In this document: in pieces, positions 1-50,870 of the stretch
How positions within the stretch are numbered: the stretch's first letter is position 1
How the letters are laid out: the number at the start of each line of letters is the position of its first letter
Virus record (IMG/VR): IMGVR_UViG_3300042691_009313
Coordinates: 1-50,870 of that record
Source: a virus
Reading direction: 5' to 3' (one strand)
Length of the DNA: 50,870 nucleotides
The notes under the pieces: model-generated
Seen by the model: the letters and a program-made list of their open reading frames with translations, nothing else
What the model was told of the DNA's origin: nothing
Database searches by the model: none
Program-made: the position numbers and the translations under genes

Positions 1-1784
1 AGATGTCAATCTTTGTGCCCGCAGAAGATGTGATCATTTCATACGGGGCATCAAGTCTGGAGACAGCCGAGCGTGTAACGCACCGGATGTATAAGACTAA
101 GAATGAGATCCGCAAGCTGCAGGTGGCAGGCTTTTACCGCGACATAGAGTTAGGTGATCCGCCAAAGATCAAGAACGAACTGCAGGAACGCAAAGACAAG
201 GAGACCGGGTTCTCCAGCATGAACGATGACCGGTATGTACTTTTTGAAGTACAGATCAATCTGGACTTACCGGGATATGAAGACAAAGAAGACGGTGAAG
301 ATACTGGGATTGCGCTGCCTTACATCGTCACAATCATGGCTGAGACAGGCACGGTTCTGTCGATCCGCCGTAACTATTACGAAGATGATGAGACCAAAGA
401 GCGCCGCAGTCACTTCGTGCACTACACCTACATACCGGGTTTTGGCATATACGGCTTTGGGCTATTCCACCTAATCGGTGGCTTTGCCCGTAGTGCCACA
501 TCCATTATGAGGCAGTTGGTTGACGCGGGTACGCTATCTAACCTGCCGGGTGGCTTGAAAACCAGAGGGCTGCGGATTAAAGGGGATGACACCCCGATTG
601 CTCCGGGTGAGTTTAGAGATGTGGACGTGTCATCTGGCGCCATTCGGGACAACATCCTGCCGCTGCCATATAAAGAGCCAAGTGCCACGCTATATCAGTT
701 ACTTGGTACCATCGTAGAAGAAGGTCGTCGATTTGCCGCTACGGCAGATATGAAGATCAGCGATATGTCGGCGCAGGCGCCCGTGGGCACTACGTTGGCG
801 TTGCTGGAGCGCATGCTCAAAGTTATGAGCGCAGTTCAGGCTCGGGTGCACTATGCCTTCAAACAGGAGCTTCAACTTCTTGCCGCCATCATCCGTGACT
901 ACACCGATGAGGATTACGACTACGATCCAGAAACGGCTGACCGTAAGGCTAAGAAGTCAGACTACGATCAGGTAGAGATCATCCCTGTGTCAGATCCGAA
1001 TGCGGCAACCATGTCGCAGCGGGTTGTTCAGTACCAAGCGGTCATTCAGTTATCGCAGACAGCCCCTCAGATCTACGATCTGCCACAGCTTCACAGGCAG
1101 ATGCTGGAAGTGCTGGGTATTAAGAATGCCGCCAAGCTTGTGCCAGTTGAGGATGACTTCAAACCCCGCGACCCTGTGTCGGAAAACATGGAAGCGCTTA
1201 AAGGCAAGCCGCTTAAAGCCTTTATATATCAGGACCATGAGGCCCATATTCAGGTGCACATGTCCATGATGCAGGATCCAATGATCATGCAGATGATTGG
1301 GCAAAACCCGATGGCTCAGCAGATGATGGCCGCGCTACAGGCGCATATTGCCGAGCACGTAGGGTTTAAATACCGTAACCAGATCCAAGAGCAGTTGGGT
1401 ATGGCCCTGCCACCCCCGGATGAAGATATGCCGGAGCAGCTTGAGGTTCAGGTCTCCCGTCTGGTGGCTGCGGCTTCTCAGCAGGTGTTGCTTGCCAGCC
1501 AGAAACAGGCCCAAGCCATCCAAACCATGCAGCAGATGCAGGATCCTGTTGTGCAGATGCAGCAGGCCGAGATGCAGATTAAGGCCCAAGAGGCTCAGAC
1601 CAAGGCTCAGAAAGTCGCCCTTGATGCGCAGGCTAAAGAACGTGAGCTGGCGCTTAGGGAGAAAGAAGCGATGCTGCGAATCGCCTTGGACGAACAGGAG
1701 CTGGAACTGAAACAGATGACAGAAAACGCCAAACTTGGCGCTGCACTAATTAAAGATACCAAGAAAGGAGAGACGCCTAAGTGA
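1..1784 (+). CDS. Portal protein, 5'-truncated
   Basis: Portal subunit, which forms the dodecameric ring at the capsid vertex for DNA entry and exit and for tail attachment. The visible 593 residues, counted from an in-frame ATG at 3, resemble the P22-type portals of environmental podoviruses. There is an alpha/beta body with a hydrophobic, glycine-rich stretch near residues 145-190, then a long helical C-terminus (about 390-590) rich in Met, Gln, Ala and Lys, like the barrel/crown extension of P22-class portals. Only two bases precede the ATG, and the protein begins abruptly in a conserved block (FVPAEDVIISYGASS), so the true N-terminus probably lies outside the window. The stop overlaps the next start by 4 bp (GTGA). 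Family assignment is from sequence character, not a search. Confidence 0.88.
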   Translation, partial: MSIFVPAEDVIISYGASSLETAERVTHRMYKTKNEIRKLQVAGFYRDIELGDPPKIKNELQERKDKETGFSSMNDDRYVLFEVQINLDLPGYEDKEDGEDTGIALPYIVTIMAETGTVLSIRRNYYEDDETKERRSHFVHYTYIPGFGIYGFGLFHLIGGFARSATSIMRQLVDAGTLSNLPGGLKTRGLRIKGDDTPIAPGEFRDVDVSSGAIRDNILPLPYKEPSATLYQLLGTIVEEGRRFAATADMKISDMSAQAPVGTTLALLERMLKVMSAVQARVHYAFKQELQLLAAIIRDYTDEDYDYDPETADRKAKKSDYDQVEIIPVSDPNAATMSQRVVQYQAVIQLSQTAPQIYDLPQLHRQMLEVLGIKNAAKLVPVEDDFKPRDPVSENMEALKGKPLKAFIYQDHEAHIQVHMSMMQDPMIMQMIGQNPMAQQMMAALQAHIAEHVGFKYRNQIQEQLGMALPPPDEDMPEQLEVQVSRLVAAASQQVLLASQKQAQAIQTMQQMQDPVVQMQQAEMQIKAQEAQTKAQKVALDAQAKERELALREKEAMLRIALDEQELELKQMTENAKLGAALIKDTKKGETPK

Positions 1785-1975
1785 TCAACTCATTCGTAGA
1801 CGTTCTACGCAAAAAGATCCGTGAGGATATGAATAACTACACCGATGACTTAGCCAACGGTGCATGCCAAACGTTTGACCAGTATCAAAAACTCTGCGGG
1901 GTTATTCAAGGGCTAGCGCTCGCAGAGGCCCATCTGCTGTCCCTTGCCAAGAAAGTTGAGGAGTCTGATGACTGA
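1781..1975 (+). CDS. Small helical protein, conserved in phage head operons
   Basis: A 64-residue, mostly helical, charged protein of unknown function. It starts with GTG at 1781, overlapping the portal stop by 4 bp, so it is probably translated by coupling. The pattern of Arg/Lys-rich N-terminus (LRKKIREDM) followed by a helix GVIQGLALAEAHLL is familiar from small proteins next to the portal in environmental phages. Its 3' end overlaps the start of the GroES-like gene. A role in head assembly is suggested only by position. Confidence 0.75.
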   Translation: MINSFVDVLRKKIREDMNNYTDDLANGACQTFDQYQKLCGVIQGLALAEAHLLSLAKKVEESDD

Positions 1976-2348
1976 AGTCGTTGAGGAGTTGCCACAGGAA
2001 GACATGCCAAAAGCCACACAGCTACCAGAGCCGAAAGGCTGGAAGATTCTGTGTGCCCTGCCCGAAGTAGAAGACCGGTTTAGTGGTACGGATCTACTAA
2101 AGCCTGAGTCCATTACCAAGATTGAGGAACACAGCACCACGGTGCTATTCGTCATAAAGGTGGGACCAGACGCATACAAAGACACCGCCAAGTTCCCAGC
2201 CGGGCCTTGGTGTAAGGAAGGTGACTTTGTGTTAGTAAGGGCTTACTCAGGTACTCGGTTCAAAATTCATGGGCGAGAGTTCCGTCTATTGAACGACGAC
2301 CAAGTGGAAGCAGTTGTTGAAGACCCACGCGGATACACCCGCGCGTAA
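1968..2348 (+). CDS. GroES-like co-chaperonin (Cpn10 fold)
   Basis: A 126-residue protein whose second half follows the Cpn10 pattern. It has a Val-Gly-rich strand (VLFVIKVGPDAY, about 59-70), a basic turn ending in GDFVLV (85-90), a Y-S-G-T-x-F-K-x-x-G-x-E-F block (93-105) and a final D-Q-V-E-A-V-V strand (111-117). Residues 33-50 (acidic, then Phe-Ser-Gly-Thr) sit where GroES has its mobile GroEL-binding loop. I chose ATG 1968, which overlaps the upstream stop, over TTG at 1944. Phage co-chaperonins such as T4 gp31 replace GroES so that the host GroEL can fold the capsid protein. The position between portal and scaffold fits that role. No GroEL partner is in the window. Confidence 0.82.
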   Translation: MTEVVEELPQEDMPKATQLPEPKGWKILCALPEVEDRFSGTDLLKPESITKIEEHSTTVLFVIKVGPDAYKDTAKFPAGPWCKEGDFVLVRAYSGTRFKIHGREFRLLNDDQVEAVVEDPRGYTRA

Positions 2349-2359
2349 GGAGCTAATAA

Positions 2360-3313
2360 ATGGCAATTAACGATAAAGAAGAGTATAAGTTTCCCGATGA
2401 GCAGGACGATGTAGCTACAAAAGAAGCATCGCAGGAGCAGGACGTTGAAGAAGGCGACATTGAGTTAGAGGTCGTAGACGACACACCCGAAGAAGATCGT
2501 GGCCGCAAGCCACTAAACCGGGAAGTCGAAGACGTAACCGACGATGAGGTTGCTGAATACAGCGAAAAAGTTCAAAAGCGGCTGAAGGAGTTAACCCATG
2601 CCCGGCATGATGAGCGGCGCGCCAAAGAAGCGGCGGTCCGCGAACGGGAGGAAGCTACTCGGTTAGCCCAGCAGCTTTTGGATGAGAACAAGCGCCTGCG
2701 GGAGCACTACAACGCTTCGGCTCAAGTTCAGAGTACGACCATGCAGTCCAAGGCTGAGTTGGAGTTGCAGGTCGCGCGGCAAAAACTGAAGGAGGCTCAG
2801 GAAGCCTACGACACGGACCAAATTATTGCAGCGCAAGAAGAACTGGCTGTAGCCCGGTACCGTTTTGAGCAGGCAAAAGCTTTTACGCCTAGAGCTTTAC
2901 AAATCCCAGAAACAGAGGTATATAGTCAACCAACGCCACAGCAATCGGCTGTTCAGACTGATCCCAAAGCTGCCAAATGGCAGGCGCGGAATCAGTGGTT
3001 TGGAGCAGATGATGAGATGACCAGTCTCGCGCTGGCGGTGCATAAGAAACTGGTCGATGCGGGAACAGACCCCCGCAGTGATGAGTACTACGAGCGGATT
3101 GACGCTCGCATGCGTGAAGTGTTTCCCGACTATTTCGGTGAGACAAAGAGGGAAGTAAAACGTCCGGCAACCGTTGTTGCTGCTCCAACTCGTACTGCTG
3201 GTAAGAAGACGAAAGTCCAATTGACCAAAACGCAGGAGTCGATAGCTCGGCGTCTGGGTCTTACCAACGATCAGTACGCTCGTGAAGTACTTAAACTAAC
3301 CTCGGAGTCTTAA
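2360..3313 (+). CDS. Putative capsid scaffolding protein
   Basis: A 317-residue, highly charged protein. Residues 1-70 are very acidic, and residues 75-175 form a long predicted coiled coil rich in Glu, Arg, Ala and Gln. A flexible linker follows, then a basic C-terminus (about 265-317, KKTKVQLTKTQESIARRLGL). Acid head, coiled coil and basic helix-turn-helix-like tail that binds the coat protein is the usual design of podoviral scaffolds, and the position between portal and capsid is canonical. It has a good ribosome binding site (AAGGAG) upstream of ATG 2360. The gap to the next gene is one base. No protease motif is visible, so fusion to a prohead protease is unlikely. Confidence 0.75.
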   Translation: MAINDKEEYKFPDEQDDVATKEASQEQDVEEGDIELEVVDDTPEEDRGRKPLNREVEDVTDDEVAEYSEKVQKRLKELTHARHDERRAKEAAVREREEATRLAQQLLDENKRLREHYNASAQVQSTTMQSKAELELQVARQKLKEAQEAYDTDQIIAAQEELAVARYRFEQAKAFTPRALQIPETEVYSQPTPQQSAVQTDPKAAKWQARNQWFGADDEMTSLALAVHKKLVDAGTDPRSDEYYERIDARMREVFPDYFGETKREVKRPATVVAAPTRTAGKKTKVQLTKTQESIARRLGLTNDQYAREVLKLTSES

Positions 3314-3314
3314 C

Positions 3315-3788
3315 ATGTCTGAAAGAATTAGTCGTGATGGTCAACAGGACCGCAAACCTAGAACACTTCAAACACGTGAGAGCGAAGCTCGTACAGTTTA
3401 TGTGCCTGCTAGCACTCTCCCTACCCCCGATAAACGCCCCGGTATAGTCCATCGTTGGGTTGCTACCGAGGTTCTTGGTCAGGCTTACGCGCCTAACGTG
3501 TCCAAGAAAATGCGTGAAGGGTGGGAACCCGTCAGGGCGGAGGATTACCCCGAACTGATGCTTGAAGCAAACAAAAACGGCAATGTTGAAATTGGTGGGC
3601 TTATGCTGTGTTCGATGCCGGAAGAATTGGCTAAGTCACGCAACGAGTACTACCTGAAACATGCTACTGCTCAAATGGAGTCTGTGGATAACAACTTCAT
3701 GAGAAATAGTGACCCCCGCATGCCGTTGTTCAGCGAGAAAAAATCGACGACAACGCGTGGTGTGGGATTTGGTAATGGTTCTAAATAA
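3315..3788 (+). CDS. Hypothetical head-region protein
   Basis: A 157-residue soluble protein with no membrane segment or signal. The first 35 residues are basic and polar. The middle (about 40-110) is the best-conserved-looking part, with RPGIVHRWVATEVLG and EGWEPVRAEDYPE blocks. The C-terminus (about 110-157) is Met/Ser/Lys-rich and probably flexible. It lies between scaffold and capsid. Similar proteins occur next to the scaffold in marine and freshwater phages, but I know of no assigned function. A minor virion or assembly role is inferred from position only. Confidence 0.72.
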   Translation: MSERISRDGQQDRKPRTLQTRESEARTVYVPASTLPTPDKRPGIVHRWVATEVLGQAYAPNVSKKMREGWEPVRAEDYPELMLEANKNGNVEIGGLMLCSMPEELAKSRNEYYLKHATAQMESVDNNFMRNSDPRMPLFSEKKSTTTRGVGFGNGSK

Positions 3789-3804
3789 CTTTTAGGAGTT
3801 TTAC

Positions 3805-4452
3805 ATGGCTTATCCTACCGTTAGCAAGCCTTATGGCTTGAAGCCGATCAATCTGATCGGCGGGCAGGTATTTGCTGGTTCGACTCGTCAAATTGCTATC
3901 ACGACCTCTGCTGTCAACTACAACACCGCCATCTATAACGGCGCTGTTGTTCAGCTAGACACAAGCGGCTGTGTTATCAATTCGACTCTGGAAAACCAGA
4001 ACGATCCTGCTAACATCCCCGGTGTTCTGGGCGTCTTTGTTGGATGCCGCTACACCAACCCAACGACCAAGCAGCCCACCTACAGCCAGTACTGGCCCGG
4101 CTTTGCTTCTGGCGTTACCGATGCATTTGCTTACATCGTTGATGATCCGGACGCACTGTTCAAGGTTGCTTCTGTTGGCGCTACCGCCAATACGACAGGT
4201 CTGGACATCACTCCGGTTCAGCAAACCGCTCTTGGAACCAACGCAGTTCTGGTTCTGAATTCTGGTGACGCTACCTCTGGAAATGCACAGACTGGCATCT
4301 ATTACAACAACGTAACTACCGCATTACCGTTCCGTATCGTTGATCTGGTGCCTGATACCTCGTATCTGTCCGGTGGCAATATCGTGTACCCCGAAGTGAT
4401 CGTTAAGTTCAACGCCGGGTATCACTCGTACTACAACGCCATCGGCAAATAA
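3805..4452 (+). CDS. Putative capsid decoration or minor head protein
   Basis: A 215-residue protein, beta-rich and low in charge, just upstream of the major capsid gene. It opens with YGLKPINLIGGQVFAGSTR and continues with many Val/Thr/Asn/Gly turns, as in beta-sandwich virion surface proteins. The start is supported by a GGAG site at 3793-3796. This N-terminal signature is common immediately before the capsid gene in environmental podovirus contigs. A decoration or cement role is an inference from position, size and composition; no family assignment is certain. Confidence 0.7.
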   Translation: MAYPTVSKPYGLKPINLIGGQVFAGSTRQIAITTSAVNYNTAIYNGAVVQLDTSGCVINSTLENQNDPANIPGVLGVFVGCRYTNPTTKQPTYSQYWPGFASGVTDAFAYIVDDPDALFKVASVGATANTTGLDITPVQQTALGTNAVLVLNSGDATSGNAQTGIYYNNVTTALPFRIVDLVPDTSYLSGGNIVYPEVIVKFNAGYHSYYNAIGK

Positions 4453-4463
4453 GGAGCGACTAA

Positions 4464-5375
4464 ATGGCTATTTCACGCGCACAATTACTGAAAGAGCTGC
4501 TCCCCGGACTGAACGCCTTGTTTGGTATGGAGTACGCACGCTACGGCGAAGAGCACAAAGAGATCTACGAAACTGAGACCTCTGAGCGTTCCTTCGAAGA
4601 AGAGACCAAGCTGTCTGGCTTCTCTGCTGCACCGGTCAAAAACGAAGGTTCTGCCATCGCTTATGACAACGCACAGGAAGCATTTACGGCTCGGTATAAC
4701 CACGAGACCATCGCCCTCGGCTTTTCCATCACGGAAGAGGCTATTGAGGACAACCTGTATGACAGCCTCTCGGCTCGTTATACCAAGGCTCTGGCTCGGG
4801 CTATGTCTTATACCAAACAGGTTAAGGCAGCTTCGGTTCTGAACAACGGTTTCTCCAACAGCTACCCCGGTGGCGATGGCGTTGCCCTGTTCTCCAGCCT
4901 GCACCCGCTGGTATCTGGTGGCACCAACAGCAACATTCCGGCAGTTGCGACTGACCTGAATGAGACTGCTCTGGAAAACGCAGTGATTCAAATCGCTGCA
5001 TGGACCGATGAGCGTGGTCTGCTGATTGCTGCAAAGCCGCGTAAGCTGATTATTCCGCCTGCGCTGCAGTTCGTTGCAACCCGCCTGCTGGAGACTGAAC
5101 TCCGCGTGGCTACGGCTGACAACGACATCAACGCCATCAAGAACAATGGTTCGATCCCTGAAGGCTATGCGATCAACCACTTCTTGACGGATCCTGATGC
5201 GTGGTTCCTGACTACTGACGTTCCCAACGGCATGAAGCACTTCATCCGTACGCCTATGCAAAACAGCATGGACGGTGACTTTGACACTGGAAACGTGCGG
5301 TATAAGGCTCGTGAGCGTTACAGCTTCGGGTGGTCTGATCCGCTCGGTATGTACGGCTCGCAAGGCGCTGGTTGA
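4464..5375 (+). CDS. Major capsid protein (HK97-fold type, Mu gpT-like)
   Basis: A 303-residue protein of the size and style of short HK97-fold coats. The N-terminus is helical (LLKELLPGLNALFGMEYARY). An E-loop-like segment follows at about 35-75 (ETETSERSFEEETKLSGFS). A long helix with FSITEEAIEDN leads into a P-domain of mixed helix and strand, with SSLHPLVSGGT near 145-155. The C-terminal strand block ends RYKARERYSFGWSDPLGMYGS, a typical coat C-terminus in the Mu gpT-like group. The ribosome binding site is AAGGAG. It is the last gene before a strong terminator, which fits high expression from the head operon. No separate maturation protease is seen. Confidence 0.87.
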   Translation: MAISRAQLLKELLPGLNALFGMEYARYGEEHKEIYETETSERSFEEETKLSGFSAAPVKNEGSAIAYDNAQEAFTARYNHETIALGFSITEEAIEDNLYDSLSARYTKALARAMSYTKQVKAASVLNNGFSNSYPGGDGVALFSSLHPLVSGGTNSNIPAVATDLNETALENAVIQIAAWTDERGLLIAAKPRKLIIPPALQFVATRLLETELRVATADNDINAIKNNGSIPEGYAINHFLTDPDAWFLTTDVPNGMKHFIRTPMQNSMDGDFDTGNVRYKARERYSFGWSDPLGMYGSQGAG

Positions 5376-5382
5376 TGTAGGA

Positions 5383-5406
5383 GGGGGGTTGAAAAACCCC
5401 CCTTTT
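5383..5406 (+). terminator. Rho-independent terminator after the capsid gene
   Basis: A perfect 8-bp stem (six G then TT, pairing with AA then six C) closed by a GAAA tetraloop and followed directly by TTTT. It begins eight bases after the capsid stop codon. It probably limits read-through from the head operon into the genes after 5.5 kb. The next 99 bases (5407-5505) hold no gene. They may carry a promoter for the next block, but I see no convincing -10/-35 pair. Confidence 0.9.
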
Positions 5407-5505
5407 GCTGTATTCTTTAGGTACCAAGATTTTTACCCGTACAGACTGGCTTGGCAGACTTAGTAGAGACGGTACGGGGATGTGCTACTACACGAGGAGT
5501 TCCAA

Positions 5506-6111
5506 ATGGCACGCACTACCTTTTCCGGCCCAGTTGCGTCAGACAACGGGTTTATTGGCGGTACTTCTACGGAACCGATTACCGTAACCACCGCTCAGAA
5601 CGTATCTAGTTTTTATGTCACTTCGTCAGCAACGACGGGGGATACACGCCTTTCTTACATGCGCATGGACATTACCAGCACTGGTTCTGGTGAGACGCTC
5701 CGTGCATTTACTCGCGTAACTGGTGCAGGCGCAGCCGCTGGCGGCACGATCAACGGCGCACACATCTCCACCTCAATCAACACCACCGGCACGATCTCTG
5801 GTGCAGCTAACGCACTGCGGACGACTCTGGGCGGATCGGCAACGACTCCCGGCGGCACGCTGGCAGTTCTGCAACTGGACACTGATTACAGCGTTAACGT
5901 AACTTTGGGTGCTACATCTGCATTCATTCGTGTTACTGACAGCGGTACACAGACCGGTGAAGTTCAGAATTTAGTGAACATTGAGACTGGCCCTGCTGCC
6001 ACGGTTGCTCCAACGGCAAGTGCTGTACCGGCATCACCATCGAAGGTTCTCAAAGTGATGGTTGGTGGTACGGCTTACTACGTACCTGCATACGCCAGCT
6101 TTACTCCGTAA
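5506..6111 (+). CDS. Hypothetical beta-rich virion protein
   Basis: A 201-residue protein made almost entirely of small residues (Thr, Ala, Gly, Ser, Val) with alternating strand-like segments, as in fibre or decoration proteins. It ends PSKVLKVMVGGTAYYVPAY, a terminal strand seen in phage head-fibre-like proteins. I start it at ATG 5506, which has GAGGAG seven bases upstream, rather than at the in-frame ATG 5482, which lies before that site. It is the first gene after the capsid terminator. A head-fibre or decoration role is possible but not shown. Confidence 0.7.
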   Translation: MARTTFSGPVASDNGFIGGTSTEPITVTTAQNVSSFYVTSSATTGDTRLSYMRMDITSTGSGETLRAFTRVTGAGAAAGGTINGAHISTSINTTGTISGAANALRTTLGGSATTPGGTLAVLQLDTDYSVNVTLGATSAFIRVTDSGTQTGEVQNLVNIETGPAATVAPTASAVPASPSKVLKVMVGGTAYYVPAYASFTP

Positions 6112-6281
6112 TGTTAGCCCACAAAGATCCAGAGGTTCAGGCCATGCTTGAGCTTCTGGAAGGACAACGAGATTACGCTATGGGTATTGCTGCAGCGCAA
6201 GCTAAACAGATTCAAGAGCTAAAAGCTCAGCTTGAAGCTGCCGCAAAGCAAACGGAGAATCAAAATGGCGATGCAAACTGA
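6111..6281 (+). CDS. Small coiled-coil protein
   Basis: A 56-residue open frame starting in a TAATG overlap with the previous stop. It is mostly a single amphipathic helix (PEVQAMLELLEGQRDYA and a Gln/Ala/Lys-rich heptad stretch to about residue 48) with a polar tail. It overlaps the next start by 17 bp. Overlaps on both sides and the clean heptads support a real gene. The function is unknown; it may be a small coiled-coil virion or assembly peptide. Confidence 0.6.
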   Translation: MLAHKDPEVQAMLELLEGQRDYAMGIAAAQAKQIQELKAQLEAAAKQTENQNGDAN

Positions 6282-6549
6282 TGTACGAGCTGGGTCAGCC
6301 GCCGCTAATACAAGCACGACTGTCTACAATAACCGCACACGCGTGCGCGGACTTCTTATTTCGTATGCAGGCGCAGCTACAGTAACAATTAAAGACGGTG
6401 GCGCTGCCGGTAGCACGATTTTTTCTTTCACAGCCCCCGCAGATCCGGGTACGGTAAACGTAATCATTCCCGGTGAAGGAATCTTGTGCGAAACAAACGT
6501 GTACGTGACTTGTGCTGCAAACACTACAGCGGTGGTGTTCTATGGCTAA
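6265..6549 (+). CDS. Small beta-sandwich-like virion protein
   Basis: A 94-residue protein with strand-rich, low-charge sequence (RVRGLLISYAGAATVTIKD, IIPGEGILCETNVYVTC). This pattern is common in small phage proteins near the head-tail genes. I use ATG 6265 because GGAG lies at 6253-6256; the frame is open further upstream to 6232. It overlaps both neighbours. The YAGAATVTIKDG block resembles single-domain fibre or decoration proteins. The exact role is unknown. Confidence 0.68.
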   Translation: MAMQTDVRAGSAAANTSTTVYNNRTRVRGLLISYAGAATVTIKDGGAAGSTIFSFTAPADPGTVNVIIPGEGILCETNVYVTCAANTTAVVFYG

Positions 6550-6796
6550 GACTCCTGCATGGCAACGCAAAGAAGGTAAAAACCCGAAAGGCGGCTTAAA
6601 TGCCAAAGGTCGGGCTTCTTACAACGCAGCTAATCCCGGAAAACCCGGACTTAAAGCTCCGCAACCCGAAGGCGGTTCGCGTAAGAAGTCTTTCTGCGCC
6701 CGCATGACAGGCATGAAAAAGAAGTTGACGTCAGCTAAAACAGCCAATGATCCAAACTCCCGTATTAACAAATCACTAAGAGCTTGGAAATGCTGA
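6542..6796 (+). CDS. DUF6321-type small basic protein
   Basis: An 84-residue, strongly basic protein with the familiar phage signature PAWQRKEGKNPKGGLNAKGR at the N-terminus, then a GGSRKKSFCARM motif and LTSAKTANDPNSRINKSLR before the end. These blocks match the family I know as DUF6321, which is widespread in aquatic phages and has no established role. The start at 6542 overlaps the previous stop. High Lys/Arg content and a compact size suggest nucleic-acid binding or packaging inside the virion, but that is inference. Confidence 0.82.
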   Translation: MAKTPAWQRKEGKNPKGGLNAKGRASYNAANPGKPGLKAPQPEGGSRKKSFCARMTGMKKKLTSAKTANDPNSRINKSLRAWKC

Positions 6797-7038
6797 TGGA
6801 ACAAATGGTTTTATTTTCTTGGGCTGGCATCTTGTCCGCGTTAGTTACGGTGGCAGGGTTTATTGCACGCGAAAAAATTAACAAACTCAACACGCTGGAA
6901 CAGTTGTTAAACAACACAAAACTGGAGGTGACCCGTGATAACGTCACTAAAGCAGAAATTGAAAAACTTGAGCGTTACATTGATGAACGCTTTAACAAGT
7001 TTGAAGAAAAAATTGATCGGCTTCTTCAAGCGAGGTAA
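6796..7038 (+). CDS. Small membrane-anchored coiled-coil protein
   Basis: An 80-residue protein with one N-terminal hydrophobic segment (residues about 4-23, VLFSWAGILSALVTVAGFIA) followed by a charged coiled coil (about 25-80, including YIDERFNKFEEKIDRLL). I start it at ATG 6796 in a TGATG overlap with the upstream stop; ATG 6790 in the same frame is also possible. A single membrane anchor plus coiled coil resembles small phage membrane proteins sometimes called holin-like, but it lies far from the lysis genes. The function is unknown. Confidence 0.68.
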   Translation: MEQMVLFSWAGILSALVTVAGFIAREKINKLNTLEQLLNNTKLEVTRDNVTKAEIEKLERYIDERFNKFEEKIDRLLQAR

Positions 7039-7344
7039 ATGATGCCTGCCGTATCAAAAAAGCAGGAAAAATTTATGCAGGCGGTGGCGAACAACCCAGC
7101 GTTTGCAAAGAAGGTGGGGGTTCCCCAGTCTGTGGGCAGTGAATTTACGAAAGGAAAGAAAATGAAATACGCAAAAGGTGGTATGGCTCCTTCCAAAATG
7201 GGCGCAGTTAAAACTGCAGCTCCTAGCAAAGATGGCGTTGCTATCAAGGGTAAAACCAAGGGCAAACAAGTTGTCATGGCTGGCGGTAAGGGCATGAAAG
7301 CTGGCGGCATGACTAAGAAAATGAAGTACGGCGGGAAGTGCTGA
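7039..7344 (+). CDS. Small Lys/Gly-rich protein, DUF3008-like
   Basis: A 101-residue protein with an N-terminal PAVSKKQEKFMQAVANNP block, which resembles the DUF3008 family. The rest is a very basic, low-complexity tail of Lys, Gly, Met and Ala. The tail carries repeated [YM]-x-x-G-G motifs (YAKGGM, MKAGGM) and ends YGGKC. A double ATG (7039/7042) follows the upstream stop at once. It is probably unstructured after residue 35. DNA condensation or encapsidation is a possible role; nothing in the sequence proves it. Confidence 0.72.
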   Translation: MMPAVSKKQEKFMQAVANNPAFAKKVGVPQSVGSEFTKGKKMKYAKGGMAPSKMGAVKTAAPSKDGVAIKGKTKGKQVVMAGGKGMKAGGMTKKMKYGGKC

Positions 7345-7345
7345 A

Positions 7346-7627
7346 ATGATGGCGAGCCGAGGGATGGGAGCAATTAGCCCATCCAAAATGCCAAAAGCGA
7401 AGACGATCAAGCGGAAAGACAAACCGCAAGACGTCACCATGTTTAAAGCTGGTGGAGAATCCAAGGTCAATCAGGCCGGAAACTACACCAAGCCGGGCAT
7501 GCGTAAAAAGCTGTTTGAACAAATCAAGTCCTCCGCTACGCAGGGAACGGCGGCGGGACAGTGGTCGGCTCGTAAGGCGCAGCTTCTGGCTAAGAAGTAC
7601 AAAGCTTCTGGCGGGGGGTATAAGTGA
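7346..7627 (+). CDS. Small basic phage protein
   Basis: A 93-residue, Lys-rich protein with blocks I recognise from many environmental phage genomes: KAKTIKRKDKPQDVTMFKAGG, then NYTKPGMRKKLFEQIK, and the C-terminal GQWSARKAQLLAKKYKASGGGY. It contains one FKAGG motif of the type discussed in the findings. The stop overlaps the next start (GTGA). The function is unknown. Its companions in this row share the same composition, so they may act together in the particle. Confidence 0.75.
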   Translation: MMASRGMGAISPSKMPKAKTIKRKDKPQDVTMFKAGGESKVNQAGNYTKPGMRKKLFEQIKSSATQGTAAGQWSARKAQLLAKKYKASGGGYK

Positions 7628-7875
7628 GTGGACTTGCGAAAAGTCAGCGTAGTCTCAAAGCTTGGTCAGCCCAAAAATGGCGAACCAAAAGCGGAAAGCG
7701 GTCGTCTGACACAGGAGAACGTTACCTTCCTGAAAGCGCAATCAAATCGCTATCCCCCCAAGAATATGCCGCTACTACTCGTGCCAAACGCGCTGGAAAG
7801 GCGTCAGGTAAGCAGTTCGTTGCCCAACCAAAAGCCATCGCTGCTAAAACCGCAAGACACAGGAAGATAGGATGA
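7624..7875 (+). CDS. DUF5872-type small basic protein
   Basis: An 83-residue basic protein that begins with GTG in a 4-bp overlap. The order of motifs (SLKAWSAQKWRTKSGKRS, then ERYLPESAIKSLSPQEYAA, then a Lys/Ala/Arg tail) fits the DUF5872 family, best known from phages and giant viruses and of unknown biochemical role. It overlaps the next start (ATGA). Position and composition group it with the preceding basic proteins. Confidence 0.8.
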   Translation: MSGLAKSQRSLKAWSAQKWRTKSGKRSSDTGERYLPESAIKSLSPQEYAATTRAKRAGKASGKQFVAQPKAIAAKTARHRKIG

Positions 7876-8798
7876 GCACATCCGGCACCTCGGCTTTTAC
7901 CTTAAACCTTAACGAAATCGTCGAGGAGGCGTTTGAACGTGCGGGTGGACAACTTCGTTCTGGCTATGACTTACGCACAGCTCGTAGGAGCCTTAACCTT
8001 TTATTCGCTGATTGGGCCAACCGTGGCATTAACCTATGGACTGTCGAGCAGGGATCGTTCACCCTGACACCGGGGCTGATGACTTACCCGCTCCCTGTGG
8101 ATACGGTGGATCTGTTGGAGCATGTGATTCGGACACAGGCCAATAACTCGGCCACACAAGCCGACCTGACCATTACCCGGATTTCTGTCAGTACCTACGC
8201 CACGATCCCAAACAAACTGACGCAGGCTCGCCCGATTCAGATCTATGTAAATCGGCAGTCTGGCAACGCTGGTCCTACAGGGTTAACCCTAAACGGCGGC
8301 ATTAACGCGGTGGTCACTTCTATTACGTTAAGTTCTACCGTTGGGCTTCCGGCATCAGGCTACGTCAAGATTGGGTCTGAAACTATTTTTTATAGTTATA
8401 TAGTTGGCAACGTCTTGACTAACTGCTTCCGTGGGCAGAACAACACTACGGCGGCGTCTCATTTAACCGGTGTCGCGGTTAGCCTTCAGCAACTGCCCTG
8501 CGTCACCCTTTGGCCTGTACCGGACGATTCCCAGACCTACACGTTGGTGTACTGGCGCATGCGTAGGATTCAGGATGCATCTACGGGTATTACAGACTTT
8601 GACATCCCGTTCCGTTTTATTACCTGCCTGACCGCAGGACTGTCGTACTACCTAGCGCTTAAAATTCCTGAAGGGATGGGGCGGCTGGATATATTAAAAA
8701 GCATGTACGACGAGGCGTGGGATTTGGCTGCGGGTGAAGACCGTGAGAAGGCGGCTGACCGGCTGGTGCCACGACAGATGTTTATTGATGCGGGCTGA
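7872..8798 (+). CDS. Head-completion/tail adaptor-type protein with inserted beta domain
   Basis: A 308-residue protein. Residues 1-130 begin with a helical adaptor-like region (EIVEEAFERAGGQ, RTARRSLNLLFADWANRGINLW), then strands with YPLPVDTVDLLEHV. Residues about 140-205 form a beta-rich insert with an ITLSSTVGLPASGYVKIG strand and a CFRGQNNTTAASHLTG end, a small module often seen in phage structural proteins. The C-terminal part returns to the adaptor type (TLVYWRMRRIQD, then a long helix). Helical adaptor proteins of this kind sit between portal and tail in short-tailed phages (P22 gp4 and SU10-type adaptors). The exact ring is not certain, because a second adaptor candidate lies at 9743. 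Confidence 0.7.
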   Translation: MSTSGTSAFTLNLNEIVEEAFERAGGQLRSGYDLRTARRSLNLLFADWANRGINLWTVEQGSFTLTPGLMTYPLPVDTVDLLEHVIRTQANNSATQADLTITRISVSTYATIPNKLTQARPIQIYVNRQSGNAGPTGLTLNGGINAVVTSITLSSTVGLPASGYVKIGSETIFYSYIVGNVLTNCFRGQNNTTAASHLTGVAVSLQQLPCVTLWPVPDDSQTYTLVYWRMRRIQDASTGITDFDIPFRFITCLTAGLSYYLALKIPEGMGRLDILKSMYDEAWDLAAGEDREKAADRLVPRQMFIDAG

Positions 8799-8803
8799 TA
8801 CTC

Positions 8804-9232
8804 ATGGGCAATAGATTTGCTTCCGGTAAAAAAGCGATTGCTGAATGTGATCGTTGCGCCTTTCGCTATAAGCTGAAGGAGCTTCGGCGGCTCGTCATCA
8901 AAACCAAAAACATCAACATACTGGTTTGTAAGTCGTGTTGGGATCCTGATCACCCACAGTTGCAGCTTGGTATGTATCCCGTGGATGATCCGCAGGCTGT
9001 CCGTAACCCACGCCGGGATTTGAGTTATTTGTTGGGCGGTCTGACAGGGCTGCAGATTGATTTAGGTACAGGGTCCGATGTTGATCAGACTGGAACTAAT
9101 ACTGGTGGTAGCCGTATATTTCAGTGGGGTTGGGCACCGGTTGGTGGAGCGCAAGCTAACGATGCCGGACTAACCCCTAATAACTTGGCGCTTGGCATTA
9201 CGCTTGGCACAGTAACCGTAGCAACTACTTAG
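8804..9232 (+). CDS. Zinc-ribbon virion-associated protein
   Basis: A 142-residue protein with two CxxC knuckles (Cys15/Cys18 in ECDRC, Cys42/Cys45 in VCKSC) in an N-terminal zinc-ribbon-like domain, followed by WDPDHPQLQLGMYPVDDPQ, a block typical of this phage family. Residues 75-142 are Gly/Thr/Asn-rich and probably form a loose tail. The start RFASGKKAIAECDRC is characteristic. It lies between two adaptor-type genes, so it is probably a structural or assembly protein. Metal binding is inferred from the four cysteines. Confidence 0.75.
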   Translation: MGNRFASGKKAIAECDRCAFRYKLKELRRLVIKTKNINILVCKSCWDPDHPQLQLGMYPVDDPQAVRNPRRDLSYLLGGLTGLQIDLGTGSDVDQTGTNTGGSRIFQWGWAPVGGAQANDAGLTPNNLALGITLGTVTVATT

Positions 9233-9241
9233 GAGCACAAA

Positions 9242-9448
9242 ATGAAACATGAGGACATTAAAAAAGATAAACCCATGATGGAAAAAGTTGCCAAGAAGGC
9301 AGTCAAAACCCATGAGAAAAAAATGCATGGCAAAGGCTACCGTGCTGGCGGCAAGACCAACTTAGAAATGAAAAAACTGGGTCGTGGACTGGCAAAAGTT
9401 GCCAACCAAAGAGCACCCATCCGTATGGTTCGGAAGGTAGGTATCTAA
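9242..9448 (+). CDS. Small Lys-rich protein
   Basis: A 68-residue protein with about 18 lysines, preceded by AGGAG. The first half is helical (MMEKVAKKAVKTHEKKMHGK), then YRAGGKTNLEMKKLGRGLAKVANQ. The MKKLGRGLAK-VANQ end is recurrent in small phage proteins of aquatic genomes. It carries one YRAGG motif. The function is unknown. Its composition matches the basic row at 6.5-7.9 kb. Confidence 0.7.
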   Translation: MKHEDIKKDKPMMEKVAKKAVKTHEKKMHGKGYRAGGKTNLEMKKLGRGLAKVANQRAPIRMVRKVGI

Positions 9449-9742
9449 ATGGCTAAGTACAGCGCGAAGATGAAGGGCAAAGAAGTTGGCCCTGCCAGCA
9501 CATACGCAGTCCCGCACAACATGTCAGGTAAAACCCTAAGTGAAGCCGACATGAAGCGGGCTGTGTCGATGGATTCGTACAGCAACTCCAAGATCCGCAA
9601 CGCTTCAGATGTAAATAGCAAGTCGCCTTCCCTGACGGTTAGCATCGGCGCTAACACCAAGGAAAACATGAACGGCGAAATCACGATGCGTGGTTATGGT
9701 GCTGCAACTAAAGGCATCAAGTGCCGAGGACCGATGGCGTAA
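9449..9742 (+). CDS. Small conserved phage protein
   Basis: A 97-residue polar protein that starts directly after the previous stop. The middle is Ser/Asn/Asp-rich. The end, ITMRGYGAATKGIKCRGPMA, is a signature I associate with small proteins just upstream of the adaptor gene in environmental podoviruses. It has no membrane segment or known catalytic motif. Function is unknown; a structural accessory is likely from position. Confidence 0.7.
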   Translation: MAKYSAKMKGKEVGPASTYAVPHNMSGKTLSEADMKRAVSMDSYSNSKIRNASDVNSKSPSLTVSIGANTKENMNGEITMRGYGAATKGIKCRGPMA

Positions 9743-10465
9743 ATGAACTACTCAACGCTCTTTGAAACAATTAAGGGGTATGTCGAAAACGACTTCCCCG
9801 GTACAACTTGGACCGATAGCGCTGGTACCGGGACGGTAACGTTTACCCAAAAAGAGCAGATTGATACGTTCATCCAGCAGGCTGAACAACGTATTTACAA
9901 CATTGTTCAGTTCCCGTCGATCCGTAAGAATGTGACAGGCTTTACAACGCAGAACAATAAGTACTTGTCATGCCCTACAGATTTCTTAGCCGTTTATTCT
10001 ATGGCGGTTGTTGATCCGGGCACGGGCGCATACAGCTACTTACTGAATAAAGACGTTAACTTCATTCGTGAAGCTTTTCCCATCCCAACGGAAACAGGCA
10101 AGCCGTACTGCTACGCTTTGTTTGGCCCCGCTACTACAAACACTAACCCGCCAGTTATTACTAACGAACTAACGTTTTTAATCGGCCCCACACCCGACGC
10201 TTCTTATACGGTAGAGCTTCACTATTACTACTACCCAGAGTCAATCGTTACGGCGGGCACATCTTGGCTGGGTGATAACTTTGATTCCGTGCTTCTTTAC
10301 GGTTCGTTGCTTGAGGCTTATACCTTTATGAAAGGTGAGCAGGACGTAATTAACCAATACCAGAAACGCTATGACGAAGCGTTAGCTCTAGCTAAGCGTC
10401 TGGGCGATGGTATGGAGCGGGGCGATGCTTACAGGGACGGCCAGTTCCGTCAAAGGGTGACCTGA
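9743..10465 (+). CDS. Tail adaptor protein (SU10-type)
   Basis: A 240-residue protein with an N-terminal helical part (YSTLFETIKGYVEND; FIQQAEQRIYNIVQFP, about 34-55), a central strand region (YLSCPTDFLAVYSMAVVDP; ELTFLIGPTP; YTVELHYYYYPESI) and C-terminal helices (SLLEAYTFMKGEQDVINQY, about 190-225). This arrangement and the terminal ALAKRLGDGMERGDAYRDG fit the adaptor proteins of SU10-like short-tailed phages, which form the ring under the portal. It starts at ATG 9743 immediately after the preceding stop. Adaptor identity is from family knowledge; ring formation is inferred. Confidence 0.75.
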   Translation: MNYSTLFETIKGYVENDFPGTTWTDSAGTGTVTFTQKEQIDTFIQQAEQRIYNIVQFPSIRKNVTGFTTQNNKYLSCPTDFLAVYSMAVVDPGTGAYSYLLNKDVNFIREAFPIPTETGKPYCYALFGPATTNTNPPVITNELTFLIGPTPDASYTVELHYYYYPESIVTAGTSWLGDNFDSVLLYGSLLEAYTFMKGEQDVINQYQKRYDEALALAKRLGDGMERGDAYRDGQFRQRVT

Positions 10466-10466
10466 T

Positions 10467-10880
10467 ATGCCGTTTACTGGTAACGCCACCTGCGACGTTT
10501 TTAAATACGGGCTAATCAACGGGCAGTTTAAGTTTGATGGTTCGCAGGCATACAAGATTGCGCTGTACAACAACTCGGCGTCATTGACTGCTGAGACAGC
10601 CGCTTACACATCTAGCGGTGAGATTTCTGGCACAGGATACGTAGCTGGCGGGGAAGCACTTACCCCCACCGAAGGTATTGCTGATGGGGTGGCGTATGTC
10701 ACCTTTGCAAATGTAACTTGGTCGGGGGCGTTTACAGTCCGTGGCGCCCTCATTTATCAAGTGAGTGGTGGGGCAGCGGTTTGTGTCCTTGATTTCGGGA
10801 GCGACAAAGTATCCCAAAACACTTTTACCGTGCAGTTCCCGGTTGCCGGGGCGACGACGGGATTAATTAGACTTTCATAA
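10467..10880 (+). CDS. Beta-rich tail or fibre-base protein
   Basis: A 137-residue, strand-rich protein with KIALYNNSASLTAETAAYTS and EISGTGYVAGGEAL blocks. These are common in a family of small phage structural proteins next to the tail fibre genes. The sequence has few charges and no hydrophobic segment long enough to span a membrane. It lies one base after the adaptor stop, so it is probably co-translated. The role is probably structural (tail tip or fibre attachment) but is not established. Confidence 0.68.
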   Translation: MPFTGNATCDVFKYGLINGQFKFDGSQAYKIALYNNSASLTAETAAYTSSGEISGTGYVAGGEALTPTEGIADGVAYVTFANVTWSGAFTVRGALIYQVSGGAAVCVLDFGSDKVSQNTFTVQFPVAGATTGLIRLS

Positions 10881-10890
10881 GGAGTTTGTG

Positions 10891-11463
10891 ATGTTTAACG
10901 AAAAGGCAAAATCTACCGACCTGACCGTCGCTTCCGTGTCGGCTGGTGTTGGTTCGCAGGAATTGGTTCGCGGCGGCGGTGTATTTCATTTCAAGTGCTA
11001 TGACAAAGATGGCAACCTGAAGTGGGAAGATACGGCACATAATCTTGTGGTTAACCAAGGTCTGCAGGATATGAATACCCAGTACTTCAAGGGTTCTAAC
11101 TACTCTGCTGCTTGGTATCTGGGTCTGGTCAATAACAGCCCGTCGCCTTCTTATAACGCTAACGATACGCTGGCATCTCATGGTGGCTGGAACGAAACTT
11201 CTTCGTATTCCGGTAACCGTAAAGCTGTAACGTTTGGCACGGCTTCTACCGCTGATCCGTCAATTATTGATAATGCAGCTTCACCGGCATCGTTTTCAAT
11301 TACTGGCACGGTGACTGTGGCTGGTGCGTTTCTGGCTTCTGTAGCTACAGGTACTTCGGGAATTCTGTTCTCGGTGTCAACCTTCCAAGCTCCCGGCGCT
11401 CGTTCAGTTGTGTCTGGTGACACGCTGTCTGTGACTTATCAATTCAGCCTTGACGCTATTTAA
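10891..11463 (+). CDS. Beta-rich tail or fibre-base protein
   Basis: A 190-residue protein. I start it at ATG 10891, seven bases after AAGGAG; a GTG three bases earlier is also possible. The N-terminal half has a conserved-looking block GGGVFHFKCYDKDGNLKWED followed by HNLVVNQGLQDMNTQYF, seen in many phage structural proteins that describe themselves only as tail-associated. The C-terminal half is a Ser/Thr/Ala strand-rich region. It is probably a virion protein; partner unknown. Confidence 0.7.
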   Translation: MFNEKAKSTDLTVASVSAGVGSQELVRGGGVFHFKCYDKDGNLKWEDTAHNLVVNQGLQDMNTQYFKGSNYSAAWYLGLVNNSPSPSYNANDTLASHGGWNETSSYSGNRKAVTFGTASTADPSIIDNAASPASFSITGTVTVAGAFLASVATGTSGILFSVSTFQAPGARSVVSGDTLSVTYQFSLDAI

Positions 11464-11473
11464 GGAGTAAAAC

Positions 11474-11653
11474 ATGGCGACTAAATTTGTAAAAGGCCAA
11501 GACGTAAAAGTAATTGGTGTCATCCCCCAAGGTCCGGTTAAGGCACTACGGATGGATGAAGACGGCAACTTTTATTATCTGATCGAGTGGACTGATGCCA
11601 AAGGTAATAACCATGAGCGTTGGTTTGACGAGGCGGATCTAGCAGCGGCCTAA
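11474..11653 (+). CDS. Small SH3-like protein
   Basis: A 59-residue protein with AAGGAG at a good distance from ATG 11474. The pattern is FVKGQDVKVIGVIPQGPVKALRM, then YYLIEWTD, then NNHERWFDEADL. This is the short beta-barrel style of small SH3-like or YodC-like proteins, in which a Trp-Phe-x-E-x-x-L ends the domain. The next gene starts two bases after its stop. Function is unknown; it may be a small binding module in the fibre region. Confidence 0.65.
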   Translation: MATKFVKGQDVKVIGVIPQGPVKALRMDEDGNFYYLIEWTDAKGNNHERWFDEADLAAA

Positions 11654-11654
11654 C

Positions 11655-12887
11655 ATGTTCGGGGCAGCACCTTTTGCGGCGACACCGTTTGCGGGTCTTT
11701 CTGGTGGCTTCTTTGCAGCGGCCATTAATGAGACAGCAAATGCAAGCGATGTCGTTTCCGCACAAGGTGTTTTTCTTCGATCAATACTAGAGTCTGCGAC
11801 AGCTTCTGAAACAGTTGCTGCTGCATTTTCTCCCGCTAGTTCACTTGCTGAGTCTGCTGTAGTTTCTGAAACCACAAGTTCAATTCTTACCGCAGTAGGT
11901 CTTATTAATGAAACAGCTACAGGGGCAGATGCAGTAAGTAGTAACTTTGCAGTCAATAGCCTGATTTCTGAGTTTGGCTACCCCGTTGAAACCGTTTCTG
12001 CTGGGTTAACTGCTGTTGGTGCCGTAAATGAATCTGTCACTGGCTCTGAGACTGTGGCAAGTGCGTTTGTTGCTACTAGCTCTATTGCTGAATTGGCTAA
12101 CGCATCTGAAACTACAGCCTCTGAAAAAGTCATTAGTGTTGTAACAGACGAAGCCTCTAGCGTTTCTGAGACAGTTAGCGCAACCGCAGTCTTTACTCCG
12201 GCTGTTGCAGAATCCGCTGTCGCCGCAGATACGGTTTCATCTAATGGCGCATTTAGCGACTTTATTAATGAGTCCGCAGTTGGCGCAGATACGGTAGCGT
12301 CTAACTTTACGGTAAATGCTGCAGTGCAAGAAACAAGCACTGGGGTGGATCAGGTAAGTTCCAATACGGCCACAAACTCTGCAATTACTGAGTCCGCTAC
12401 GGCTGCTGATCAAGTTTCGGCAGCGGCTAGTTTTGTAGCTACAACGACGGAGTCGGCTACCGGGTCGGATACGGTTGATGGGGCTAGAAGTATGAACGCC
12501 TCCATAACCGAAGATCTGCATGGATTTGATTTTGTTTATGCCACACCAACTGTAATTGTCCAGCTAAATGAGTTTGCTGAAGGGTCCGAAACAACTTCTG
12601 CGGCGGCTAACTTTGGAGGCACGGTAAACGAAAGCGCTGTTGGAGCAGACGCCATAAGCACAACCGCCACTATTACTGGATCTGTCCAAGAGTCTGCCCA
12701 AGCTGCTGACGCCGCGATTGTTTACGCCGTATTTATGGCGATGCTGCAGGAAAGTATTCGCGCTTCAGACCTCATTACAGCCCGGTATCTGTGGGAAATT
12801 ATTAATGACTACCAAGCAACAAGTTGGAGTAACATTAACACTTACGAGCTTGGTGACTGGGCAGTTATCCCAACTCAGGAGAACTAA
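11655..12887 (+). CDS. Repeat protein, 18 x 20 residues, probable fibre
   Basis: A 410-residue protein with a hydrophobic N-terminus (residues 1-24, GAAPFAATPFAGLSGGFFAA), then 18 uninterrupted 20-residue repeats (25-384), then a 26-residue cap ending in SWSNINTYELGDWAVIP. The repeat consensus is (N/A/Q/T)-E-(S/T)-A-x-(G/A)-(S/A)-(D/E)-x-(V/T)-S-x-x-x-x-(F/V)-x-x-x-(I/V). The body is almost entirely Ala, Ser, Thr, Val, Glu, Asp and Asn, with no Cys and few aromatics. A regular, gap-free 20-residue period suggests an elongated fibre or solenoid. It starts the fibre region. The cap ends with a TAATG overlap into the next fibre-type gene. Confidence 0.78.
   Translation: MFGAAPFAATPFAGLSGGFFAAAINETANASDVVSAQGVFLRSILESATASETVAAAFSPASSLAESAVVSETTSSILTAVGLINETATGADAVSSNFAVNSLISEFGYPVETVSAGLTAVGAVNESVTGSETVASAFVATSSIAELANASETTASEKVISVVTDEASSVSETVSATAVFTPAVAESAVAADTVSSNGAFSDFINESAVGADTVASNFTVNAAVQETSTGVDQVSSNTATNSAITESATAADQVSAAASFVATTTESATGSDTVDGARSMNASITEDLHGFDFVYATPTVIVQLNEFAEGSETTSAAANFGGTVNESAVGADAISTTATITGSVQESAQAADAAIVYAVFMAMLQESIRASDLITARYLWEIINDYQATSWSNINTYELGDWAVIPTQEN
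11727..12806 (+). repeat. 18 tandem 60-bp coding repeats
   Basis: Eighteen 60-bp units, each coding 20 residues, without a single insertion or deletion. The DNA units have diverged strongly while the protein pattern is kept, so the array is old and under selection at protein level rather than a recent slippage product. Units 9-13 and 16 are closest to consensus (for example AESAVAADTVSSNGAFSDFI). Units 14 and 17-18 are the most degenerate. Confidence 0.9.
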
Positions 12888-13372
12888 TGGCCTTAGTATT
12901 AGCTGATCGTGTCAAAGAATCGTGTACCGCTCCGGGTACAGGCACCGTCACGCTCCTTGGGGCGGCTACGGGCTATGTGTCATTTGCCGTAATTGGTAAC
13001 GGAAATACTACTTATTACTGTATTGCTGATCAGGGCGGTAATAACTGGGAAGTCGGTATTGGCACCTACACCTCCAGCGGAACTACGCTTTCCCGTGACA
13101 CGGTGTTGTCAAACTCGGCAGGTACAACGGCCTTAATTAACTTCTCATCGGGTACACAGGATGTATTTGTAACGTATCCGTCTGAGCGTTCGGTGTATAC
13201 CGATGGGGCGGTGCTTAAGAGCGATACGGCTGGGGTGATTGCCAATAAGACTCTGATCACGACGCCCGGCTACATTAACGCAAATGAGAATGGTTTTAGC
13301 GTTGGCCCGGTGACAATTGGTACTGGCGGTTCAGTTACGGTAGCTGCCGGTCAGCGTTGGCTTGTGGTGTAA
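12887..13372 (+). CDS. Fibre-type beta domain protein
   Basis: A 161-residue protein of a well-known phage fibre-domain type: LADRVKESCTAPGTGTVTLL at the start, then SFAVIGNGNTTYYCIAD and a strand-rich middle with TLSRDTVLSNSAGTTALINF. The C-terminus (GPVTIGTGGSVTVAAGQRW) is a typical fibre strand end. It starts in a TAATG overlap. It lies among receptor-binding proteins, so it is probably a fibre subunit or its base. The gene is a single-domain unit that in other phages is part of a longer fibre. Confidence 0.72.
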   Translation: MALVLADRVKESCTAPGTGTVTLLGAATGYVSFAVIGNGNTTYYCIADQGGNNWEVGIGTYTSSGTTLSRDTVLSNSAGTTALINFSSGTQDVFVTYPSERSVYTDGAVLKSDTAGVIANKTLITTPGYINANENGFSVGPVTIGTGGSVTVAAGQRWLVV

Positions 13373-13381
13373 GGAGAAGAG

Positions 13382-13711
13382 ATGAGTTCAATATCAGCCG
13401 GAACCACACTAACGACTGCGCTAGTTGCCACAGGCGATACAAGTGGGGAGTTGGTATTAAAGACTGGCCCTTCTGCTACCACTGCGGTAACTGTTGACAC
13501 ATCTCAAAACGTAGTGGTTGTTGGGATACTGACTGCTAAAGGACTTACTTACCCAACGGTAGACGGTACAAGCGGGCAGGCAATCGTTACAAATGGCGCA
13601 GGTACACTGAGTTTTACTTCGATTACGGGCGGCGCCCAAGGCTTTGTCACTATGGCTATCGGACCGTCAACGGCCCCCGGTGAATATAGCGACGCTTTCA
13701 CACTTATTTAA
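13382..13711 (+). CDS. Fibre module protein, paralogue of 15788 and 17336
   Basis: A 109-residue protein with two modules. Residues 15-45 (VATGDTSGELVLKTGPSATT) match the start of the protein at 17336. Residues about 60-95 (GTSGQAIVTNGAGTLSFTSI, then GGAQGFVT) match the protein at 15788 nearly residue for residue. AAGGAG precedes the start. It is the first gene of the first copy of a duplicated fibre cassette. The function is structural by inference. Confidence 0.7.
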   Translation: MSSISAGTTLTTALVATGDTSGELVLKTGPSATTAVTVDTSQNVVVVGILTAKGLTYPTVDGTSGQAIVTNGAGTLSFTSITGGAQGFVTMAIGPSTAPGEYSDAFTLI

Positions 13712-13721
13712 GGAGAATTAA

Positions 13722-14123
13722 ATGGCAACTTCTGCTCAATACGCAGCCACCCCAAAGGTAGGCTCTGCTCTTTTAACGACTGCTGATACGTCGCTGACTG
13801 CGCCTACTACGGTTGGTACTGTGTTTACCGCAGGGTCAAGTGGCTCACGGATTGACTACATTGACGTGCAGGGTGTAGCTACAACGACGGCCTGTATCGT
13901 TAACTTGTTTATCTTTGATGGCACAAACTACTTTCTGTGGCAACAGGTTCCGGTGATTGCTGTAACGTCTAGCACTACAGCCCCAGCATTTACTGCTCAG
14001 CTTTCAAGCAACGGTAACGCTAATATCATGCCGCTGACGATTCCTACTGGTTATTCTCTGCGGGCCACGGTTACTGTTACACAGACCGGCGTTCGTGTGA
14101 TTGCTTACGGCGGTGATTTCTAA
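13722..14123 (+). CDS. Small beta-sandwich-like virion protein
   Basis: A 133-residue, strand-rich protein with IDYIDVQGVATTTACIVNLF and TNYFLWQQVPVIAV blocks and the end RVIAYGGDF. Similar single-domain proteins are frequent in the fibre regions of aquatic phages, and the protein at 17582 has the same layout (TTADTSLTAPTTVGTVFTA versus ATTNTTLYTVPVATTAS). It has AAGGAG upstream. A structural accessory is likely; ligand unknown. Confidence 0.68.
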   Translation: MATSAQYAATPKVGSALLTTADTSLTAPTTVGTVFTAGSSGSRIDYIDVQGVATTTACIVNLFIFDGTNYFLWQQVPVIAVTSSTTAPAFTAQLSSNGNANIMPLTIPTGYSLRATVTVTQTGVRVIAYGGDF

Positions 14124-14135
14124 AAGGGGTAAAAC

Positions 14136-15380
14136 ATGAACCGTGGAATGTATGGGTTCGCCCTACCTCCTAATTTTGCAACAAGATTAGCGCCACCTAA
14201 GTGGACTAACTGCAAAGTAATTACATCTACAACTTCTACTGAAACCGTTCCTTCTAATGTTTATCAAATGTTAGTTTGTGTTTGGGGTGGTGGCGGTTCC
14301 GGTGGTAAAGGTAATGCTGGATATGGTGCTACAGGTGGTGGTGGGGGTGGTTTTGCAATGGGGGTTATTGATGTAATACCCGGCCAAGTACTTCCAACAA
14401 TTACTATTGGTGCAGGTGGAGCGTCGCAAACCTCAAATTCATCTGCAGGCAATGCTGGTGGAACATCTTCATTTGGTTCGTTATTGACCGCTACTGGTGG
14501 CAACGCTGGTCAGTTTGGCGGAACCGCTGCAACAGGAGGTTCTGGAACCGCATCTAGCAGTTTAAGAAATCCATTCACCGCATCGGGTGGCTCCAGCGGT
14601 ACTGGTATTGGTAGTGGAGGTTCTGGTGGCGCAACAGGTGGTGGCGCATCTGGTTCACCTTATGGTAACGGTGGTAATGGCGGTTCAATTGTTAGCGGGA
14701 ATACAACGAGCACGGTAAGCACTGGTGGCGGTGGTTGGCGTGGTGGTAATGGTGGTTATGCTGCTAGTGGCGCAAACGCGGGTAGTGGTGGTGGCGGAAT
14801 TGGTACAAACGGAGGTGCTAATTTTGGTAGAAGTGCAAGTGGTGGAGGGGGTACTTCTTCTGGTGGTTCTGCCAATCCTGCTTCCCTTAATATAGGTGCT
14901 TCTGGTGGCGGACCGTTTGGGGGATCTGCGTCACAACTTTCAACTACATCCCCATATCCAATGTCTGTAGCAAATTCAAATGGTGGTGGCACAGGTGATT
15001 TATTAGACATAGTGTCGTTTACCATAAATGGCGGTGGTGGTGCTGGGGGTATGTGTAATTCCAATATTGGTGAATTTACTGGTGGTGGTTCTGGTGGTCC
15101 CGGAGGTGGCGGCGGTGGCGGAGGTGCAGATGTAAGTTCAGGCACTCCGGCTCCCGGAGGAGGCGGTGGTATAGGCGGTGGTGGTGGCGGTGGCAACCCG
15201 GGAGGTTATGGAGGCTTTGGTGGCGGTGGCGGTGGCTCTCGTGGTCGTACTGCCGGTGGCGGTGGTGCTGGCGGCTTGGGTGGTGGTGGCGGTAGCGGAG
15301 TTTGGGATAGTGATTCTGCTCAACCAAGTGGTGCTGGTGGCTCTGGCTGCGTGATTCTTTATTGGACAGAAGGATATTGA
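14136..15380 (+). CDS. Glycine-rich putative adhesin/receptor-binding protein, copy 1
   Basis: A 414-residue protein with a short conserved head (residues 1-45, MNRGMYGFALPPNFATR, then WTNC) and strands around YQMLVCVWGGGGSGG. About 330 residues follow that are dominated by Gly, Ser, Ala, Thr and Asn in runs such as GGGGGGGADVSSG, and it ends in a hydrophobic strand CVILYWTEGY. Gly-rich repeats of this kind are known from phage adhesins that pack as polyglycine helices or form exposed loops. The head and tail sequences are shared with the paralogue at 16113. Host-receptor binding is inferred from location and composition. Confidence 0.75.
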   Translation: MNRGMYGFALPPNFATRLAPPKWTNCKVITSTTSTETVPSNVYQMLVCVWGGGGSGGKGNAGYGATGGGGGGFAMGVIDVIPGQVLPTITIGAGGASQTSNSSAGNAGGTSSFGSLLTATGGNAGQFGGTAATGGSGTASSSLRNPFTASGGSSGTGIGSGGSGGATGGGASGSPYGNGGNGGSIVSGNTTSTVSTGGGGWRGGNGGYAASGANAGSGGGGIGTNGGANFGRSASGGGGTSSGGSANPASLNIGASGGGPFGGSASQLSTTSPYPMSVANSNGGGTGDLLDIVSFTINGGGGAGGMCNSNIGEFTGGGSGGPGGGGGGGGADVSSGTPAPGGGGGIGGGGGGGNPGGYGGFGGGGGGSRGRTAGGGGAGGLGGGGGSGVWDSDSAQPSGAGGSGCVILYWTEGY

Positions 15381-15382
15381 TT

Positions 15383-15775
15383 ATGAGATTCGCATGGATT
15401 GAAGATGGGAAAATTCGGGATATTGCACACAGCAATCCTAACGATATTTATCATCCTGACGTAGCCAAGTTTTACGACACACAGGTTCCCGATGATGCGG
15501 CTAATGGTGATGGCTGGGTAAACGGCCAACTGGTAAAACCAGAACCTCCCCCACCTGCTCCTCCTGCTCCCCGTACATGGACGCAAGAAAATGTACGCAG
15601 TGGATTGACGCTTGCTGAAAAAGTTAAGTGGGATAACGACACGGCGCCTGAAATCAAGACGGTTAAGTCCGAAATGACTTCGCCTAAAGAGTTGGCCGAA
15701 ACAACTGAGTTGCTTCAGTTTCTGGTTGACTCCGGTGTTATTTCCCAAGCGTCGATGGACAAAATTTTGGCTTAA
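15383..15775 (+). CDS. Hypothetical protein with proline-rich linker, fibre region
   Basis: A 130-residue protein. The N-terminal part (FAWIEDGKIRDIAHSNPND) has the look of the phage tail-fibre assembly or fibre-tip family. Next is a Pro/Ala linker around residues 55-66 (EPPPPAPPAPRTW), then a helical C-terminus (TLAEKVKWDNDTAPEIK, ETTELLQFLVDSGVIS). I start it at ATG 15383, three bases after the upstream stop, with AAGGA in range. It could be a fibre assembly chaperone. This is uncertain. Confidence 0.65.
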   Translation: MRFAWIEDGKIRDIAHSNPNDIYHPDVAKFYDTQVPDDAANGDGWVNGQLVKPEPPPPAPPAPRTWTQENVRSGLTLAEKVKWDNDTAPEIKTVKSEMTSPKELAETTELLQFLVDSGVISQASMDKILA

Positions 15776-15787
15776 TGAGGCGTCACC

Positions 15788-16102
15788 ATGCCAGCAATAA
15801 TTGACGGTACCAATGGTCTATTTTTAGAAGGTACGAACTCCACAGTTGGTCAGGTCAAACTGTATGAGGATACTGACAACGGGACTAACTATGTTGAGTT
15901 AAAGGCTCCGACAAGTATTGCTTCTAATGTGTCGCTTACCCTTCCGGATGCGGATGGTACGACTGGGCAGGCTTTGACCACTAATGGATCAGGTACGTTG
16001 AGCTTTACGTCAATTGTTGGCGGCGCTCAAGGTTTTGTAACACAGTTAAATGGTGGGAATGTGGCGCCTACACAGAACGCCGATTCCGCAGCGTTGATTT
16101 AA
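15788..16102 (+). CDS. Fibre module protein, paralogue of 13382
   Basis: A 104-residue protein. The first half (GTNGLFLEGTNSTVGQVKLY, then SNVSLTLPDADG) is typical phage fibre material. Residues about 58-85 (GTTGQALTTNGSGTLSFTSI, then GGAQGFVT) repeat the module found at the end of the 13382 protein. It opens the second copy of the cassette, just before the second glycine-rich gene. The function is structural by inference. Confidence 0.7.
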   Translation: MPAIIDGTNGLFLEGTNSTVGQVKLYEDTDNGTNYVELKAPTSIASNVSLTLPDADGTTGQALTTNGSGTLSFTSIVGGAQGFVTQLNGGNVAPTQNADSAALI

Positions 16103-16112
16103 GGGGAAAGTA

Positions 16113-17333
16113 ATGAACAAGGGAATGTACGGCTTCGGACTGCCACCTAACTACGCAACCCGAGTAGCACCTGCGGTATGGACTAATTGTCGTCCATATA
16201 TAAGATCAGGTACGTATAACGATTTTGTTGTACCTCAAAACGTATATCAAATTATGGTCTGCGTATGGGGTGCTGGCGGCGGTGGAAGCGCCAATTCGTC
16301 AGGTATTGATTCTCTGTTTCCTCGTGGTGGGGATGGCGGCGGTTATGCGCAGGGGATTATTGACGTAGTTCCCGGACAAGTTTTAGACACAATTACTGTT
16401 GGTGCAGGCGGTGCTGGCGGGAGTCATGCAAATGGATCTGCTGGTGGAACTTCATCTTACGGCACATTATTGACAGCTACTGGCGGCGCTGGCGGTGTGC
16501 GAAATTCAGTATCCGCAGGTTCACCCGGAACAGGAACCGCAGCTTCAAATTTAAGGCAAGCCTATACAGCCACTGGCGGTGCAGGTGGTAGCGTTTCATC
16601 AACTATTTCTAATAATCGTGCAACTGGCGGCGGCGGTGCAGGTTCTATTTATGGAACTGGTGGGAGTGGCGGACCTAATAGAACCGTTGATTTTTCAATA
16701 GAAGCTGTCGGTGGCGGTGGGTTTGGTGGTAATGGTGGTTTTGCAAGTGGTTTTGCAGGCACTGGTGGTGGAGGGTTAAAAGACGGAGGTTTTTCAAACC
16801 AAGGTGGGGGTGGGGGTGGTTCTGCAAGTTCTGGAAGCGGTCAAGCTGGTGGGGGTCCAAGTGGAGGAATTCCACCAAACTTTTCTACAACGTCATCAGC
16901 AACAGTTACATTTATTGGCCCATCTAACGCTCCCGGGTTAGCAATTTCAAATCCTTATTTACAGTATTGGGCGCTGTGTGGTGGTGGCGGAGGCGCTGGA
17001 AGAGGGAACAATACCTATAACATTACTGGTGTTGGTGGTAGCGGAAGTTTTGGTGGTGGTGGCGGTGGCGCACAGTCAAGCAGTATTGAATGTTATGGGG
17101 GTACTGGCGGCTTTGGTGGTGGTGGCGGTGGTGCAACCAATAGTAGCTCACTAACAAGTGGAGGTGCTGGCGGTTTTGGTGGTGGAGGTGGTGGAGCATG
17201 GGGTTCTTCATCTACATCAAGAGGCGGCCCCGGCGGCAATGGTGGTGGCGGCGGTGCTGCATGGAACTCAACCGGTATAGGCGGTAATGGCGGCGATGGA
17301 GCAGTTCTCTTGTATTGGACCGAGGGCTACTAA
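16113..17333 (+). CDS. Glycine-rich putative adhesin/receptor-binding protein, copy 2
   Basis: A 406-residue paralogue of the 14136 protein. It has the same head (MNKGMYGFGLPPNYATR, then WTNC), the same strand with MVCVWGAGGGG, a shared IIDVVPGQVLDTITVGAGGA segment, and the same end (LLYWTEGY). The middle, exposed, glycine-rich part has diverged strongly in sequence and in the position of its runs. Keeping the ends and varying the middle suggests that the ends hold the fold and attachment while the middle carries specificity. Confidence 0.75.
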   Translation: MNKGMYGFGLPPNYATRVAPAVWTNCRPYIRSGTYNDFVVPQNVYQIMVCVWGAGGGGSANSSGIDSLFPRGGDGGGYAQGIIDVVPGQVLDTITVGAGGAGGSHANGSAGGTSSYGTLLTATGGAGGVRNSVSAGSPGTGTAASNLRQAYTATGGAGGSVSSTISNNRATGGGGAGSIYGTGGSGGPNRTVDFSIEAVGGGGFGGNGGFASGFAGTGGGGLKDGGFSNQGGGGGGSASSGSGQAGGGPSGGIPPNFSTTSSATVTFIGPSNAPGLAISNPYLQYWALCGGGGGAGRGNNTYNITGVGGSGSFGGGGGGAQSSSIECYGGTGGFGGGGGGATNSSSLTSGGAGGFGGGGGGAWGSSSTSRGGPGGNGGGGGAAWNSTGIGGNGGDGAVLLYWTEGY

Positions 17334-17335
17334 TC

Positions 17336-17572
17336 ATGGCATCCACGATCAACGCATCTAATGGCGCCGTACCGGGACTGATCTCCACGGGGGATAACTC
17401 TGGGGTACTGCAACTTCAGACCAATAACGGAGTTACGGCGGTAACCATCGGCACAAATCAAGCAGCAACTTTTGCCGGGAATGTAACTGTAAACGGCACT
17501 TTAACCGCGAATGGACAAGTGATTGGGGCCGGAGTTAGCGTCGGGCAAACATTTTTCATGGCGAACAGATAA
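17336..17572 (+). CDS. Small fibre module protein
   Basis: A 78-residue protein, started at ATG 17336. It carries the module STGDNSGVLQLQTNNGVTAV, followed by TIGTNQAATFAGNVTVNGTL, which in many phages sits just before the C-terminal domain of a long tail fibre. Here it is a free-standing gene. It overlaps or abuts its neighbours closely and has no other recognisable domain. A structural role in the fibre is inferred. Confidence 0.68.
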   Translation: MASTINASNGAVPGLISTGDNSGVLQLQTNNGVTAVTIGTNQAATFAGNVTVNGTLTANGQVIGAGVSVGQTFFMANR

Positions 17573-17581
17573 GGAACAATC

Positions 17582-17893
17582 ATGGCATCAGGACGCTTAG
17601 GCGCAGCAGATTTAGCTGCTACAACAAATACGACGCTGTATACGGTGCCGGTAGCCACAACGGCGTCTTTTTCTGTGAACTTCTGTAATAGAAATTCTTC
17701 TTCGGTTTTAGTTCGACTTGCGATTGGAACTAGCGCAACACCTGCTGCAACAGACTGGCTAATTTATGACATCGCTATTGCAGGTAATGGATCGCTAGAA
17801 CGTACAGGATTAGTTTTAGATGCAAGCAAGCTGGTTGTTGTGTATTCAAGCGCAGCCAATGTCACCGCAATTGCTTATGGATATGAGGCTTAA
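17582..17893 (+). CDS. Small beta-sandwich-like virion protein
   Basis: A 103-residue protein of the same layout as the one at 13722: a Thr-rich first strand pair (TTNTTLYTVPVATTASFSV), NRNSSSVLVRLAIGTS, then an aromatic/aliphatic strand, ending AIAYGYEA. It is probably a fibre accessory. Two bases separate its stop from the next gene. Confidence 0.66.
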   Translation: MASGRLGAADLAATTNTTLYTVPVATTASFSVNFCNRNSSSVLVRLAIGTSATPAATDWLIYDIAIAGNGSLERTGLVLDASKLVVVYSSAANVTAIAYGYEA

Positions 17894-17895
17894 AA

Positions 17896-19530
17896 ATGGG
17901 AATTAACGTTCTTAATAATACGTCTAGCCAAGAAATAATCACCACGGCTGGTGCAAACATAACGTCTGGCGATTTAATAATTAATGCTGAAAGCGGATTT
18001 GCCTTTGCAGCTTCAAACGCATTAACAATTGCTCAAAATAACAACACTACCGCTGGAACTAGTGCGTTAACAGCTAATACAAATACGGGATCTTCAAATT
18101 TTTACGGTGGTATATATTATTCAAGTAGCAAAATACGTACTTGTCAGCTGTCAAATGGAACATTAGTAACGGGTTATGCTGGAAATGGTACAGGTAGTAG
18201 TACTAATAACGTAAATATAGTTTTTAAAACTTTATTAAATGGCGCACCTGTAGGGGCAATTTCAATATCGCAAAGTGGAGTTTATTGGGTTTTAGTTAGA
18301 GCGCTTTCAACTGGGTTTGTTGTGCTATGGGCAAATGGTAGTAGTGAATTGCGTTTTGCAATCTACAATAACAGCGGTACTGCAATTTTATCTAGCACAG
18401 TAGTTTCAGGTGGAGTTTATAATGCTAGTAATTCAGAATGTTTTGACATAAGAGTTACATCCAATAATGAGATTGTCATTGCTTATTCTATTTCCTCAAA
18501 TGGACTTAGATTTAAACGCTACAACTCATCAGGAGTGTTGCAAGGAACAGAAACAACCGTTGAAGCGTCAATTACGGGAAATTACATAGCAATAAATCCA
18601 GATACATCTGGTGGATTTTGGATTTATTATTACAGAGAACAAGCAAGTGCTGCTTGGAAATTTGCCATATACAACTCATCAGGAACCTTACAAGGGGCTT
18701 TAGTTACAGTCGCTTCAACTGGGTCAACCCTTTCATATGGCGATTTTGATAGCTTTACTACCAGATTAACTGGAGGTAATGTTGTATTAATGGGGCCAAC
18801 AGCCGCAAGTGGCATTCCTAATGCATATGTGTACAACTCATCAGGAACTTTAATAACTACTATTGATTTTGCAGGATCAGATACTGGATTTGCGGCTAAT
18901 CAATCTATTCCCGGAATTTGTTTAACGGGTACTGGATTTACAATATTTGCAAGAGGTTCCAATAGCCCTGGATATTTTTGGGTTTATGATGCTAACGGAG
19001 GGCAACTGCGGGGTCGAACGCAAACCTCATTTACTAGTTGGGGTAGCGGCTCTACTAGCGCTTTTTATGAAACATATTCAAAACTTTTTAGTTTAGGAAA
19101 CGCTGGATATGTTGTTTTAAATGGTTACTACGATAGCGGCAATGCCCTAAACTATTTAACCCTACTTTGTTTTACTTCTTCTGGAACTACGGTGGGTTCT
19201 TCGACTACTATTATAAACGCCGCTAGCACTAGGTTTGGTCAAATATCTTCAGTATTAACATCAGATGGTTCTGTGTATTACGCATACATTTCTAATGCGG
19301 GTAATAGCCAAAACTTTTACGGTATGTACGCCGTACAACGTAAATCTGTAATTGGCGTGGCTCAAAACACAGTAAGTGCCAATTCAAGTGTTCGTATAGC
19401 GACTACAGGTTCTTACACAATTAATTCAGACTTTTTTGCTGGTGGTAACTTTGATCAGCGAACTGCAACTGTGCCGGGTACAAAAGGAACCGTTACTGGT
19501 ACTTCCGCTGTGTTGTTTGGAATGTCTTAA
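17896..19530 (+). CDS. Propeller-like fibre/receptor-binding protein
   Basis: A 544-residue protein that appears to be a beta-propeller. At least six blades carry a Tyr-Asn-Ser-Ser-Gly or related turn (IYNNSGTAIL, RYNSSGVLQG, IYNSSGTLQG, VYNSSGTLIT, VYDANGGQLR, CFTSSGTTVG), mostly about 50 residues apart. Three of them share an identical 15-base DNA segment at 18520, 18670 and 18832. The N-terminus (about 1-60, NNTSSQEIITTAGANITSGD) and the C-terminus (about 490-544, NTVSANSSVRIATTGSY) are fibre-like strands. The gene is visibly AT-richer than its neighbours, which suggests recent acquisition. Binding of a surface sugar or protein is inferred, not shown. Confidence 0.7.
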   Translation: MGINVLNNTSSQEIITTAGANITSGDLIINAESGFAFAASNALTIAQNNNTTAGTSALTANTNTGSSNFYGGIYYSSSKIRTCQLSNGTLVTGYAGNGTGSSTNNVNIVFKTLLNGAPVGAISISQSGVYWVLVRALSTGFVVLWANGSSELRFAIYNNSGTAILSSTVVSGGVYNASNSECFDIRVTSNNEIVIAYSISSNGLRFKRYNSSGVLQGTETTVEASITGNYIAINPDTSGGFWIYYYREQASAAWKFAIYNSSGTLQGALVTVASTGSTLSYGDFDSFTTRLTGGNVVLMGPTAASGIPNAYVYNSSGTLITTIDFAGSDTGFAANQSIPGICLTGTGFTIFARGSNSPGYFWVYDANGGQLRGRTQTSFTSWGSGSTSAFYETYSKLFSLGNAGYVVLNGYYDSGNALNYLTLLCFTSSGTTVGSSTTIINAASTRFGQISSVLTSDGSVYYAYISNAGNSQNFYGMYAVQRKSVIGVAQNTVSANSSVRIATTGSYTINSDFFAGGNFDQRTATVPGTKGTVTGTSAVLFGMS

Positions 19531-19542
19531 TAGGGGTTGACT

Positions 19543-19713
19543 ATGTACCAATTAAAAAATGGTGACCAGATAATCGTTGAAAGCGTTTTGCCTATTGAGT
19601 ATTCAGATCAAGAAGCAGCGTGGCATTACATTGACCCAACAGGTGCAAATAGCACTTGGTACGTAGACCCCGATAAACAATTTACAGTAATTGAAGTTCC
19701 AACACCGGAGTAA
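19543..19713 (+). CDS. Small hypothetical protein
   Basis: A 56-residue acidic protein (YQLKNGDQIIVESVLPIEYS, WHYIDPTGANSTWYVDPDK). It starts 12 bases after the previous stop with AGGGG upstream, and three bases separate it from the S74 fibre gene. It looks like a compact beta domain. A fibre accessory or assembly protein is possible; no family is recognised. Confidence 0.6.
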   Translation: MYQLKNGDQIIVESVLPIEYSDQEAAWHYIDPTGANSTWYVDPDKQFTVIEVPTPE

Positions 19714-19716
19714 CCC

Positions 19717-21531
19717 ATGCCAACCAATTACACATCCCTGCTAGGCTTTGCCCTGCCGACAACGGGGGAGCTAACGAACACTTGGGGCACGGTGGTCAAT
19801 AACAGCATCACGGAACTGGTAGAAGATTCTATTGCAGCAACGGCCACGGCGAGTGTGACGGGCGGAGACTGGACGCTATCTACTACGGGTGCTGGTGCAA
19901 CCAACGAGGCTCGATGTGCGATTCTTATCCCAACAGGAACTCCCGGCGTATCCAGAAACGTCATCGCTCCTAGCTCCAGTAAAGCCTATATTGTTATCAA
20001 CCAGTCAGACGCAGCGGTTGTTATCAAGGGTGCAGCTACTACGGGGGTAACAATTGCGGCTTCAGACAAGGCCCTAGTTGTATGGAATGGCACGGATTTT
20101 GTTCGCGTTGATACGGTAGCAGGCGGGGCTAACACCCAAGTTCAGTACAACAATAACGGTGCTTTTGCTGGTTCAGCCAGCTTTACGTTTAACTCCGGCA
20201 CGGGTGCGGTTTCAGCCACATCTTTTTCTGGTTCTGGGGCGGCGCTTACTAACCTAAACGCATCAAACGTAGCAACGGGAACGCTTGCTGTAGCCAACGG
20301 CGGTACTGGGCAAACCTCCTACACAAACGGGCAACTGCTAATAGGTAACACCACAGGCGGCACGCTAACCAAGGCCACACTGACTGCAGGCACTAATGTA
20401 ACGGTCACCAACGGAACGGGGTCAATAACCATAGCCGCTCCTGCTGCTGGCTCGGATACGCAAGTTCAGTTTAATGATGGCGGCACGGCAACCGGCGGTG
20501 ACTCTGGCCTGACCTATAACAAAACAACCAACACGTTAACCATTGATGGGGTACCTTTTGGAGCGGGTGGGGGTGGCAGTTCAACAAACGTAGCTATTGG
20601 CCCTAATGCACTAGATTCAAATTCAAGCGGTGTTGAAAACGTAGCAATTGGCCGAGATGCGTTGACTACGATGACTGCAAGTTCTTATTGCACAGCCGTT
20701 GGAGTTGATTCGCTTAAATTTACAACTGGTGGTTTTAATACTGCAATAGGTAATGCTTCTGGGTTTAATATAAGTACCGGCTCATTAAATACACTAATGG
20801 GTTTTAGCGCGGGAGCGTTAGGCGCTGCATCTGTAGCTAATACGGCTTTTGGTTATGCAGCGCTGTACAAATCTACAAATGGAGGTAATACGGCTATTGG
20901 GGCGTATGCTTTATTTGAAAATCTTACAGGTAACCTTAACACCGCTGTTGGTTACGACGCTCTTTCTGACAGAACTACTGATACTAATACTGCTGGACTT
21001 GGGAACGCAACTCGTGTAACTGGGTCAAATCAGGTTCAGCTTGGTAACGCGGCTACTACAACCTATGCTTATGGCGCGGTGCAAAACCGATCCGATGTAC
21101 GGGATAAGACTGATGTTAGGGATACCCAGCTAGGGCTTAACTTTATTGCTGCCCTACGCCCTGTTGATTATCGGTGGGACTACCGGGATGACTACCTACC
21201 CCCACGGCCTGACATCCAGCTACCTATTAACGGAACGCCTGAAGAAAAAGCGGAATACGAAGCCAAGATGGATGAGTGGCGTAAGGCCCGCAATCTTGCA
21301 TTAGTTAATAAGGATGGGTCTAAAAAACGCAGTCGGTACCACCACGGTTTGATTGCGCAGGAAGTCAAAGCTGTCATGCAAGCTCAGGGCGTGGACTTTG
21401 GTGGATTCCAAGATCACACGATTAAAGGCGGTGAAGACGTATTGTCAATAGGCTACGCTGAACTGATTGGCCCACTAATTAAAGCCATTCAAGAACTGAA
21501 AGCCGAAGTTGATGCATTGAAAGGAAACTAA
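19717..21531 (+). CDS. Tail fibre with C-terminal S74 self-cleaving chaperone domain
   Basis: A 604-residue fibre protein. It starts with PTNYTSLLGFALPTTGELTN, a common phage fibre N-terminus, followed by strand repeats (about 150-270, GGTGQTSYTNGQLLIGNTTG). A YadA-head-like series of NxAIGxxAL repeats runs over residues about 290-430. The C-terminal 146 residues match Peptidase_S74: Ser459-Asp460 in the NRSDVRDKTD segment is the expected cleavage site, then LGLNFIAALRPVDYRW and YHHGLIAQEV. In this family the C-terminal domain drives trimer assembly and then cuts itself off. A charged 40-residue stretch (about 509-545) is inserted inside the domain. It is the last fibre gene before lysis. Confidence 0.86.
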   Translation: MPTNYTSLLGFALPTTGELTNTWGTVVNNSITELVEDSIAATATASVTGGDWTLSTTGAGATNEARCAILIPTGTPGVSRNVIAPSSSKAYIVINQSDAAVVIKGAATTGVTIAASDKALVVWNGTDFVRVDTVAGGANTQVQYNNNGAFAGSASFTFNSGTGAVSATSFSGSGAALTNLNASNVATGTLAVANGGTGQTSYTNGQLLIGNTTGGTLTKATLTAGTNVTVTNGTGSITIAAPAAGSDTQVQFNDGGTATGGDSGLTYNKTTNTLTIDGVPFGAGGGGSSTNVAIGPNALDSNSSGVENVAIGRDALTTMTASSYCTAVGVDSLKFTTGGFNTAIGNASGFNISTGSLNTLMGFSAGALGAASVANTAFGYAALYKSTNGGNTAIGAYALFENLTGNLNTAVGYDALSDRTTDTNTAGLGNATRVTGSNQVQLGNAATTTYAYGAVQNRSDVRDKTDVRDTQLGLNFIAALRPVDYRWDYRDDYLPPRPDIQLPINGTPEEKAEYEAKMDEWRKARNLALVNKDGSKKRSRYHHGLIAQEVKAVMQAQGVDFGGFQDHTIKGGEDVLSIGYAELIGPLIKAIQELKAEVDALKGN

Positions 21532-21533
21532 TC

Positions 21534-21803
21534 ATGTCTAAAGATTTTCCTGATTTAACAGGCGATGGCAAGGTAACCCGTGCCGATGTACTGAAAGGGC
21601 GTGGTGTTGAAGGGTTTAAAAAGGGTGGTTCAGCTAAATGGATTCAGTCCGCGATCAAAAAACCCGGCTCTTTACGAAAATCGCTTGGTGTAAAAAGCGG
21701 AGAGAAAATCCCCGCAAAAAAGTTGTCAGCCGCAGCCAAAAAGCCGGGCAAGCTGGGGCAGCGGGCAAGGTTAGCTCAGACGCTCAAAAAACTCGGCAAG
21801 TAG
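21534..21803 (+). CDS. EF-hand-like small basic protein
   Basis: An 89-residue protein. The first 20 residues hold a calcium-loop-like motif, DLTGDGKVTRADVLKGRG (D-x-T-G-D-G-x-V-x-x-x-D). The rest is very basic: FKKGGSAKWIQSAIKKPGSL, then KIPAKKLSAAAKKPGKL and LAQTLKKLGK. The second half is common in aquatic phages. It carries one FKKGG motif. The A6 run at 21786-21791 near its end could allow a -1 frameshift into a hydrophobic tail. The function is unknown. It lies between the last fibre and the lysis genes. Confidence 0.75.
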   Translation: MSKDFPDLTGDGKVTRADVLKGRGVEGFKKGGSAKWIQSAIKKPGSLRKSLGVKSGEKIPAKKLSAAAKKPGKLGQRARLAQTLKKLGK

Positions 21804-21874
21804 CACCTACCTTTGGGCTATTGCTTTTTGGGGTGTCTCTGATATTTTCGGCGCTACTGATTCTATGGAGCTAG
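21791..21874 (+). other. Candidate -1 frameshift extension with membrane segment
   Basis: After the second AAA of an A6 run, the -1 frame stays open for 27 codons past the normal stop region, to a TAG at 21872. It encodes TRQVAPTFG followed by a continuous hydrophobic stretch of about 20 residues (LLLFGVSLIFSALLILW). The same frame is also open back to an ATG at 21638, so a separate overlapping gene is the alternative reading. A frameshifted product would be 113 residues with a C-terminal membrane anchor. This is a sequence-based possibility only. Confidence 0.3.
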
Positions 21875-21877
21875 CTC

Positions 21878-22336
21878 ATGGCACAGTTGCCCGATCCAAT
21901 CGACCCGTCCAAGGTCGTACAGACTGCTCTTGGTGGAATCAAAGAGGCGCTCAAAGCTGGGCGCGACATCAAAGAAACCGCCAAGGAGGTCAACGCCTTT
22001 CTGGACGAAGAGGCCAAAGCGCGAGTCGCATGGCGCAAAAAGCAGCAAGAAGTCCAACGGCGTGGAGACATGATGTTCATAGACGCCATCAACGAGTATC
22101 GGATTCTGTCCAACATCCGCAGGCAAAAGGAAGACGCGTTTAAACAGATTGAAAAAGAGTTTGGGCGTAAGGCGGTACAGGAAGTTAATGACCTTGAAGT
22201 CAGATTGCGTAAGGAAAAGAAAGAGCTACAAAAAGAATACGACTCAGATCGCAAGGCAAGTAGGAACGAGTGGTTGGTGCTGGGGGTGCTGTCTTTGATT
22301 ATTTACGCATTACTCAAAATTACAAAGGTGTGGTGA
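21878..22336 (+). CDS. C-terminally membrane-anchored coiled-coil protein, lysis cassette
   Basis: A 152-residue protein. It has an N-terminal PDPIDPSKVVQTALGGIKEA block, long charged helices (about 28-128, including VNDLEVRLRKEKKELQKEYD) and a single C-terminal hydrophobic segment (about 132-148, WLVLGVLSLIIYALLKI). Its N-terminal block is familiar from aquatic phages, where the gene often precedes holin and lysin. It may be a spanin-like or holin-regulating protein, but the membrane segment is at the C-terminus, opposite to a typical i-spanin. The stop overlaps the next start (TGATG). The start is preceded by GGAG. Confidence 0.68.
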   Translation: MAQLPDPIDPSKVVQTALGGIKEALKAGRDIKETAKEVNAFLDEEAKARVAWRKKQQEVQRRGDMMFIDAINEYRILSNIRRQKEDAFKQIEKEFGRKAVQEVNDLEVRLRKEKKELQKEYDSDRKASRNEWLVLGVLSLIIYALLKITKVW

Positions 22337-22680
22337 TGGAAAAAAGTGCAAAAGAATTAGCCAGTAAAGTCATCGGGGTCATAGGAATCCCAGCCATCGT
22401 CCTGATGGTAGGTATGGTGATTTACTCGGCCATGCAGTTATCTTCTGAGGCGCTGACTCCAATTGTGGGTATGGCATCTGGTGTCATCATGGCCCTGATT
22501 TCCATGATTGGCGGGATCACCGGGACACGGGATAAGGAAGAAAAGCCAGAGTTCCAAGTCATTCAAAACCTTATTGCCCGACTTGACCAGAAAGAAGCCC
22601 CGATGCGGGTGGATGTTGAGGATGGCAAAGTCACCGTTTGCAAGGGTGATGACACGGTCAATATGGAGAAATGCAAATGA
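22336..22680 (+). CDS. Two-helix membrane protein, probable holin component
   Basis: A 114-residue protein with two hydrophobic helices (about 12-33, VIGVIGIPAIVLMVGMVIYS; about 39-62, LTPIVGMASGVIMALISMIG) followed by a charged C-terminal tail ending in MEKCK. I start it at ATG 22336 in a TGATG overlap. Two helices, short size and position directly before a second membrane protein and the lysozyme suggest a holin or holin partner. The stop overlaps the next gene. No named family is certain. Confidence 0.65.
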   Translation: MEKSAKELASKVIGVIGIPAIVLMVGMVIYSAMQLSSEALTPIVGMASGVIMALISMIGGITGTRDKEEKPEFQVIQNLIARLDQKEAPMRVDVEDGKVTVCKGDDTVNMEKCK

Positions 22681-23159
22681 TTACTCTTCTCTCTACCCTT
22701 ATATCCTTCCTGATGGGCGGTCTGCCCAAGATTCTGGATTTTTTTCAGGACAAATCCGATAAGGCCCACGAGCTTCAGTTAGCCCAAATGCAGACCGAGC
22801 GGGAGCTAAAGATGCTTGCTGCCGGGTACGCTGCGCAGGCTAGGGTGGAAGAGATCCGGACTGATCAGGTGGCGATGCAGACTGCCGTCCAAGAACGCCA
22901 AGCCCTGTACGCCCACGACATCGAGATTGGCAAAGGTGCATCCCAGTGGGTCATTAACGCTAGAGCGATGGTGCGGCCCACCATTACCTACGGGATGTTT
23001 GTTCTGTTTGCCTTCGTGGAGTTCTTTGGGTTCTTCTTTGCTTACCATCGTGAGGTGCCGTTTGATCAGGCGCTGGAGATTCTTTGGGACAACGAGACCC
23101 AGATTATTTGGTCGTCTGTGGTGGCATTCTGGTTCGGAACGCAAGCGTTTAAAAAATGA
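22677..23159 (+). CDS. Holin of the GTA 3TM type
   Basis: A 160-residue protein started at ATG 22677 (overlap ATGA; GGAG eight bases upstream; ATG 22671 would be too close to that site). It has an N-terminal hydrophobic segment (LLSTLISFLMGGLPKILDFF), a charged central helix (about 25-95), and two C-terminal hydrophobic segments with VRPTITYGMFVLFAFVEFFG and IIWSSVVAFWFGTQAF. The WVINARAMVRPTITY block resembles the GTA_holin_3TM family. It probably makes the membrane lesion for lysis. The stop overlaps the lysozyme start. Confidence 0.76.
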   Translation: MITLLSTLISFLMGGLPKILDFFQDKSDKAHELQLAQMQTERELKMLAAGYAAQARVEEIRTDQVAMQTAVQERQALYAHDIEIGKGASQWVINARAMVRPTITYGMFVLFAFVEFFGFFFAYHREVPFDQALEILWDNETQIIWSSVVAFWFGTQAFKK

Positions 23160-23662
23160 AAACGTCGGAAAACGGCATCCACGTAATGCACCAGTTTGAA
23201 GGGTATCGTGACCGACCCTATTTGTGCCCTGCATCAATATGGACCGTGGGCTGGGGCGAGGTGCTGCATCAAGAACAGATTCGCCTGCCTGTAGTACGCA
23301 AAGAAGGCTACAACGGAATGATAAGAAAGGAGTTTCCCCTTGCACCAGAACACAATCGGGTATGGTCAAAGCCAGAACTGGAGGAACGCTTCAAGAATCT
23401 CCTCGGCAGTTTTGAGCGTGGTGTTCTTCGACTTGCCCCTAATTTATCTGGCCGTCAAGGCTTGTTCGACGCTTGCGTTGCTCTTAGCTACAACATAGGC
23501 GTGGGTGGATTTCAAAGGTCTACTCTTCGCCAACGGATACTTAGGGACGAGCCATTGGAAAGTATTGCTGATGGCTTTATGATGTACATAAATCCCGGCA
23601 GCGCTTTTACTAAAGGGTTGATACGTCGCCGCAAGGCCGAAATCGCTTTATTTATGAGCTGA
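23156..23662 (+). CDS. Endolysin, GH24 lysozyme with Glu-Cys-Thr active site
   Basis: A 168-residue lysozyme that cuts the beta-1,4 bond between MurNAc and GlcNAc in peptidoglycan. The N-terminal helix ends in QFEGYRDRPYLCPASIWTVG: catalytic Glu15, then nine residues on Cys24 (Asp20 in T4 lysozyme), then Thr30 (Thr26 in T4). The C-terminal lobe contains FDACVALSYNIGVGGFQRST, typical of GH24. No signal peptide or SAR segment is present, so release needs the holin. It lies directly after the GTA-type holin with a 4-bp overlap. An insert at about residues 44-75 makes it longer than minimal GH24 enzymes. Confidence 0.88.
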   Translation: MKTSENGIHVMHQFEGYRDRPYLCPASIWTVGWGEVLHQEQIRLPVVRKEGYNGMIRKEFPLAPEHNRVWSKPELEERFKNLLGSFERGVLRLAPNLSGRQGLFDACVALSYNIGVGGFQRSTLRQRILRDEPLESIADGFMMYINPGSAFTKGLIRRRKAEIALFMS

Positions 23663-23664
23663 CC

Positions 23665-25575
23665 ATGCCATTTATCAAACTACAATTTAAGCCGGGCGTA
23701 AACCGCGATCAAACTAACTACACCAATGAGGGCGGTTGGTTTGCGTGTGACAAGATTCGGTTCCGTTCAGGTTACCCGCAGAAACTAGGTGGCTGGCTGG
23801 CCTCTACTACCCAGACGTTTGTGGGAGTCTGTCGGCAGATGTTTAACTGGTTTACCAGTTACAACGATGACTTTCTGGCTCTGGGCACTAACAAAAAGGT
23901 CTACATCGAAGTTGGTGGCAACTACTTTGACATAACCCCGCTTCGGGAAACTACGCCTGCAGGCGCTGTGACCTTTGCCGCTACGAATGGATCTGCGGTA
24001 ATCACAGTTAACGACACCGCTTTTGGTTCGGATGCTGGTGACTTTGTAACTTTTAGCGGCGTTGACGTAAACGGTCTTGGTGCTGGCGGCAACATTACAC
24101 AGGCGGTCTTACAGCAGAACTACGAGATTTACGAAGTTGTAAACGCCAACCAATATCGGATTATTGCCAAAAGCCCAACTACGGGTTTACCCGTAACAGC
24201 TAATGCAAGCGACAGTGGTAATGGCGGCGCTGCAGTTGTTGGTAAATATGAAATAGCAGTCGGCAACGCTACGGTAACTTTTGGTTACGGCTGGGGTACA
24301 AGCACATGGAGTCGCGGCGCTTGGGGGTCTGGCTCTACTACCCCTGTTAGTTTGCCACAGCGAGATTGGTGGTTTGATAACACTAGTATTGGTGTTGAAG
24401 CCAGCAACGATCTCATTATGAACATCCGCAACGGCGCTATTTATTACTGGGAGCGTGGGACAAACCCAGACGTAACGGTGCCTTTGGGTGTGCGTGCAGT
24501 TCCTTTATCAACTTTAAGCGGCGCCTCGGATGTACCAGCACAGGCTATGCAGGTTCTTGTATCTCAAACGGATCAGCACGTGCTGGCGTTTGGGGCTACA
24601 CCTTTTGGGGGTGGTGCTTTTGATCCACTACTTATCCGTTGGTCAGACCAAGACAATCCGCCAGTTTGGACGCCCACATCTACTAACTCTGCCGGATTTC
24701 TACGAGTATCCCGTGGTTCGTTAATTATTAGAGCCTTGGCTGTGCGGCAAGAAATTCTGGTCTGGACAGATACTACGCTTTACTCGCTGCAGTATCTTGG
24801 CACCCTAGATGTGTTTGGGCTTAATGAGTACGCGGACAACATATCCCTTATTAGCCCCCGTGCCGTATCAACGGCTAATAACATAACGTACTGGATGGGG
24901 CAGGATAAGTTTTTTGCCTACTCAGGCCGTGTTGAAACGCTGCCCTGCACACTACGTAACTATGTGTTCCAAGACCTAAACTACAACCAAGTTGATCAGA
25001 TCATTTCTGGCACGAATGAAGGCTACCATGAAGTTTGGTGGTTCTACCCCAGTGCTAATTCAAACACAATAGATCGTTACGTTGTTTACAACTATCTTGA
25101 GCGCATTTGGTATTACGGGCAAATGGCGCGTACTGCGTGGTCAGATAGCCCCTTACGTACTTATCCACAGGCGGTGGACTATGACAACATCCTTTACGAC
25201 CATGAACGAGGAGTGGATGCAAATGGCACTCCAATGGAATCATATATCCAGTCTTCTGATTTTGATTTGGCTGACGGAGATCAGTTCATGCTTAGCCGAC
25301 GCATTATTCCCGACGTCAATTTTGGGGGGTCTACAGCCGCTGCACCAGAGGTGAAATTTATTGTTCGCCCAAGAAACTTTCCCGGTTCAGCCTACCAATC
25401 GGATCCATTTGATACACAGCCTGTAATTGAAAGTTCGGTTGACGTGTACACAAACCAAGTGTTTATTCGTGCACGTGCAAGACAGATGGCGTTAAAAATT
25501 GCTTCAGAAAACTTGGGAGTAACTTGGCAGTTAGGTAGCCCACGGCTTGATGTCCGCCCAGATGGAAAGCGCTAA
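23665..25575 (+). CDS. Tail nozzle-like/virion structural protein
   Basis: A 636-residue protein that starts two bases after the lysozyme stop. It has FKPGVNRDQTNYTNEGGWFA and DKIRFRSGYPQKLGGW blocks (about 7-45) and then WD-like strand repeats (GVCRQMFNWFTSYNDDFLAL; WTDTTLYSLQYLGTLDVFGL). This head is common to a family of large tail proteins in environmental podoviruses and recalls the P22 gp10-type packaged-DNA stabilisation protein (tail nozzle). The repeats are compatible with a beta-propeller. Position after the lysis genes and before another tail protein supports a tail-tube or nozzle role; the exact family is an inference. Confidence 0.68.
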   Translation: MPFIKLQFKPGVNRDQTNYTNEGGWFACDKIRFRSGYPQKLGGWLASTTQTFVGVCRQMFNWFTSYNDDFLALGTNKKVYIEVGGNYFDITPLRETTPAGAVTFAATNGSAVITVNDTAFGSDAGDFVTFSGVDVNGLGAGGNITQAVLQQNYEIYEVVNANQYRIIAKSPTTGLPVTANASDSGNGGAAVVGKYEIAVGNATVTFGYGWGTSTWSRGAWGSGSTTPVSLPQRDWWFDNTSIGVEASNDLIMNIRNGAIYYWERGTNPDVTVPLGVRAVPLSTLSGASDVPAQAMQVLVSQTDQHVLAFGATPFGGGAFDPLLIRWSDQDNPPVWTPTSTNSAGFLRVSRGSLIIRALAVRQEILVWTDTTLYSLQYLGTLDVFGLNEYADNISLISPRAVSTANNITYWMGQDKFFAYSGRVETLPCTLRNYVFQDLNYNQVDQIISGTNEGYHEVWWFYPSANSNTIDRYVVYNYLERIWYYGQMARTAWSDSPLRTYPQAVDYDNILYDHERGVDANGTPMESYIQSSDFDLADGDQFMLSRRIIPDVNFGGSTAAAPEVKFIVRPRNFPGSAYQSDPFDTQPVIESSVDVYTNQVFIRARARQMALKIASENLGVTWQLGSPRLDVRPDGKR

Positions 25576-26921
25576 TGTCTTTAATACTAAATTTTAAGTA
25601 CGCCCCGCTACCTAACCCTCCCGTAGAGTACGACCAGCAGTATGTACGGCAGCTTATCCGGGTACTGGAGCTTTACTTTAATCAACTGGACGGCTGGAAT
25701 CTGCAGGTCTACAACTATTTAAGGGACTTCGATATGGGTCAGTTTCCACCAAATGCGTTAGATGCTTTTGGACGGTTAAAAGTTTCTAACCCTTTCACGC
25801 TTTTTGACAGCCAGAACCGGTATCAAAAAGACCCGCAGTTCAGTGAAGCATTATCCGGTGCAGGTACGGCTACTTACGTGGCTGACGAAAGCAGCGTAGA
25901 TTTAAATGTCACCACGGCTTCAGGCGATAAAGTAGTTCGGCAAACTTATCGGGTCTTTCCATATCAGCCCGGTAAGGGTCTTGAGTTGATGGCTACGTTT
26001 GTAATGAACGCGGGTAAGGCGAATCTGCGGCAGCGTGTAGGCTATTTCAATACTGGCAACGGTTTGTTTTTTCAGTTAGATGGGACAAGTAAGGCTTTTG
26101 TGTTGCGCACCAGTACTTCTGGCGCACCCAGCGATGCTCGGACTGTTACGCAGGCTAATTGGAATGGCGATAAATTAGATGGAACCGGAGCTTCTGGTTT
26201 AACTTTAGATATTACTAAGGCTCAAATTCTGTACGCAGATTTTGAATGGCTTGGGGTTGGCTCGGTTCGATGCGGGTTTGTGATTAACGGCGAAATTATT
26301 ATCTGCCATACGTTTAATAACGCCAACGATTTAGACAAGGTTTATATGACCACGGCCATCCTGCCAGTGCGTTATGAGATTGAGAACCTTGATAACACCG
26401 GTAGTAGTTCAACGCTTACTCAGATCTGCTCCACCGTTATTTCTGAAGGCGGGTATCAACAAAAAACAGCGCTTACTTGGGCTAGACGAACCACCGTTCT
26501 GACAGGCGTTACTACTACTTTTGTGCCATTGGTATCTATTCGACTTAAAAGCACCAATCTAGGAGCTGTAGTTTTACCGTCTATATTCCACGCCATCCCA
26601 ATTGGTTCAACCTTAGACTATGAACTAGCTTTGGTGAAAAACGCCACGTTAACTGGGGCAGCATGGGTTAGTAGCTCAAATAATGTTGAGCAAGACACAA
26701 CGGCAACGGCTATGACCGGCGGCACTATTGTTGACCTAAATTACACGGCTGGCAGTAACCAAGGTAGTGGCACAGCCACAGGGGATGTGGAATACAACTT
26801 TGATAACCAGCTTGGGGTATCCCTTGCTGGAACCAGCGACATTTTTACTTTAGCCGCTAGAACTATTTCTGGCACGGACGACATTATTGGCGCCATGTCC
26901 TACTACGACCTAACCGACTAA
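25575..26921 (+). CDS. Tail or fibre-attachment protein
   Basis: A 448-residue protein starting in a TAATG overlap. Residues 1-60 are helical with YDQQYVRQLIRVLELYFNQL. A strand-rich region follows, with FGRLKVSNPFTLFDSQNRY (about 66-85) and a jelly-roll-like section, ADFEWLGVGSVRCGFVIN, then MTTAILPVRYEIENL (about 215-280). The C-terminus has SGTDDIIGAMSYYDL. The WLGVGSVRCGFVINGE pattern is frequent in large phage structural proteins annotated as tail-associated. It may carry an enzyme or binding domain, but I see no catalytic motif. Confidence 0.7.
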   Translation: MSLILNFKYAPLPNPPVEYDQQYVRQLIRVLELYFNQLDGWNLQVYNYLRDFDMGQFPPNALDAFGRLKVSNPFTLFDSQNRYQKDPQFSEALSGAGTATYVADESSVDLNVTTASGDKVVRQTYRVFPYQPGKGLELMATFVMNAGKANLRQRVGYFNTGNGLFFQLDGTSKAFVLRTSTSGAPSDARTVTQANWNGDKLDGTGASGLTLDITKAQILYADFEWLGVGSVRCGFVINGEIIICHTFNNANDLDKVYMTTAILPVRYEIENLDNTGSSSTLTQICSTVISEGGYQQKTALTWARRTTVLTGVTTTFVPLVSIRLKSTNLGAVVLPSIFHAIPIGSTLDYELALVKNATLTGAAWVSSSNNVEQDTTATAMTGGTIVDLNYTAGSNQGSGTATGDVEYNFDNQLGVSLAGTSDIFTLAARTISGTDDIIGAMSYYDLTD

Positions 26922-26922
26922 A

Positions 26923-27072
26923 ATGATTAAAAGTACTGTCCCTAATTATGGTATGCTTTTTGTTGCACTGCCACATAAATGCATAAAGGTTACAGACAAA
27001 GCACTTACGTCTACAATCACACAAACTAGGCTAAATATGCCTGTTACAGATGGAAGTGTGACCCCTTTTTAA
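26923..27072 (+). CDS. Small ORF, possible gene
   Basis: A 49-residue open frame (IKSTVPNYGMLFVALPHKCI, TRLNMPVTDGSVTPF) that begins one base after the previous stop and ends 12 bases before the next gene. It has no clear ribosome binding site and no recognised domain. Filling the only gap between two virion genes makes it plausible; the weak start makes it doubtful. Confidence 0.35.
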   Translation: MIKSTVPNYGMLFVALPHKCIKVTDKALTSTITQTRLNMPVTDGSVTPF

Positions 27073-27084
27073 CAGGCACGACTT

Positions 27085-29820
27085 ATGTCCACATTCAATA
27101 GCGCACAGATTGCAAGCATTATAAATAGCACGTTGGAGCAGGGCGGTACCAATGCGGATATCGCCATGATAATGGACCAGTTTAAAGTTAGTCCCGCAGA
27201 GGTAGCGGCTGCTATAAATGCTCCTGTAGCTGCAGTCCAAACCGCTTATAACACAGCCATAGCCGAGTTAGGTGCAAGAGGCATTAGCGTTCCGGGTACT
27301 TTTGTAGCAGCGCCAGCACCAGCAGCAACTCCTGCACCAGCCCCAGTAGCTACACCAGCCCCAGTAGCTACACCAGCCCCAGTAGCTACACCAGCACCGG
27401 CTGCACCTCTATCTGATTTTGAACGCACCTTACAGCAGGCTGTTGCAACTAGAAACGCTGGCATAACGACACTTCCGGCGGCTACCCCAGCAGCAACCCC
27501 TGCACCGGCAGCAACTTCTGCTGCGCCTATGTCAGATTTTGAACGCACGTTACAGCAAGCTGTGGCAGTTAGAAACACGGGCGCAACAACCGCACCAACA
27601 ACTGCACCGGCAGCTACACCGGCAGCTACACCAACAACTATAAACCCAAATAATTTTAGCAGTGAACAAATCTTAACGTTCATAAAAGATTTACAAAAAC
27701 AGGGTAAAGATAACGCGTACATTGTTTATGAGATGGACCGTTTTAGAATAAGTCCAACCCTAGTTTCAGAAGCTACAAAAGTACCACTTGCAGACATACA
27801 AGCTGAGTACAACAGAATCAACCCACAAGGTGTTTTTTCCACAGCTAAAGCACCTACAACAACTACACCAACTACAACCGCACCAACTACAACTGTCCCG
27901 GCTACTACAGCAACTACCGCTCCAGCAACTACGGCAGCTACGCCTACTAAATTTACTCCAGAACAAATTGTTGATGTAACCAAAAAAATGCAAGAACTCG
28001 GCAAAACAAATGCTGAGATTGCTGCACAGATGGATACGCTTGGCGTTGATGTAAATCAAATGGCAACAGCTTTGGGCGTTTCTCCCACCGCTGTGCAGGA
28101 TGCATATAACATCGCAAACCCAAAAGGTAAATACTCAACAGTAGTTAGTAAAGAAGGAATTGCCGGATTTGCAAAACCTGTGTATGAAGAGACTAAGTTT
28201 ACGGGTAAGACGGGCATTGGAACTATTACTCCCGCACCTACATATACAACTCTTCCGTTGTTATCTACGCAAGCTAAAGGCGCACCGTCAATTATTGGTT
28301 TAAACGCCCCTGATGTTTATGCCGGTGTGCCTGCTGCGGCTGCACGTCCATCGGCTAACTACCCTATTTTGGCTGGTACAGATACTGGTCAGATTGCAAA
28401 CTACATAAATTACCTTCAAAGCATTGGCAGCACTAGTGCGGACATCAACACCGCTTTGACATCTCAAGGCGTAACGCCCACACAATTAGCCGCCGGACAG
28501 GCAGCGGCAGTCACACCGGCCACAACTGCAACGCCCATGAAAGAAGGTGGGTTGGCTGGGTTGGCTGAAAAAGTTCAGTCCGCAGGTCGTAACGGCGACA
28601 CCATGTTGGCGCACATCACGCCACAAGAAGCAGGAATTCTTCAATTACTGGGTGGTTCAGGAACAATCAACCCACAGACAGGACTGCCTGAGTTTTTTAG
28701 CCTGAGAGATATTGGAAGAGGTCTTGAAAGAGGCGTCAGGCAGATTGGTCGTAGTATTGACCGCCGGATTACGCAACCAATTATTGGCGAGCTTAACAAT
28801 TTAGCCGAACGCCTTGGCCCCATAGGCCAGCTTGCTGCTATGTATTTTGGCGGACCGATTGGCGCTGGTGTGTACGCAGGTTTTGCTGCACCGGGAGATG
28901 ACTTTAACGTTAAAAAAGCTGCACAAACCGCAGCGCTTACTTATGCTGGTGGGCAATTAAATCAAGCCCTCACTACTCCCGGCGGGGGAGCTACTCCAAT
29001 GTCTGCTGCTGACTATGGCGCTGCCGTTGATTCTATTGACGCTGCTGCCGGAGCTACGCTTACACCACCCCCACCCGGCCCTCAAGCGATGATACCTGTA
29101 TCAAATACGATGAGTGCTGCGGAAATGGATCCTAGTATTCTTAGAAATTTACCGCCCGACGCAGTTGCGCCAAGTGCAACGCCTACACCTACTGGACAAC
29201 CGGCACCTTCTACAAACGTAACGCCTTCTAAACTACCCCCGCCACCTTCAGAAAGTTTAGCCAATCTTGCGGGTAGTACTTACGATATTGCTAAAGAAGG
29301 TCTTAAAGCGGTTGGTATTGATACCCTACCTAAAGCTGCCGTGGCAGCAACAATGGGTACATCACTTTTTGAAGGCCAACGTGAAAGAGAAAAGTTTAAA
29401 GAAGAGCAAGCACGTATTGAGCGTGAGTTGGAAGAACGTCGTCGCCGTTACCGTGAACAAGCTGAAGGTCTTTTGGGTCAATACCCCATCCGTTTTGCAG
29501 CCCAAGGCGGTATGATGGACGAGCCTGATTCTGGTCAGGAATTTGATTTTGCAACAGGCGGTATGCCGCCTCGGTTTTTGTCTGGCGGTGGTGATGGTAT
29601 GAGTGATTCCATTCCGGCAATGATTGGGGATCAACAACCCGCACGGCTTGCGGATGGTGAATTTGTTATTCCAGCAGATGTGGTTTCTGGCTTGGGTAAC
29701 GGTTCGTCAAAAGCAGGCGCTAAACAACTGTACGCGATGATGGACAGAATTCGTAAAGCCCGTACGGGTACAACCAAACAAGGCAGGGAAATCAACCCCC
29801 GCCGCTTTATGCCAGCATAA
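27085..29820 (+). CDS. Large modular virion/ejection protein with helical repeats
   Basis: A 911-residue protein. It has four copies of a helix-turn-helix-like unit of about 50 residues (residues about 7-58, 190-253, 288-352, 433-475; for example EQIVDVTKKMQELGKTNAEI), separated by Pro/Ala/Thr linkers, and two copies of SDFERTLQQAV (about 110 and 150). The middle (about 485-640) is helical and ends in a Gly/Ala segment with GPIGQLAAMYFGGPIGAGVY. The C-terminus holds several [FM]-x-x-G-G motifs and RLADGEFVIPADVVSGLGNG. This end is common in phage virion proteins. It is the first of four genes that look like an ejection module. Confidence 0.72.
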   Translation: MSTFNSAQIASIINSTLEQGGTNADIAMIMDQFKVSPAEVAAAINAPVAAVQTAYNTAIAELGARGISVPGTFVAAPAPAATPAPAPVATPAPVATPAPVATPAPAAPLSDFERTLQQAVATRNAGITTLPAATPAATPAPAATSAAPMSDFERTLQQAVAVRNTGATTAPTTAPAATPAATPTTINPNNFSSEQILTFIKDLQKQGKDNAYIVYEMDRFRISPTLVSEATKVPLADIQAEYNRINPQGVFSTAKAPTTTTPTTTAPTTTVPATTATTAPATTAATPTKFTPEQIVDVTKKMQELGKTNAEIAAQMDTLGVDVNQMATALGVSPTAVQDAYNIANPKGKYSTVVSKEGIAGFAKPVYEETKFTGKTGIGTITPAPTYTTLPLLSTQAKGAPSIIGLNAPDVYAGVPAAAARPSANYPILAGTDTGQIANYINYLQSIGSTSADINTALTSQGVTPTQLAAGQAAAVTPATTATPMKEGGLAGLAEKVQSAGRNGDTMLAHITPQEAGILQLLGGSGTINPQTGLPEFFSLRDIGRGLERGVRQIGRSIDRRITQPIIGELNNLAERLGPIGQLAAMYFGGPIGAGVYAGFAAPGDDFNVKKAAQTAALTYAGGQLNQALTTPGGGATPMSAADYGAAVDSIDAAAGATLTPPPPGPQAMIPVSNTMSAAEMDPSILRNLPPDAVAPSATPTPTGQPAPSTNVTPSKLPPPPSESLANLAGSTYDIAKEGLKAVGIDTLPKAAVAATMGTSLFEGQREREKFKEEQARIERELEERRRRYREQAEGLLGQYPIRFAAQGGMMDEPDSGQEFDFATGGMPPRFLSGGGDGMSDSIPAMIGDQQPARLADGEFVIPADVVSGLGNGSSKAGAKQLYAMMDRIRKARTGTTKQGREINPRRFMPA
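27341..27394 (+). repeat. Three perfect 18-bp tandem repeats
   Basis: Three identical copies of an 18-base unit (CCCCAGTAGCTACACCAG) inside the Pro/Ala/Thr linker of the 911-residue protein. Each encodes a PVATPA-type hexapeptide. Exact identity indicates recent slippage or expansion, so linker length may vary between relatives. Confidence 0.9.
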
Positions 29821-29829
29821 GGACTGATT

Positions 29830-30843
29830 ATGGCAACTACGACCTCAACCATAACTGGTGAAATACCAGAGGTACTACAGCCGTACTACACAGGTACGGC
29901 GACCCAACCGGGACTTATACCGAAAGCGTTTGAATTCTATAGCCGCCCATATCAGGCGGTTTATGGTACTGCGCTTGAGCAGGCAGGGTTGGCGGGTTCT
30001 GGTCGCGTTGCTGGGTTAGCTCCGTTTCAAACTCAAGTAGGTACAGAGCTTGCAGGGATGGGTACTCCGTCCCAGTTTGGAACAGCCGCTGGATACGGCC
30101 AAGGTGCAGGTAACGTATTTGGGACATTAAGCGGGGTACAGGCTCCCACGGTTGGTATTGGGTCAATTACAGGGCAGGGGATGCTTGGTGCGTACATGTC
30201 ACCGTACATGTCGCAAGTTGTTGAACAGCAAAAAGCCGCCGCCCAACGTGACGCACAGCGTGCGCAGCTTGCTCAAAATTTAGCCGCCCCCAAATCTGGT
30301 ACTTATGGTGGCGCACGGCAGTTACTGGCAGGGCTTGAGCGTGAGCGGGGATTAGCCAGCCAGCTAGGTAGCATCGAAGCCCAAGGTCGGCAGCAGGCTT
30401 ATCAGCAAGCATTGGGTCAATTTAATATTGAGAATCAGTTAGGACTGACCGCACAGCAGGCTAACCAACAAGCAGCATTGCAGGCCGCTCAACAGCGTCT
30501 AGCCGCAGGTCAAGGACTGGCTGGGTTGGCAGGTACTATGGGGCAGTTGGGCGTGGCACAACAAGCCACGGACCTTGACCGTCTTAAAACTATGGGCGCA
30601 TACGGTGACCTGCAGCGTGGCGTTCAGCAGCAGCGTCTGGATCTACAGTATCAAGATCTTATGCGTCAGCTTGGGTATCCTGAGCAACAGATTTCTGGCA
30701 TTTCTAATGTGCTTCGTGGGGTGCCTATGTCAGATCAAACGCAGCAAGTTACGACACCTCCGCCAAGTTTTGCCAGCCAGCTTGCAGGTCTGGGTTTATC
30801 TGGTCTTGGTCTGTACAACATGTTTAATCAACCTGCGAGGTAA
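29830..30843 (+). CDS. Ejection/internal virion-type protein
   Basis: A 337-residue, Gln/Ala/Gly-rich helical protein. After EVLQPYYTGTATQPGLIPKA comes a Gly-rich region with FYSRPYQAVYGTAL, then long helices (about 125-250, EQQKAAAQRDAQRAQLAQNL). The C-terminal block is MRQLGYPEQQISGISNVLRG, which is recurrent in the ejection region of environmental phages. No membrane segment is clear. Very few acidic residues and high Gln/Ala content match internal proteins that leave with the DNA. Role is inferred from position between the 911- and 568-residue proteins. Confidence 0.7.
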   Translation: MATTTSTITGEIPEVLQPYYTGTATQPGLIPKAFEFYSRPYQAVYGTALEQAGLAGSGRVAGLAPFQTQVGTELAGMGTPSQFGTAAGYGQGAGNVFGTLSGVQAPTVGIGSITGQGMLGAYMSPYMSQVVEQQKAAAQRDAQRAQLAQNLAAPKSGTYGGARQLLAGLERERGLASQLGSIEAQGRQQAYQQALGQFNIENQLGLTAQQANQQAALQAAQQRLAAGQGLAGLAGTMGQLGVAQQATDLDRLKTMGAYGDLQRGVQQQRLDLQYQDLMRQLGYPEQQISGISNVLRGVPMSDQTQQVTTPPPSFASQLAGLGLSGLGLYNMFNQPAR

Positions 30844-30848
30844 GTAAC

Positions 30849-32555
30849 ATGGCTTATGGAATTCCACGTTCTAACTCCAGTTTGATTGCGCAAGAGCAAC
30901 GTATTCTTAGCATTCCGTCTGATCCTAAAGAACAAATGCTGGCGCAGTACATCACCAAACTAGCCCAACAAAACAAAGTTGGTACGCCTGAGTACTTTAT
31001 AGCGGCTGGTGAATTTCAAAACCGTCAAAAAATTAGACAAGAACAAGCCGCTAAACAAGGACAACCACCACCAGTAGCACAACAAATTAACCAACAAGCT
31101 GCTGAAATTGCCCAAGAGCAAGGCGTTGCTCAACTGCCGGTTGGTGGGATAGGCGAGATTGGAAATTACACTGGTGCCATCGGCGGTATTGTGGCGTTTG
31201 AAGATGGTGGGGAAGTTCAGCGTTTTCAAGGGCAAGGCCCGTCATTTGTGCAATCTGCATCTAGCCCGTTTAGACGTGACATTCAAGCATTTAGTGAAGC
31301 AGGGCGGCGTTCAATGTTAGAAAGAACTCCGGGTATGGTAGGCGCATACGACAGACCGTTAATTAGTGCTGAAGAAGATGAACGGATGCGTTTGATACAG
31401 TTACTAAATCAAAAGTTTGGAGCGCAGGGTTCTTTAATCCAAGGTTATTTTATGGATCAATCCCCAGAACAACGCGTGCAAGCTAAAAACATTGTAAGTA
31501 GGCTTCCTAGTATGTCACTTGCTGAACTTCGTAGTTTAGCGAATACAACAGGCACAACAACGCCAACGGCAGCACCTGCAGCAGCGCAAACAACAGGCCA
31601 ACGTTTTGTGGGATCTGATGTTCAAGGTAGTGGTGCGGATGTTCGTAAATCAGATATTGCCGCAGGTGGGCAGAATAGCCCTGCCATGCCTTCGCAGGTT
31701 GCACCTTATATTCCAAAAAGTATGGAGCTGAGTAATTTAACGCCTGCCCCCGTGCCTATTGAAACAGTATTACAACGCGCTAATCAAATTGTTAAAAATT
31801 CAATGGGTGCTGCACCTAGCGAACTTACAACTAAAGAAGGTATTGCCAACGTGCAAGGAGCGTTGAAAGAAGCTGGTTTTGATCCTGCATTTCATCAAAA
31901 ACAAATTGCAGATTTGCGTAAAGAAAAAGAAGGCATCAAAGGTGAACGGCAGGAAGCTATTAACTTACGTCTCATTGAGGCTGGCTTGGGCATACTAGGC
32001 GGTGAGTCGCCGTACGCGTTTGTTAATGTGGGTAAAGGTGCATCTCCTGCGCTTAAAGGATTGCAGGAAGACTTTAAAGATATTAAGAAAATTGACCGGG
32101 AGCGTGATAAAGCGATCCGTGATCTTCAGACTGCTGAACAAGATCTTAAAAAATCTACCGGGTTGGCAGGGTTGGCTGAAGTGCAAAAGAGCCGTGAACG
32201 TGTTGACAGGTACAATGAACTTCGTACCAATAAAGAGCTTAGCGTCTTTAACACAATTTACAATGGCATGGTGCAAGAGCGTATTGCTGCAATGCCAACT
32301 CAAGATGTTCGTTCAGCTATGGCGTTTAAAGATCGCCCTGATCTTTTGGAAATTTATAAAAGCATGCAGGCTTCTCGGTACGGCGGGGCTAACAAAGTTA
32401 GCGCGGCAATTTTACAAGACTACGCTAAGAATCCTCGTAAACTAGAAATGTTGAAAGACATAGATCCTGATATGTATAACTACATAAAAGCAGAATTAGC
32501 AGCACTGGCTGTACCATCTGTTTCAGGACGTCCAACCGGAACCGTACGCGAATAA
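30849..32555 (+). CDS. Ejection/internal virion-type protein with coiled coil
   Basis: A 568-residue protein. The N-terminus is helical and polar (residues 1-100, PKEQMLAQYITKLAQQ), followed by IGEIGNYTGAIGGIVAFEDG, which contains a FEDGG motif. A Pro/Ala/Thr linker lies near 233-245. The C-terminal half is coiled coil, with the conserved-looking block AGLGILGGESPYAFVNVGKG (about 378-397) and LKGLQEDFKDIKKIDRERDK. This block recurs in other aquatic-phage ejection proteins. It precedes the giant protein by three bases and probably enters the host with it. Confidence 0.7.
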   Translation: MAYGIPRSNSSLIAQEQRILSIPSDPKEQMLAQYITKLAQQNKVGTPEYFIAAGEFQNRQKIRQEQAAKQGQPPPVAQQINQQAAEIAQEQGVAQLPVGGIGEIGNYTGAIGGIVAFEDGGEVQRFQGQGPSFVQSASSPFRRDIQAFSEAGRRSMLERTPGMVGAYDRPLISAEEDERMRLIQLLNQKFGAQGSLIQGYFMDQSPEQRVQAKNIVSRLPSMSLAELRSLANTTGTTTPTAAPAAAQTTGQRFVGSDVQGSGADVRKSDIAAGGQNSPAMPSQVAPYIPKSMELSNLTPAPVPIETVLQRANQIVKNSMGAAPSELTTKEGIANVQGALKEAGFDPAFHQKQIADLRKEKEGIKGERQEAINLRLIEAGLGILGGESPYAFVNVGKGASPALKGLQEDFKDIKKIDRERDKAIRDLQTAEQDLKKSTGLAGLAEVQKSRERVDRYNELRTNKELSVFNTIYNGMVQERIAAMPTQDVRSAMAFKDRPDLLEIYKSMQASRYGGANKVSAAILQDYAKNPRKLEMLKDIDPDMYNYIKAELAALAVPSVSGRPTGTVRE

Positions 32556-32558
32556 AAT

Positions 32559-35500
32559 ATGGCCCAATACCTACCGCTTCCCGATGGTTCTTCACTAAAA
32601 CTGCGGGAGGGCGAAAGCCCCGCTCAAGGTTGGGCACGCGCTCAACGAACTTACCCGGAAGCTTTTGCTGTTGCTAAGCCTGCTGAAGAACCTCAAGGCG
32701 GTTTTATTCCTGCTACTAAAGCAGGGGTTGCTAGCCTTAAATCTGACATAGCCGCACTGCTTGGACGTACTGGGCTTATTGATACTGGCACTGCTGAAAA
32801 GTACATGCAGGAACAGGAAGAGTATCAGCGCCGGGTATTTAAACCTACGGAAAAAGGTTTTTTGGAAGCCCCGGTAACAAAGGCTGCTGAGTTGTTAGGC
32901 GGATCACTCCCGTATATGGCGGCTCCAATTGTAGCGGGGGGTGCTGCTGTAACGGCGCCTGTGTCTGCACCTGTGGCTACGGCTCTTGGTGTTGGTGCAG
33001 CAGGACTTACATCAGCGGCACAATTTACCGGCTCTAACATTGCACGTCAGGTTGAAGAAGGTAAGCGTCTTCAGGAAACAGAACTTGGTGCGGCTGCAGC
33101 CGCTGCTGTACCGCAAGCGGCGTTGGACATGCTGTCATTTAAGATGATGCCGGGAATTCGCCGCATTTTTATGCAGGCTGGCAAAGACGTACCTGAAGCG
33201 GCTGCTAAACAGATTGCTGAACAAAATGTACGCGAAGTAATTAAAGACTACTCACTTGCTACGGGTAAGTCTATGGGAGTTGAAGGGCTTACAGAAGCAG
33301 GGCAACAAGTCCTTGAGCGCTTGCAGGCGGGTTTAAACATTACAGACGCTGAAGCTAGAGATGAGTATTTTGAAAGCTTTTTGGGCGGCGCCATACTTGG
33401 TGGTGCGATTTCTCCGGCTGGTCGTTTTATTGAACGCGGTAGTCAACAACGTAAACAGGAAGCTGAAGCTGCGCGGTTGCGTGTGGAAGAACAGCGCAAA
33501 CTTCAAGAGCAAAAAGATCGGGAAAGGGCTGGTGAACTTGGTGCACCGCTGTTAACAAAAGAAGAAGCAGAAAGACCTTTATTTGTTGATAGTGAAGGAA
33601 AGCCTGCCAAGTTTACGGATCTGCAGGAACGGGAGCGGATGCTCCAAGAAAAAGAACAAGCTAAAACAAATGCACAACAACAATACACAGAGATTACCAA
33701 AACCATCAATGAACTGCGTGAGCGCGCGCAAACGGCTGGACGTAATAAATCAATTGAGTTAGGGCAAGAAGCTCAACGACTTGAAAAGCTTAAAGATGAT
33801 TTAGAAAAACGTGTTGCTGACAAGAAAGACCCACTGTACAAAACTAAGCTGGAACCGTTTACGCAACTGACACAGGAAGAAGCGGAGAAAAAACTTACTC
33901 CTTACGACGCGCTAGAAGCGCAGATTAAAAGAGCGCAGGCTGCATTTGACAAGGCTAAAGACCAAGGCGATGTGATTGCGCAGGGTAAAGCAGCACAAAA
34001 ATTAAAAGATCTTCAGGAAGAATTGCGGGGTACTACGCCTGATTTGTTTGGTATTGAAGGTCAGGAACAGATAGCCGAACGAGCAAAAGCAGAGGCTGAA
34101 GCCATTGACGTTGTAACGCTTACCAATCTTCTTAATCTTGTAGATCAAAAACGCAAGCTGCGTGAAGAACGCCGTGATGTAGGACAGGAAGAAGAACTCA
34201 AACGCTTAGAAGCTGGCCTAGATCGTATGGGTCTTGGTGTTTTGGGTGTTACCGGCGAAGACCGCATTAAAGCAGAAGTTGATCTTGGTCAAGGTTTTAT
34301 TAGCCCTGCAATGGCTGAAAAACTTGGTATATACGATGATCAATTTAACGCGCTTCAAGCTCGTCTTGCAAAAGCTGCTACGCCGGAAGAAGAAAAAACT
34401 GTTAAAGATGAAATAAAGGCGCTTAAAGAAAAGGCCAACGATCCTACCCGTGCTGTTGACGTGTTGGATAATATTGAAACAGCATATCAAAATGCGTTGG
34501 CTAAACAAAAAGAAACCGTAGATGCGTTGGCTCAAGAAAAACCAACGTTAAAGATTTTTGATGCCAAAGGGCAACTTACCCCCAAAGGCAAATTAGCTGT
34601 AGCTAATGAAGCTATTTTGCGCCAGCTTGCGCAACTGCGGCGCTTAGGCCGTGAATCTAAAGAAACGTTAGAAAGCCAACGGGCTGAAGATTTGTTTGCT
34701 GCAGCGCCTTTAAAACGCGATGTAGAAGCAGAAGCCCGCACAGAAGCATTTGGCAAAGCTGTCACACAAACGGGTAAGCCAATTGAAGGTATATCTGAAA
34801 AACAACGGCAGGCAGAAGCAGAAAAAGGTCCAGCTTTTACCAGCCGTAATGAAGCCTTTGAAGAATTTACTGATGCCGCCTATTCTTTACAGCGAGGCCA
34901 GTTTCTTGGTAAACGCACTGGTGTAACGGCCCCTGAAGCAGAACGGCAGCGGGTTGAGGCTTTACAAAAGAAAATTAATAAAGTTGAAGACGATCTTAAA
35001 TTTTTGCGTGGGCAACAAGTGCGGGTAGGAAGGCAGCAAGCGCCAGCAGTTCAAACTCGTATTGCGCAACTAGAAGGCAGACTAAAAACTCTTAAAGCGG
35101 GGCTTGGTGAAGAAAAAGTAGAAAAAGCTACTGCCCGTAAGTTGTTGATACAAAAAGCAGAACGTGCAGCCGATTACCTAATTAACAACGCCATCAACGA
35201 AGTAAAAGCGGATCGGGTGGCTCGTGGGTTAGGTGAGATGCCCGCTGCTGAAGCACGTACTTTAGAAACCAAACTGCGGATTGAGTTTAATCAATTCATA
35301 GACCGTGTCAGTGCGGCAGAGCGTACTACAGGTGAAATGGAAGAAAGACCTGTTGTCAAAGTTGTTGACGGTAAAATAGTAACCACCACGAAGACTGAAC
35401 TTGCACCTAAGCGGCCTTCTATTGAACAACGCCCTTACGAAAAATTAGGTCCAGCGCTTAAAACATTGCGCGGTGAGTTAGAGGCAACAGTTACTGAAGC

Positions 35501-38500
35501 TAAGGGTTTACCCGCTAAAGGTGAATTTGCAGAAGAAAAAGTTGAGGTTGCTAAACCAGTTAAAGAAAAGCCGGTTAAAACTACTAAGAAAAAAATAGCC
35601 GAGCGCCAGAAAGCAGCAAAACATGAAGTTCGTAAACGCGAAGCTATTTATGCGGGTAAACAAGTTATTGCTGACAACCAGAAAAAAATACGCGACGCAG
35701 AACAGCGGCTTAGAACCCTTGGTTCTGAAATAGCGCGTTTAAGAAAAGCCGCTACGGGGGATAAAAACCCACAAATGCGTTTGGCTAAAGCAGAACGTAT
35801 TGAAGTTGAAATGGATTCCGTTCGTGCTAACTTACTTGAATTACGTAATACAAACAAAACACTAGCGGCGGCTATGCGTACGCTAGGTGTGCCAACAGGA
35901 TCATCTAAGAGCGGCGCTTATCTTCTTGACATGATTGAAAACGATGAGCCTGTTAATGCGGATGAACTAACAGAAGCTGGAGTTGAATCGGCAGTTAGTA
36001 AGCGTGTAACTGAATTGCAAAAAACACGGGACATTCAATTAAAAGAACTGGCGCTTGAAGAAACTAAACTTGCTGCATTAAAACGTAGGTTGAGTTTAAA
36101 TAAATTTTTTGGTGGACCGTTAACAACAGAAAAGCAGTTGAACAATTTGCGAAAGCAGATTGAGTTTCAAGAACGTGTTGTTGGACAAGCTAAAGGCGAC
36201 GTTAATGTAACAAAGAAAGCAATTTTTGCAGCCCTACGCCTTAGCGACGTTACAATACCGCAGCTTCGTAGGGAAGTTGCTACTAAGCAACGTTATGTAA
36301 AAGAAGACGAAGCTAAACTTAAAGCGTTGGAAAACAGGGCTAAGTTTTATAAAACTGTTCCTGACTCGCTTAACAATGAGATTGCTGCTCAGAAAGAAGT
36401 GCTTGCCCAATCAAAGGTAAAACTTGTTCGTGCAGAATCAGAACTTGACAGCGGTTTAAAAGCTGTCGCAGAACAAAAGCAACTTAAAAAAGAAATAAAA
36501 GAAAAAGGCACATCCCGCTTTACTGACTATGAGTTAATTACCGCCGCTAGATTTTTGATGTCGCGTATTGACCAAGTAATTGAACGCATGGGGACAAGAC
36601 AAAAAGTAGTGCCCGAAGGTGATCGTTTAATTAAAGCGCAGCTTGGCACTATTACGGCGCCTAGCGGTAAGACATTACCCGGCGTTAGGGTAACTACTGA
36701 AATGGAATGGTCAGCCAAAGCTCTTAATGAAACGGCTGAACAGGAACGTGAACTGTATCAAAAGCAGTACGAAGAAGCTGTTACTGAACGAGATTCAATT
36801 GCTGAAAAACTACGGGCTGCAGGCAAACCTATTCGTGGGGATGAAGCATACGAAAAGGCTGCAGCTAAGGCTCGTAATTTAGCTAGGTCTAAAAAAGCGG
36901 TTAGAGATTTTGTTTATGGCTATGTACCTATACGAACTGAACAACAGATTTTTGCTACGGACGCGGATGCAAAAGAAGTATTAGGTCAACGGCAAAGACA
37001 AACCGCTGACTTTGTGCAAGATAAACCGTTAGACGCAGAAGAAATTGCAAAAGATGTACATGCCATGCTTGTAGAAAACGTACGGCTGGCTGAAGATGCT
37101 TTAAGAAACATTCCTGCGGGCGATAAAAACGCCATCAAAAAAGCTAAGGGTGCTCTTACTCGCGCACGTAATCAATTAAGCAAGGGTTCTATTTATAAGA
37201 TTCGATCAACTTTGACAGAAGCTGATTTGATTGAGCAAGCGTCTGAAGTTGGAACAGATGAACTGCTTGAAATTGATGCTGGCACTATGTCTGATCAGGA
37301 CATTATTAATGCCATTGACTACAAAGATGACACAATTGATCCCCGGTTTGGTGAAGAACCAACGGAAATTATTGATGAAGAAGAAGCTAATAAGCTGTTG
37401 GCTAACGTAAAAACCAAAGCTAAGGCACAGGATATTGAGTTTGAATACTACGACAGCGTAGAAAAACTACCCATTGGTATCCGTAAACAGATGGCAAAGC
37501 AGGGTATGGATACTGTAGCTAGTCAGCTCAAGGGCGGCGTGTACAAAGGTAAAGTGTTTGTTATTGTGCAAAATCACAACGACATCACTGATTTACAACA
37601 GACGCTAGCGCATGAATTGGTAGGACACTATTCGTTTGATGGGCTGCTTGGTAAAGAAGGCATGATCAAGCTGTCACAACAAATTGATAGAACACCTGAT
37701 GGGTTGGCAAAACTTGCCGAACAACTTGGCGGTACAAAATTTAAAGAGCAAATTGAAGGCGTATTTATTGACACCATTCGATACTATAAAAAAGCATTTG
37801 AAGATGGCAAAATAACAGACGCTCAGATCAGGGCTAACGCTAAGATCAAAGCTTTGCGGGAGATGATTGCCTACACTATGGAGAAGAAAGTAACTGCTTC
37901 TCGCATGGAAAAATTAAAATCTTGGTATAAAGAACTTGTTGGCGCTATGCGCGCGGCACTTCGCAAGCTAGGTATAGATCTTAAAATTAGTACCAGTGAC
38001 CTGTTCTACTTAATGAAACAGGCGCAACAGAATTTTGAAGCCGGTAAGCCTGTTGCCTATCGTGATGTTGACGACACAATTTCATTCCGCAGAGGACCGG
38101 AACCGCCTAAGACCGGCCTTGGTGCTATGGTGGCTCCTCGTGGTAAACCGTTTGACACAATCAAAGCCAACCTGCTTGGCTTAAATTTCCGCGTGCAGTT
38201 TGTGGACAGGCTGGCGGCGTTGGATGCGCTAGTTAAGCGCGGGGTAGATGCTGGACTGATTGATTCGATTAAAGCTATGGACGTGTTGTACTTCAGTCGT
38301 AAGGCTGACCAACGTAACAATATGACTGCCCAGTTTGTAACCAACGGAGTTGGCAAGATTGCCAAAATAAACGGAGAGTACCAATACGTTGGCGGTGAAG
38401 GCCCAAGCATGAAGGATGTATCAGAGGCTCTTAACAAGTCTGGGCTGTCACCAAAAATTGTTGAAGACGAATTTACCCAGTATGAGATTGCCCTGCGCGC

Positions 38501-40670
38501 TAAAGACGTTGGGGTAGACAAGCTGGACTTCACTAAACAAAAAGTTACGCAGCAAGACGTTGATGCAACGATAGCCAAGTACTCAGGCAAAGATCCTGCA
38601 AGCTTGGCATTTCAGGAAGCGCACAAGCTTTATCAACAGTACAACCGTAATCTGATTGATTTCTTAGTTTCTTCCGGAGCTTTGTCTGCTGTTGAAGGTG
38701 CTCGGTTAAAAGGCATGAACTACGTTCCGTATTACCGAAAACGTGGTGGTGCTATGGAGTTGGTTGTGTTTGGTGAGCAACCGATCCGAATTGGAGATAT
38801 GAAAAACCAACCCTACTTAGAACAACTTGTTGGTGGAGAAGAAAAAATTCTGCCCATATTTACTGGCGCTGTACAGAACACGCAGTTGCTTGTTGATATG
38901 GCTATGAAAAATATGGCAACCCGCAACACAGCGTTTGTGTTAGCTGAGATGGGTCTGCTAGATGTTAGCGAAAAACAAGCGGCAAAAGGTTTGACAGGTA
39001 TGCATAAAGGCATGGGGCCAGCAGATGCAAATGTGATTCGCTTTAAGCTTGACGGTGATGACATGTGGGCGCGGGTCAATGTCGAAGCTAAGAAAGATAT
39101 TTTTGGTGACATCCCCACAGAGTTAGTTGTGACTGGTATGGAAGGCATCAAAGCTACATTACCTGTTGGCATCCGTTTGTTGGGTATGCCTGCTAACTTG
39201 TTACGTAAGCTTGTCACCCGCGATCCTCGTTATGCGGTGCGTCAAATCTTCCGTGACTCTATGTCGGCTGTCCTGACTACTGGTGCTAATTTTGTGCCTG
39301 TGGTACAGACAATTAAAGACATAACTACTATGAAAAAGGGTGAGGCGTACAAGAAACTGCAAGAGTCCGGCTCGCTTGGCGGTCAGGTTGTTACTGGCGC
39401 TACGGATGACATGGATAAAATCCTGTTGCAAATAGCGTCGGGTAAACGTGGCTGGACAAGGGCGATGGCTAAGCTGGATGAACTTGCCATGATGGGTGAT
39501 GCAGCAACTCGTGTGTCCATGTACAACTCGTTTATTAAACAAGGGCTGTCTGAGCGAGAAGCTGACTTTGCCACGATGGAGGCGATGAACTTTAGTCGCC
39601 GCGGATTGTCCCCCAGCATCTTGTATGCCAACACAATGATTCCGTTCTTTAACGCAGGTGTTCAGGGTATTGATGTTTTATACCGAGCGTTCAAAGGCGA
39701 CATGCCATCCAGTCAACGGCTTCAGATCCAACGTAAGTTGTGGATGCGTGGATTGATGATGGCCGGTATGACGTTGGCATATGCTGCTGCTATGGACGAC
39801 GATAAGACGTACGAAAACGCTAACCCAGATGAGCGCTACAACAACTGGTTTGTGCCAACGCCGTTAGGTACGTTACGCGTACCTATCCCGTTTGAAGCTG
39901 GTTTCATCTTCAAGGGCATCCCAGAAGGTGTGTATCGCATGGCGTTTACGGACGATAAAAATGAGGATGTGCTGAAGGCACTGAAAGACTTGGCTGTACG
40001 AAGCGTTCCGGTTGATATGCCCACCGCAATTAAGCCTGTCGTTGAATTGATGCTTAACCGTTCGTTCTTCACAGGTCGGGAGATTGTGGACAAGTCTATG
40101 TCTGAAATTGCCAAGTACCAGTACCGTCCCAACACGCCTGAAACCATTAAGCTGTTTGGTGAGATCGGCATTTCCCCCGCTAAGGTGGAATACTTTATCA
40201 AAGGGTACACAGGATCACTACCGCTTGGTCTGATCGGCGCTATGGAAACGGTGACGGGCATCCGATCTATGGATAAAGAAAAACCCACCATGCGGATCTA
40301 CGAGGCGCCAATTGTTGGTGGCTTGTTCCAACCGCCTGATGCTTCGGGCATGATTAACCGCGCCTTTGAAACTGTGAACCGTGCACAGGGAGCGCAGGCT
40401 ACATATAATCGTTTATCTGAATCTGATCCAGAAGAAGCCGCCGAGTTCTTAAAACAGAACATGAAAGATATAGACATCGGACAGTTTGCCGGGCAGTTCC
40501 GGCAGGAGATGGGGGAGATTACAGCTTACGAGCGATATGTTCGTGAGAGTCGTAGCCTTTCCGCTGACGAAAAACGTAGGCGCTTGGATAAACTGAAGCA
40601 GGAAAAAATTAATTTGGCGAAAGACTTTAATAAGTTTAACGCACAAATAGAACGCCAAGCTGCCCGTTAA
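32559..40670 (+). CDS. Giant polyvalent-type ejection protein with HEXXGH metallopeptidase motif and LPD38-like domain
   Basis: A 2,703-residue protein, by far the largest in the window. The N-terminus (PDGSSLKLREGESPAQGWAR) is typical of large phage ejection and polyvalent proteins. A Gly/Ala hydrophobic region at about 110-165 could cross a membrane. Residues about 300-1600 are charged helices and coiled coils. At 1685-1690, HELVGH matches the HEXXGH zinc motif, and Glu1768 (LREMIAY) is a suitable third ligand. Residues about 2200-2555 resemble the LPD38 domain of large polyvalent proteins (LRKLVTRDPRYAVRQIFRDS; MNFSRRGLSP). Polyvalent proteins are injected with the DNA and act on host defence or DNA entry; enzyme activity here is inferred from motifs. 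Confidence 0.8.
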   Translation: MAQYLPLPDGSSLKLREGESPAQGWARAQRTYPEAFAVAKPAEEPQGGFIPATKAGVASLKSDIAALLGRTGLIDTGTAEKYMQEQEEYQRRVFKPTEKGFLEAPVTKAAELLGGSLPYMAAPIVAGGAAVTAPVSAPVATALGVGAAGLTSAAQFTGSNIARQVEEGKRLQETELGAAAAAAVPQAALDMLSFKMMPGIRRIFMQAGKDVPEAAAKQIAEQNVREVIKDYSLATGKSMGVEGLTEAGQQVLERLQAGLNITDAEARDEYFESFLGGAILGGAISPAGRFIERGSQQRKQEAEAARLRVEEQRKLQEQKDRERAGELGAPLLTKEEAERPLFVDSEGKPAKFTDLQERERMLQEKEQAKTNAQQQYTEITKTINELRERAQTAGRNKSIELGQEAQRLEKLKDDLEKRVADKKDPLYKTKLEPFTQLTQEEAEKKLTPYDALEAQIKRAQAAFDKAKDQGDVIAQGKAAQKLKDLQEELRGTTPDLFGIEGQEQIAERAKAEAEAIDVVTLTNLLNLVDQKRKLREERRDVGQEEELKRLEAGLDRMGLGVLGVTGEDRIKAEVDLGQGFISPAMAEKLGIYDDQFNALQARLAKAATPEEEKTVKDEIKALKEKANDPTRAVDVLDNIETAYQNALAKQKETVDALAQEKPTLKIFDAKGQLTPKGKLAVANEAILRQLAQLRRLGRESKETLESQRAEDLFAAAPLKRDVEAEARTEAFGKAVTQTGKPIEGISEKQRQAEAEKGPAFTSRNEAFEEFTDAAYSLQRGQFLGKRTGVTAPEAERQRVEALQKKINKVEDDLKFLRGQQVRVGRQQAPAVQTRIAQLEGRLKTLKAGLGEEKVEKATARKLLIQKAERAADYLINNAINEVKADRVARGLGEMPAAEARTLETKLRIEFNQFIDRVSAAERTTGEMEERPVVKVVDGKIVTTTKTELAPKRPSIEQRPYEKLGPALKTLRGELEATVTEAKGLPAKGEFAEEKVEVAKPVKEKPVKTTKKKIAERQKAAKHEVRKREAIYAGKQVIADNQKKIRDAEQRLRTLGSEIARLRKAATGDKNPQMRLAKAERIEVEMDSVRANLLELRNTNKTLAAAMRTLGVPTGSSKSGAYLLDMIENDEPVNADELTEAGVESAVSKRVTELQKTRDIQLKELALEETKLAALKRRLSLNKFFGGPLTTEKQLNNLRKQIEFQERVVGQAKGDVNVTKKAIFAALRLSDVTIPQLRREVATKQRYVKEDEAKLKALENRAKFYKTVPDSLNNEIAAQKEVLAQSKVKLVRAESELDSGLKAVAEQKQLKKEIKEKGTSRFTDYELITAARFLMSRIDQVIERMGTRQKVVPEGDRLIKAQLGTITAPSGKTLPGVRVTTEMEWSAKALNETAEQERELYQKQYEEAVTERDSIAEKLRAAGKPIRGDEAYEKAAAKARNLARSKKAVRDFVYGYVPIRTEQQIFATDADAKEVLGQRQRQTADFVQDKPLDAEEIAKDVHAMLVENVRLAEDALRNIPAGDKNAIKKAKGALTRARNQLSKGSIYKIRSTLTEADLIEQASEVGTDELLEIDAGTMSDQDIINAIDYKDDTIDPRFGEEPTEIIDEEEANKLLANVKTKAKAQDIEFEYYDSVEKLPIGIRKQMAKQGMDTVASQLKGGVYKGKVFVIVQNHNDITDLQQTLAHELVGHYSFDGLLGKEGMIKLSQQIDRTPDGLAKLAEQLGGTKFKEQIEGVFIDTIRYYKKAFEDGKITDAQIRANAKIKALREMIAYTMEKKVTASRMEKLKSWYKELVGAMRAALRKLGIDLKISTSDLFYLMKQAQQNFEAGKPVAYRDVDDTISFRRGPEPPKTGLGAMVAPRGKPFDTIKANLLGLNFRVQFVDRLAALDALVKRGVDAGLIDSIKAMDVLYFSRKADQRNNMTAQFVTNGVGKIAKINGEYQYVGGEGPSMKDVSEALNKSGLSPKIVEDEFTQYEIALRAKDVGVDKLDFTKQKVTQQDVDATIAKYSGKDPASLAFQEAHKLYQQYNRNLIDFLVSSGALSAVEGARLKGMNYVPYYRKRGGAMELVVFGEQPIRIGDMKNQPYLEQLVGGEEKILPIFTGAVQNTQLLVDMAMKNMATRNTAFVLAEMGLLDVSEKQAAKGLTGMHKGMGPADANVIRFKLDGDDMWARVNVEAKKDIFGDIPTELVVTGMEGIKATLPVGIRLLGMPANLLRKLVTRDPRYAVRQIFRDSMSAVLTTGANFVPVVQTIKDITTMKKGEAYKKLQESGSLGGQVVTGATDDMDKILLQIASGKRGWTRAMAKLDELAMMGDAATRVSMYNSFIKQGLSEREADFATMEAMNFSRRGLSPSILYANTMIPFFNAGVQGIDVLYRAFKGDMPSSQRLQIQRKLWMRGLMMAGMTLAYAAAMDDDKTYENANPDERYNNWFVPTPLGTLRVPIPFEAGFIFKGIPEGVYRMAFTDDKNEDVLKALKDLAVRSVPVDMPTAIKPVVELMLNRSFFTGREIVDKSMSEIAKYQYRPNTPETIKLFGEIGISPAKVEYFIKGYTGSLPLGLIGAMETVTGIRSMDKEKPTMRIYEAPIVGGLFQPPDASGMINRAFETVNRAQGAQATYNRLSESDPEEAAEFLKQNMKDIDIGQFAGQFRQEMGEITAYERYVRESRSLSADEKRRRLDKLKQEKINLAKDFNKFNAQIERQAAR

Positions 40671-40824
40671 GAACGCCGACAAAACCTTTGGCATCAAACG
40701 TTCGACTAGCGACAGCGGCTCTCATTCCTTCTTCGTAAGTCTTGGTGGTGTCGAGGCAGGGTACAAAAAACCCCTGCCCCTTTTTAAGCTGCGACCAAGG
40801 ATAACGGACTGTCAGGCTCTTCAT
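40636..40824 (-). CDS. Small conserved phage protein overlapping the terminator
   Basis: A 62-residue protein. The pattern RYPWSQLKKGQGFFVPCLDT, then EEGMRAAVASRTFDAKGFVG and the end GQLGVLFVR is one I recognise from a family of small phage proteins of unknown function. It starts inside the end of the primase-helicase gene in another frame (41-bp overlap) and ends 35 bases inside the opposite-strand giant gene. The codons for GQGFFVPCL contain the hairpin of the plus-strand terminator. There is no strong ribosome binding site, so translation is probably coupled to the primase-helicase. It is the last gene of the minus-strand block. Confidence 0.72.
   Translation of the reverse strand: MKSLTVRYPWSQLKKGQGFFVPCLDTTKTYEEGMRAAVASRTFDAKGFVGVLNGQLGVLFVR
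40755..40785 (+). terminator. Rho-independent terminator of the plus-strand block
   Basis: A 7-bp perfect stem (GGCAGGG pairing with CCCTGCC), a 10-base A-rich loop, then CC and five T. It lies 85 bases after the stop of the giant gene and ends the long virion transcript. On the minus strand the hairpin has no following T-run, so it acts in one direction. The stem lies inside the coding sequence of the small minus-strand gene at 40636-40824. Confidence 0.82.
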
Positions 40825-43690
40825 CTAGGCTTACGCGTCTTGAAATCTTTATTGCGTTGACTCGCATCTGCGGGCCTTTGGTTTTGCTCATCAAGTCTTT
40901 CTTCAGGTAGCTGACGTTATATTCGGTTTCCATCTGCTTTTTAAAGTCCGAATACCCGAAACTCATGCCGGAGCAGTACTTCTTCAGCAACTGTTCTTCG
41001 ATGTAGTAGTCCACGTGCCCCGGCGTCACGCCGTGTTCTACCCGCCCAAAGATTTCGCTGCGGGTAATGCTCTGATCAATGAGACCTTCTTCGCCAATAG
41101 ACGCAGCCAGCGCACCCTCCAGCGCCTTGACCACCACCATTTTGCCGTAGTACTCCCGTGTGTAGGCGTTCAGGACGTCTTCTGCTGTACGTACGTTATC
41201 GCGCACCATGCGCTTGGCGTCGTTTACCATGCCCTTGAGCACCCCGATAATGCCTTCCATTGGGAAGTTGGCTATGCCAGCCTTGGATGCCAAGATAGCG
41301 CCCATCACTAGGCAGGTGCAGCCTGAAATCCAGAAGCGCTCATCATCAATCAACCCGAACTCAGTTTTGATTTTTTTGCGGATTTTCGTGTACATGGCTG
41401 GTAGTTCTTCCGCATGATCCACCAAATACTGCGCATAAACGTGCCCTGCCACGCCGTAGGTATCGCTAAGCATTTCCAAAACTTCCAGCTCATGCGTTTC
41501 CCACGAAAGCTTTTTCTCAAGCGTTAACTCCAGCACCCGCCGTGTTTCGCCCTCTGATGAGTGCTTGCGTGCGCCGGTCAGATAGTCCATAACGTGTGTG
41601 TTGGAGGACAGTAGGCACATCGTGTGCCAGTAGGTCTTGTTCTCCCGTTCTTTATCCGCGCCGGACTCCATACGGCTCTTGCCGATGCCTTCAGACAAAT
41701 CAAAAATAAACTTTGCCACCCATTCAAAGTCATCTCGGTTTTTGGATGTAATCTCATCGGAGATCAGCGGAAGGCTAAACAACATACCCGTACGCTGCTT
41801 CATGGCTACATCGGATGTGGAGTTGCTGATTCGGTACCGGCTGGGGTGTCCCCAAACTGAGCCTGCTAGTTCAAGACTTAATGTTTTTCCTGTACCGGTA
41901 GCCGTTGAGCCAAGGTGAAAGGTGATGCCAGCAAACTTTGAGAACTTCATCAGCGGGGCGCCAAAGCCGACCAAGCAGAATGTCAACATCTCGTATAGCT
42001 TTTTGGCAGTCAACATGTTGATGATCTTCTGCCAGTTTTCTAACGACCCGGTTGGTTGGCAGGCGTTGTTGATGTTGATTAGCCCCCGCATGGGGATGCG
42101 TAGTGGGTCCATGCCCTGACGGTAGATGCGTTCGTTAAACACGAAAGACTTGTCAGGTTGCCAGCCGTAGTGGTCAGGAACTATGACTACCCGCTTACCC
42201 ACACTGGCGTCTTCTACGCAGCCACGGACGTAATCAAACAGGTTCTTGTCGTTGCCCTGCCCGTAGGAGGCGATGATGTTCTGCTCAGCCAAGCACTTGA
42301 CCGTCTCCACGCTGGATACGACGGCTTTCTGGGGCAGCATGACTTCTGTAACCCCTTCGGGGCGTAGCGCCAGCATGTGAACGATGTGCTCGTTTTCCAG
42401 CCTCAGTATGTTTACTGCAAACAAACTGTAGGGAAGCACCATGATCTGCTTGTTGACCTCGTTCCCATCGGCATCTTCGCCCTTAGTATCTTTGAAGATC
42501 GCCCCGTTCTTGCCGTAAGAAAAGCCCCGTGGAGCCACTGGGCGCTGGACGACTATGGGGTGGGGTGTCTCCGTCTCAGACTCAGCCGTAGGGGCTGGAG
42601 TTTGCGGCTCAATGACGATTTCTTTGGCCTCAGTTTCCACCTCCAGCTTGCGGCCAAGGGCCAGCGGGTTGGTGATCTTGCCGAAATGGGGACAGCCTGT
42701 GCAGATGCCGGGGTTCTCGGTATCAAACTTTGTGCAGGGGTACGGGCCTTTGATCTCCCGTAACTTCTGCGCCATCCGGTCAGGCTCGTAGGGGTGCATT
42801 TCAGACAGCCGCAGCGCCCACTCCCCACCGTCATCACACTTCTGAGCGATGGACAGCAGCCCCCGCCACAGGGGTTCCATGCCGTCGTTGGTGGCGTTGT
42901 CGATGTAGTGCTTCAGTTGACCGCAGCCTGTGCCAGCCTCGGTCTTTTCATGGATGACCTTGAAGTAGGTGGCGCTGTTTTCAAACAGCTTTAGCGCCGT
43001 GGCGTTGGCTGCAGCCTTGGGCTTTTTACCCGGCAGGCTAAGGGCTGTCTCCTCATAGGTCTGCACCTTGAGTTTGGACTTAATGAATGCATCCAGTTCA
43101 GCCAGCGAATACTTGCGGCTGGACTCAATGATGACCTTGACGGGACGCTTGTCCTCGGTGTTGTAGTTAATGGTGGACGGTACGCGTAGCACACGGGAGG
43201 CATCGGCAGATACGGCAAAGTCAATCCGCAAGCCTTCCTGTTGACATAGCCGCTTGAAGTTCTCAGCCACCGGCTTCCAGTCAGCCACATCGGTGTCGGC
43301 ATCCAAGGGCCAGTACACGTGAAAGCCGTTACCCGAAGCCACGACCAGCGGCTGACCAAGCATCGCCATCTCTGTGCCAAGCACGAACTTCTCGAACGCT
43401 TCTTGCGCCTGCTTCTTTGATGCATAAGAGCGAGCCGGATCTTTACCAACGTCCAGATCCATGAACAGCGACCGGACTTGTTTGGCATTGACGGCCAGCC
43501 GTCTTTCTTCCGAAAAGCTACACAGCGCAAAGTAAGCGTTGATCCCGCTGTCGCTAAGCTGCTTTACGTCTTTATACAGTTCCTCAATAGTATTGACGAA
43601 CCGATGTTCCTTCTTCTTAGTCTGAAACTCAGCCGCGCAATACAAACCAGAAGAAGGCAGTACCGCCGCTAGAAAATCTAACGGTTGCAT
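40784..43690 (-). CDS. Primase-helicase (AEP primase plus SF3/DUF927-like helicase)
   Basis: A 968-residue replication protein. The N-terminal domain is an archaeo-eukaryotic-type primase: metal-binding Asp78 and Asp80 in LFMDLDVG, the SGNGFHVYW block (119-127) and DASRVLRVPSTIN (163-175). A Cys cluster (Cys319, Cys330, Cys333 and His335 nearby) is likely zinc-binding. A DUF927-like helicase follows, with Walker A GSTATGTGKT (594-603), Walker B LISDE (642-646), sensor Asn697 and Arg717/718 as arginine-finger candidates. It would prime and unwind DNA at the replication fork beside the phage family A polymerase. It starts at ATG 43690. Confidence 0.85.
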   Translation of the reverse strand: MQPLDFLAAVLPSSGLYCAAEFQTKKKEHRFVNTIEELYKDVKQLSDSGINAYFALCSFSEERRLAVNAKQVRSLFMDLDVGKDPARSYASKKQAQEAFEKFVLGTEMAMLGQPLVVASGNGFHVYWPLDADTDVADWKPVAENFKRLCQQEGLRIDFAVSADASRVLRVPSTINYNTEDKRPVKVIIESSRKYSLAELDAFIKSKLKVQTYEETALSLPGKKPKAAANATALKLFENSATYFKVIHEKTEAGTGCGQLKHYIDNATNDGMEPLWRGLLSIAQKCDDGGEWALRLSEMHPYEPDRMAQKLREIKGPYPCTKFDTENPGICTGCPHFGKITNPLALGRKLEVETEAKEIVIEPQTPAPTAESETETPHPIVVQRPVAPRGFSYGKNGAIFKDTKGEDADGNEVNKQIMVLPYSLFAVNILRLENEHIVHMLALRPEGVTEVMLPQKAVVSSVETVKCLAEQNIIASYGQGNDKNLFDYVRGCVEDASVGKRVVIVPDHYGWQPDKSFVFNERIYRQGMDPLRIPMRGLININNACQPTGSLENWQKIINMLTAKKLYEMLTFCLVGFGAPLMKFSKFAGITFHLGSTATGTGKTLSLELAGSVWGHPSRYRISNSTSDVAMKQRTGMLFSLPLISDEITSKNRDDFEWVAKFIFDLSEGIGKSRMESGADKERENKTYWHTMCLLSSNTHVMDYLTGARKHSSEGETRRVLELTLEKKLSWETHELEVLEMLSDTYGVAGHVYAQYLVDHAEELPAMYTKIRKKIKTEFGLIDDERFWISGCTCLVMGAILASKAGIANFPMEGIIGVLKGMVNDAKRMVRDNVRTAEDVLNAYTREYYGKMVVVKALEGALAASIGEEGLIDQSITRSEIFGRVEHGVTPGHVDYYIEEQLLKKYCSGMSFGYSDFKKQMETEYNVSYLKKDLMSKTKGPQMRVNAIKISRRVSLDEEPDSPLSLVAA

Positions 43691-43702
43691 GAATCGCCCC
43701 TT

Positions 43703-43894
43703 TTAGTTTGTTTGTAGTGCCGTGCTTAGGTTCTGTATTTCAGCAAGTGCGTGTTCAAGTTCGTCACAGCGTTGTTCAAGACGCAACAAAATCTCACGCT
43801 GCACGTCAATAGGTAGGCTTTCATCATCCAACCAAAGCCCCCCATACTTAATGAGTTCACGGTCAGTCAGAGCTTTAGGTTGAAAGTTGTACAT
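43703..43894 (-). CDS. Small conserved hypothetical protein
   Basis: A 63-residue protein, started at the ATG at 43894, six bases after GGAGG; an ATG at 43906 lies upstream of that site. The block YNFQPKALTDRELIKYGGLW, followed by SLPIDVQREILLRLEQR, is familiar from small phage proteins beside primase genes. It ends in a short coiled coil. It overlaps the HTH gene by 28 bp and ends 12 bases before the primase-helicase start. The function is unknown. Confidence 0.72.
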   Translation of the reverse strand: MYNFQPKALTDRELIKYGGLWLDDESLPIDVQREILLRLEQRCDELEHALAEIQNLSTALQTN

Positions 43895-44148
43895 AGAATC
43901 CTCCATGCATCATCAGATTGAGATGTTTTTTTCAGCACGTTTATAACTGCAGTCACGCGTTCTTGATACGCCGGGGTGACATCCGTGGCTCCTGTAAACC
44001 AGTTGTATACAGTCTGCCTGCGCGCCCCCACAATTTGTGAGATACGCTGCATCGAAATGTCCCGACGTACCGCCCAACGCCCTAAGTCTGTACCCAGACT
44101 CGGCGCTGATTCGTTAATCGTTTCAATTATTTTTTGTGAATAGGGCAT
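43867..44148 (-). CDS. HTH DNA-binding regulator (XRE/Cro-like)
   Basis: A 93-residue protein. The N-terminal PYSQKIIETINESAPSLGTD leads into a helix-turn-helix: LGRWAVRRDISMQRISQIVG (about 22-41), then recognition helix RRQTVYNWFTG (43-53). This is the Cro/XRE pattern, in which the Q-T-V-Y-N-W helix reads DNA. Similar proteins sit in the early blocks of aquatic podoviruses. It has no effector domain, so it is a Cro-like regulator or host takeover factor, not a CI repressor. The 89-base gap upstream, the largest inside this block, probably holds its own operator. Confidence 0.75.
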   Translation of the reverse strand: MPYSQKIIETINESAPSLGTDLGRWAVRRDISMQRISQIVGARRQTVYNWFTGATDVTPAYQERVTAVINVLKKTSQSDDAWRILCTTFNLKL

Positions 44149-44237
44149 AAGTAAAGGCGGGTACTAGCGGGTGTGTACAACAACCGAACCCCACGTCGCC
44201 GGAATTCGTTCGTTACCGCGTTCCCCGTATCCATAGA
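44149..44237 (-). promoter_or_regulatory. Possible operator/promoter upstream of the HTH gene
   Basis: An 89-base gap with no clear gene, the largest in the minus-strand block. On the plus strand it holds GCGGGTACTA next to GCGGGTGTGTAC (a GCGGGT direct repeat 10 bases apart, 44157-44178). I see no good -35/-10 pair for the HTH gene and no Shine-Dalgarno before its ATG, which suggests special regulation. The function is inference. Confidence 0.3.
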
Positions 44238-45134
44238 TTAGTCGTCGGTGTCCCACTCTGCAACTAGGGTGGCACTGGATGCGCCTTTGCTTTTAGCTTT
44301 AGGCGCTGGAGCTTCTTTCTCCTTACGGATCTCAGGCTCCTCAACGTCTTCTTCTACGGTTTCAACTTTTGCCTTAACCGGAGGTTTACCTTCAAGCGCT
44401 ATTGGCTTTACACCATCGGTCTGTGCAACCGTTAAAGTTATTGCACGGACTGCATCTGAAGTCTTGCCCTTCTCAACGCAGGTCTCATGCTCTTCATCGG
44501 TCAACCACCGCACAGGCTTGAAGAACAGCTTGGGCGACTCGGCCTTCGTATCAAACTTCATACGCGTAATAACCATGTCAGGGCCAACGTTTTGTGCAGC
44601 CAGCCACCGTGCGTACGCCTGCAGCGGACGGTTATCGCTTTCTTCTTTGCCGAAGATTGATGTGGCAGGCAACGTCAACTGCATAACGTCACCGTTCATA
44701 TCGTTAGCGAGAACCACAGCCAGACGCTGTGAGAAACGGCAAGCACGGGACTCACCATTACCTGACCCTTTGATGTTGTTTGGGCAGGCAGCACAGGTCT
44801 GTGCGGGTGGGTCTTGCACCTTGGCATCAGGCTTTTCACCGTCAGCCGACCAGCACCGGGGAGGCGCAGGATTCTCAGGATCGAACGCACCGTCATAGAA
44901 AATACGACCGATCTTTGGTGCGGCGTTGACAATCACTACATCAAGGTAGCGCTCTTCGATGGCAGCAACTTCTTTGCCTTCGCTAATCAAACGGAACACA
45001 CCACCTTTGATGGAGATGCGCTTACCTGTTTGACCACCACCGCCACCAGCCAACGCTTTCGCTACGGCAGACAACTCGCCCTTCTTCGCAAACGCCGGAA
45101 CTTGCGAGGGGTTAAATGCAACTACGTTACTCAT
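44238..45134 (-). CDS. Putative single-stranded DNA-binding protein
   Basis: A 298-residue protein started at ATG 45134 (AAGGAG upstream). Four cysteines (Cys94, Cys114, Cys117, Cys132, the middle pair as CAAC) suggest a zinc site. The core is strand-rich (GVFRLISEGKEVAAIEERYL; DMNGDVMQLTLPATSIFGKE). The C-terminus is a flexible, charged tail ending WDTDD, the usual acidic protein-binding tip of SSBs. It lies between replication genes. A T4 gp32- or T7 gp2.5-like role is inferred from the acidic tip and context; the fold is not certain. Confidence 0.68.
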   Translation of the reverse strand: MSNVVAFNPSQVPAFAKKGELSAVAKALAGGGGGQTGKRISIKGGVFRLISEGKEVAAIEERYLDVVIVNAAPKIGRIFYDGAFDPENPAPPRCWSADGEKPDAKVQDPPAQTCAACPNNIKGSGNGESRACRFSQRLAVVLANDMNGDVMQLTLPATSIFGKEESDNRPLQAYARWLAAQNVGPDMVITRMKFDTKAESPKLFFKPVRWLTDEEHETCVEKGKTSDAVRAITLTVAQTDGVKPIALEGKPPVKAKVETVEEDVEEPEIRKEKEAPAPKAKSKGASSATLVAEWDTDD

Positions 45135-45144
45135 GTGCTTCTCC

Positions 45145-45549
45145 TTACTTACTAGGTTTGCGGACTGTGATTGTATATTCCGTGCTTGCGTCCAGTCCGG
45201 GCGGCACAAGCGTGGGGTTTTCTTCCAAGAACTGTTTCATGTTCGACTGCGCAATACGCCGCTCAAGCAACTCAACGGCTTCGTGCTCAAGGACGAACTT
45301 CTTAAACTCATCCCAATCGTTCGCTGTGTAGCGTGTCTTGGTGCCAAGCATGATCGTACCGTGATCTGTACGAATTGTTTTTGCACCTGACTGCAGCATG
45401 CGGTCCTTGAGATCGTTGCTAAACGACTGCTTTACTTCTTCCAACTTCTCAAGCTCGCTTTCATACTCACGGGTTAGTTTCTGAATTGCATCACGCACGT
45501 TACGATACGCACGCACTAACCGATCAAGCGGTATTTGTTCATCATCCAT
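45145..45549 (-). CDS. Gam-like/coiled-coil recombination protein
   Basis: A 134-residue protein. A coiled coil (about 15-45, LTREYESELEKLEEVKQSFS) is followed by HGTIMLGTKTRYTANDWDEF, VLEHEAVELLERRIAQSNMK and a VPPGLDASTEYTITVRK end. The order of these blocks recalls the Gam-like phage proteins that guard linear DNA against RecBCD-type exonucleases. That function is inferred from similarity of layout. It ends 10 bases before the SSB gene. Confidence 0.65.
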   Translation of the reverse strand: MDDEQIPLDRLVRAYRNVRDAIQKLTREYESELEKLEEVKQSFSNDLKDRMLQSGAKTIRTDHGTIMLGTKTRYTANDWDEFKKFVLEHEAVELLERRIAQSNMKQFLEENPTLVPPGLDASTEYTITVRKPSK

Positions 45550-45590
45550 TTTTTACTCTCCTTGGTTTTTTTGTAAGTTTGTCCAACATT

Positions 45591-47153
45591 TTACTTTTTG
45601 TCAAGCAGCTCCTCATAAAGTTTCACCAACAGATTGTTGTCTTCTACGCGCTCGGCCAACCGCTTAAACATCTTGCGTTCGATGTCGCTACCCTGTATGT
45701 GGATGACCGTCACCTTGTCGCTGTCCTGCCCCTTACGGTCAGATCGTGCGCAGCATTGGATGTAAGTTTCGGTAGACATCACTGGCCCCCAGAACACCAC
45801 TGTATCAGCGGCAGTTAGGGTTACCCCGTGGGATGCGGCTTGTGGCTGGATCACCAGCACCCGTGGATTGGCTTCTTCCTGAAACTGTCTGAATATACGT
45901 GTGCGCTTACTTGGCGAAACGTCACCGTGTATCTGTTCACAAGCGATGTTGTTCTGTACAAGATGCATCGTGATGGTGTCGATGCTGTGCCGATATGGTG
46001 CAAACACCAAAACCTTCCGATCAGTTTCTTCCAACGCTTCCATCAGCACGTTTAGGCGGGGGCTGCAATCAAACTCTACGACCTCGGCGTTGTCTGTGTA
46101 AGCCGCGCCTGCACTGATCTGAAGTAGTTTGTTGACCTCTGCGGCGGCATTAACTGCCGTAATGGTTTCCCCTGCTGCCCGCACCAGCATCTGTTCCCGA
46201 AGCATGGCGTAGTACTTCTTTTGCTGCGGGGTCAACGGCACTTCGCGGGTCTCTGTAATAACCGGCGGCAGATCCAAACACTGAGCCTTGGTGTAGCGAA
46301 TGGCGGGTTGCAGTGCAGCGTGTATCTTGTCCTGCGCATCGACTTTGGGTAGCCACTTAAACATACTGACTTTGTTCATCGTGGAGTCCCGCCATGCGGT
46401 GTAGAATCGTGGCACACCGGCAGGGTTAACCAGTTTGGCTAGTCCGTACGCATCTAGAGGAGACTGCGATGCCGGTGTACCGGTCATCATCCATAGCAAC
46501 GTATTAGGCTGAATGATTTTGTGAAGAGCCTTCCACCTTTTAGTGGTGACATTTTTATATGCGTTGGCTTCGTCTGCGATGACCAAATCAAAACGCCCGT
46601 CGTTTATGACCTCATCGGCAATAAGATTCAGACCGTCGTAGTTGGTTATAACAAATTCGTAGTCGCCCTGAACCATCTCAATGCGGCGTGTAGCCTGCTG
46701 ATGGTGCGCAATAATCGCACTGCGATGAATGATGCTTTTTTGCAAGTCGTCCATCCAAGCGGAGTGCATGATCGAAATGGGGCAGAGGACTAAGCATCGA
46801 CGCACCTGCTTAGTTTTCATCAAATAGTCTGCAGCCCATAGCGCTGATAAAGTCTTGCCCGTGCCCGGCTCTGAAAACACAAAGGCCCGCCGATGTAGCG
46901 TAAGGAACGCAGCCGTTTCAATCTGGTGCGCCATCGGTCTGTACCGTCCGGGCCAGTCGTACCTCGCTTTGATGGGCGATGGAACATCTTTAACACCAAG
47001 GTTTCTGAGCACGCGTACTTCATCCAACCCCCAATTAACAGCTACTTCATAAACCCCGTTGCTTTCACCAAGTACTTTACTTTTGGGGATGATGTTGTAT
47101 TTGTCCGGATTTCTAGTGCGCAGGACCAGCGCCTTGTTCTCAATGATTTGCAT
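45591..47153 (-). CDS. Snf2-like SF2 helicase
   Basis: A 520-residue helicase. Walker A SEPGTGKT (94-101), motif Ia LVLCPISIMHSAW, motif II DEAN (194-197, where most relatives have DEAH), motif III MMTGTPASQ (222-230), then motif V-VI QAASHGVTLTAADTVVFW and CCARSDRKGQDSDKV. The C-terminal half is a second RecA-like domain, with VLVFAPYRHS and QIHGDV. This set is typical of phage Snf2-like SF2 enzymes that move along duplex DNA, probably for replication-fork or recombination work. The start overlaps the upstream gene by 14 bp. Confidence 0.84.
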   Translation of the reverse strand: MQIIENKALVLRTRNPDKYNIIPKSKVLGESNGVYEVAVNWGLDEVRVLRNLGVKDVPSPIKARYDWPGRYRPMAHQIETAAFLTLHRRAFVFSEPGTGKTLSALWAADYLMKTKQVRRCLVLCPISIMHSAWMDDLQKSIIHRSAIIAHHQQATRRIEMVQGDYEFVITNYDGLNLIADEVINDGRFDLVIADEANAYKNVTTKRWKALHKIIQPNTLLWMMTGTPASQSPLDAYGLAKLVNPAGVPRFYTAWRDSTMNKVSMFKWLPKVDAQDKIHAALQPAIRYTKAQCLDLPPVITETREVPLTPQQKKYYAMLREQMLVRAAGETITAVNAAAEVNKLLQISAGAAYTDNAEVVEFDCSPRLNVLMEALEETDRKVLVFAPYRHSIDTITMHLVQNNIACEQIHGDVSPSKRTRIFRQFQEEANPRVLVIQPQAASHGVTLTAADTVVFWGPVMSTETYIQCCARSDRKGQDSDKVTVIHIQGSDIERKMFKRLAERVEDNNLLVKLYEELLDKK

Positions 47154-47349
47154 GACTCTCCTTCAGCTTATATATTTCTTCGAATACTGTAGGGCTACCA
47201 GCCACCAACACATAGTCAACTTTATTGGCTTTCATTAGCGTATTAACAATCGAACGCCAATCGCTACTAAGACTGTTCCGCGAAATCCACGCGTGCCCAA
47301 ACTTCAAGTACCACATATCAGCAAGCTGTTGTGGTGGTAGTTCATCCAT
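47140..47349 (-). CDS. Small hypothetical protein
   Basis: A 69-residue protein started at ATG 47349 in a TAATG overlap with the HNH gene. It has LPPQQLADMWYLKFGHAWIS, then a helix with VNTLMKANKVDYVLVAG. No catalytic motif is visible. It overlaps the Snf2-like helicase start by 14 bp. The function is unknown; it may be an accessory of the helicase. Confidence 0.65.
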   Translation of the reverse strand: MDELPPQQLADMWYLKFGHAWISRNSLSSDWRSIVNTLMKANKVDYVLVAGSPTVFEEIYKLKESHANH

Positions 47350-47576
47350 TACTTGTCGCCTCGATTTGCTTTCACGCTACGTACACGCAAGTTAGTGAGA
47401 GTTGATTTACCGCCTGAGCGTAGTGGTTTGACGTGATGTACATCTTTACCATCGCCTTTAGATACTGCACCTTTTTTCTCCATCATACGGCGGGCCTTCA
47501 CGCGCTCAGCGCGGTTCTTAACTTGCTCAGGCTTTCCGTGGTACTCATCATATTCTTTGCGGTAGTTGCGTGCCAT
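47349..47576 (-). CDS. Small HNH-type endonuclease
   Basis: A 75-residue basic protein. KARRMMEKKGAVSKGDGKDV leads into HHVKPLRSGGKS (His47/His48) and NLRVRS (Asn62), then Asn71 near the end, which gives the His-Asn-His/Asn order of the beta-beta-alpha metal nuclease fold. Small HNH proteins of this kind are common in phages; some nick at the packaging site, others are homing enzymes. No intron or intein is seen nearby, so a free-standing role is likely. Confidence 0.75.
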   Translation of the reverse strand: MARNYRKEYDEYHGKPEQVKNRAERVKARRMMEKKGAVSKGDGKDVHHVKPLRSGGKSTLTNLRVRSVKANRGDK

Positions 47577-47585
47577 GATGTTCTC

Positions 47586-48248
47586 CTAATGGCGTGGGTT
47601 AAATTCACAACCCTTTACAGGACACCAGTTACATAGCGGGGTCTGCGTTGGGTTCCAAACATTATGATCAAAGCATGCGGCTAATTTTGCAACACGCTCA
47701 CGGTATCGCTGCCAGTTCGCCGCAACCTCATCAACTGACATTTTGTACTTGACCATGCTTTCTTTCACCACAAACAGTAGCGCAGAGTTAACCTGCCTGA
47801 TGTGTGGGAAGTGAGCGAAAACCATCAAAGACATAAGCGCTAACTGATCGGTGTCGGGATACTTGTTGTTGCCGGTCTTGTAGTCTACGACCCAAGCCGT
47901 TAGGTTGTCATCATCTATGATCAACAGGTCAGCAATACCACGAACCCAAACATCGGATGAATTAAACTCGCAGGGCCGCAGGTTGTCAGTCAGCGCCATC
48001 TCATGCTCAGGCAGCTTACGCCCCGGCTTAGACATCAGCGCTTCCAGTACAGGAACCATAAACGCGAACTGCTCTGGCACAGGCGTACCATCACGAACAT
48101 AGTTCTCTGCGGCAAGGTGTAGTTCTTTGCCGTATTTGATTTGCTCAGTCTCCTGAAACGGATACTTCTTCAGGACTTTTACTTCGTGATACCGCCGTGC
48201 GCACCCTTCAAAATCTTTGAGTGAGCTATGTGACCATTTAACTTTCAA
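47586..48248 (-). CDS. RecB/Cas4-like exonuclease (PD-(D/E)XK)
   Basis: A 220-residue nuclease. GKELHLAAENYV (His/Glu of the core), GIADLL with the first Asp, and VVDYKTGNN with Asp-x-Lys form the PD-(D/E)XK active site, followed by QLALMSLMVF. Cys16 and the C-terminal Cys206, Cys209 and Cys214 (LCNWCPVKGC) are the four ligands expected for an iron-sulfur cluster, as in Cas4 and AddB nucleases. It probably resects DNA ends during recombination or replication of the phage. Confidence 0.82.
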   Translation of the reverse strand: MKVKWSHSSLKDFEGCARRYHEVKVLKKYPFQETEQIKYGKELHLAAENYVRDGTPVPEQFAFMVPVLEALMSKPGRKLPEHEMALTDNLRPCEFNSSDVWVRGIADLLIIDDDNLTAWVVDYKTGNNKYPDTDQLALMSLMVFAHFPHIRQVNSALLFVVKESMVKYKMSVDEVAANWQRYRERVAKLAACFDHNVWNPTQTPLCNWCPVKGCEFNPRH

Positions 48249-48547
48249 TCAAACCTCGCTGAAAGGATTGCGTTGTTTAGTCGGTGTGCAAAGTTAGTTA
48301 CAAACTTTTCATCAGCCTCTAGCTTGCTGCCCATATCTTTCAGAATGGCGTGGGTCAACTCGTGCCAGAACGTGTCAGATATTTCTTCACGCTTGAACCT
48401 AACGTTACGCACGTTGCTATGAGTGGCGATAACAATTGCACCTGCGTTGTAATTTGTACAACCCATAATGCCTTTCTTATCCATGTGCTTAACTGACTGC
48501 ACGCTGTACCACCTCCGCCCAACTCTAAGTCTTTTTGGTATTTTCAT
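48245..48547 (-). CDS. Small HExxH metallopeptidase
   Basis: A 100-residue protein started at ATG 48547 in a 4-bp overlap with the polymerase stop; an upstream start at 48643 would be inside the polymerase gene. It has WHELTHAIL (His62, Glu63, His66), the HExxH zinc motif, with Glu80 as third-ligand candidate in LEADEKF. The CTNYNAGAIVIAT block before it is typical of phage SprT/IrrE-like mini-peptidases. The target is unknown; a regulator or host protein is possible. Confidence 0.74.
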   Translation of the reverse strand: MKIPKRLRVGRRWYSVQSVKHMDKKGIMGCTNYNAGAIVIATHSNVRNVRFKREEISDTFWHELTHAILKDMGSKLEADEKFVTNFAHRLNNAILSARFD

Positions 48548-50505
48548 TTTGCCTCTCCGTATCGCTTCGCATGCCCTATGTCTGCGGCTAATGGAATCCC
48601 CGGCATGTACTTGGGTTCCATAGTCATCTGCGCTAAGACCCAATCTTTCGCTTCTTCAGCTTCGGATTCAGGTACTAGCGCAACCACTTCATCATGCACC
48701 GTCAGCACACACTGATACCGTTTCTGTATCCGCAGCATACCGTCGGTCATTACGCAACGAGCTACCGCCTGAACGATGTTTTCAGTCAGCTTCCCGCCGT
48801 ACAACTTCTTCTCATCTTCACCATACACCCACTGGATTCGGCCCTGTTCATCAGGCTTGCCAGTTAATTTGGGATACCTTAACGCTAACCCACTAGGAAG
48901 AATAATCTTCTCTTTCGTAAACGTCAAGCACTTGTGGGTGTACTCCCGTCCGCCCATCAAACTAGACTTAATCAGAGCATCGCAGAGTTCCCAGTAGCTC
49001 TTCACAGGCTGTGCGGCATCGCGGTATTTATCAATGATCATCTTGGCGGCTACCGAATGGATAACTAACTCGCCGGATGTGCAGGTGTGCGGGATGTCTT
49101 CCAACCGTTTTATGTAAGGTTCGTAGCTTATAAACTTGTGGTAGTACTCTTTGGTTACACCCAACTGCTTGGCAAACGCTTTGTCATACCGTGTCGGGGG
49201 CGCACCCAGAAAGCCGGTCAGCAACTGCGCTGCAAACGAAGCCCACCCTAGCCCATAGCCACAACCCAGTAGCGCAGACTTAGCCGACTGCCGTAGATCA
49301 GGGTGGCTTTCTTTGGTCATGCCGGGGATGCCAAACATCTGCGCACCAAACTGTGCGTACGGATCGCCTTTGGCCCGGAAGATCGCCAGCAATTCCTCAT
49401 AGTCAGCCAGCCAAGCCAGCACTCGCGGTTCGATCTGCGATAGGTCACAGACCACGAGCGTGTAACCATCCGGTGCATAGATTGATTTGCGTAGGAACGA
49501 TCCGCGCTTTAGGTTCTGGAGATTTAGTCCTGATCCCTTCGACGCCGCCCAGCGCCCTGTATGTGCGCCGTAATAGTTAAGGGGTACCGGTAACGTCCCA
49601 CGCGTAGCGATGTCCAGAAATCGTTGCGCTCTCGTTCTTTCAAGCGTGGACTTAACGGCAAGCCGCGCTTCACATAATTGCGAAATATCCTCACGTTCGG
49701 AGTTAAGGAGTGCCTGAAAGTGTGCATCATTTTTCGCCAGAGCAGGAGCTTCTTTGCCGGTCGTCTTACTAATCTTTTTTGGAATATCAACCCCAAGTTG
49801 TTGTAGCAACGCGCTAAACTTATCATTTGATGCAAGTTCGGATTCCTCGACATCAAGGCGTCTAAGTAGCTCATTGCGAGCCACTCTTTCTTCCACAATG
49901 GCCTCATTTAACATCTCCTTATCTAGTTTTAATACGGGGTTGGTGAACATGCGCAGGGTCAAATCAATCAGCCGCAGTTCTTTGGTGGGGTATCCTGTGA
50001 TTAAACGCTTGAATACTTCTTCACACAGAAACGTATCGTGCTTACAGTACTCGGCCAACTCAGCTTCGATCTCTTCTGTCAGTTCGCTCAGCCCATCCGT
50101 GCTGTGCACCGCCTGACCTTTAGGCGGCAGGCCAAACTCATCAGCAAGGCGAGCCAGACTGTTGCCTGCTTCCACGCCGCGCAGCGCACGGGCCATCGAC
50201 AGCGAATCAAATATGAACGCTGGTTTACACCCGTACACCCACGACAGGATCGCAATATCAAACTGCGCGTTGTGTGCCAGCACTGCTGTGGTTGACCAGT
50301 CAACTGTGTTGAAGAAGTCCTGCAGATCTTCGTGAGTTACCCACACCGTGCCGGGAACATCAAAGGTTTTAACACAGCAACCAAACGCTTTGAACCTTGG
50401 GTCACGGACGTACTGCTCCGTGGTCATCTTTGACAGCGTGTATTCTTTTCTATCCCACCGTGTTTCAAAATCAATCACCAGTATGGTTTCGTAGGGTGCA
50501 CTCAA
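48544..50505 (-). CDS. Family A DNA polymerase
   Basis: A 653-residue replicative polymerase. The N-terminal 3'-5' exonuclease has VIDFET (Asp12, Glu14), AHNAQFD and YCKHD. The polymerase domain has motif A DLSQIEPRV (Asp354), motif B with RQSAKSALLGCGYGLG, and motif C VHDEV (His604, Asp605, Glu606). It is shorter than E. coli Pol I and lacks the 5'-3' domain, as in T7-type phages. The start is TTG at 50505 in a TTGA overlap with the upstream gene; no ATG fits before the exonuclease motif. Confidence 0.9.
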   Translation of the reverse strand: MSAPYETILVIDFETRWDRKEYTLSKMTTEQYVRDPRFKAFGCCVKTFDVPGTVWVTHEDLQDFFNTVDWSTTAVLAHNAQFDIAILSWVYGCKPAFIFDSLSMARALRGVEAGNSLARLADEFGLPPKGQAVHSTDGLSELTEEIEAELAEYCKHDTFLCEEVFKRLITGYPTKELRLIDLTLRMFTNPVLKLDKEMLNEAIVEERVARNELLRRLDVEESELASNDKFSALLQQLGVDIPKKISKTTGKEAPALAKNDAHFQALLNSEREDISQLCEARLAVKSTLERTRAQRFLDIATRGTLPVPLNYYGAHTGRWAASKGSGLNLQNLKRGSFLRKSIYAPDGYTLVVCDLSQIEPRVLAWLADYEELLAIFRAKGDPYAQFGAQMFGIPGMTKESHPDLRQSAKSALLGCGYGLGWASFAAQLLTGFLGAPPTRYDKAFAKQLGVTKEYYHKFISYEPYIKRLEDIPHTCTSGELVIHSVAAKMIIDKYRDAAQPVKSYWELCDALIKSSLMGGREYTHKCLTFTKEKIILPSGLALRYPKLTGKPDEQGRIQWVYGEDEKKLYGGKLTENIVQAVARCVMTDGMLRIQKRYQCVLTVHDEVVALVPESEAEEAKDWVLAQMTMEPKYMPGIPLAADIGHAKRYGEAK

Positions 50506-50741
50506 TTTAATGTCCTGTCTGGGTCTAGTTCTGATTCAATGCTTTGAACGATAGATTCATGTGCGTTGGCAAGCATAAGGATGGCGTGTCCTGCTGATGT
50601 GTTAACCGTTACCATCTTGAAGCGTTGCTTACCTTTGTCGTACAGGATGATGATGGCCGAATGATTTTCATTATCCACATCAAACGTATCGAACATCTCC
50701 TTGGCTTTTTGAAGCGCCTCTCTTTTTTCTAAGTCATTCAT
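50502..50741 (-). CDS. Small hypothetical protein
   Basis: A 79-residue protein. Its first part is a helix (LEKREALQKAKEMFDTFD), followed by strands (SAIIILYDK; RFKMVTVNT) and a helix with GHAILMLANAHESIVQSIES. It overlaps the polymerase start (TTGA) and the upstream nuclease stop (8 bp). This mixed alpha/beta layout recurs in small phage proteins of unknown function. No catalytic motif is seen. Confidence 0.65.
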   Translation of the reverse strand: MNDLEKREALQKAKEMFDTFDVDNENHSAIIILYDKGKQRFKMVTVNTSAGHAILMLANAHESIVQSIESELDPDRTLN

Positions 50742-50870
50742 GATATTCCTTCAAATAAATTTCTAGTAAGTCCATGTTGTCCTCGTTGATTACGAAGGCG
50801 TATCCTTTTGCGCTTTGGATTTTTTTAATCTCCGCTTCCTGAATGGCTGTTGTCTTACCCTTTCCTGCCT
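50734..50870 (-). CDS. VRR-NUC-type nuclease, 3' part only
   Basis: Forty-five codons at the window edge, reading AGKGKTTAIQEAEIKKIQSA followed by YAFVINEDN and a short helical end. This matches the final part of a VRR-NUC nuclease domain, in which a Lys-x-x-x-Gly-Lys-x-Thr-x-x-Gln stretch and a Phe/Val-Ile-Asn-type strand end the fold. The 5' part lies beyond the window. It overlaps the next gene by 8 bp. Phage VRR-NUC proteins may process branched DNA; substrate unknown. Confidence 0.65.
   Translation of the reverse strand, partial: AGKGKTTAIQEAEIKKIQSAKGYAFVINEDNMDLLEIYLKEYHE

What the first reader, a model, noticed from the sequence alone, without database searches (positions are those of the whole stretch)
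7039..31209. A short motif [FYM]-x-x-G-G shared by unrelated virion-region proteins
Nine instances with the same spacing occur in six different proteins: YAKGGM and MKAGGM (7039 protein), FKAGGE (7346), YRAGGK (9242), FKKGGS (21534), MKEGGL, FATGGM and FLSGGG (27085), FEDGGE (30849). The proteins share no fold or homology I can see. They are small basic proteins, or ejection proteins near a flexible end. Possible roles are a virion-packaging signal, a processing site for a protease acting at Gly-Gly, or a binding site for a shared partner. I know of no described function. Chance matches in Gly-rich tails are the main alternative; the two glycine-rich adhesins were excluded.
Basis: partly seen in the sequence, partly recalled or inferred. 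Interest (0 to 1): 0.65.

Follow-up and report, generated by a model that had tools for sequence, protein, structure and literature searches.

The report
Conserved joint motif in swappable phage proteins
A five-residue motif, F, Y or M followed two residues later by two glycines, marks the joints where interchangeable pieces of small, positively charged proteins meet in a group of lake-water phages, and it often sits just before a C-terminal tag carried by many otherwise unrelated proteins, which looks like an address label but has not been tested.

Summary
All nine instances exist. The list is selective (19 matches outside the adhesins; 9.65 expected), but the motif is real. In relatives fetched by capsid similarity alone, F/Y/M at -3 from GG occurs in 45 of 147 non-redundant sites in small basic proteins (13 expected), with no comparable excess at other spacings and none in acidic proteins. 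Seven of the nine sites are kept in most homologues; 27085 MKEGG and FLSGG are not. The motif is a joint: the same N-modules are attached to different C-modules with [FYM]xxGG between (347 of 419 pairs), in an unfolded linker. The commonest partner is a C-terminal tag, RADG[IC]AxRGKT[RK]Gxx[VC]-COOH, on 135 distinct proteins in 41 body groups, up to 5 copies per locus. It is confined to this phage group in the sampled viral contigs (78 of 78), kept at protein level with saturated synonymous sites, and is gained or lost as a whole gene beside the capsid. The window has only a degenerate copy. Best reading: a virion-targeting label with a docking motif, as in T4 internal proteins. Targeting itself is inferred, not shown.

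The parts
7168..7182 (+). YAKGG, residues 44-48 of the 7039 protein: joint between SKKQ N-module and the degenerate tag
   Evidence: exact motif in 43 of 67 aligned homologues
7228..7272 (+). KDGVAIKGKTKGKQV: degenerate internal copy of the DGxAxxGKTxG tag
   Evidence: matches the tag pattern found in relatives
7294..7308 (+). MKAGG, residues 86-90 of the 7039 protein
   Evidence: exact motif in 53 of 60 aligned homologues
7321..7335 (+). MKYGG, residues 95-99 of the 7039 protein, near its C-terminus (not in the finding's list)
   Evidence: exact motif in 18 of 20 aligned homologues
7346..7441 (+). SRGMG N-module of the 7346 protein
   Evidence: in relatives joined to the WSARK module (153 proteins) or the WIQ module (5)
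7442..7456 (+). FKAGG joint, residues 33-37 of the 7346 protein
   Evidence: 69 of 70 homologues; model pLDDT under 50 at residues 27-30 and 32-39
7457..7627 (+). WSARK C-module of the 7346 protein
   Evidence: phrog_17747, E 4.2e-27, residues 34-93
9242..9448 (+). KHEK N-module, YRAGG joint at 9338-9352, GRxLA C-module
   Evidence: GG kept in 51 of 51 homologues, [FYM] in 35 of 51, mostly L otherwise; KHEK module also joined to the tag in 11 proteins
21534..21803 (+). EF-hand-like N-module, FKKGG joint at 21615-21629, WIQ C-module
   Evidence: 44 of 61 homologues; model pLDDT under 50 at residues 26-33; N-module joined to the tag in L343 and L385
29548..29562 (+). FATGG, residues 822-826 of the 27085 protein, just before its conserved C-terminal region
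   Evidence: exact motif in 59 of 73, GG in 71 of 73 homologues
31197..31211 (+). FEDGG, residues 117-121 of the 30849 protein, in GGIVAFxxGG context
   Evidence: 25 of 38 exact, 37 of 38 within 15 columns; the GGI[IV]AFxxGG context occurs in 37 proteins
28537..28551 (+). MKEGG, residues 485-489 of the 27085 protein: not conserved, probably incidental
   Evidence: 2 of 20 homologues; 4 of 13 relatives with the adjacent GDTMLAH-type region have the motif there
29575..29589 (+). FLSGG, residues 831-835 of the 27085 protein: not conserved
   Evidence: 19 of 77 homologues; others read LLKGP and the like
6512..6796 (+). DUF6321 protein, untagged here, carrying the C-terminal tag in relatives
   Evidence: Pfam PF19846 E 9.6e-20; tagged in 15 of 124 DUF6321 proteins
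7038..7039 (+). Gene junction where L002 (97% identical capsid protein) has a whole extra 126-aa tagged gene
   Evidence: flanking genes match by blastn; the tagged gene L002 13292-13672 lies exactly between them

Best explanation
[FYM]xxGG is a short, protein-level conserved joint in a modular set of small basic late proteins of one group of freshwater phages. It separates interchangeable N- and C-terminal modules, and its most mobile partner is a C-terminal tag (RADG[IC]AxRGKT[RK]Gxx[VC]-COOH) placed on many unrelated, fast-changing bodies encoded beside the capsid gene. Shown: spacing-specific enrichment, site conservation, module swapping, disorder at the joint in two models, saturated synonymous change in the tag, and whole-gene gain or loss. 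Inferred: the hydrophobic residue and GG form a docking element, and joint plus tag act as an address label that brings small proteins into the virion, as the capsid targeting sequence does for the variable internal proteins of T4.
For: Spacing-specific enrichment confined to small basic proteins in loci fetched without reference to the motif: 45 of 147 clusters against 13.2 expected; raw 41% of GGs against 9%. Site conservation with free intervening residues (YKEGG, YAEGG, YAKGG, YKKGG; 69 of 70), flanked by indels in the alignment. Module swaps: 347 of 419 N-C pairs joined by [FYM]xxGG, or 316 of 388 without the class whose definition contains the motif. Motif lies in the lowest-confidence segment between modules in both models. 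Constant tag: 135 distinct proteins in 41 body groups; up to 5 tag-bearing genes per locus; in an independent pattern scan 93 of 123 tags have the motif within 16 residues upstream and 91 of 123 end exactly 3 residues later. Tag pairs in one locus have pS 0.70 and pN 0.16, between loci pS 0.71 and pN 0.22: old and held at protein level. Tagged genes lie between capsid and adapter genes; one is inserted or lost cleanly. The T4 review passages describe the same design, a highly diverse set of internal proteins with only a conserved targeting sequence; P1 DarB has an N-terminal packaging signal.
Against: No virion proteomics and no known partner: targeting is analogy. T4 and P1 signals are N-terminal; this tag is C-terminal. 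The window has no canonical tag, and about a quarter of tags lack the motif (30 of 123). Some 21534 relatives lose the GG. The pN value is biased low because the search pattern fixes most tag positions. Bodies look low-complexity and match no PHROG family (9 of 9 tagged proteins scanned), so nothing shows that they are cargo. A tblastn search of one tag peptide found nothing in 50,697 phage records at E up to 1. In MinM2 the small basic proteins called show no motif (0 in 23 proteins).
Confidence: 0.42

Rival explanations
1. Passive hinge: the motif is just a short flexible spacer that keeps modules apart, GG giving flexibility and the hydrophobic residue ending the preceding module.
For: It lies in unfolded linkers between modules, is flanked by indels, and some relatives replace it or drop the GG. 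Many proteins are chains of modules with several copies.
Against: A pure spacer does not require F/Y/M exactly three residues before GG while the two residues between vary (69 of 70 in the 7346 family); no other offset is enriched to this degree.
Confidence: 0.3
2. Nucleic-acid binding tails: the lysine- and arginine-rich joints and the RGKTRG tag bind phage DNA, and the proteins condense it or ride into the head with it.
For: The proteins are small and basic; the tag is rich in R, K and G. The WIQ module has a sub-threshold match to the fusellovirus VP2 family (17.8 bits, cut-off 27).
Against: Tagged bodies are only slightly basic (median net charge +0.05 per residue). The tag keeps D, A, T and I/C positions that charge alone does not explain. 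Acidic residues are tolerated inside the joint (E in 68 of 574 at the residue before GG).
Confidence: 0.15
3. Protease site: a phage or host protease cuts after Gly-Gly, releasing modules or removing N-terminal heads such as MKKRKVKRYNEGG.
For: GG is the most invariant part; a family of unrelated proteins begins MK[KR]xxKR[FY]xxGG; the WIQ module also exists alone or starting at the motif.
Against: Pfam models for C39, C39_2 and S78 proteases match 0 of 12 records (the records may be incomplete and other protease families were not tried). The residue after GG is variable. The hydrophobic residue is one place further upstream than in double-glycine leaders as I recall them.
Confidence: 0.08
4. 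Recombination seam: the motif and tag are conserved DNA that drives gene shuffling, not a protein function.
For: Motif positions are module boundaries and tagged genes come and go.
Against: The motif's GG is coded by many codon pairs (574 pairs). Tags of one genome are saturated at synonymous sites, as different as those of different genomes.
Confidence: 0.04

Closest known systems
Capsid targeting sequence of T4 internal proteins
   Same: One constant short signal on a diverse, changing set of proteins packaged in the head (T4 part from passages of PMC3012670).
   Different: T4's signal is N-terminal and its proteins are shown to be in the head; here the main tag is C-terminal, no virion data exist, and the S78 prohead-protease model found nothing in 12 records.
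DarB packaging signal of phage P1
   Same: A short terminal peptide suffices to bring a foreign protein into the head (section 3.3 of PMC9024508).
   Different: N-terminal; the authors found no consensus among Dar proteins, whereas this tag is a clear consensus.
Double-glycine leader peptides of bacteriocins (recalled)
   Same: Short head ending in GG in some N-terminal cases.
   Different: Different hydrophobic spacing as recalled; the motif is mostly internal; no C39 protease found.
HMO-2011-type and related marine phages
   Same: Share the WSARK module and the motif in small basic proteins (7 against 1.1 expected, 0 of 300 shuffles, in pieces of four records).
   Different: The tag was not found in the phage collection by tblastn with one tag peptide.

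Membership tests
T4-type capsid targeting sequence | one constant short peptide on many unrelated small proteins | tested here: met
   135 distinct tagged proteins in 41 body groups
T4-type capsid targeting sequence | signal at the N-terminus | tested here: not met
   tag is C-terminal, 91 of 123 ending exactly 3 residues before the stop; an N-terminal [FY]xxGG head exists in a subset
T4-type capsid targeting sequence | proteins are inside the virion | not testable with these tools
   no virion proteomics of a tagged phage was found in the paper searches run
T4-type capsid targeting sequence | signal removed by a prohead protease (recalled feature) | tested here: inconclusive
   PF04586 matches 0 of 12 records; the T4 gp21 family itself was not searched
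Double-glycine leader peptides | cognate C39 protease present | tested here: not met
   PF03412 and PF13529 match 0 of 12 records
Double-glycine leader peptides | GG at the end of an N-terminal leader | tested here: not met
   most instances are internal joints
Fusellovirus VP2 (WIQ module) | match above Pfam gathering score | tested here: not met
   17.8 bits at best against a cut-off of 27

The most novel reading that the evidence does not exclude
These phages use a label-and-cargo system: a C-terminal peptide with an [FYM]xxGG docking joint, carried by a changing set of small proteins encoded next to the capsid gene, loads them into the virion for delivery to the host. It would be a C-terminal counterpart of the T4 targeting sequence, spread over a large uncultivated phage group.
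Probability: 0.3. Interest if true: 0.78.

Novelty: new variant of a known kind. Interest (0 to 1): 0.6.

Why it matters
If the tag is a loading signal, one short pattern reveals candidate injected proteins across many environmental phage contigs where homology says nothing, and gives a testable handle on which small late proteins enter the cell with the DNA. Even without that, it shows how small phage proteins evolve by exchange of modules around a fixed joint.

Tried and rejected
Chance in Gly-rich tails: rejected for small basic proteins, accepted for 27085 MYFGG, MKEGG and FLSGG and probably for most matches in proteins outside the six (8 against 8.29 expected).

Homology by families: 7039 N-part is phrog_16759, 7346 C-part phrog_17747, 6512 DUF6321; 9242 and 30849 had no PHROG match. 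Nine tagged proteins had no PHROG match and eight of them nothing above a Pfam cut-off (the ninth was not given to Pfam). Solved structures: no sequence match for two module alignments; Foldseek gave no significant match, best E 2.3 and 3.7. Direct megablast of window 1-25000 against phages: no match. The 30849 protein fetched only two relatives; more came through the 27085 C-terminus.

Control phages: T4 (50 kb), lambda, T7 and N4 (50 kb) small basic proteins give 4 motifs against 1.4 expected (13 of 300 shuffles), two of them in homing endonucleases; the crude gene caller may contribute. S-RIM12 piece 0 against 0.3, MinM2 0 against 0.6. The same caller recovers only 11 small basic proteins in the window, so counts miss some true small genes.

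Papers: searches for the tag letters and DUF6321 gave none; motif and label searches gave nothing relevant; the library is open-access PMC only.

Full report
OBSERVATION. The list is selective: ten other matches outside the adhesins were not listed. Against composition-preserving shuffles the window has 19 matches to 9.65 expected without the adhesins; the six named proteins have 11 to 1.43, the other 46 have 8 to 8.29. Because the six were picked for the motif, the window cannot settle the matter.

INDEPENDENT TEST. The window is an IMG/VR virus record of a tailed phage with portal, capsid and endolysin genes. Three hundred and twenty-seven loci gave 4676 distinct called proteins. In 932 small basic proteins 41% of glycine pairs have F, Y or M three residues upstream against 9% expected; no other offset behaves so. 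Collapsing similar sites and using only loci fetched by capsid similarity leaves 45 of 147 against 13.2 (+9.1 sd); small acidic or neutral proteins give 62 of 550 against about 56; large proteins a weak excess at -3 matched at -1. A stricter collapse gives 25 of 121 (+4.5 sd).

WHICH SITES ARE REAL. Exact motif among aligned homologues: 7346 69/70, 7039 43/67, 53/60 and 18/20, 9242 35/51 with GG in 51/51, 21534 44/61, 27085-822 59/73, 30849 25/38. Not kept: 27085-485 (2/20), 27085-586 (0/45), 27085-831 (19/77). In the large 27085- and 30849-type proteins the context is different, GGI[IV]AFxxGG, in 37 proteins; this may be a second, separate use of similar letters.

WHAT IT IS. In homologues the motif is where modules are exchanged. 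SRGMG heads are joined to the WSARK module (153 proteins) or the WIQ module (5); the EF-hand-like head to WIQ (49) or to the tag (2); the KHEK head to GRxLA (86) or the tag (11); 347 of 419 such pairs have [FYM]xxGG between, 65 another xxGG and 7 no GG. Excluding the class defined with the motif leaves 316 of 388. In both structure models the motif falls in the least ordered segment, residues 26-33 of 21534 (motif 28-32) and 27-30 and 32-39 of 7346 (motif 33-37). Model confidence is moderate (mean pLDDT 69.2 and 67.9).

THE TAG. The C-module found on most different bodies is a C-terminal tag, consensus [FYM]KxGG-x-SAS[KS]RADG[IC]AxRGKT[RK]G[RK][MI][VC]-COOH. A broad pattern matches 192 of 4676 proteins, 135 of them with the tag ending within five residues of the stop. 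Those 135 (134 with a body long enough to compare) fall in 41 body groups, the largest of 60. Of 114 loci with a tag-bearing gene, 66 have two or more, up to five. DUF6321 proteins occur with the tag (15) or without it (109), the window's without. A DNA pattern for the tag was then scanned without reference to homology. In bacterial and archaeal genomes it hit 8 stretches; four of these hold this phage's genes, three are unrelated frames, and one (L335) is a clear tag at a contig edge.

SELECTION. Over 148 tag cores, pairs within one locus differ at 0.70 of synonymous and 0.16 of non-synonymous sites, pairs between loci at 0.71 and 0.22. The search pattern fixes many residues, so the second figure is biased low; the synonymous saturation is not. 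Tags within one genome are thus old and independently maintained, not recent copies. The motif's GG uses many codon pairs. Both speak against a DNA seam.

PLACE. Tagged genes lie in the late operon between the capsid gene and the 7872 gene, around the 7039 homologue. L002, with a 97% identical capsid protein, has one tagged 126-residue gene exactly between the neighbours that touch each other in the window at 7038/7039. The window's only trace of the tag is the degenerate stretch in the 7039 protein.

MECHANISM. [quoted passage not shown] I therefore take targeting to the virion, with [FYM]xxGG as docking element, as most likely (0.42). Steps shown: conservation, spacing, modularity, tag constancy, genomic place. 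Steps inferred: presence in virions, partner, function of bodies. A passive hinge (0.3) is the main rival.

LIMITS. Gene calling was crude, samples were capped, and the phage collection held no close tag, although MinM2 has a divergent one. No experiment bears on function. Papers were seen as search listings, passages and one section.

Noticed in passing
1944-2348: GroES-like co-chaperonin (Pfam Cpn10, 22.4 bits, cut-off 21.1) between portal and scaffold-position genes; MinM2 has an annotated co-chaperonin GroES in the same place.
   Followed up: partly
   Followed up: partly
21534-21614: N-module DLTGDGKVTRAD resembles a single EF-hand or dockerin-type calcium loop (resemblance recalled, not tested).
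   Followed up: no
6512-6796: DUF6321 protein matches the C-terminal end of several much larger PHROG families, so it is itself a portable C-terminal module.
   Followed up: no
L335, minus strand, + strand bases 175-206: A clear tag with YAKGG at the edge of a Patulibacter MAG contig, in frame with an unrelated membrane-protein-like reading frame and without this phage's genes; assembly chimera or transfer.
   Followed up: no
32559-40670: Open frame of 2703 aa directly after the 30849 gene; not studied.
   Followed up: no
L285 996-1631 and L121 376-1047: Two tagged proteins with different bodies share a segment of the type FKEAFAEARxxGKxxFxxNGKxYxT, another candidate module.
   Followed up: no
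22671-23159: FLMGG here is a conserved part of a hydrophobic N-terminus in relatives, a different context from the basic joints.
   Followed up: partly

Follow-up and report, generated by a model that had tools for sequence, protein, structure and literature searches.

How giant phage proteins get through a narrow tail and then gain activity in the host cell is an open issue. What does a zinc-peptidase motif do inside a very large phage protein of the polyvalent type? The window, meaning the whole stretch of DNA that was analysed, is a complete, 50,870-base IMG/VR virus record and represents a tailed-phage contig. Its giant open reading frame reads without a stop over 2,703 residues, as the earlier note on this DNA had described, and the encoded protein is laid out as follows:

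32559-40670, + strand: giant ORF, polyvalent-type protein with predicted zincin and LPD38, 2,703 aa
32559-33503, + strand: N-terminal region, approximately residues 1-315, shared with relatives at good conservation (53% to L032, for example)
33504-37325, + strand: variable, highly charged middle region, approximately residues 316-1589
37326-38108, + strand: predicted zincin-like metallopeptidase domain of the HEXXXH clade, approximately residues 1590-1850
37611-37628, + strand: HELVGH motif, residues 1685-1690, with predicted zinc ligands H1685 and H1690 and predicted general base E1686
37860-37862, + strand: E1768, predicted third zinc ligand, invariant
38526-40658, + strand: conserved C-terminal LPD38-containing module, approximately residues 1990-2700
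39801-40313, + strand: Pfam LPD38 (PF18857) match, residues 2415-2585, E=2.2e-25

The PF18857 match, which scores 90.3 bits against a curated Pfam cut-off of 27, confirmed the C-terminal LPD38 part that had been suspected from the sequence. Residues 112-151 form a hydrophobic, Ala/Gly-rich stretch that may be a membrane segment, and the middle region, which has no family match and is poorly conserved between relatives, is a putative cargo or spacer.

Both HELVGH and Glu1768, the residues on which the earlier note had built its zinc site, are present in the translation, where HELVGH is the sole HE(X)2-3H sequence in a protein with seven His residues in total. Relatives were drawn from viral contigs, three bacterial genome contigs and phage records, and the alignment of 25 homologue domains, with identities to the window down to 15%, left only H1685, E1686, H1690, E1768, A1771 and E1775 as invariant columns. 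Across 72 homologues, collected by profile with a method that favours motif-bearing sequences, H1685, E1686, H1690, E1768 and A1771 were each found in 72/72 and E1775 in 71/72. The Gly of HEXXGH was present in 66/72 and replaced by Val or Ala in the remainder, so the conserved motif is HEXXXH and not strictly HEXXGH. In no complete protein chosen independently through LPD38 did a zincin profile match coincide with a broken motif. The earlier note had named loss of the motif beside retained neighbouring sequence as evidence against its proposal, and motif decay was seen in no complete relative. Judged from its invariance across diverged homologues, the HELVGH motif is more than a chance occurrence. 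The closest relative (L002) has HELIGH at this position, and its zincin is 77% identical to that of the window (dS saturated, dN 0.15), whereas the 123 residues preceding the zincin are 37% identical, such that identity jumps from 37% to 77% where the domain begins.

An AlphaFold2 model of the zincin domain built on 23 sequences (pLDDT 83.5, pTM 0.76) comprised, in domain numbering, a helix (27-43), strands (48-51, 77-82 and 85-89) and the motif helix (96-110), followed by a helix (174-195) that carries E1768 (domain residue 188). The model was compared with a zincin by its order of elements, which agrees. For the metallopeptidase (MPTase) core of polyvalent proteins, the same element order has been described, the last two helices being separated by a variable insert (PMC5512222). 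The LPD38 module was modelled poorly (pLDDT 59.6). No match to the zincin domain itself was obtained in Pfam, NCBIfam, PHROG or PADLOC scans, and neither Foldseek of the model against the PDB nor sequence searches against solved structures returned anything significant. The E-value for PF10026 (DUF2268), 0.026, is not significant. At E<=1e-3, a search of the viral structures in BFVD returned six hits, each of them a phage protein (annotated as large polyvalent protein, helicase and gene product 88 domain, one each, type I restriction enzyme, two, and one nameless), and large polyvalent proteins occupied ranks 7-9 and 11.

The HEXXGH form had led the earlier note to liken the domain to dipeptidyl peptidase III (DPP III, M49), and a captured enzyme of this type would share with the window zincin its His-X4-His spacing and downstream Glu. 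However, no M49 match was found in Pfam at E<=10, no solved structure was matched, the Gly that defines HEXXGH varies among the homologues, and the relatives recovered are phage polyvalent proteins. Given the missing M49 and structure matches and the non-conserved Gly, DPP III identity was rejected and is considered extremely improbable.

A better fit is offered by the HEXXXH metallopeptidases of polyvalent proteins described in 2017 by Iyer et al., one set of which has four residues separating the histidines (PMC5512222). The window zincin is a probable new member of this already known clade, as it features the HEXXXH spacing, a Glu on a later helix and a variable inter-helix insert, and likewise forms part of a large phage protein belonging to the LPD38-carrying class. 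Beyond the 2017 description, the present comparison links the domain to the LPD38 module in many relatives and sets it against an HEXXH type. Profile comparisons, whose E-values are for single comparisons, linked the HEXXXH zincin to the zincin of the phage N4 virion RNA polymerase (vRNAP) at 86.6% (4.4e-6), with a gap inside the motif, and linked the HEXXH type of LPD38 proteins to the same N4 domain at 97.3% (1.8e-11), whereas a control comparison of the LPD38 module with the N4 zincin gave 2%. In a single-sequence comparison, the window zincin mapped to residues 2211-2345 of the 3,500-residue N4 protein, which lie in its zincin region. When the HEXXXH and HEXXH types were aligned with each other directly, the result was weak (19.6%); the link between them rests on N4. 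By these comparisons, the window zincin is remotely related to the zincin of the ejected N4 polymerase. Collectively, the invariant ligand and catalytic residues, the model's zincin-like element order and this remote homology indicate that residues 1590-1850 very probably constitute an intact zincin-like metallopeptidase domain. The proposal of a zinc metallopeptidase within an LPD38 polyvalent protein is thus supported, whereas its strict HEXXGH signature is not.

The association between zincin and LPD38 was surveyed in loci picked by the LPD38 module together with LPD38-hit phage records, which yielded 74 non-redundant proteins. Among the 58 that were full-length (5′ end present), 40 featured HEXXXH, 16 HEXXH and two neither, so that HE(X)2-3H occurred in 56/58 against a shuffle mean of 0.67; the two exceptions are short and belong to one Pelagibacter-phage clade. 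Nine of ten 5′-open LPD38 proteins with at least 600 residues upstream also carried the motif (0.2 in shuffles), while it was absent from L070, a 5′-open protein with 825 aa before LPD38. When the survey was widened to 75 full-length proteins, a set that also takes in zincin-picked loci and is hence not independent, 70/75 had the motif, and each of these has no fewer than 978 residues ahead of LPD38; the other five, all with approximately 500 residues before LPD38, again fall within one Pelagibacter-phage clade, so their lack of the motif may reflect one loss event. Most proteins carry the motif 200-330 residues ahead of the LPD38 module, but some HEXXXH proteins have it 545-741 residues and about five HEXXH proteins (L071, L074, L101, L114 and L119) approximately 950-1,150 residues before LPD38. 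LPD38 proteins thus carry zincins of at least two types, HEXXXH and HEXXH.

Further arrangements were observed in individual proteins. Two Vibrio phage proteins (L043 and L046, from VvAW1 and 1.183.O) feature a zincin-like HEMAH followed by EGFAEFVRLWL, 234-243 residues before LPD38, in a region that does not match the HEXXXH profile. Achromobacter-type giant proteins (L015-L020 and L022-L026) have a second motif, HEWWHG, which precedes the HEXXXH zincin by about 230 residues in those carrying both, and the LPD38-bearing reading frame of L026 lacks the zincin.

The fresh point of this comparison is that a zinc-peptidase motif is retained in nearly every relative of the giant protein, in most cases shortly before the same C-terminal module, which suggests that the zincin cuts the giant protein itself. 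H1685, H1690 and E1768 would hold a zinc ion and E1686 would activate a water molecule, as expected from their invariance and from how zincins work. Acting in cis, the domain would cut the giant polypeptide near the junction of the middle region and the LPD38 module, either during assembly or after ejection, and the cut would let parts of the protein separate. Such self-processing is preferred because the domain sits at the border between variable and conserved sequence, because zincins of more than one type are found in nearly all long LPD38 proteins, and because the zincin is missing where the part upstream of LPD38 is short. Several of the same observations count against it: the motif-less proteins form one clade and may go back to a single loss, and a short protein offers the domain less space; L070 is motif-less; and in about five HEXXH proteins the motif is far from LPD38. 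Cutting by the zincin of an ejected giant protein near the middle region/LPD38 junction is therefore our leading but tentative reading, rated a little below an even chance. If true, a built-in peptidase that frees cargo from the C-terminal module would be a simple, testable step common to many phages, for which PTXU04 in laboratory E. coli is a convenient system.

Known phages bear on whether the protein reaches the host cell at all. The LPD38 giant protein of Burkholderia phage JC1, gp69, was detected in virions by mass spectrometry (PMC9144972). This protein and the Bcep22 DarB-like protein are LPD38 giants like that of the window, but differ in that lytic transglycosylase, LPD3, methylase-like and helicase domains have also been reported. 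Escherichia phage PTXU04 gp25 (2,198 aa) combines a homologous zincin (HEIIVH) with LPD38 (E=1.6e-38) and, like the window gene, is the last large gene of the late cluster, although the two zincins are only about 16% identical and BLAST matches the proteins in the C-terminal module only. Korf et al. assigned four bands of the PTXU04 virion, and gp25 was not among them (PMC6563267). In the Pelagibacter phages HTVC034P and HTVC204P, the LPD38 gene lies one or two genes, respectively, after an annotated internal virion protein and directly before the tail-fibre gene. By analogy, the most likely course for the giant protein of the window is packaging in the virion followed by ejection along with the DNA.

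A protein delivered in this way could also act on the host. The earlier note had favoured an anti-defence or cell-entry function, and the zincin might be an injected effector that cuts a defence, envelope or regulatory protein early in infection. The presence of JC1 gp69 in virions is compatible with this, host targeting has been named as a possible role (PMC5512222), and PTXU04 gp25 is essential, its knockdown as a Fit gene strongly lowering plating, and is listed among genes that are toxic to E. coli when expressed or that interfere with infection (PMC11879866). However, the essentiality of gp25 was measured in ordinary E. coli and could stem from another part of the protein, the window zincin has no defence-family match, and the occurrence of zincins of more than one type in nearly all long LPD38 proteins suggests a housekeeping function over a host-specific target. 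Nothing points specifically to anti-defence or entry, the comparative evidence fits self-processing better, and an injected effector is accordingly regarded as unlikely. Self-processing is favoured over both anti-defence and entry roles, with the self-cutting itself as the uncertain step.

A further difficulty for self-processing comes from N4. Like the window protein, N4 vRNAP (gp50) has a zincin (C1, residues 2124-2375) between cargo and a large C-terminal module, and it is an ejected giant protein, its cargo being an RNA polymerase; unlike the window protein, its zincin is HEXXH and its C2 domain has no similarity to the LPD38 module. Despite the intact and similarly placed HExxH zincin in its C1 domain, N4 vRNAP was reported to show no sign of degradation (PMC12633501), and it enters the virion unprocessed (PMC5512222), which by analogy speaks against obligatory cutting before ejection. 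For the zincin-bearing DdrB of phage P1, processing before packaging has been reported, according to work cited in PMC5512222. N4 also lends itself to a reading in which the domain serves folding, packaging or regulation, keeping its fold and perhaps its metal with no protease use: the C-terminal domain of vRNAP, zincin included, reduces transcription by the polymerase (PMC12633501), and the region with the N4 MPTase is needed for encapsidation (PMC5512222). However, the general-base Glu, which would be dispensable in a metal site of purely structural use, is retained throughout the 72 homologues, and we rate this role slightly less probable again than an injected effector. Self-processing thus remains the preferred reading, and a more elaborate form of it would be that LPD38 giants have a processing slot just before the module, filled by interchangeable peptidases (HEXXXH, N4-like HEXXH and VvAW1-type HEMAH) that free the cargo and are kept only where the cargo is long; this is a speculative extension that is possible but doubtful.

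The giant gene closes the forward late cluster, following two genes that are syntenic with it in relatives, and faces a convergent gene:

29830-30843, + strand: 337-aa protein upstream of the giant gene, with synteny to it kept in relatives
30849-32555, + strand: 568-aa protein immediately before the giant gene, with synteny to it kept in relatives
40784-43690, - strand: DUF927/primase-helicase-like protein, 968 aa, convergent with the giant gene

Neither upstream protein matched a solved structure, the 568-aa protein had no similarity to its Pelagibacter-phage counterpart, and the 337-aa protein had none to N4 gp52. A minus-strand ORF of 956-968 aa after the giant gene was also observed in L002, L009, L029 and L033. 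Elsewhere in the window, a 134-aa ORF just after the portal gene (1944-2348, + strand) matches a phage co-chaperonin GroES family (PHROG 3188, E=1.6e-8). Two tail-fibre-type proteins (14136-15380 and 16113-17333, + strand) have Gly-rich repeats in common, with 19 copies of a 40-nt family, and look like a duplicated, repeat-rich fibre gene. An endolysin-type ORF (23156-23662, + strand; PHROG 7, E=4.6e-29) lies within the structural cluster.
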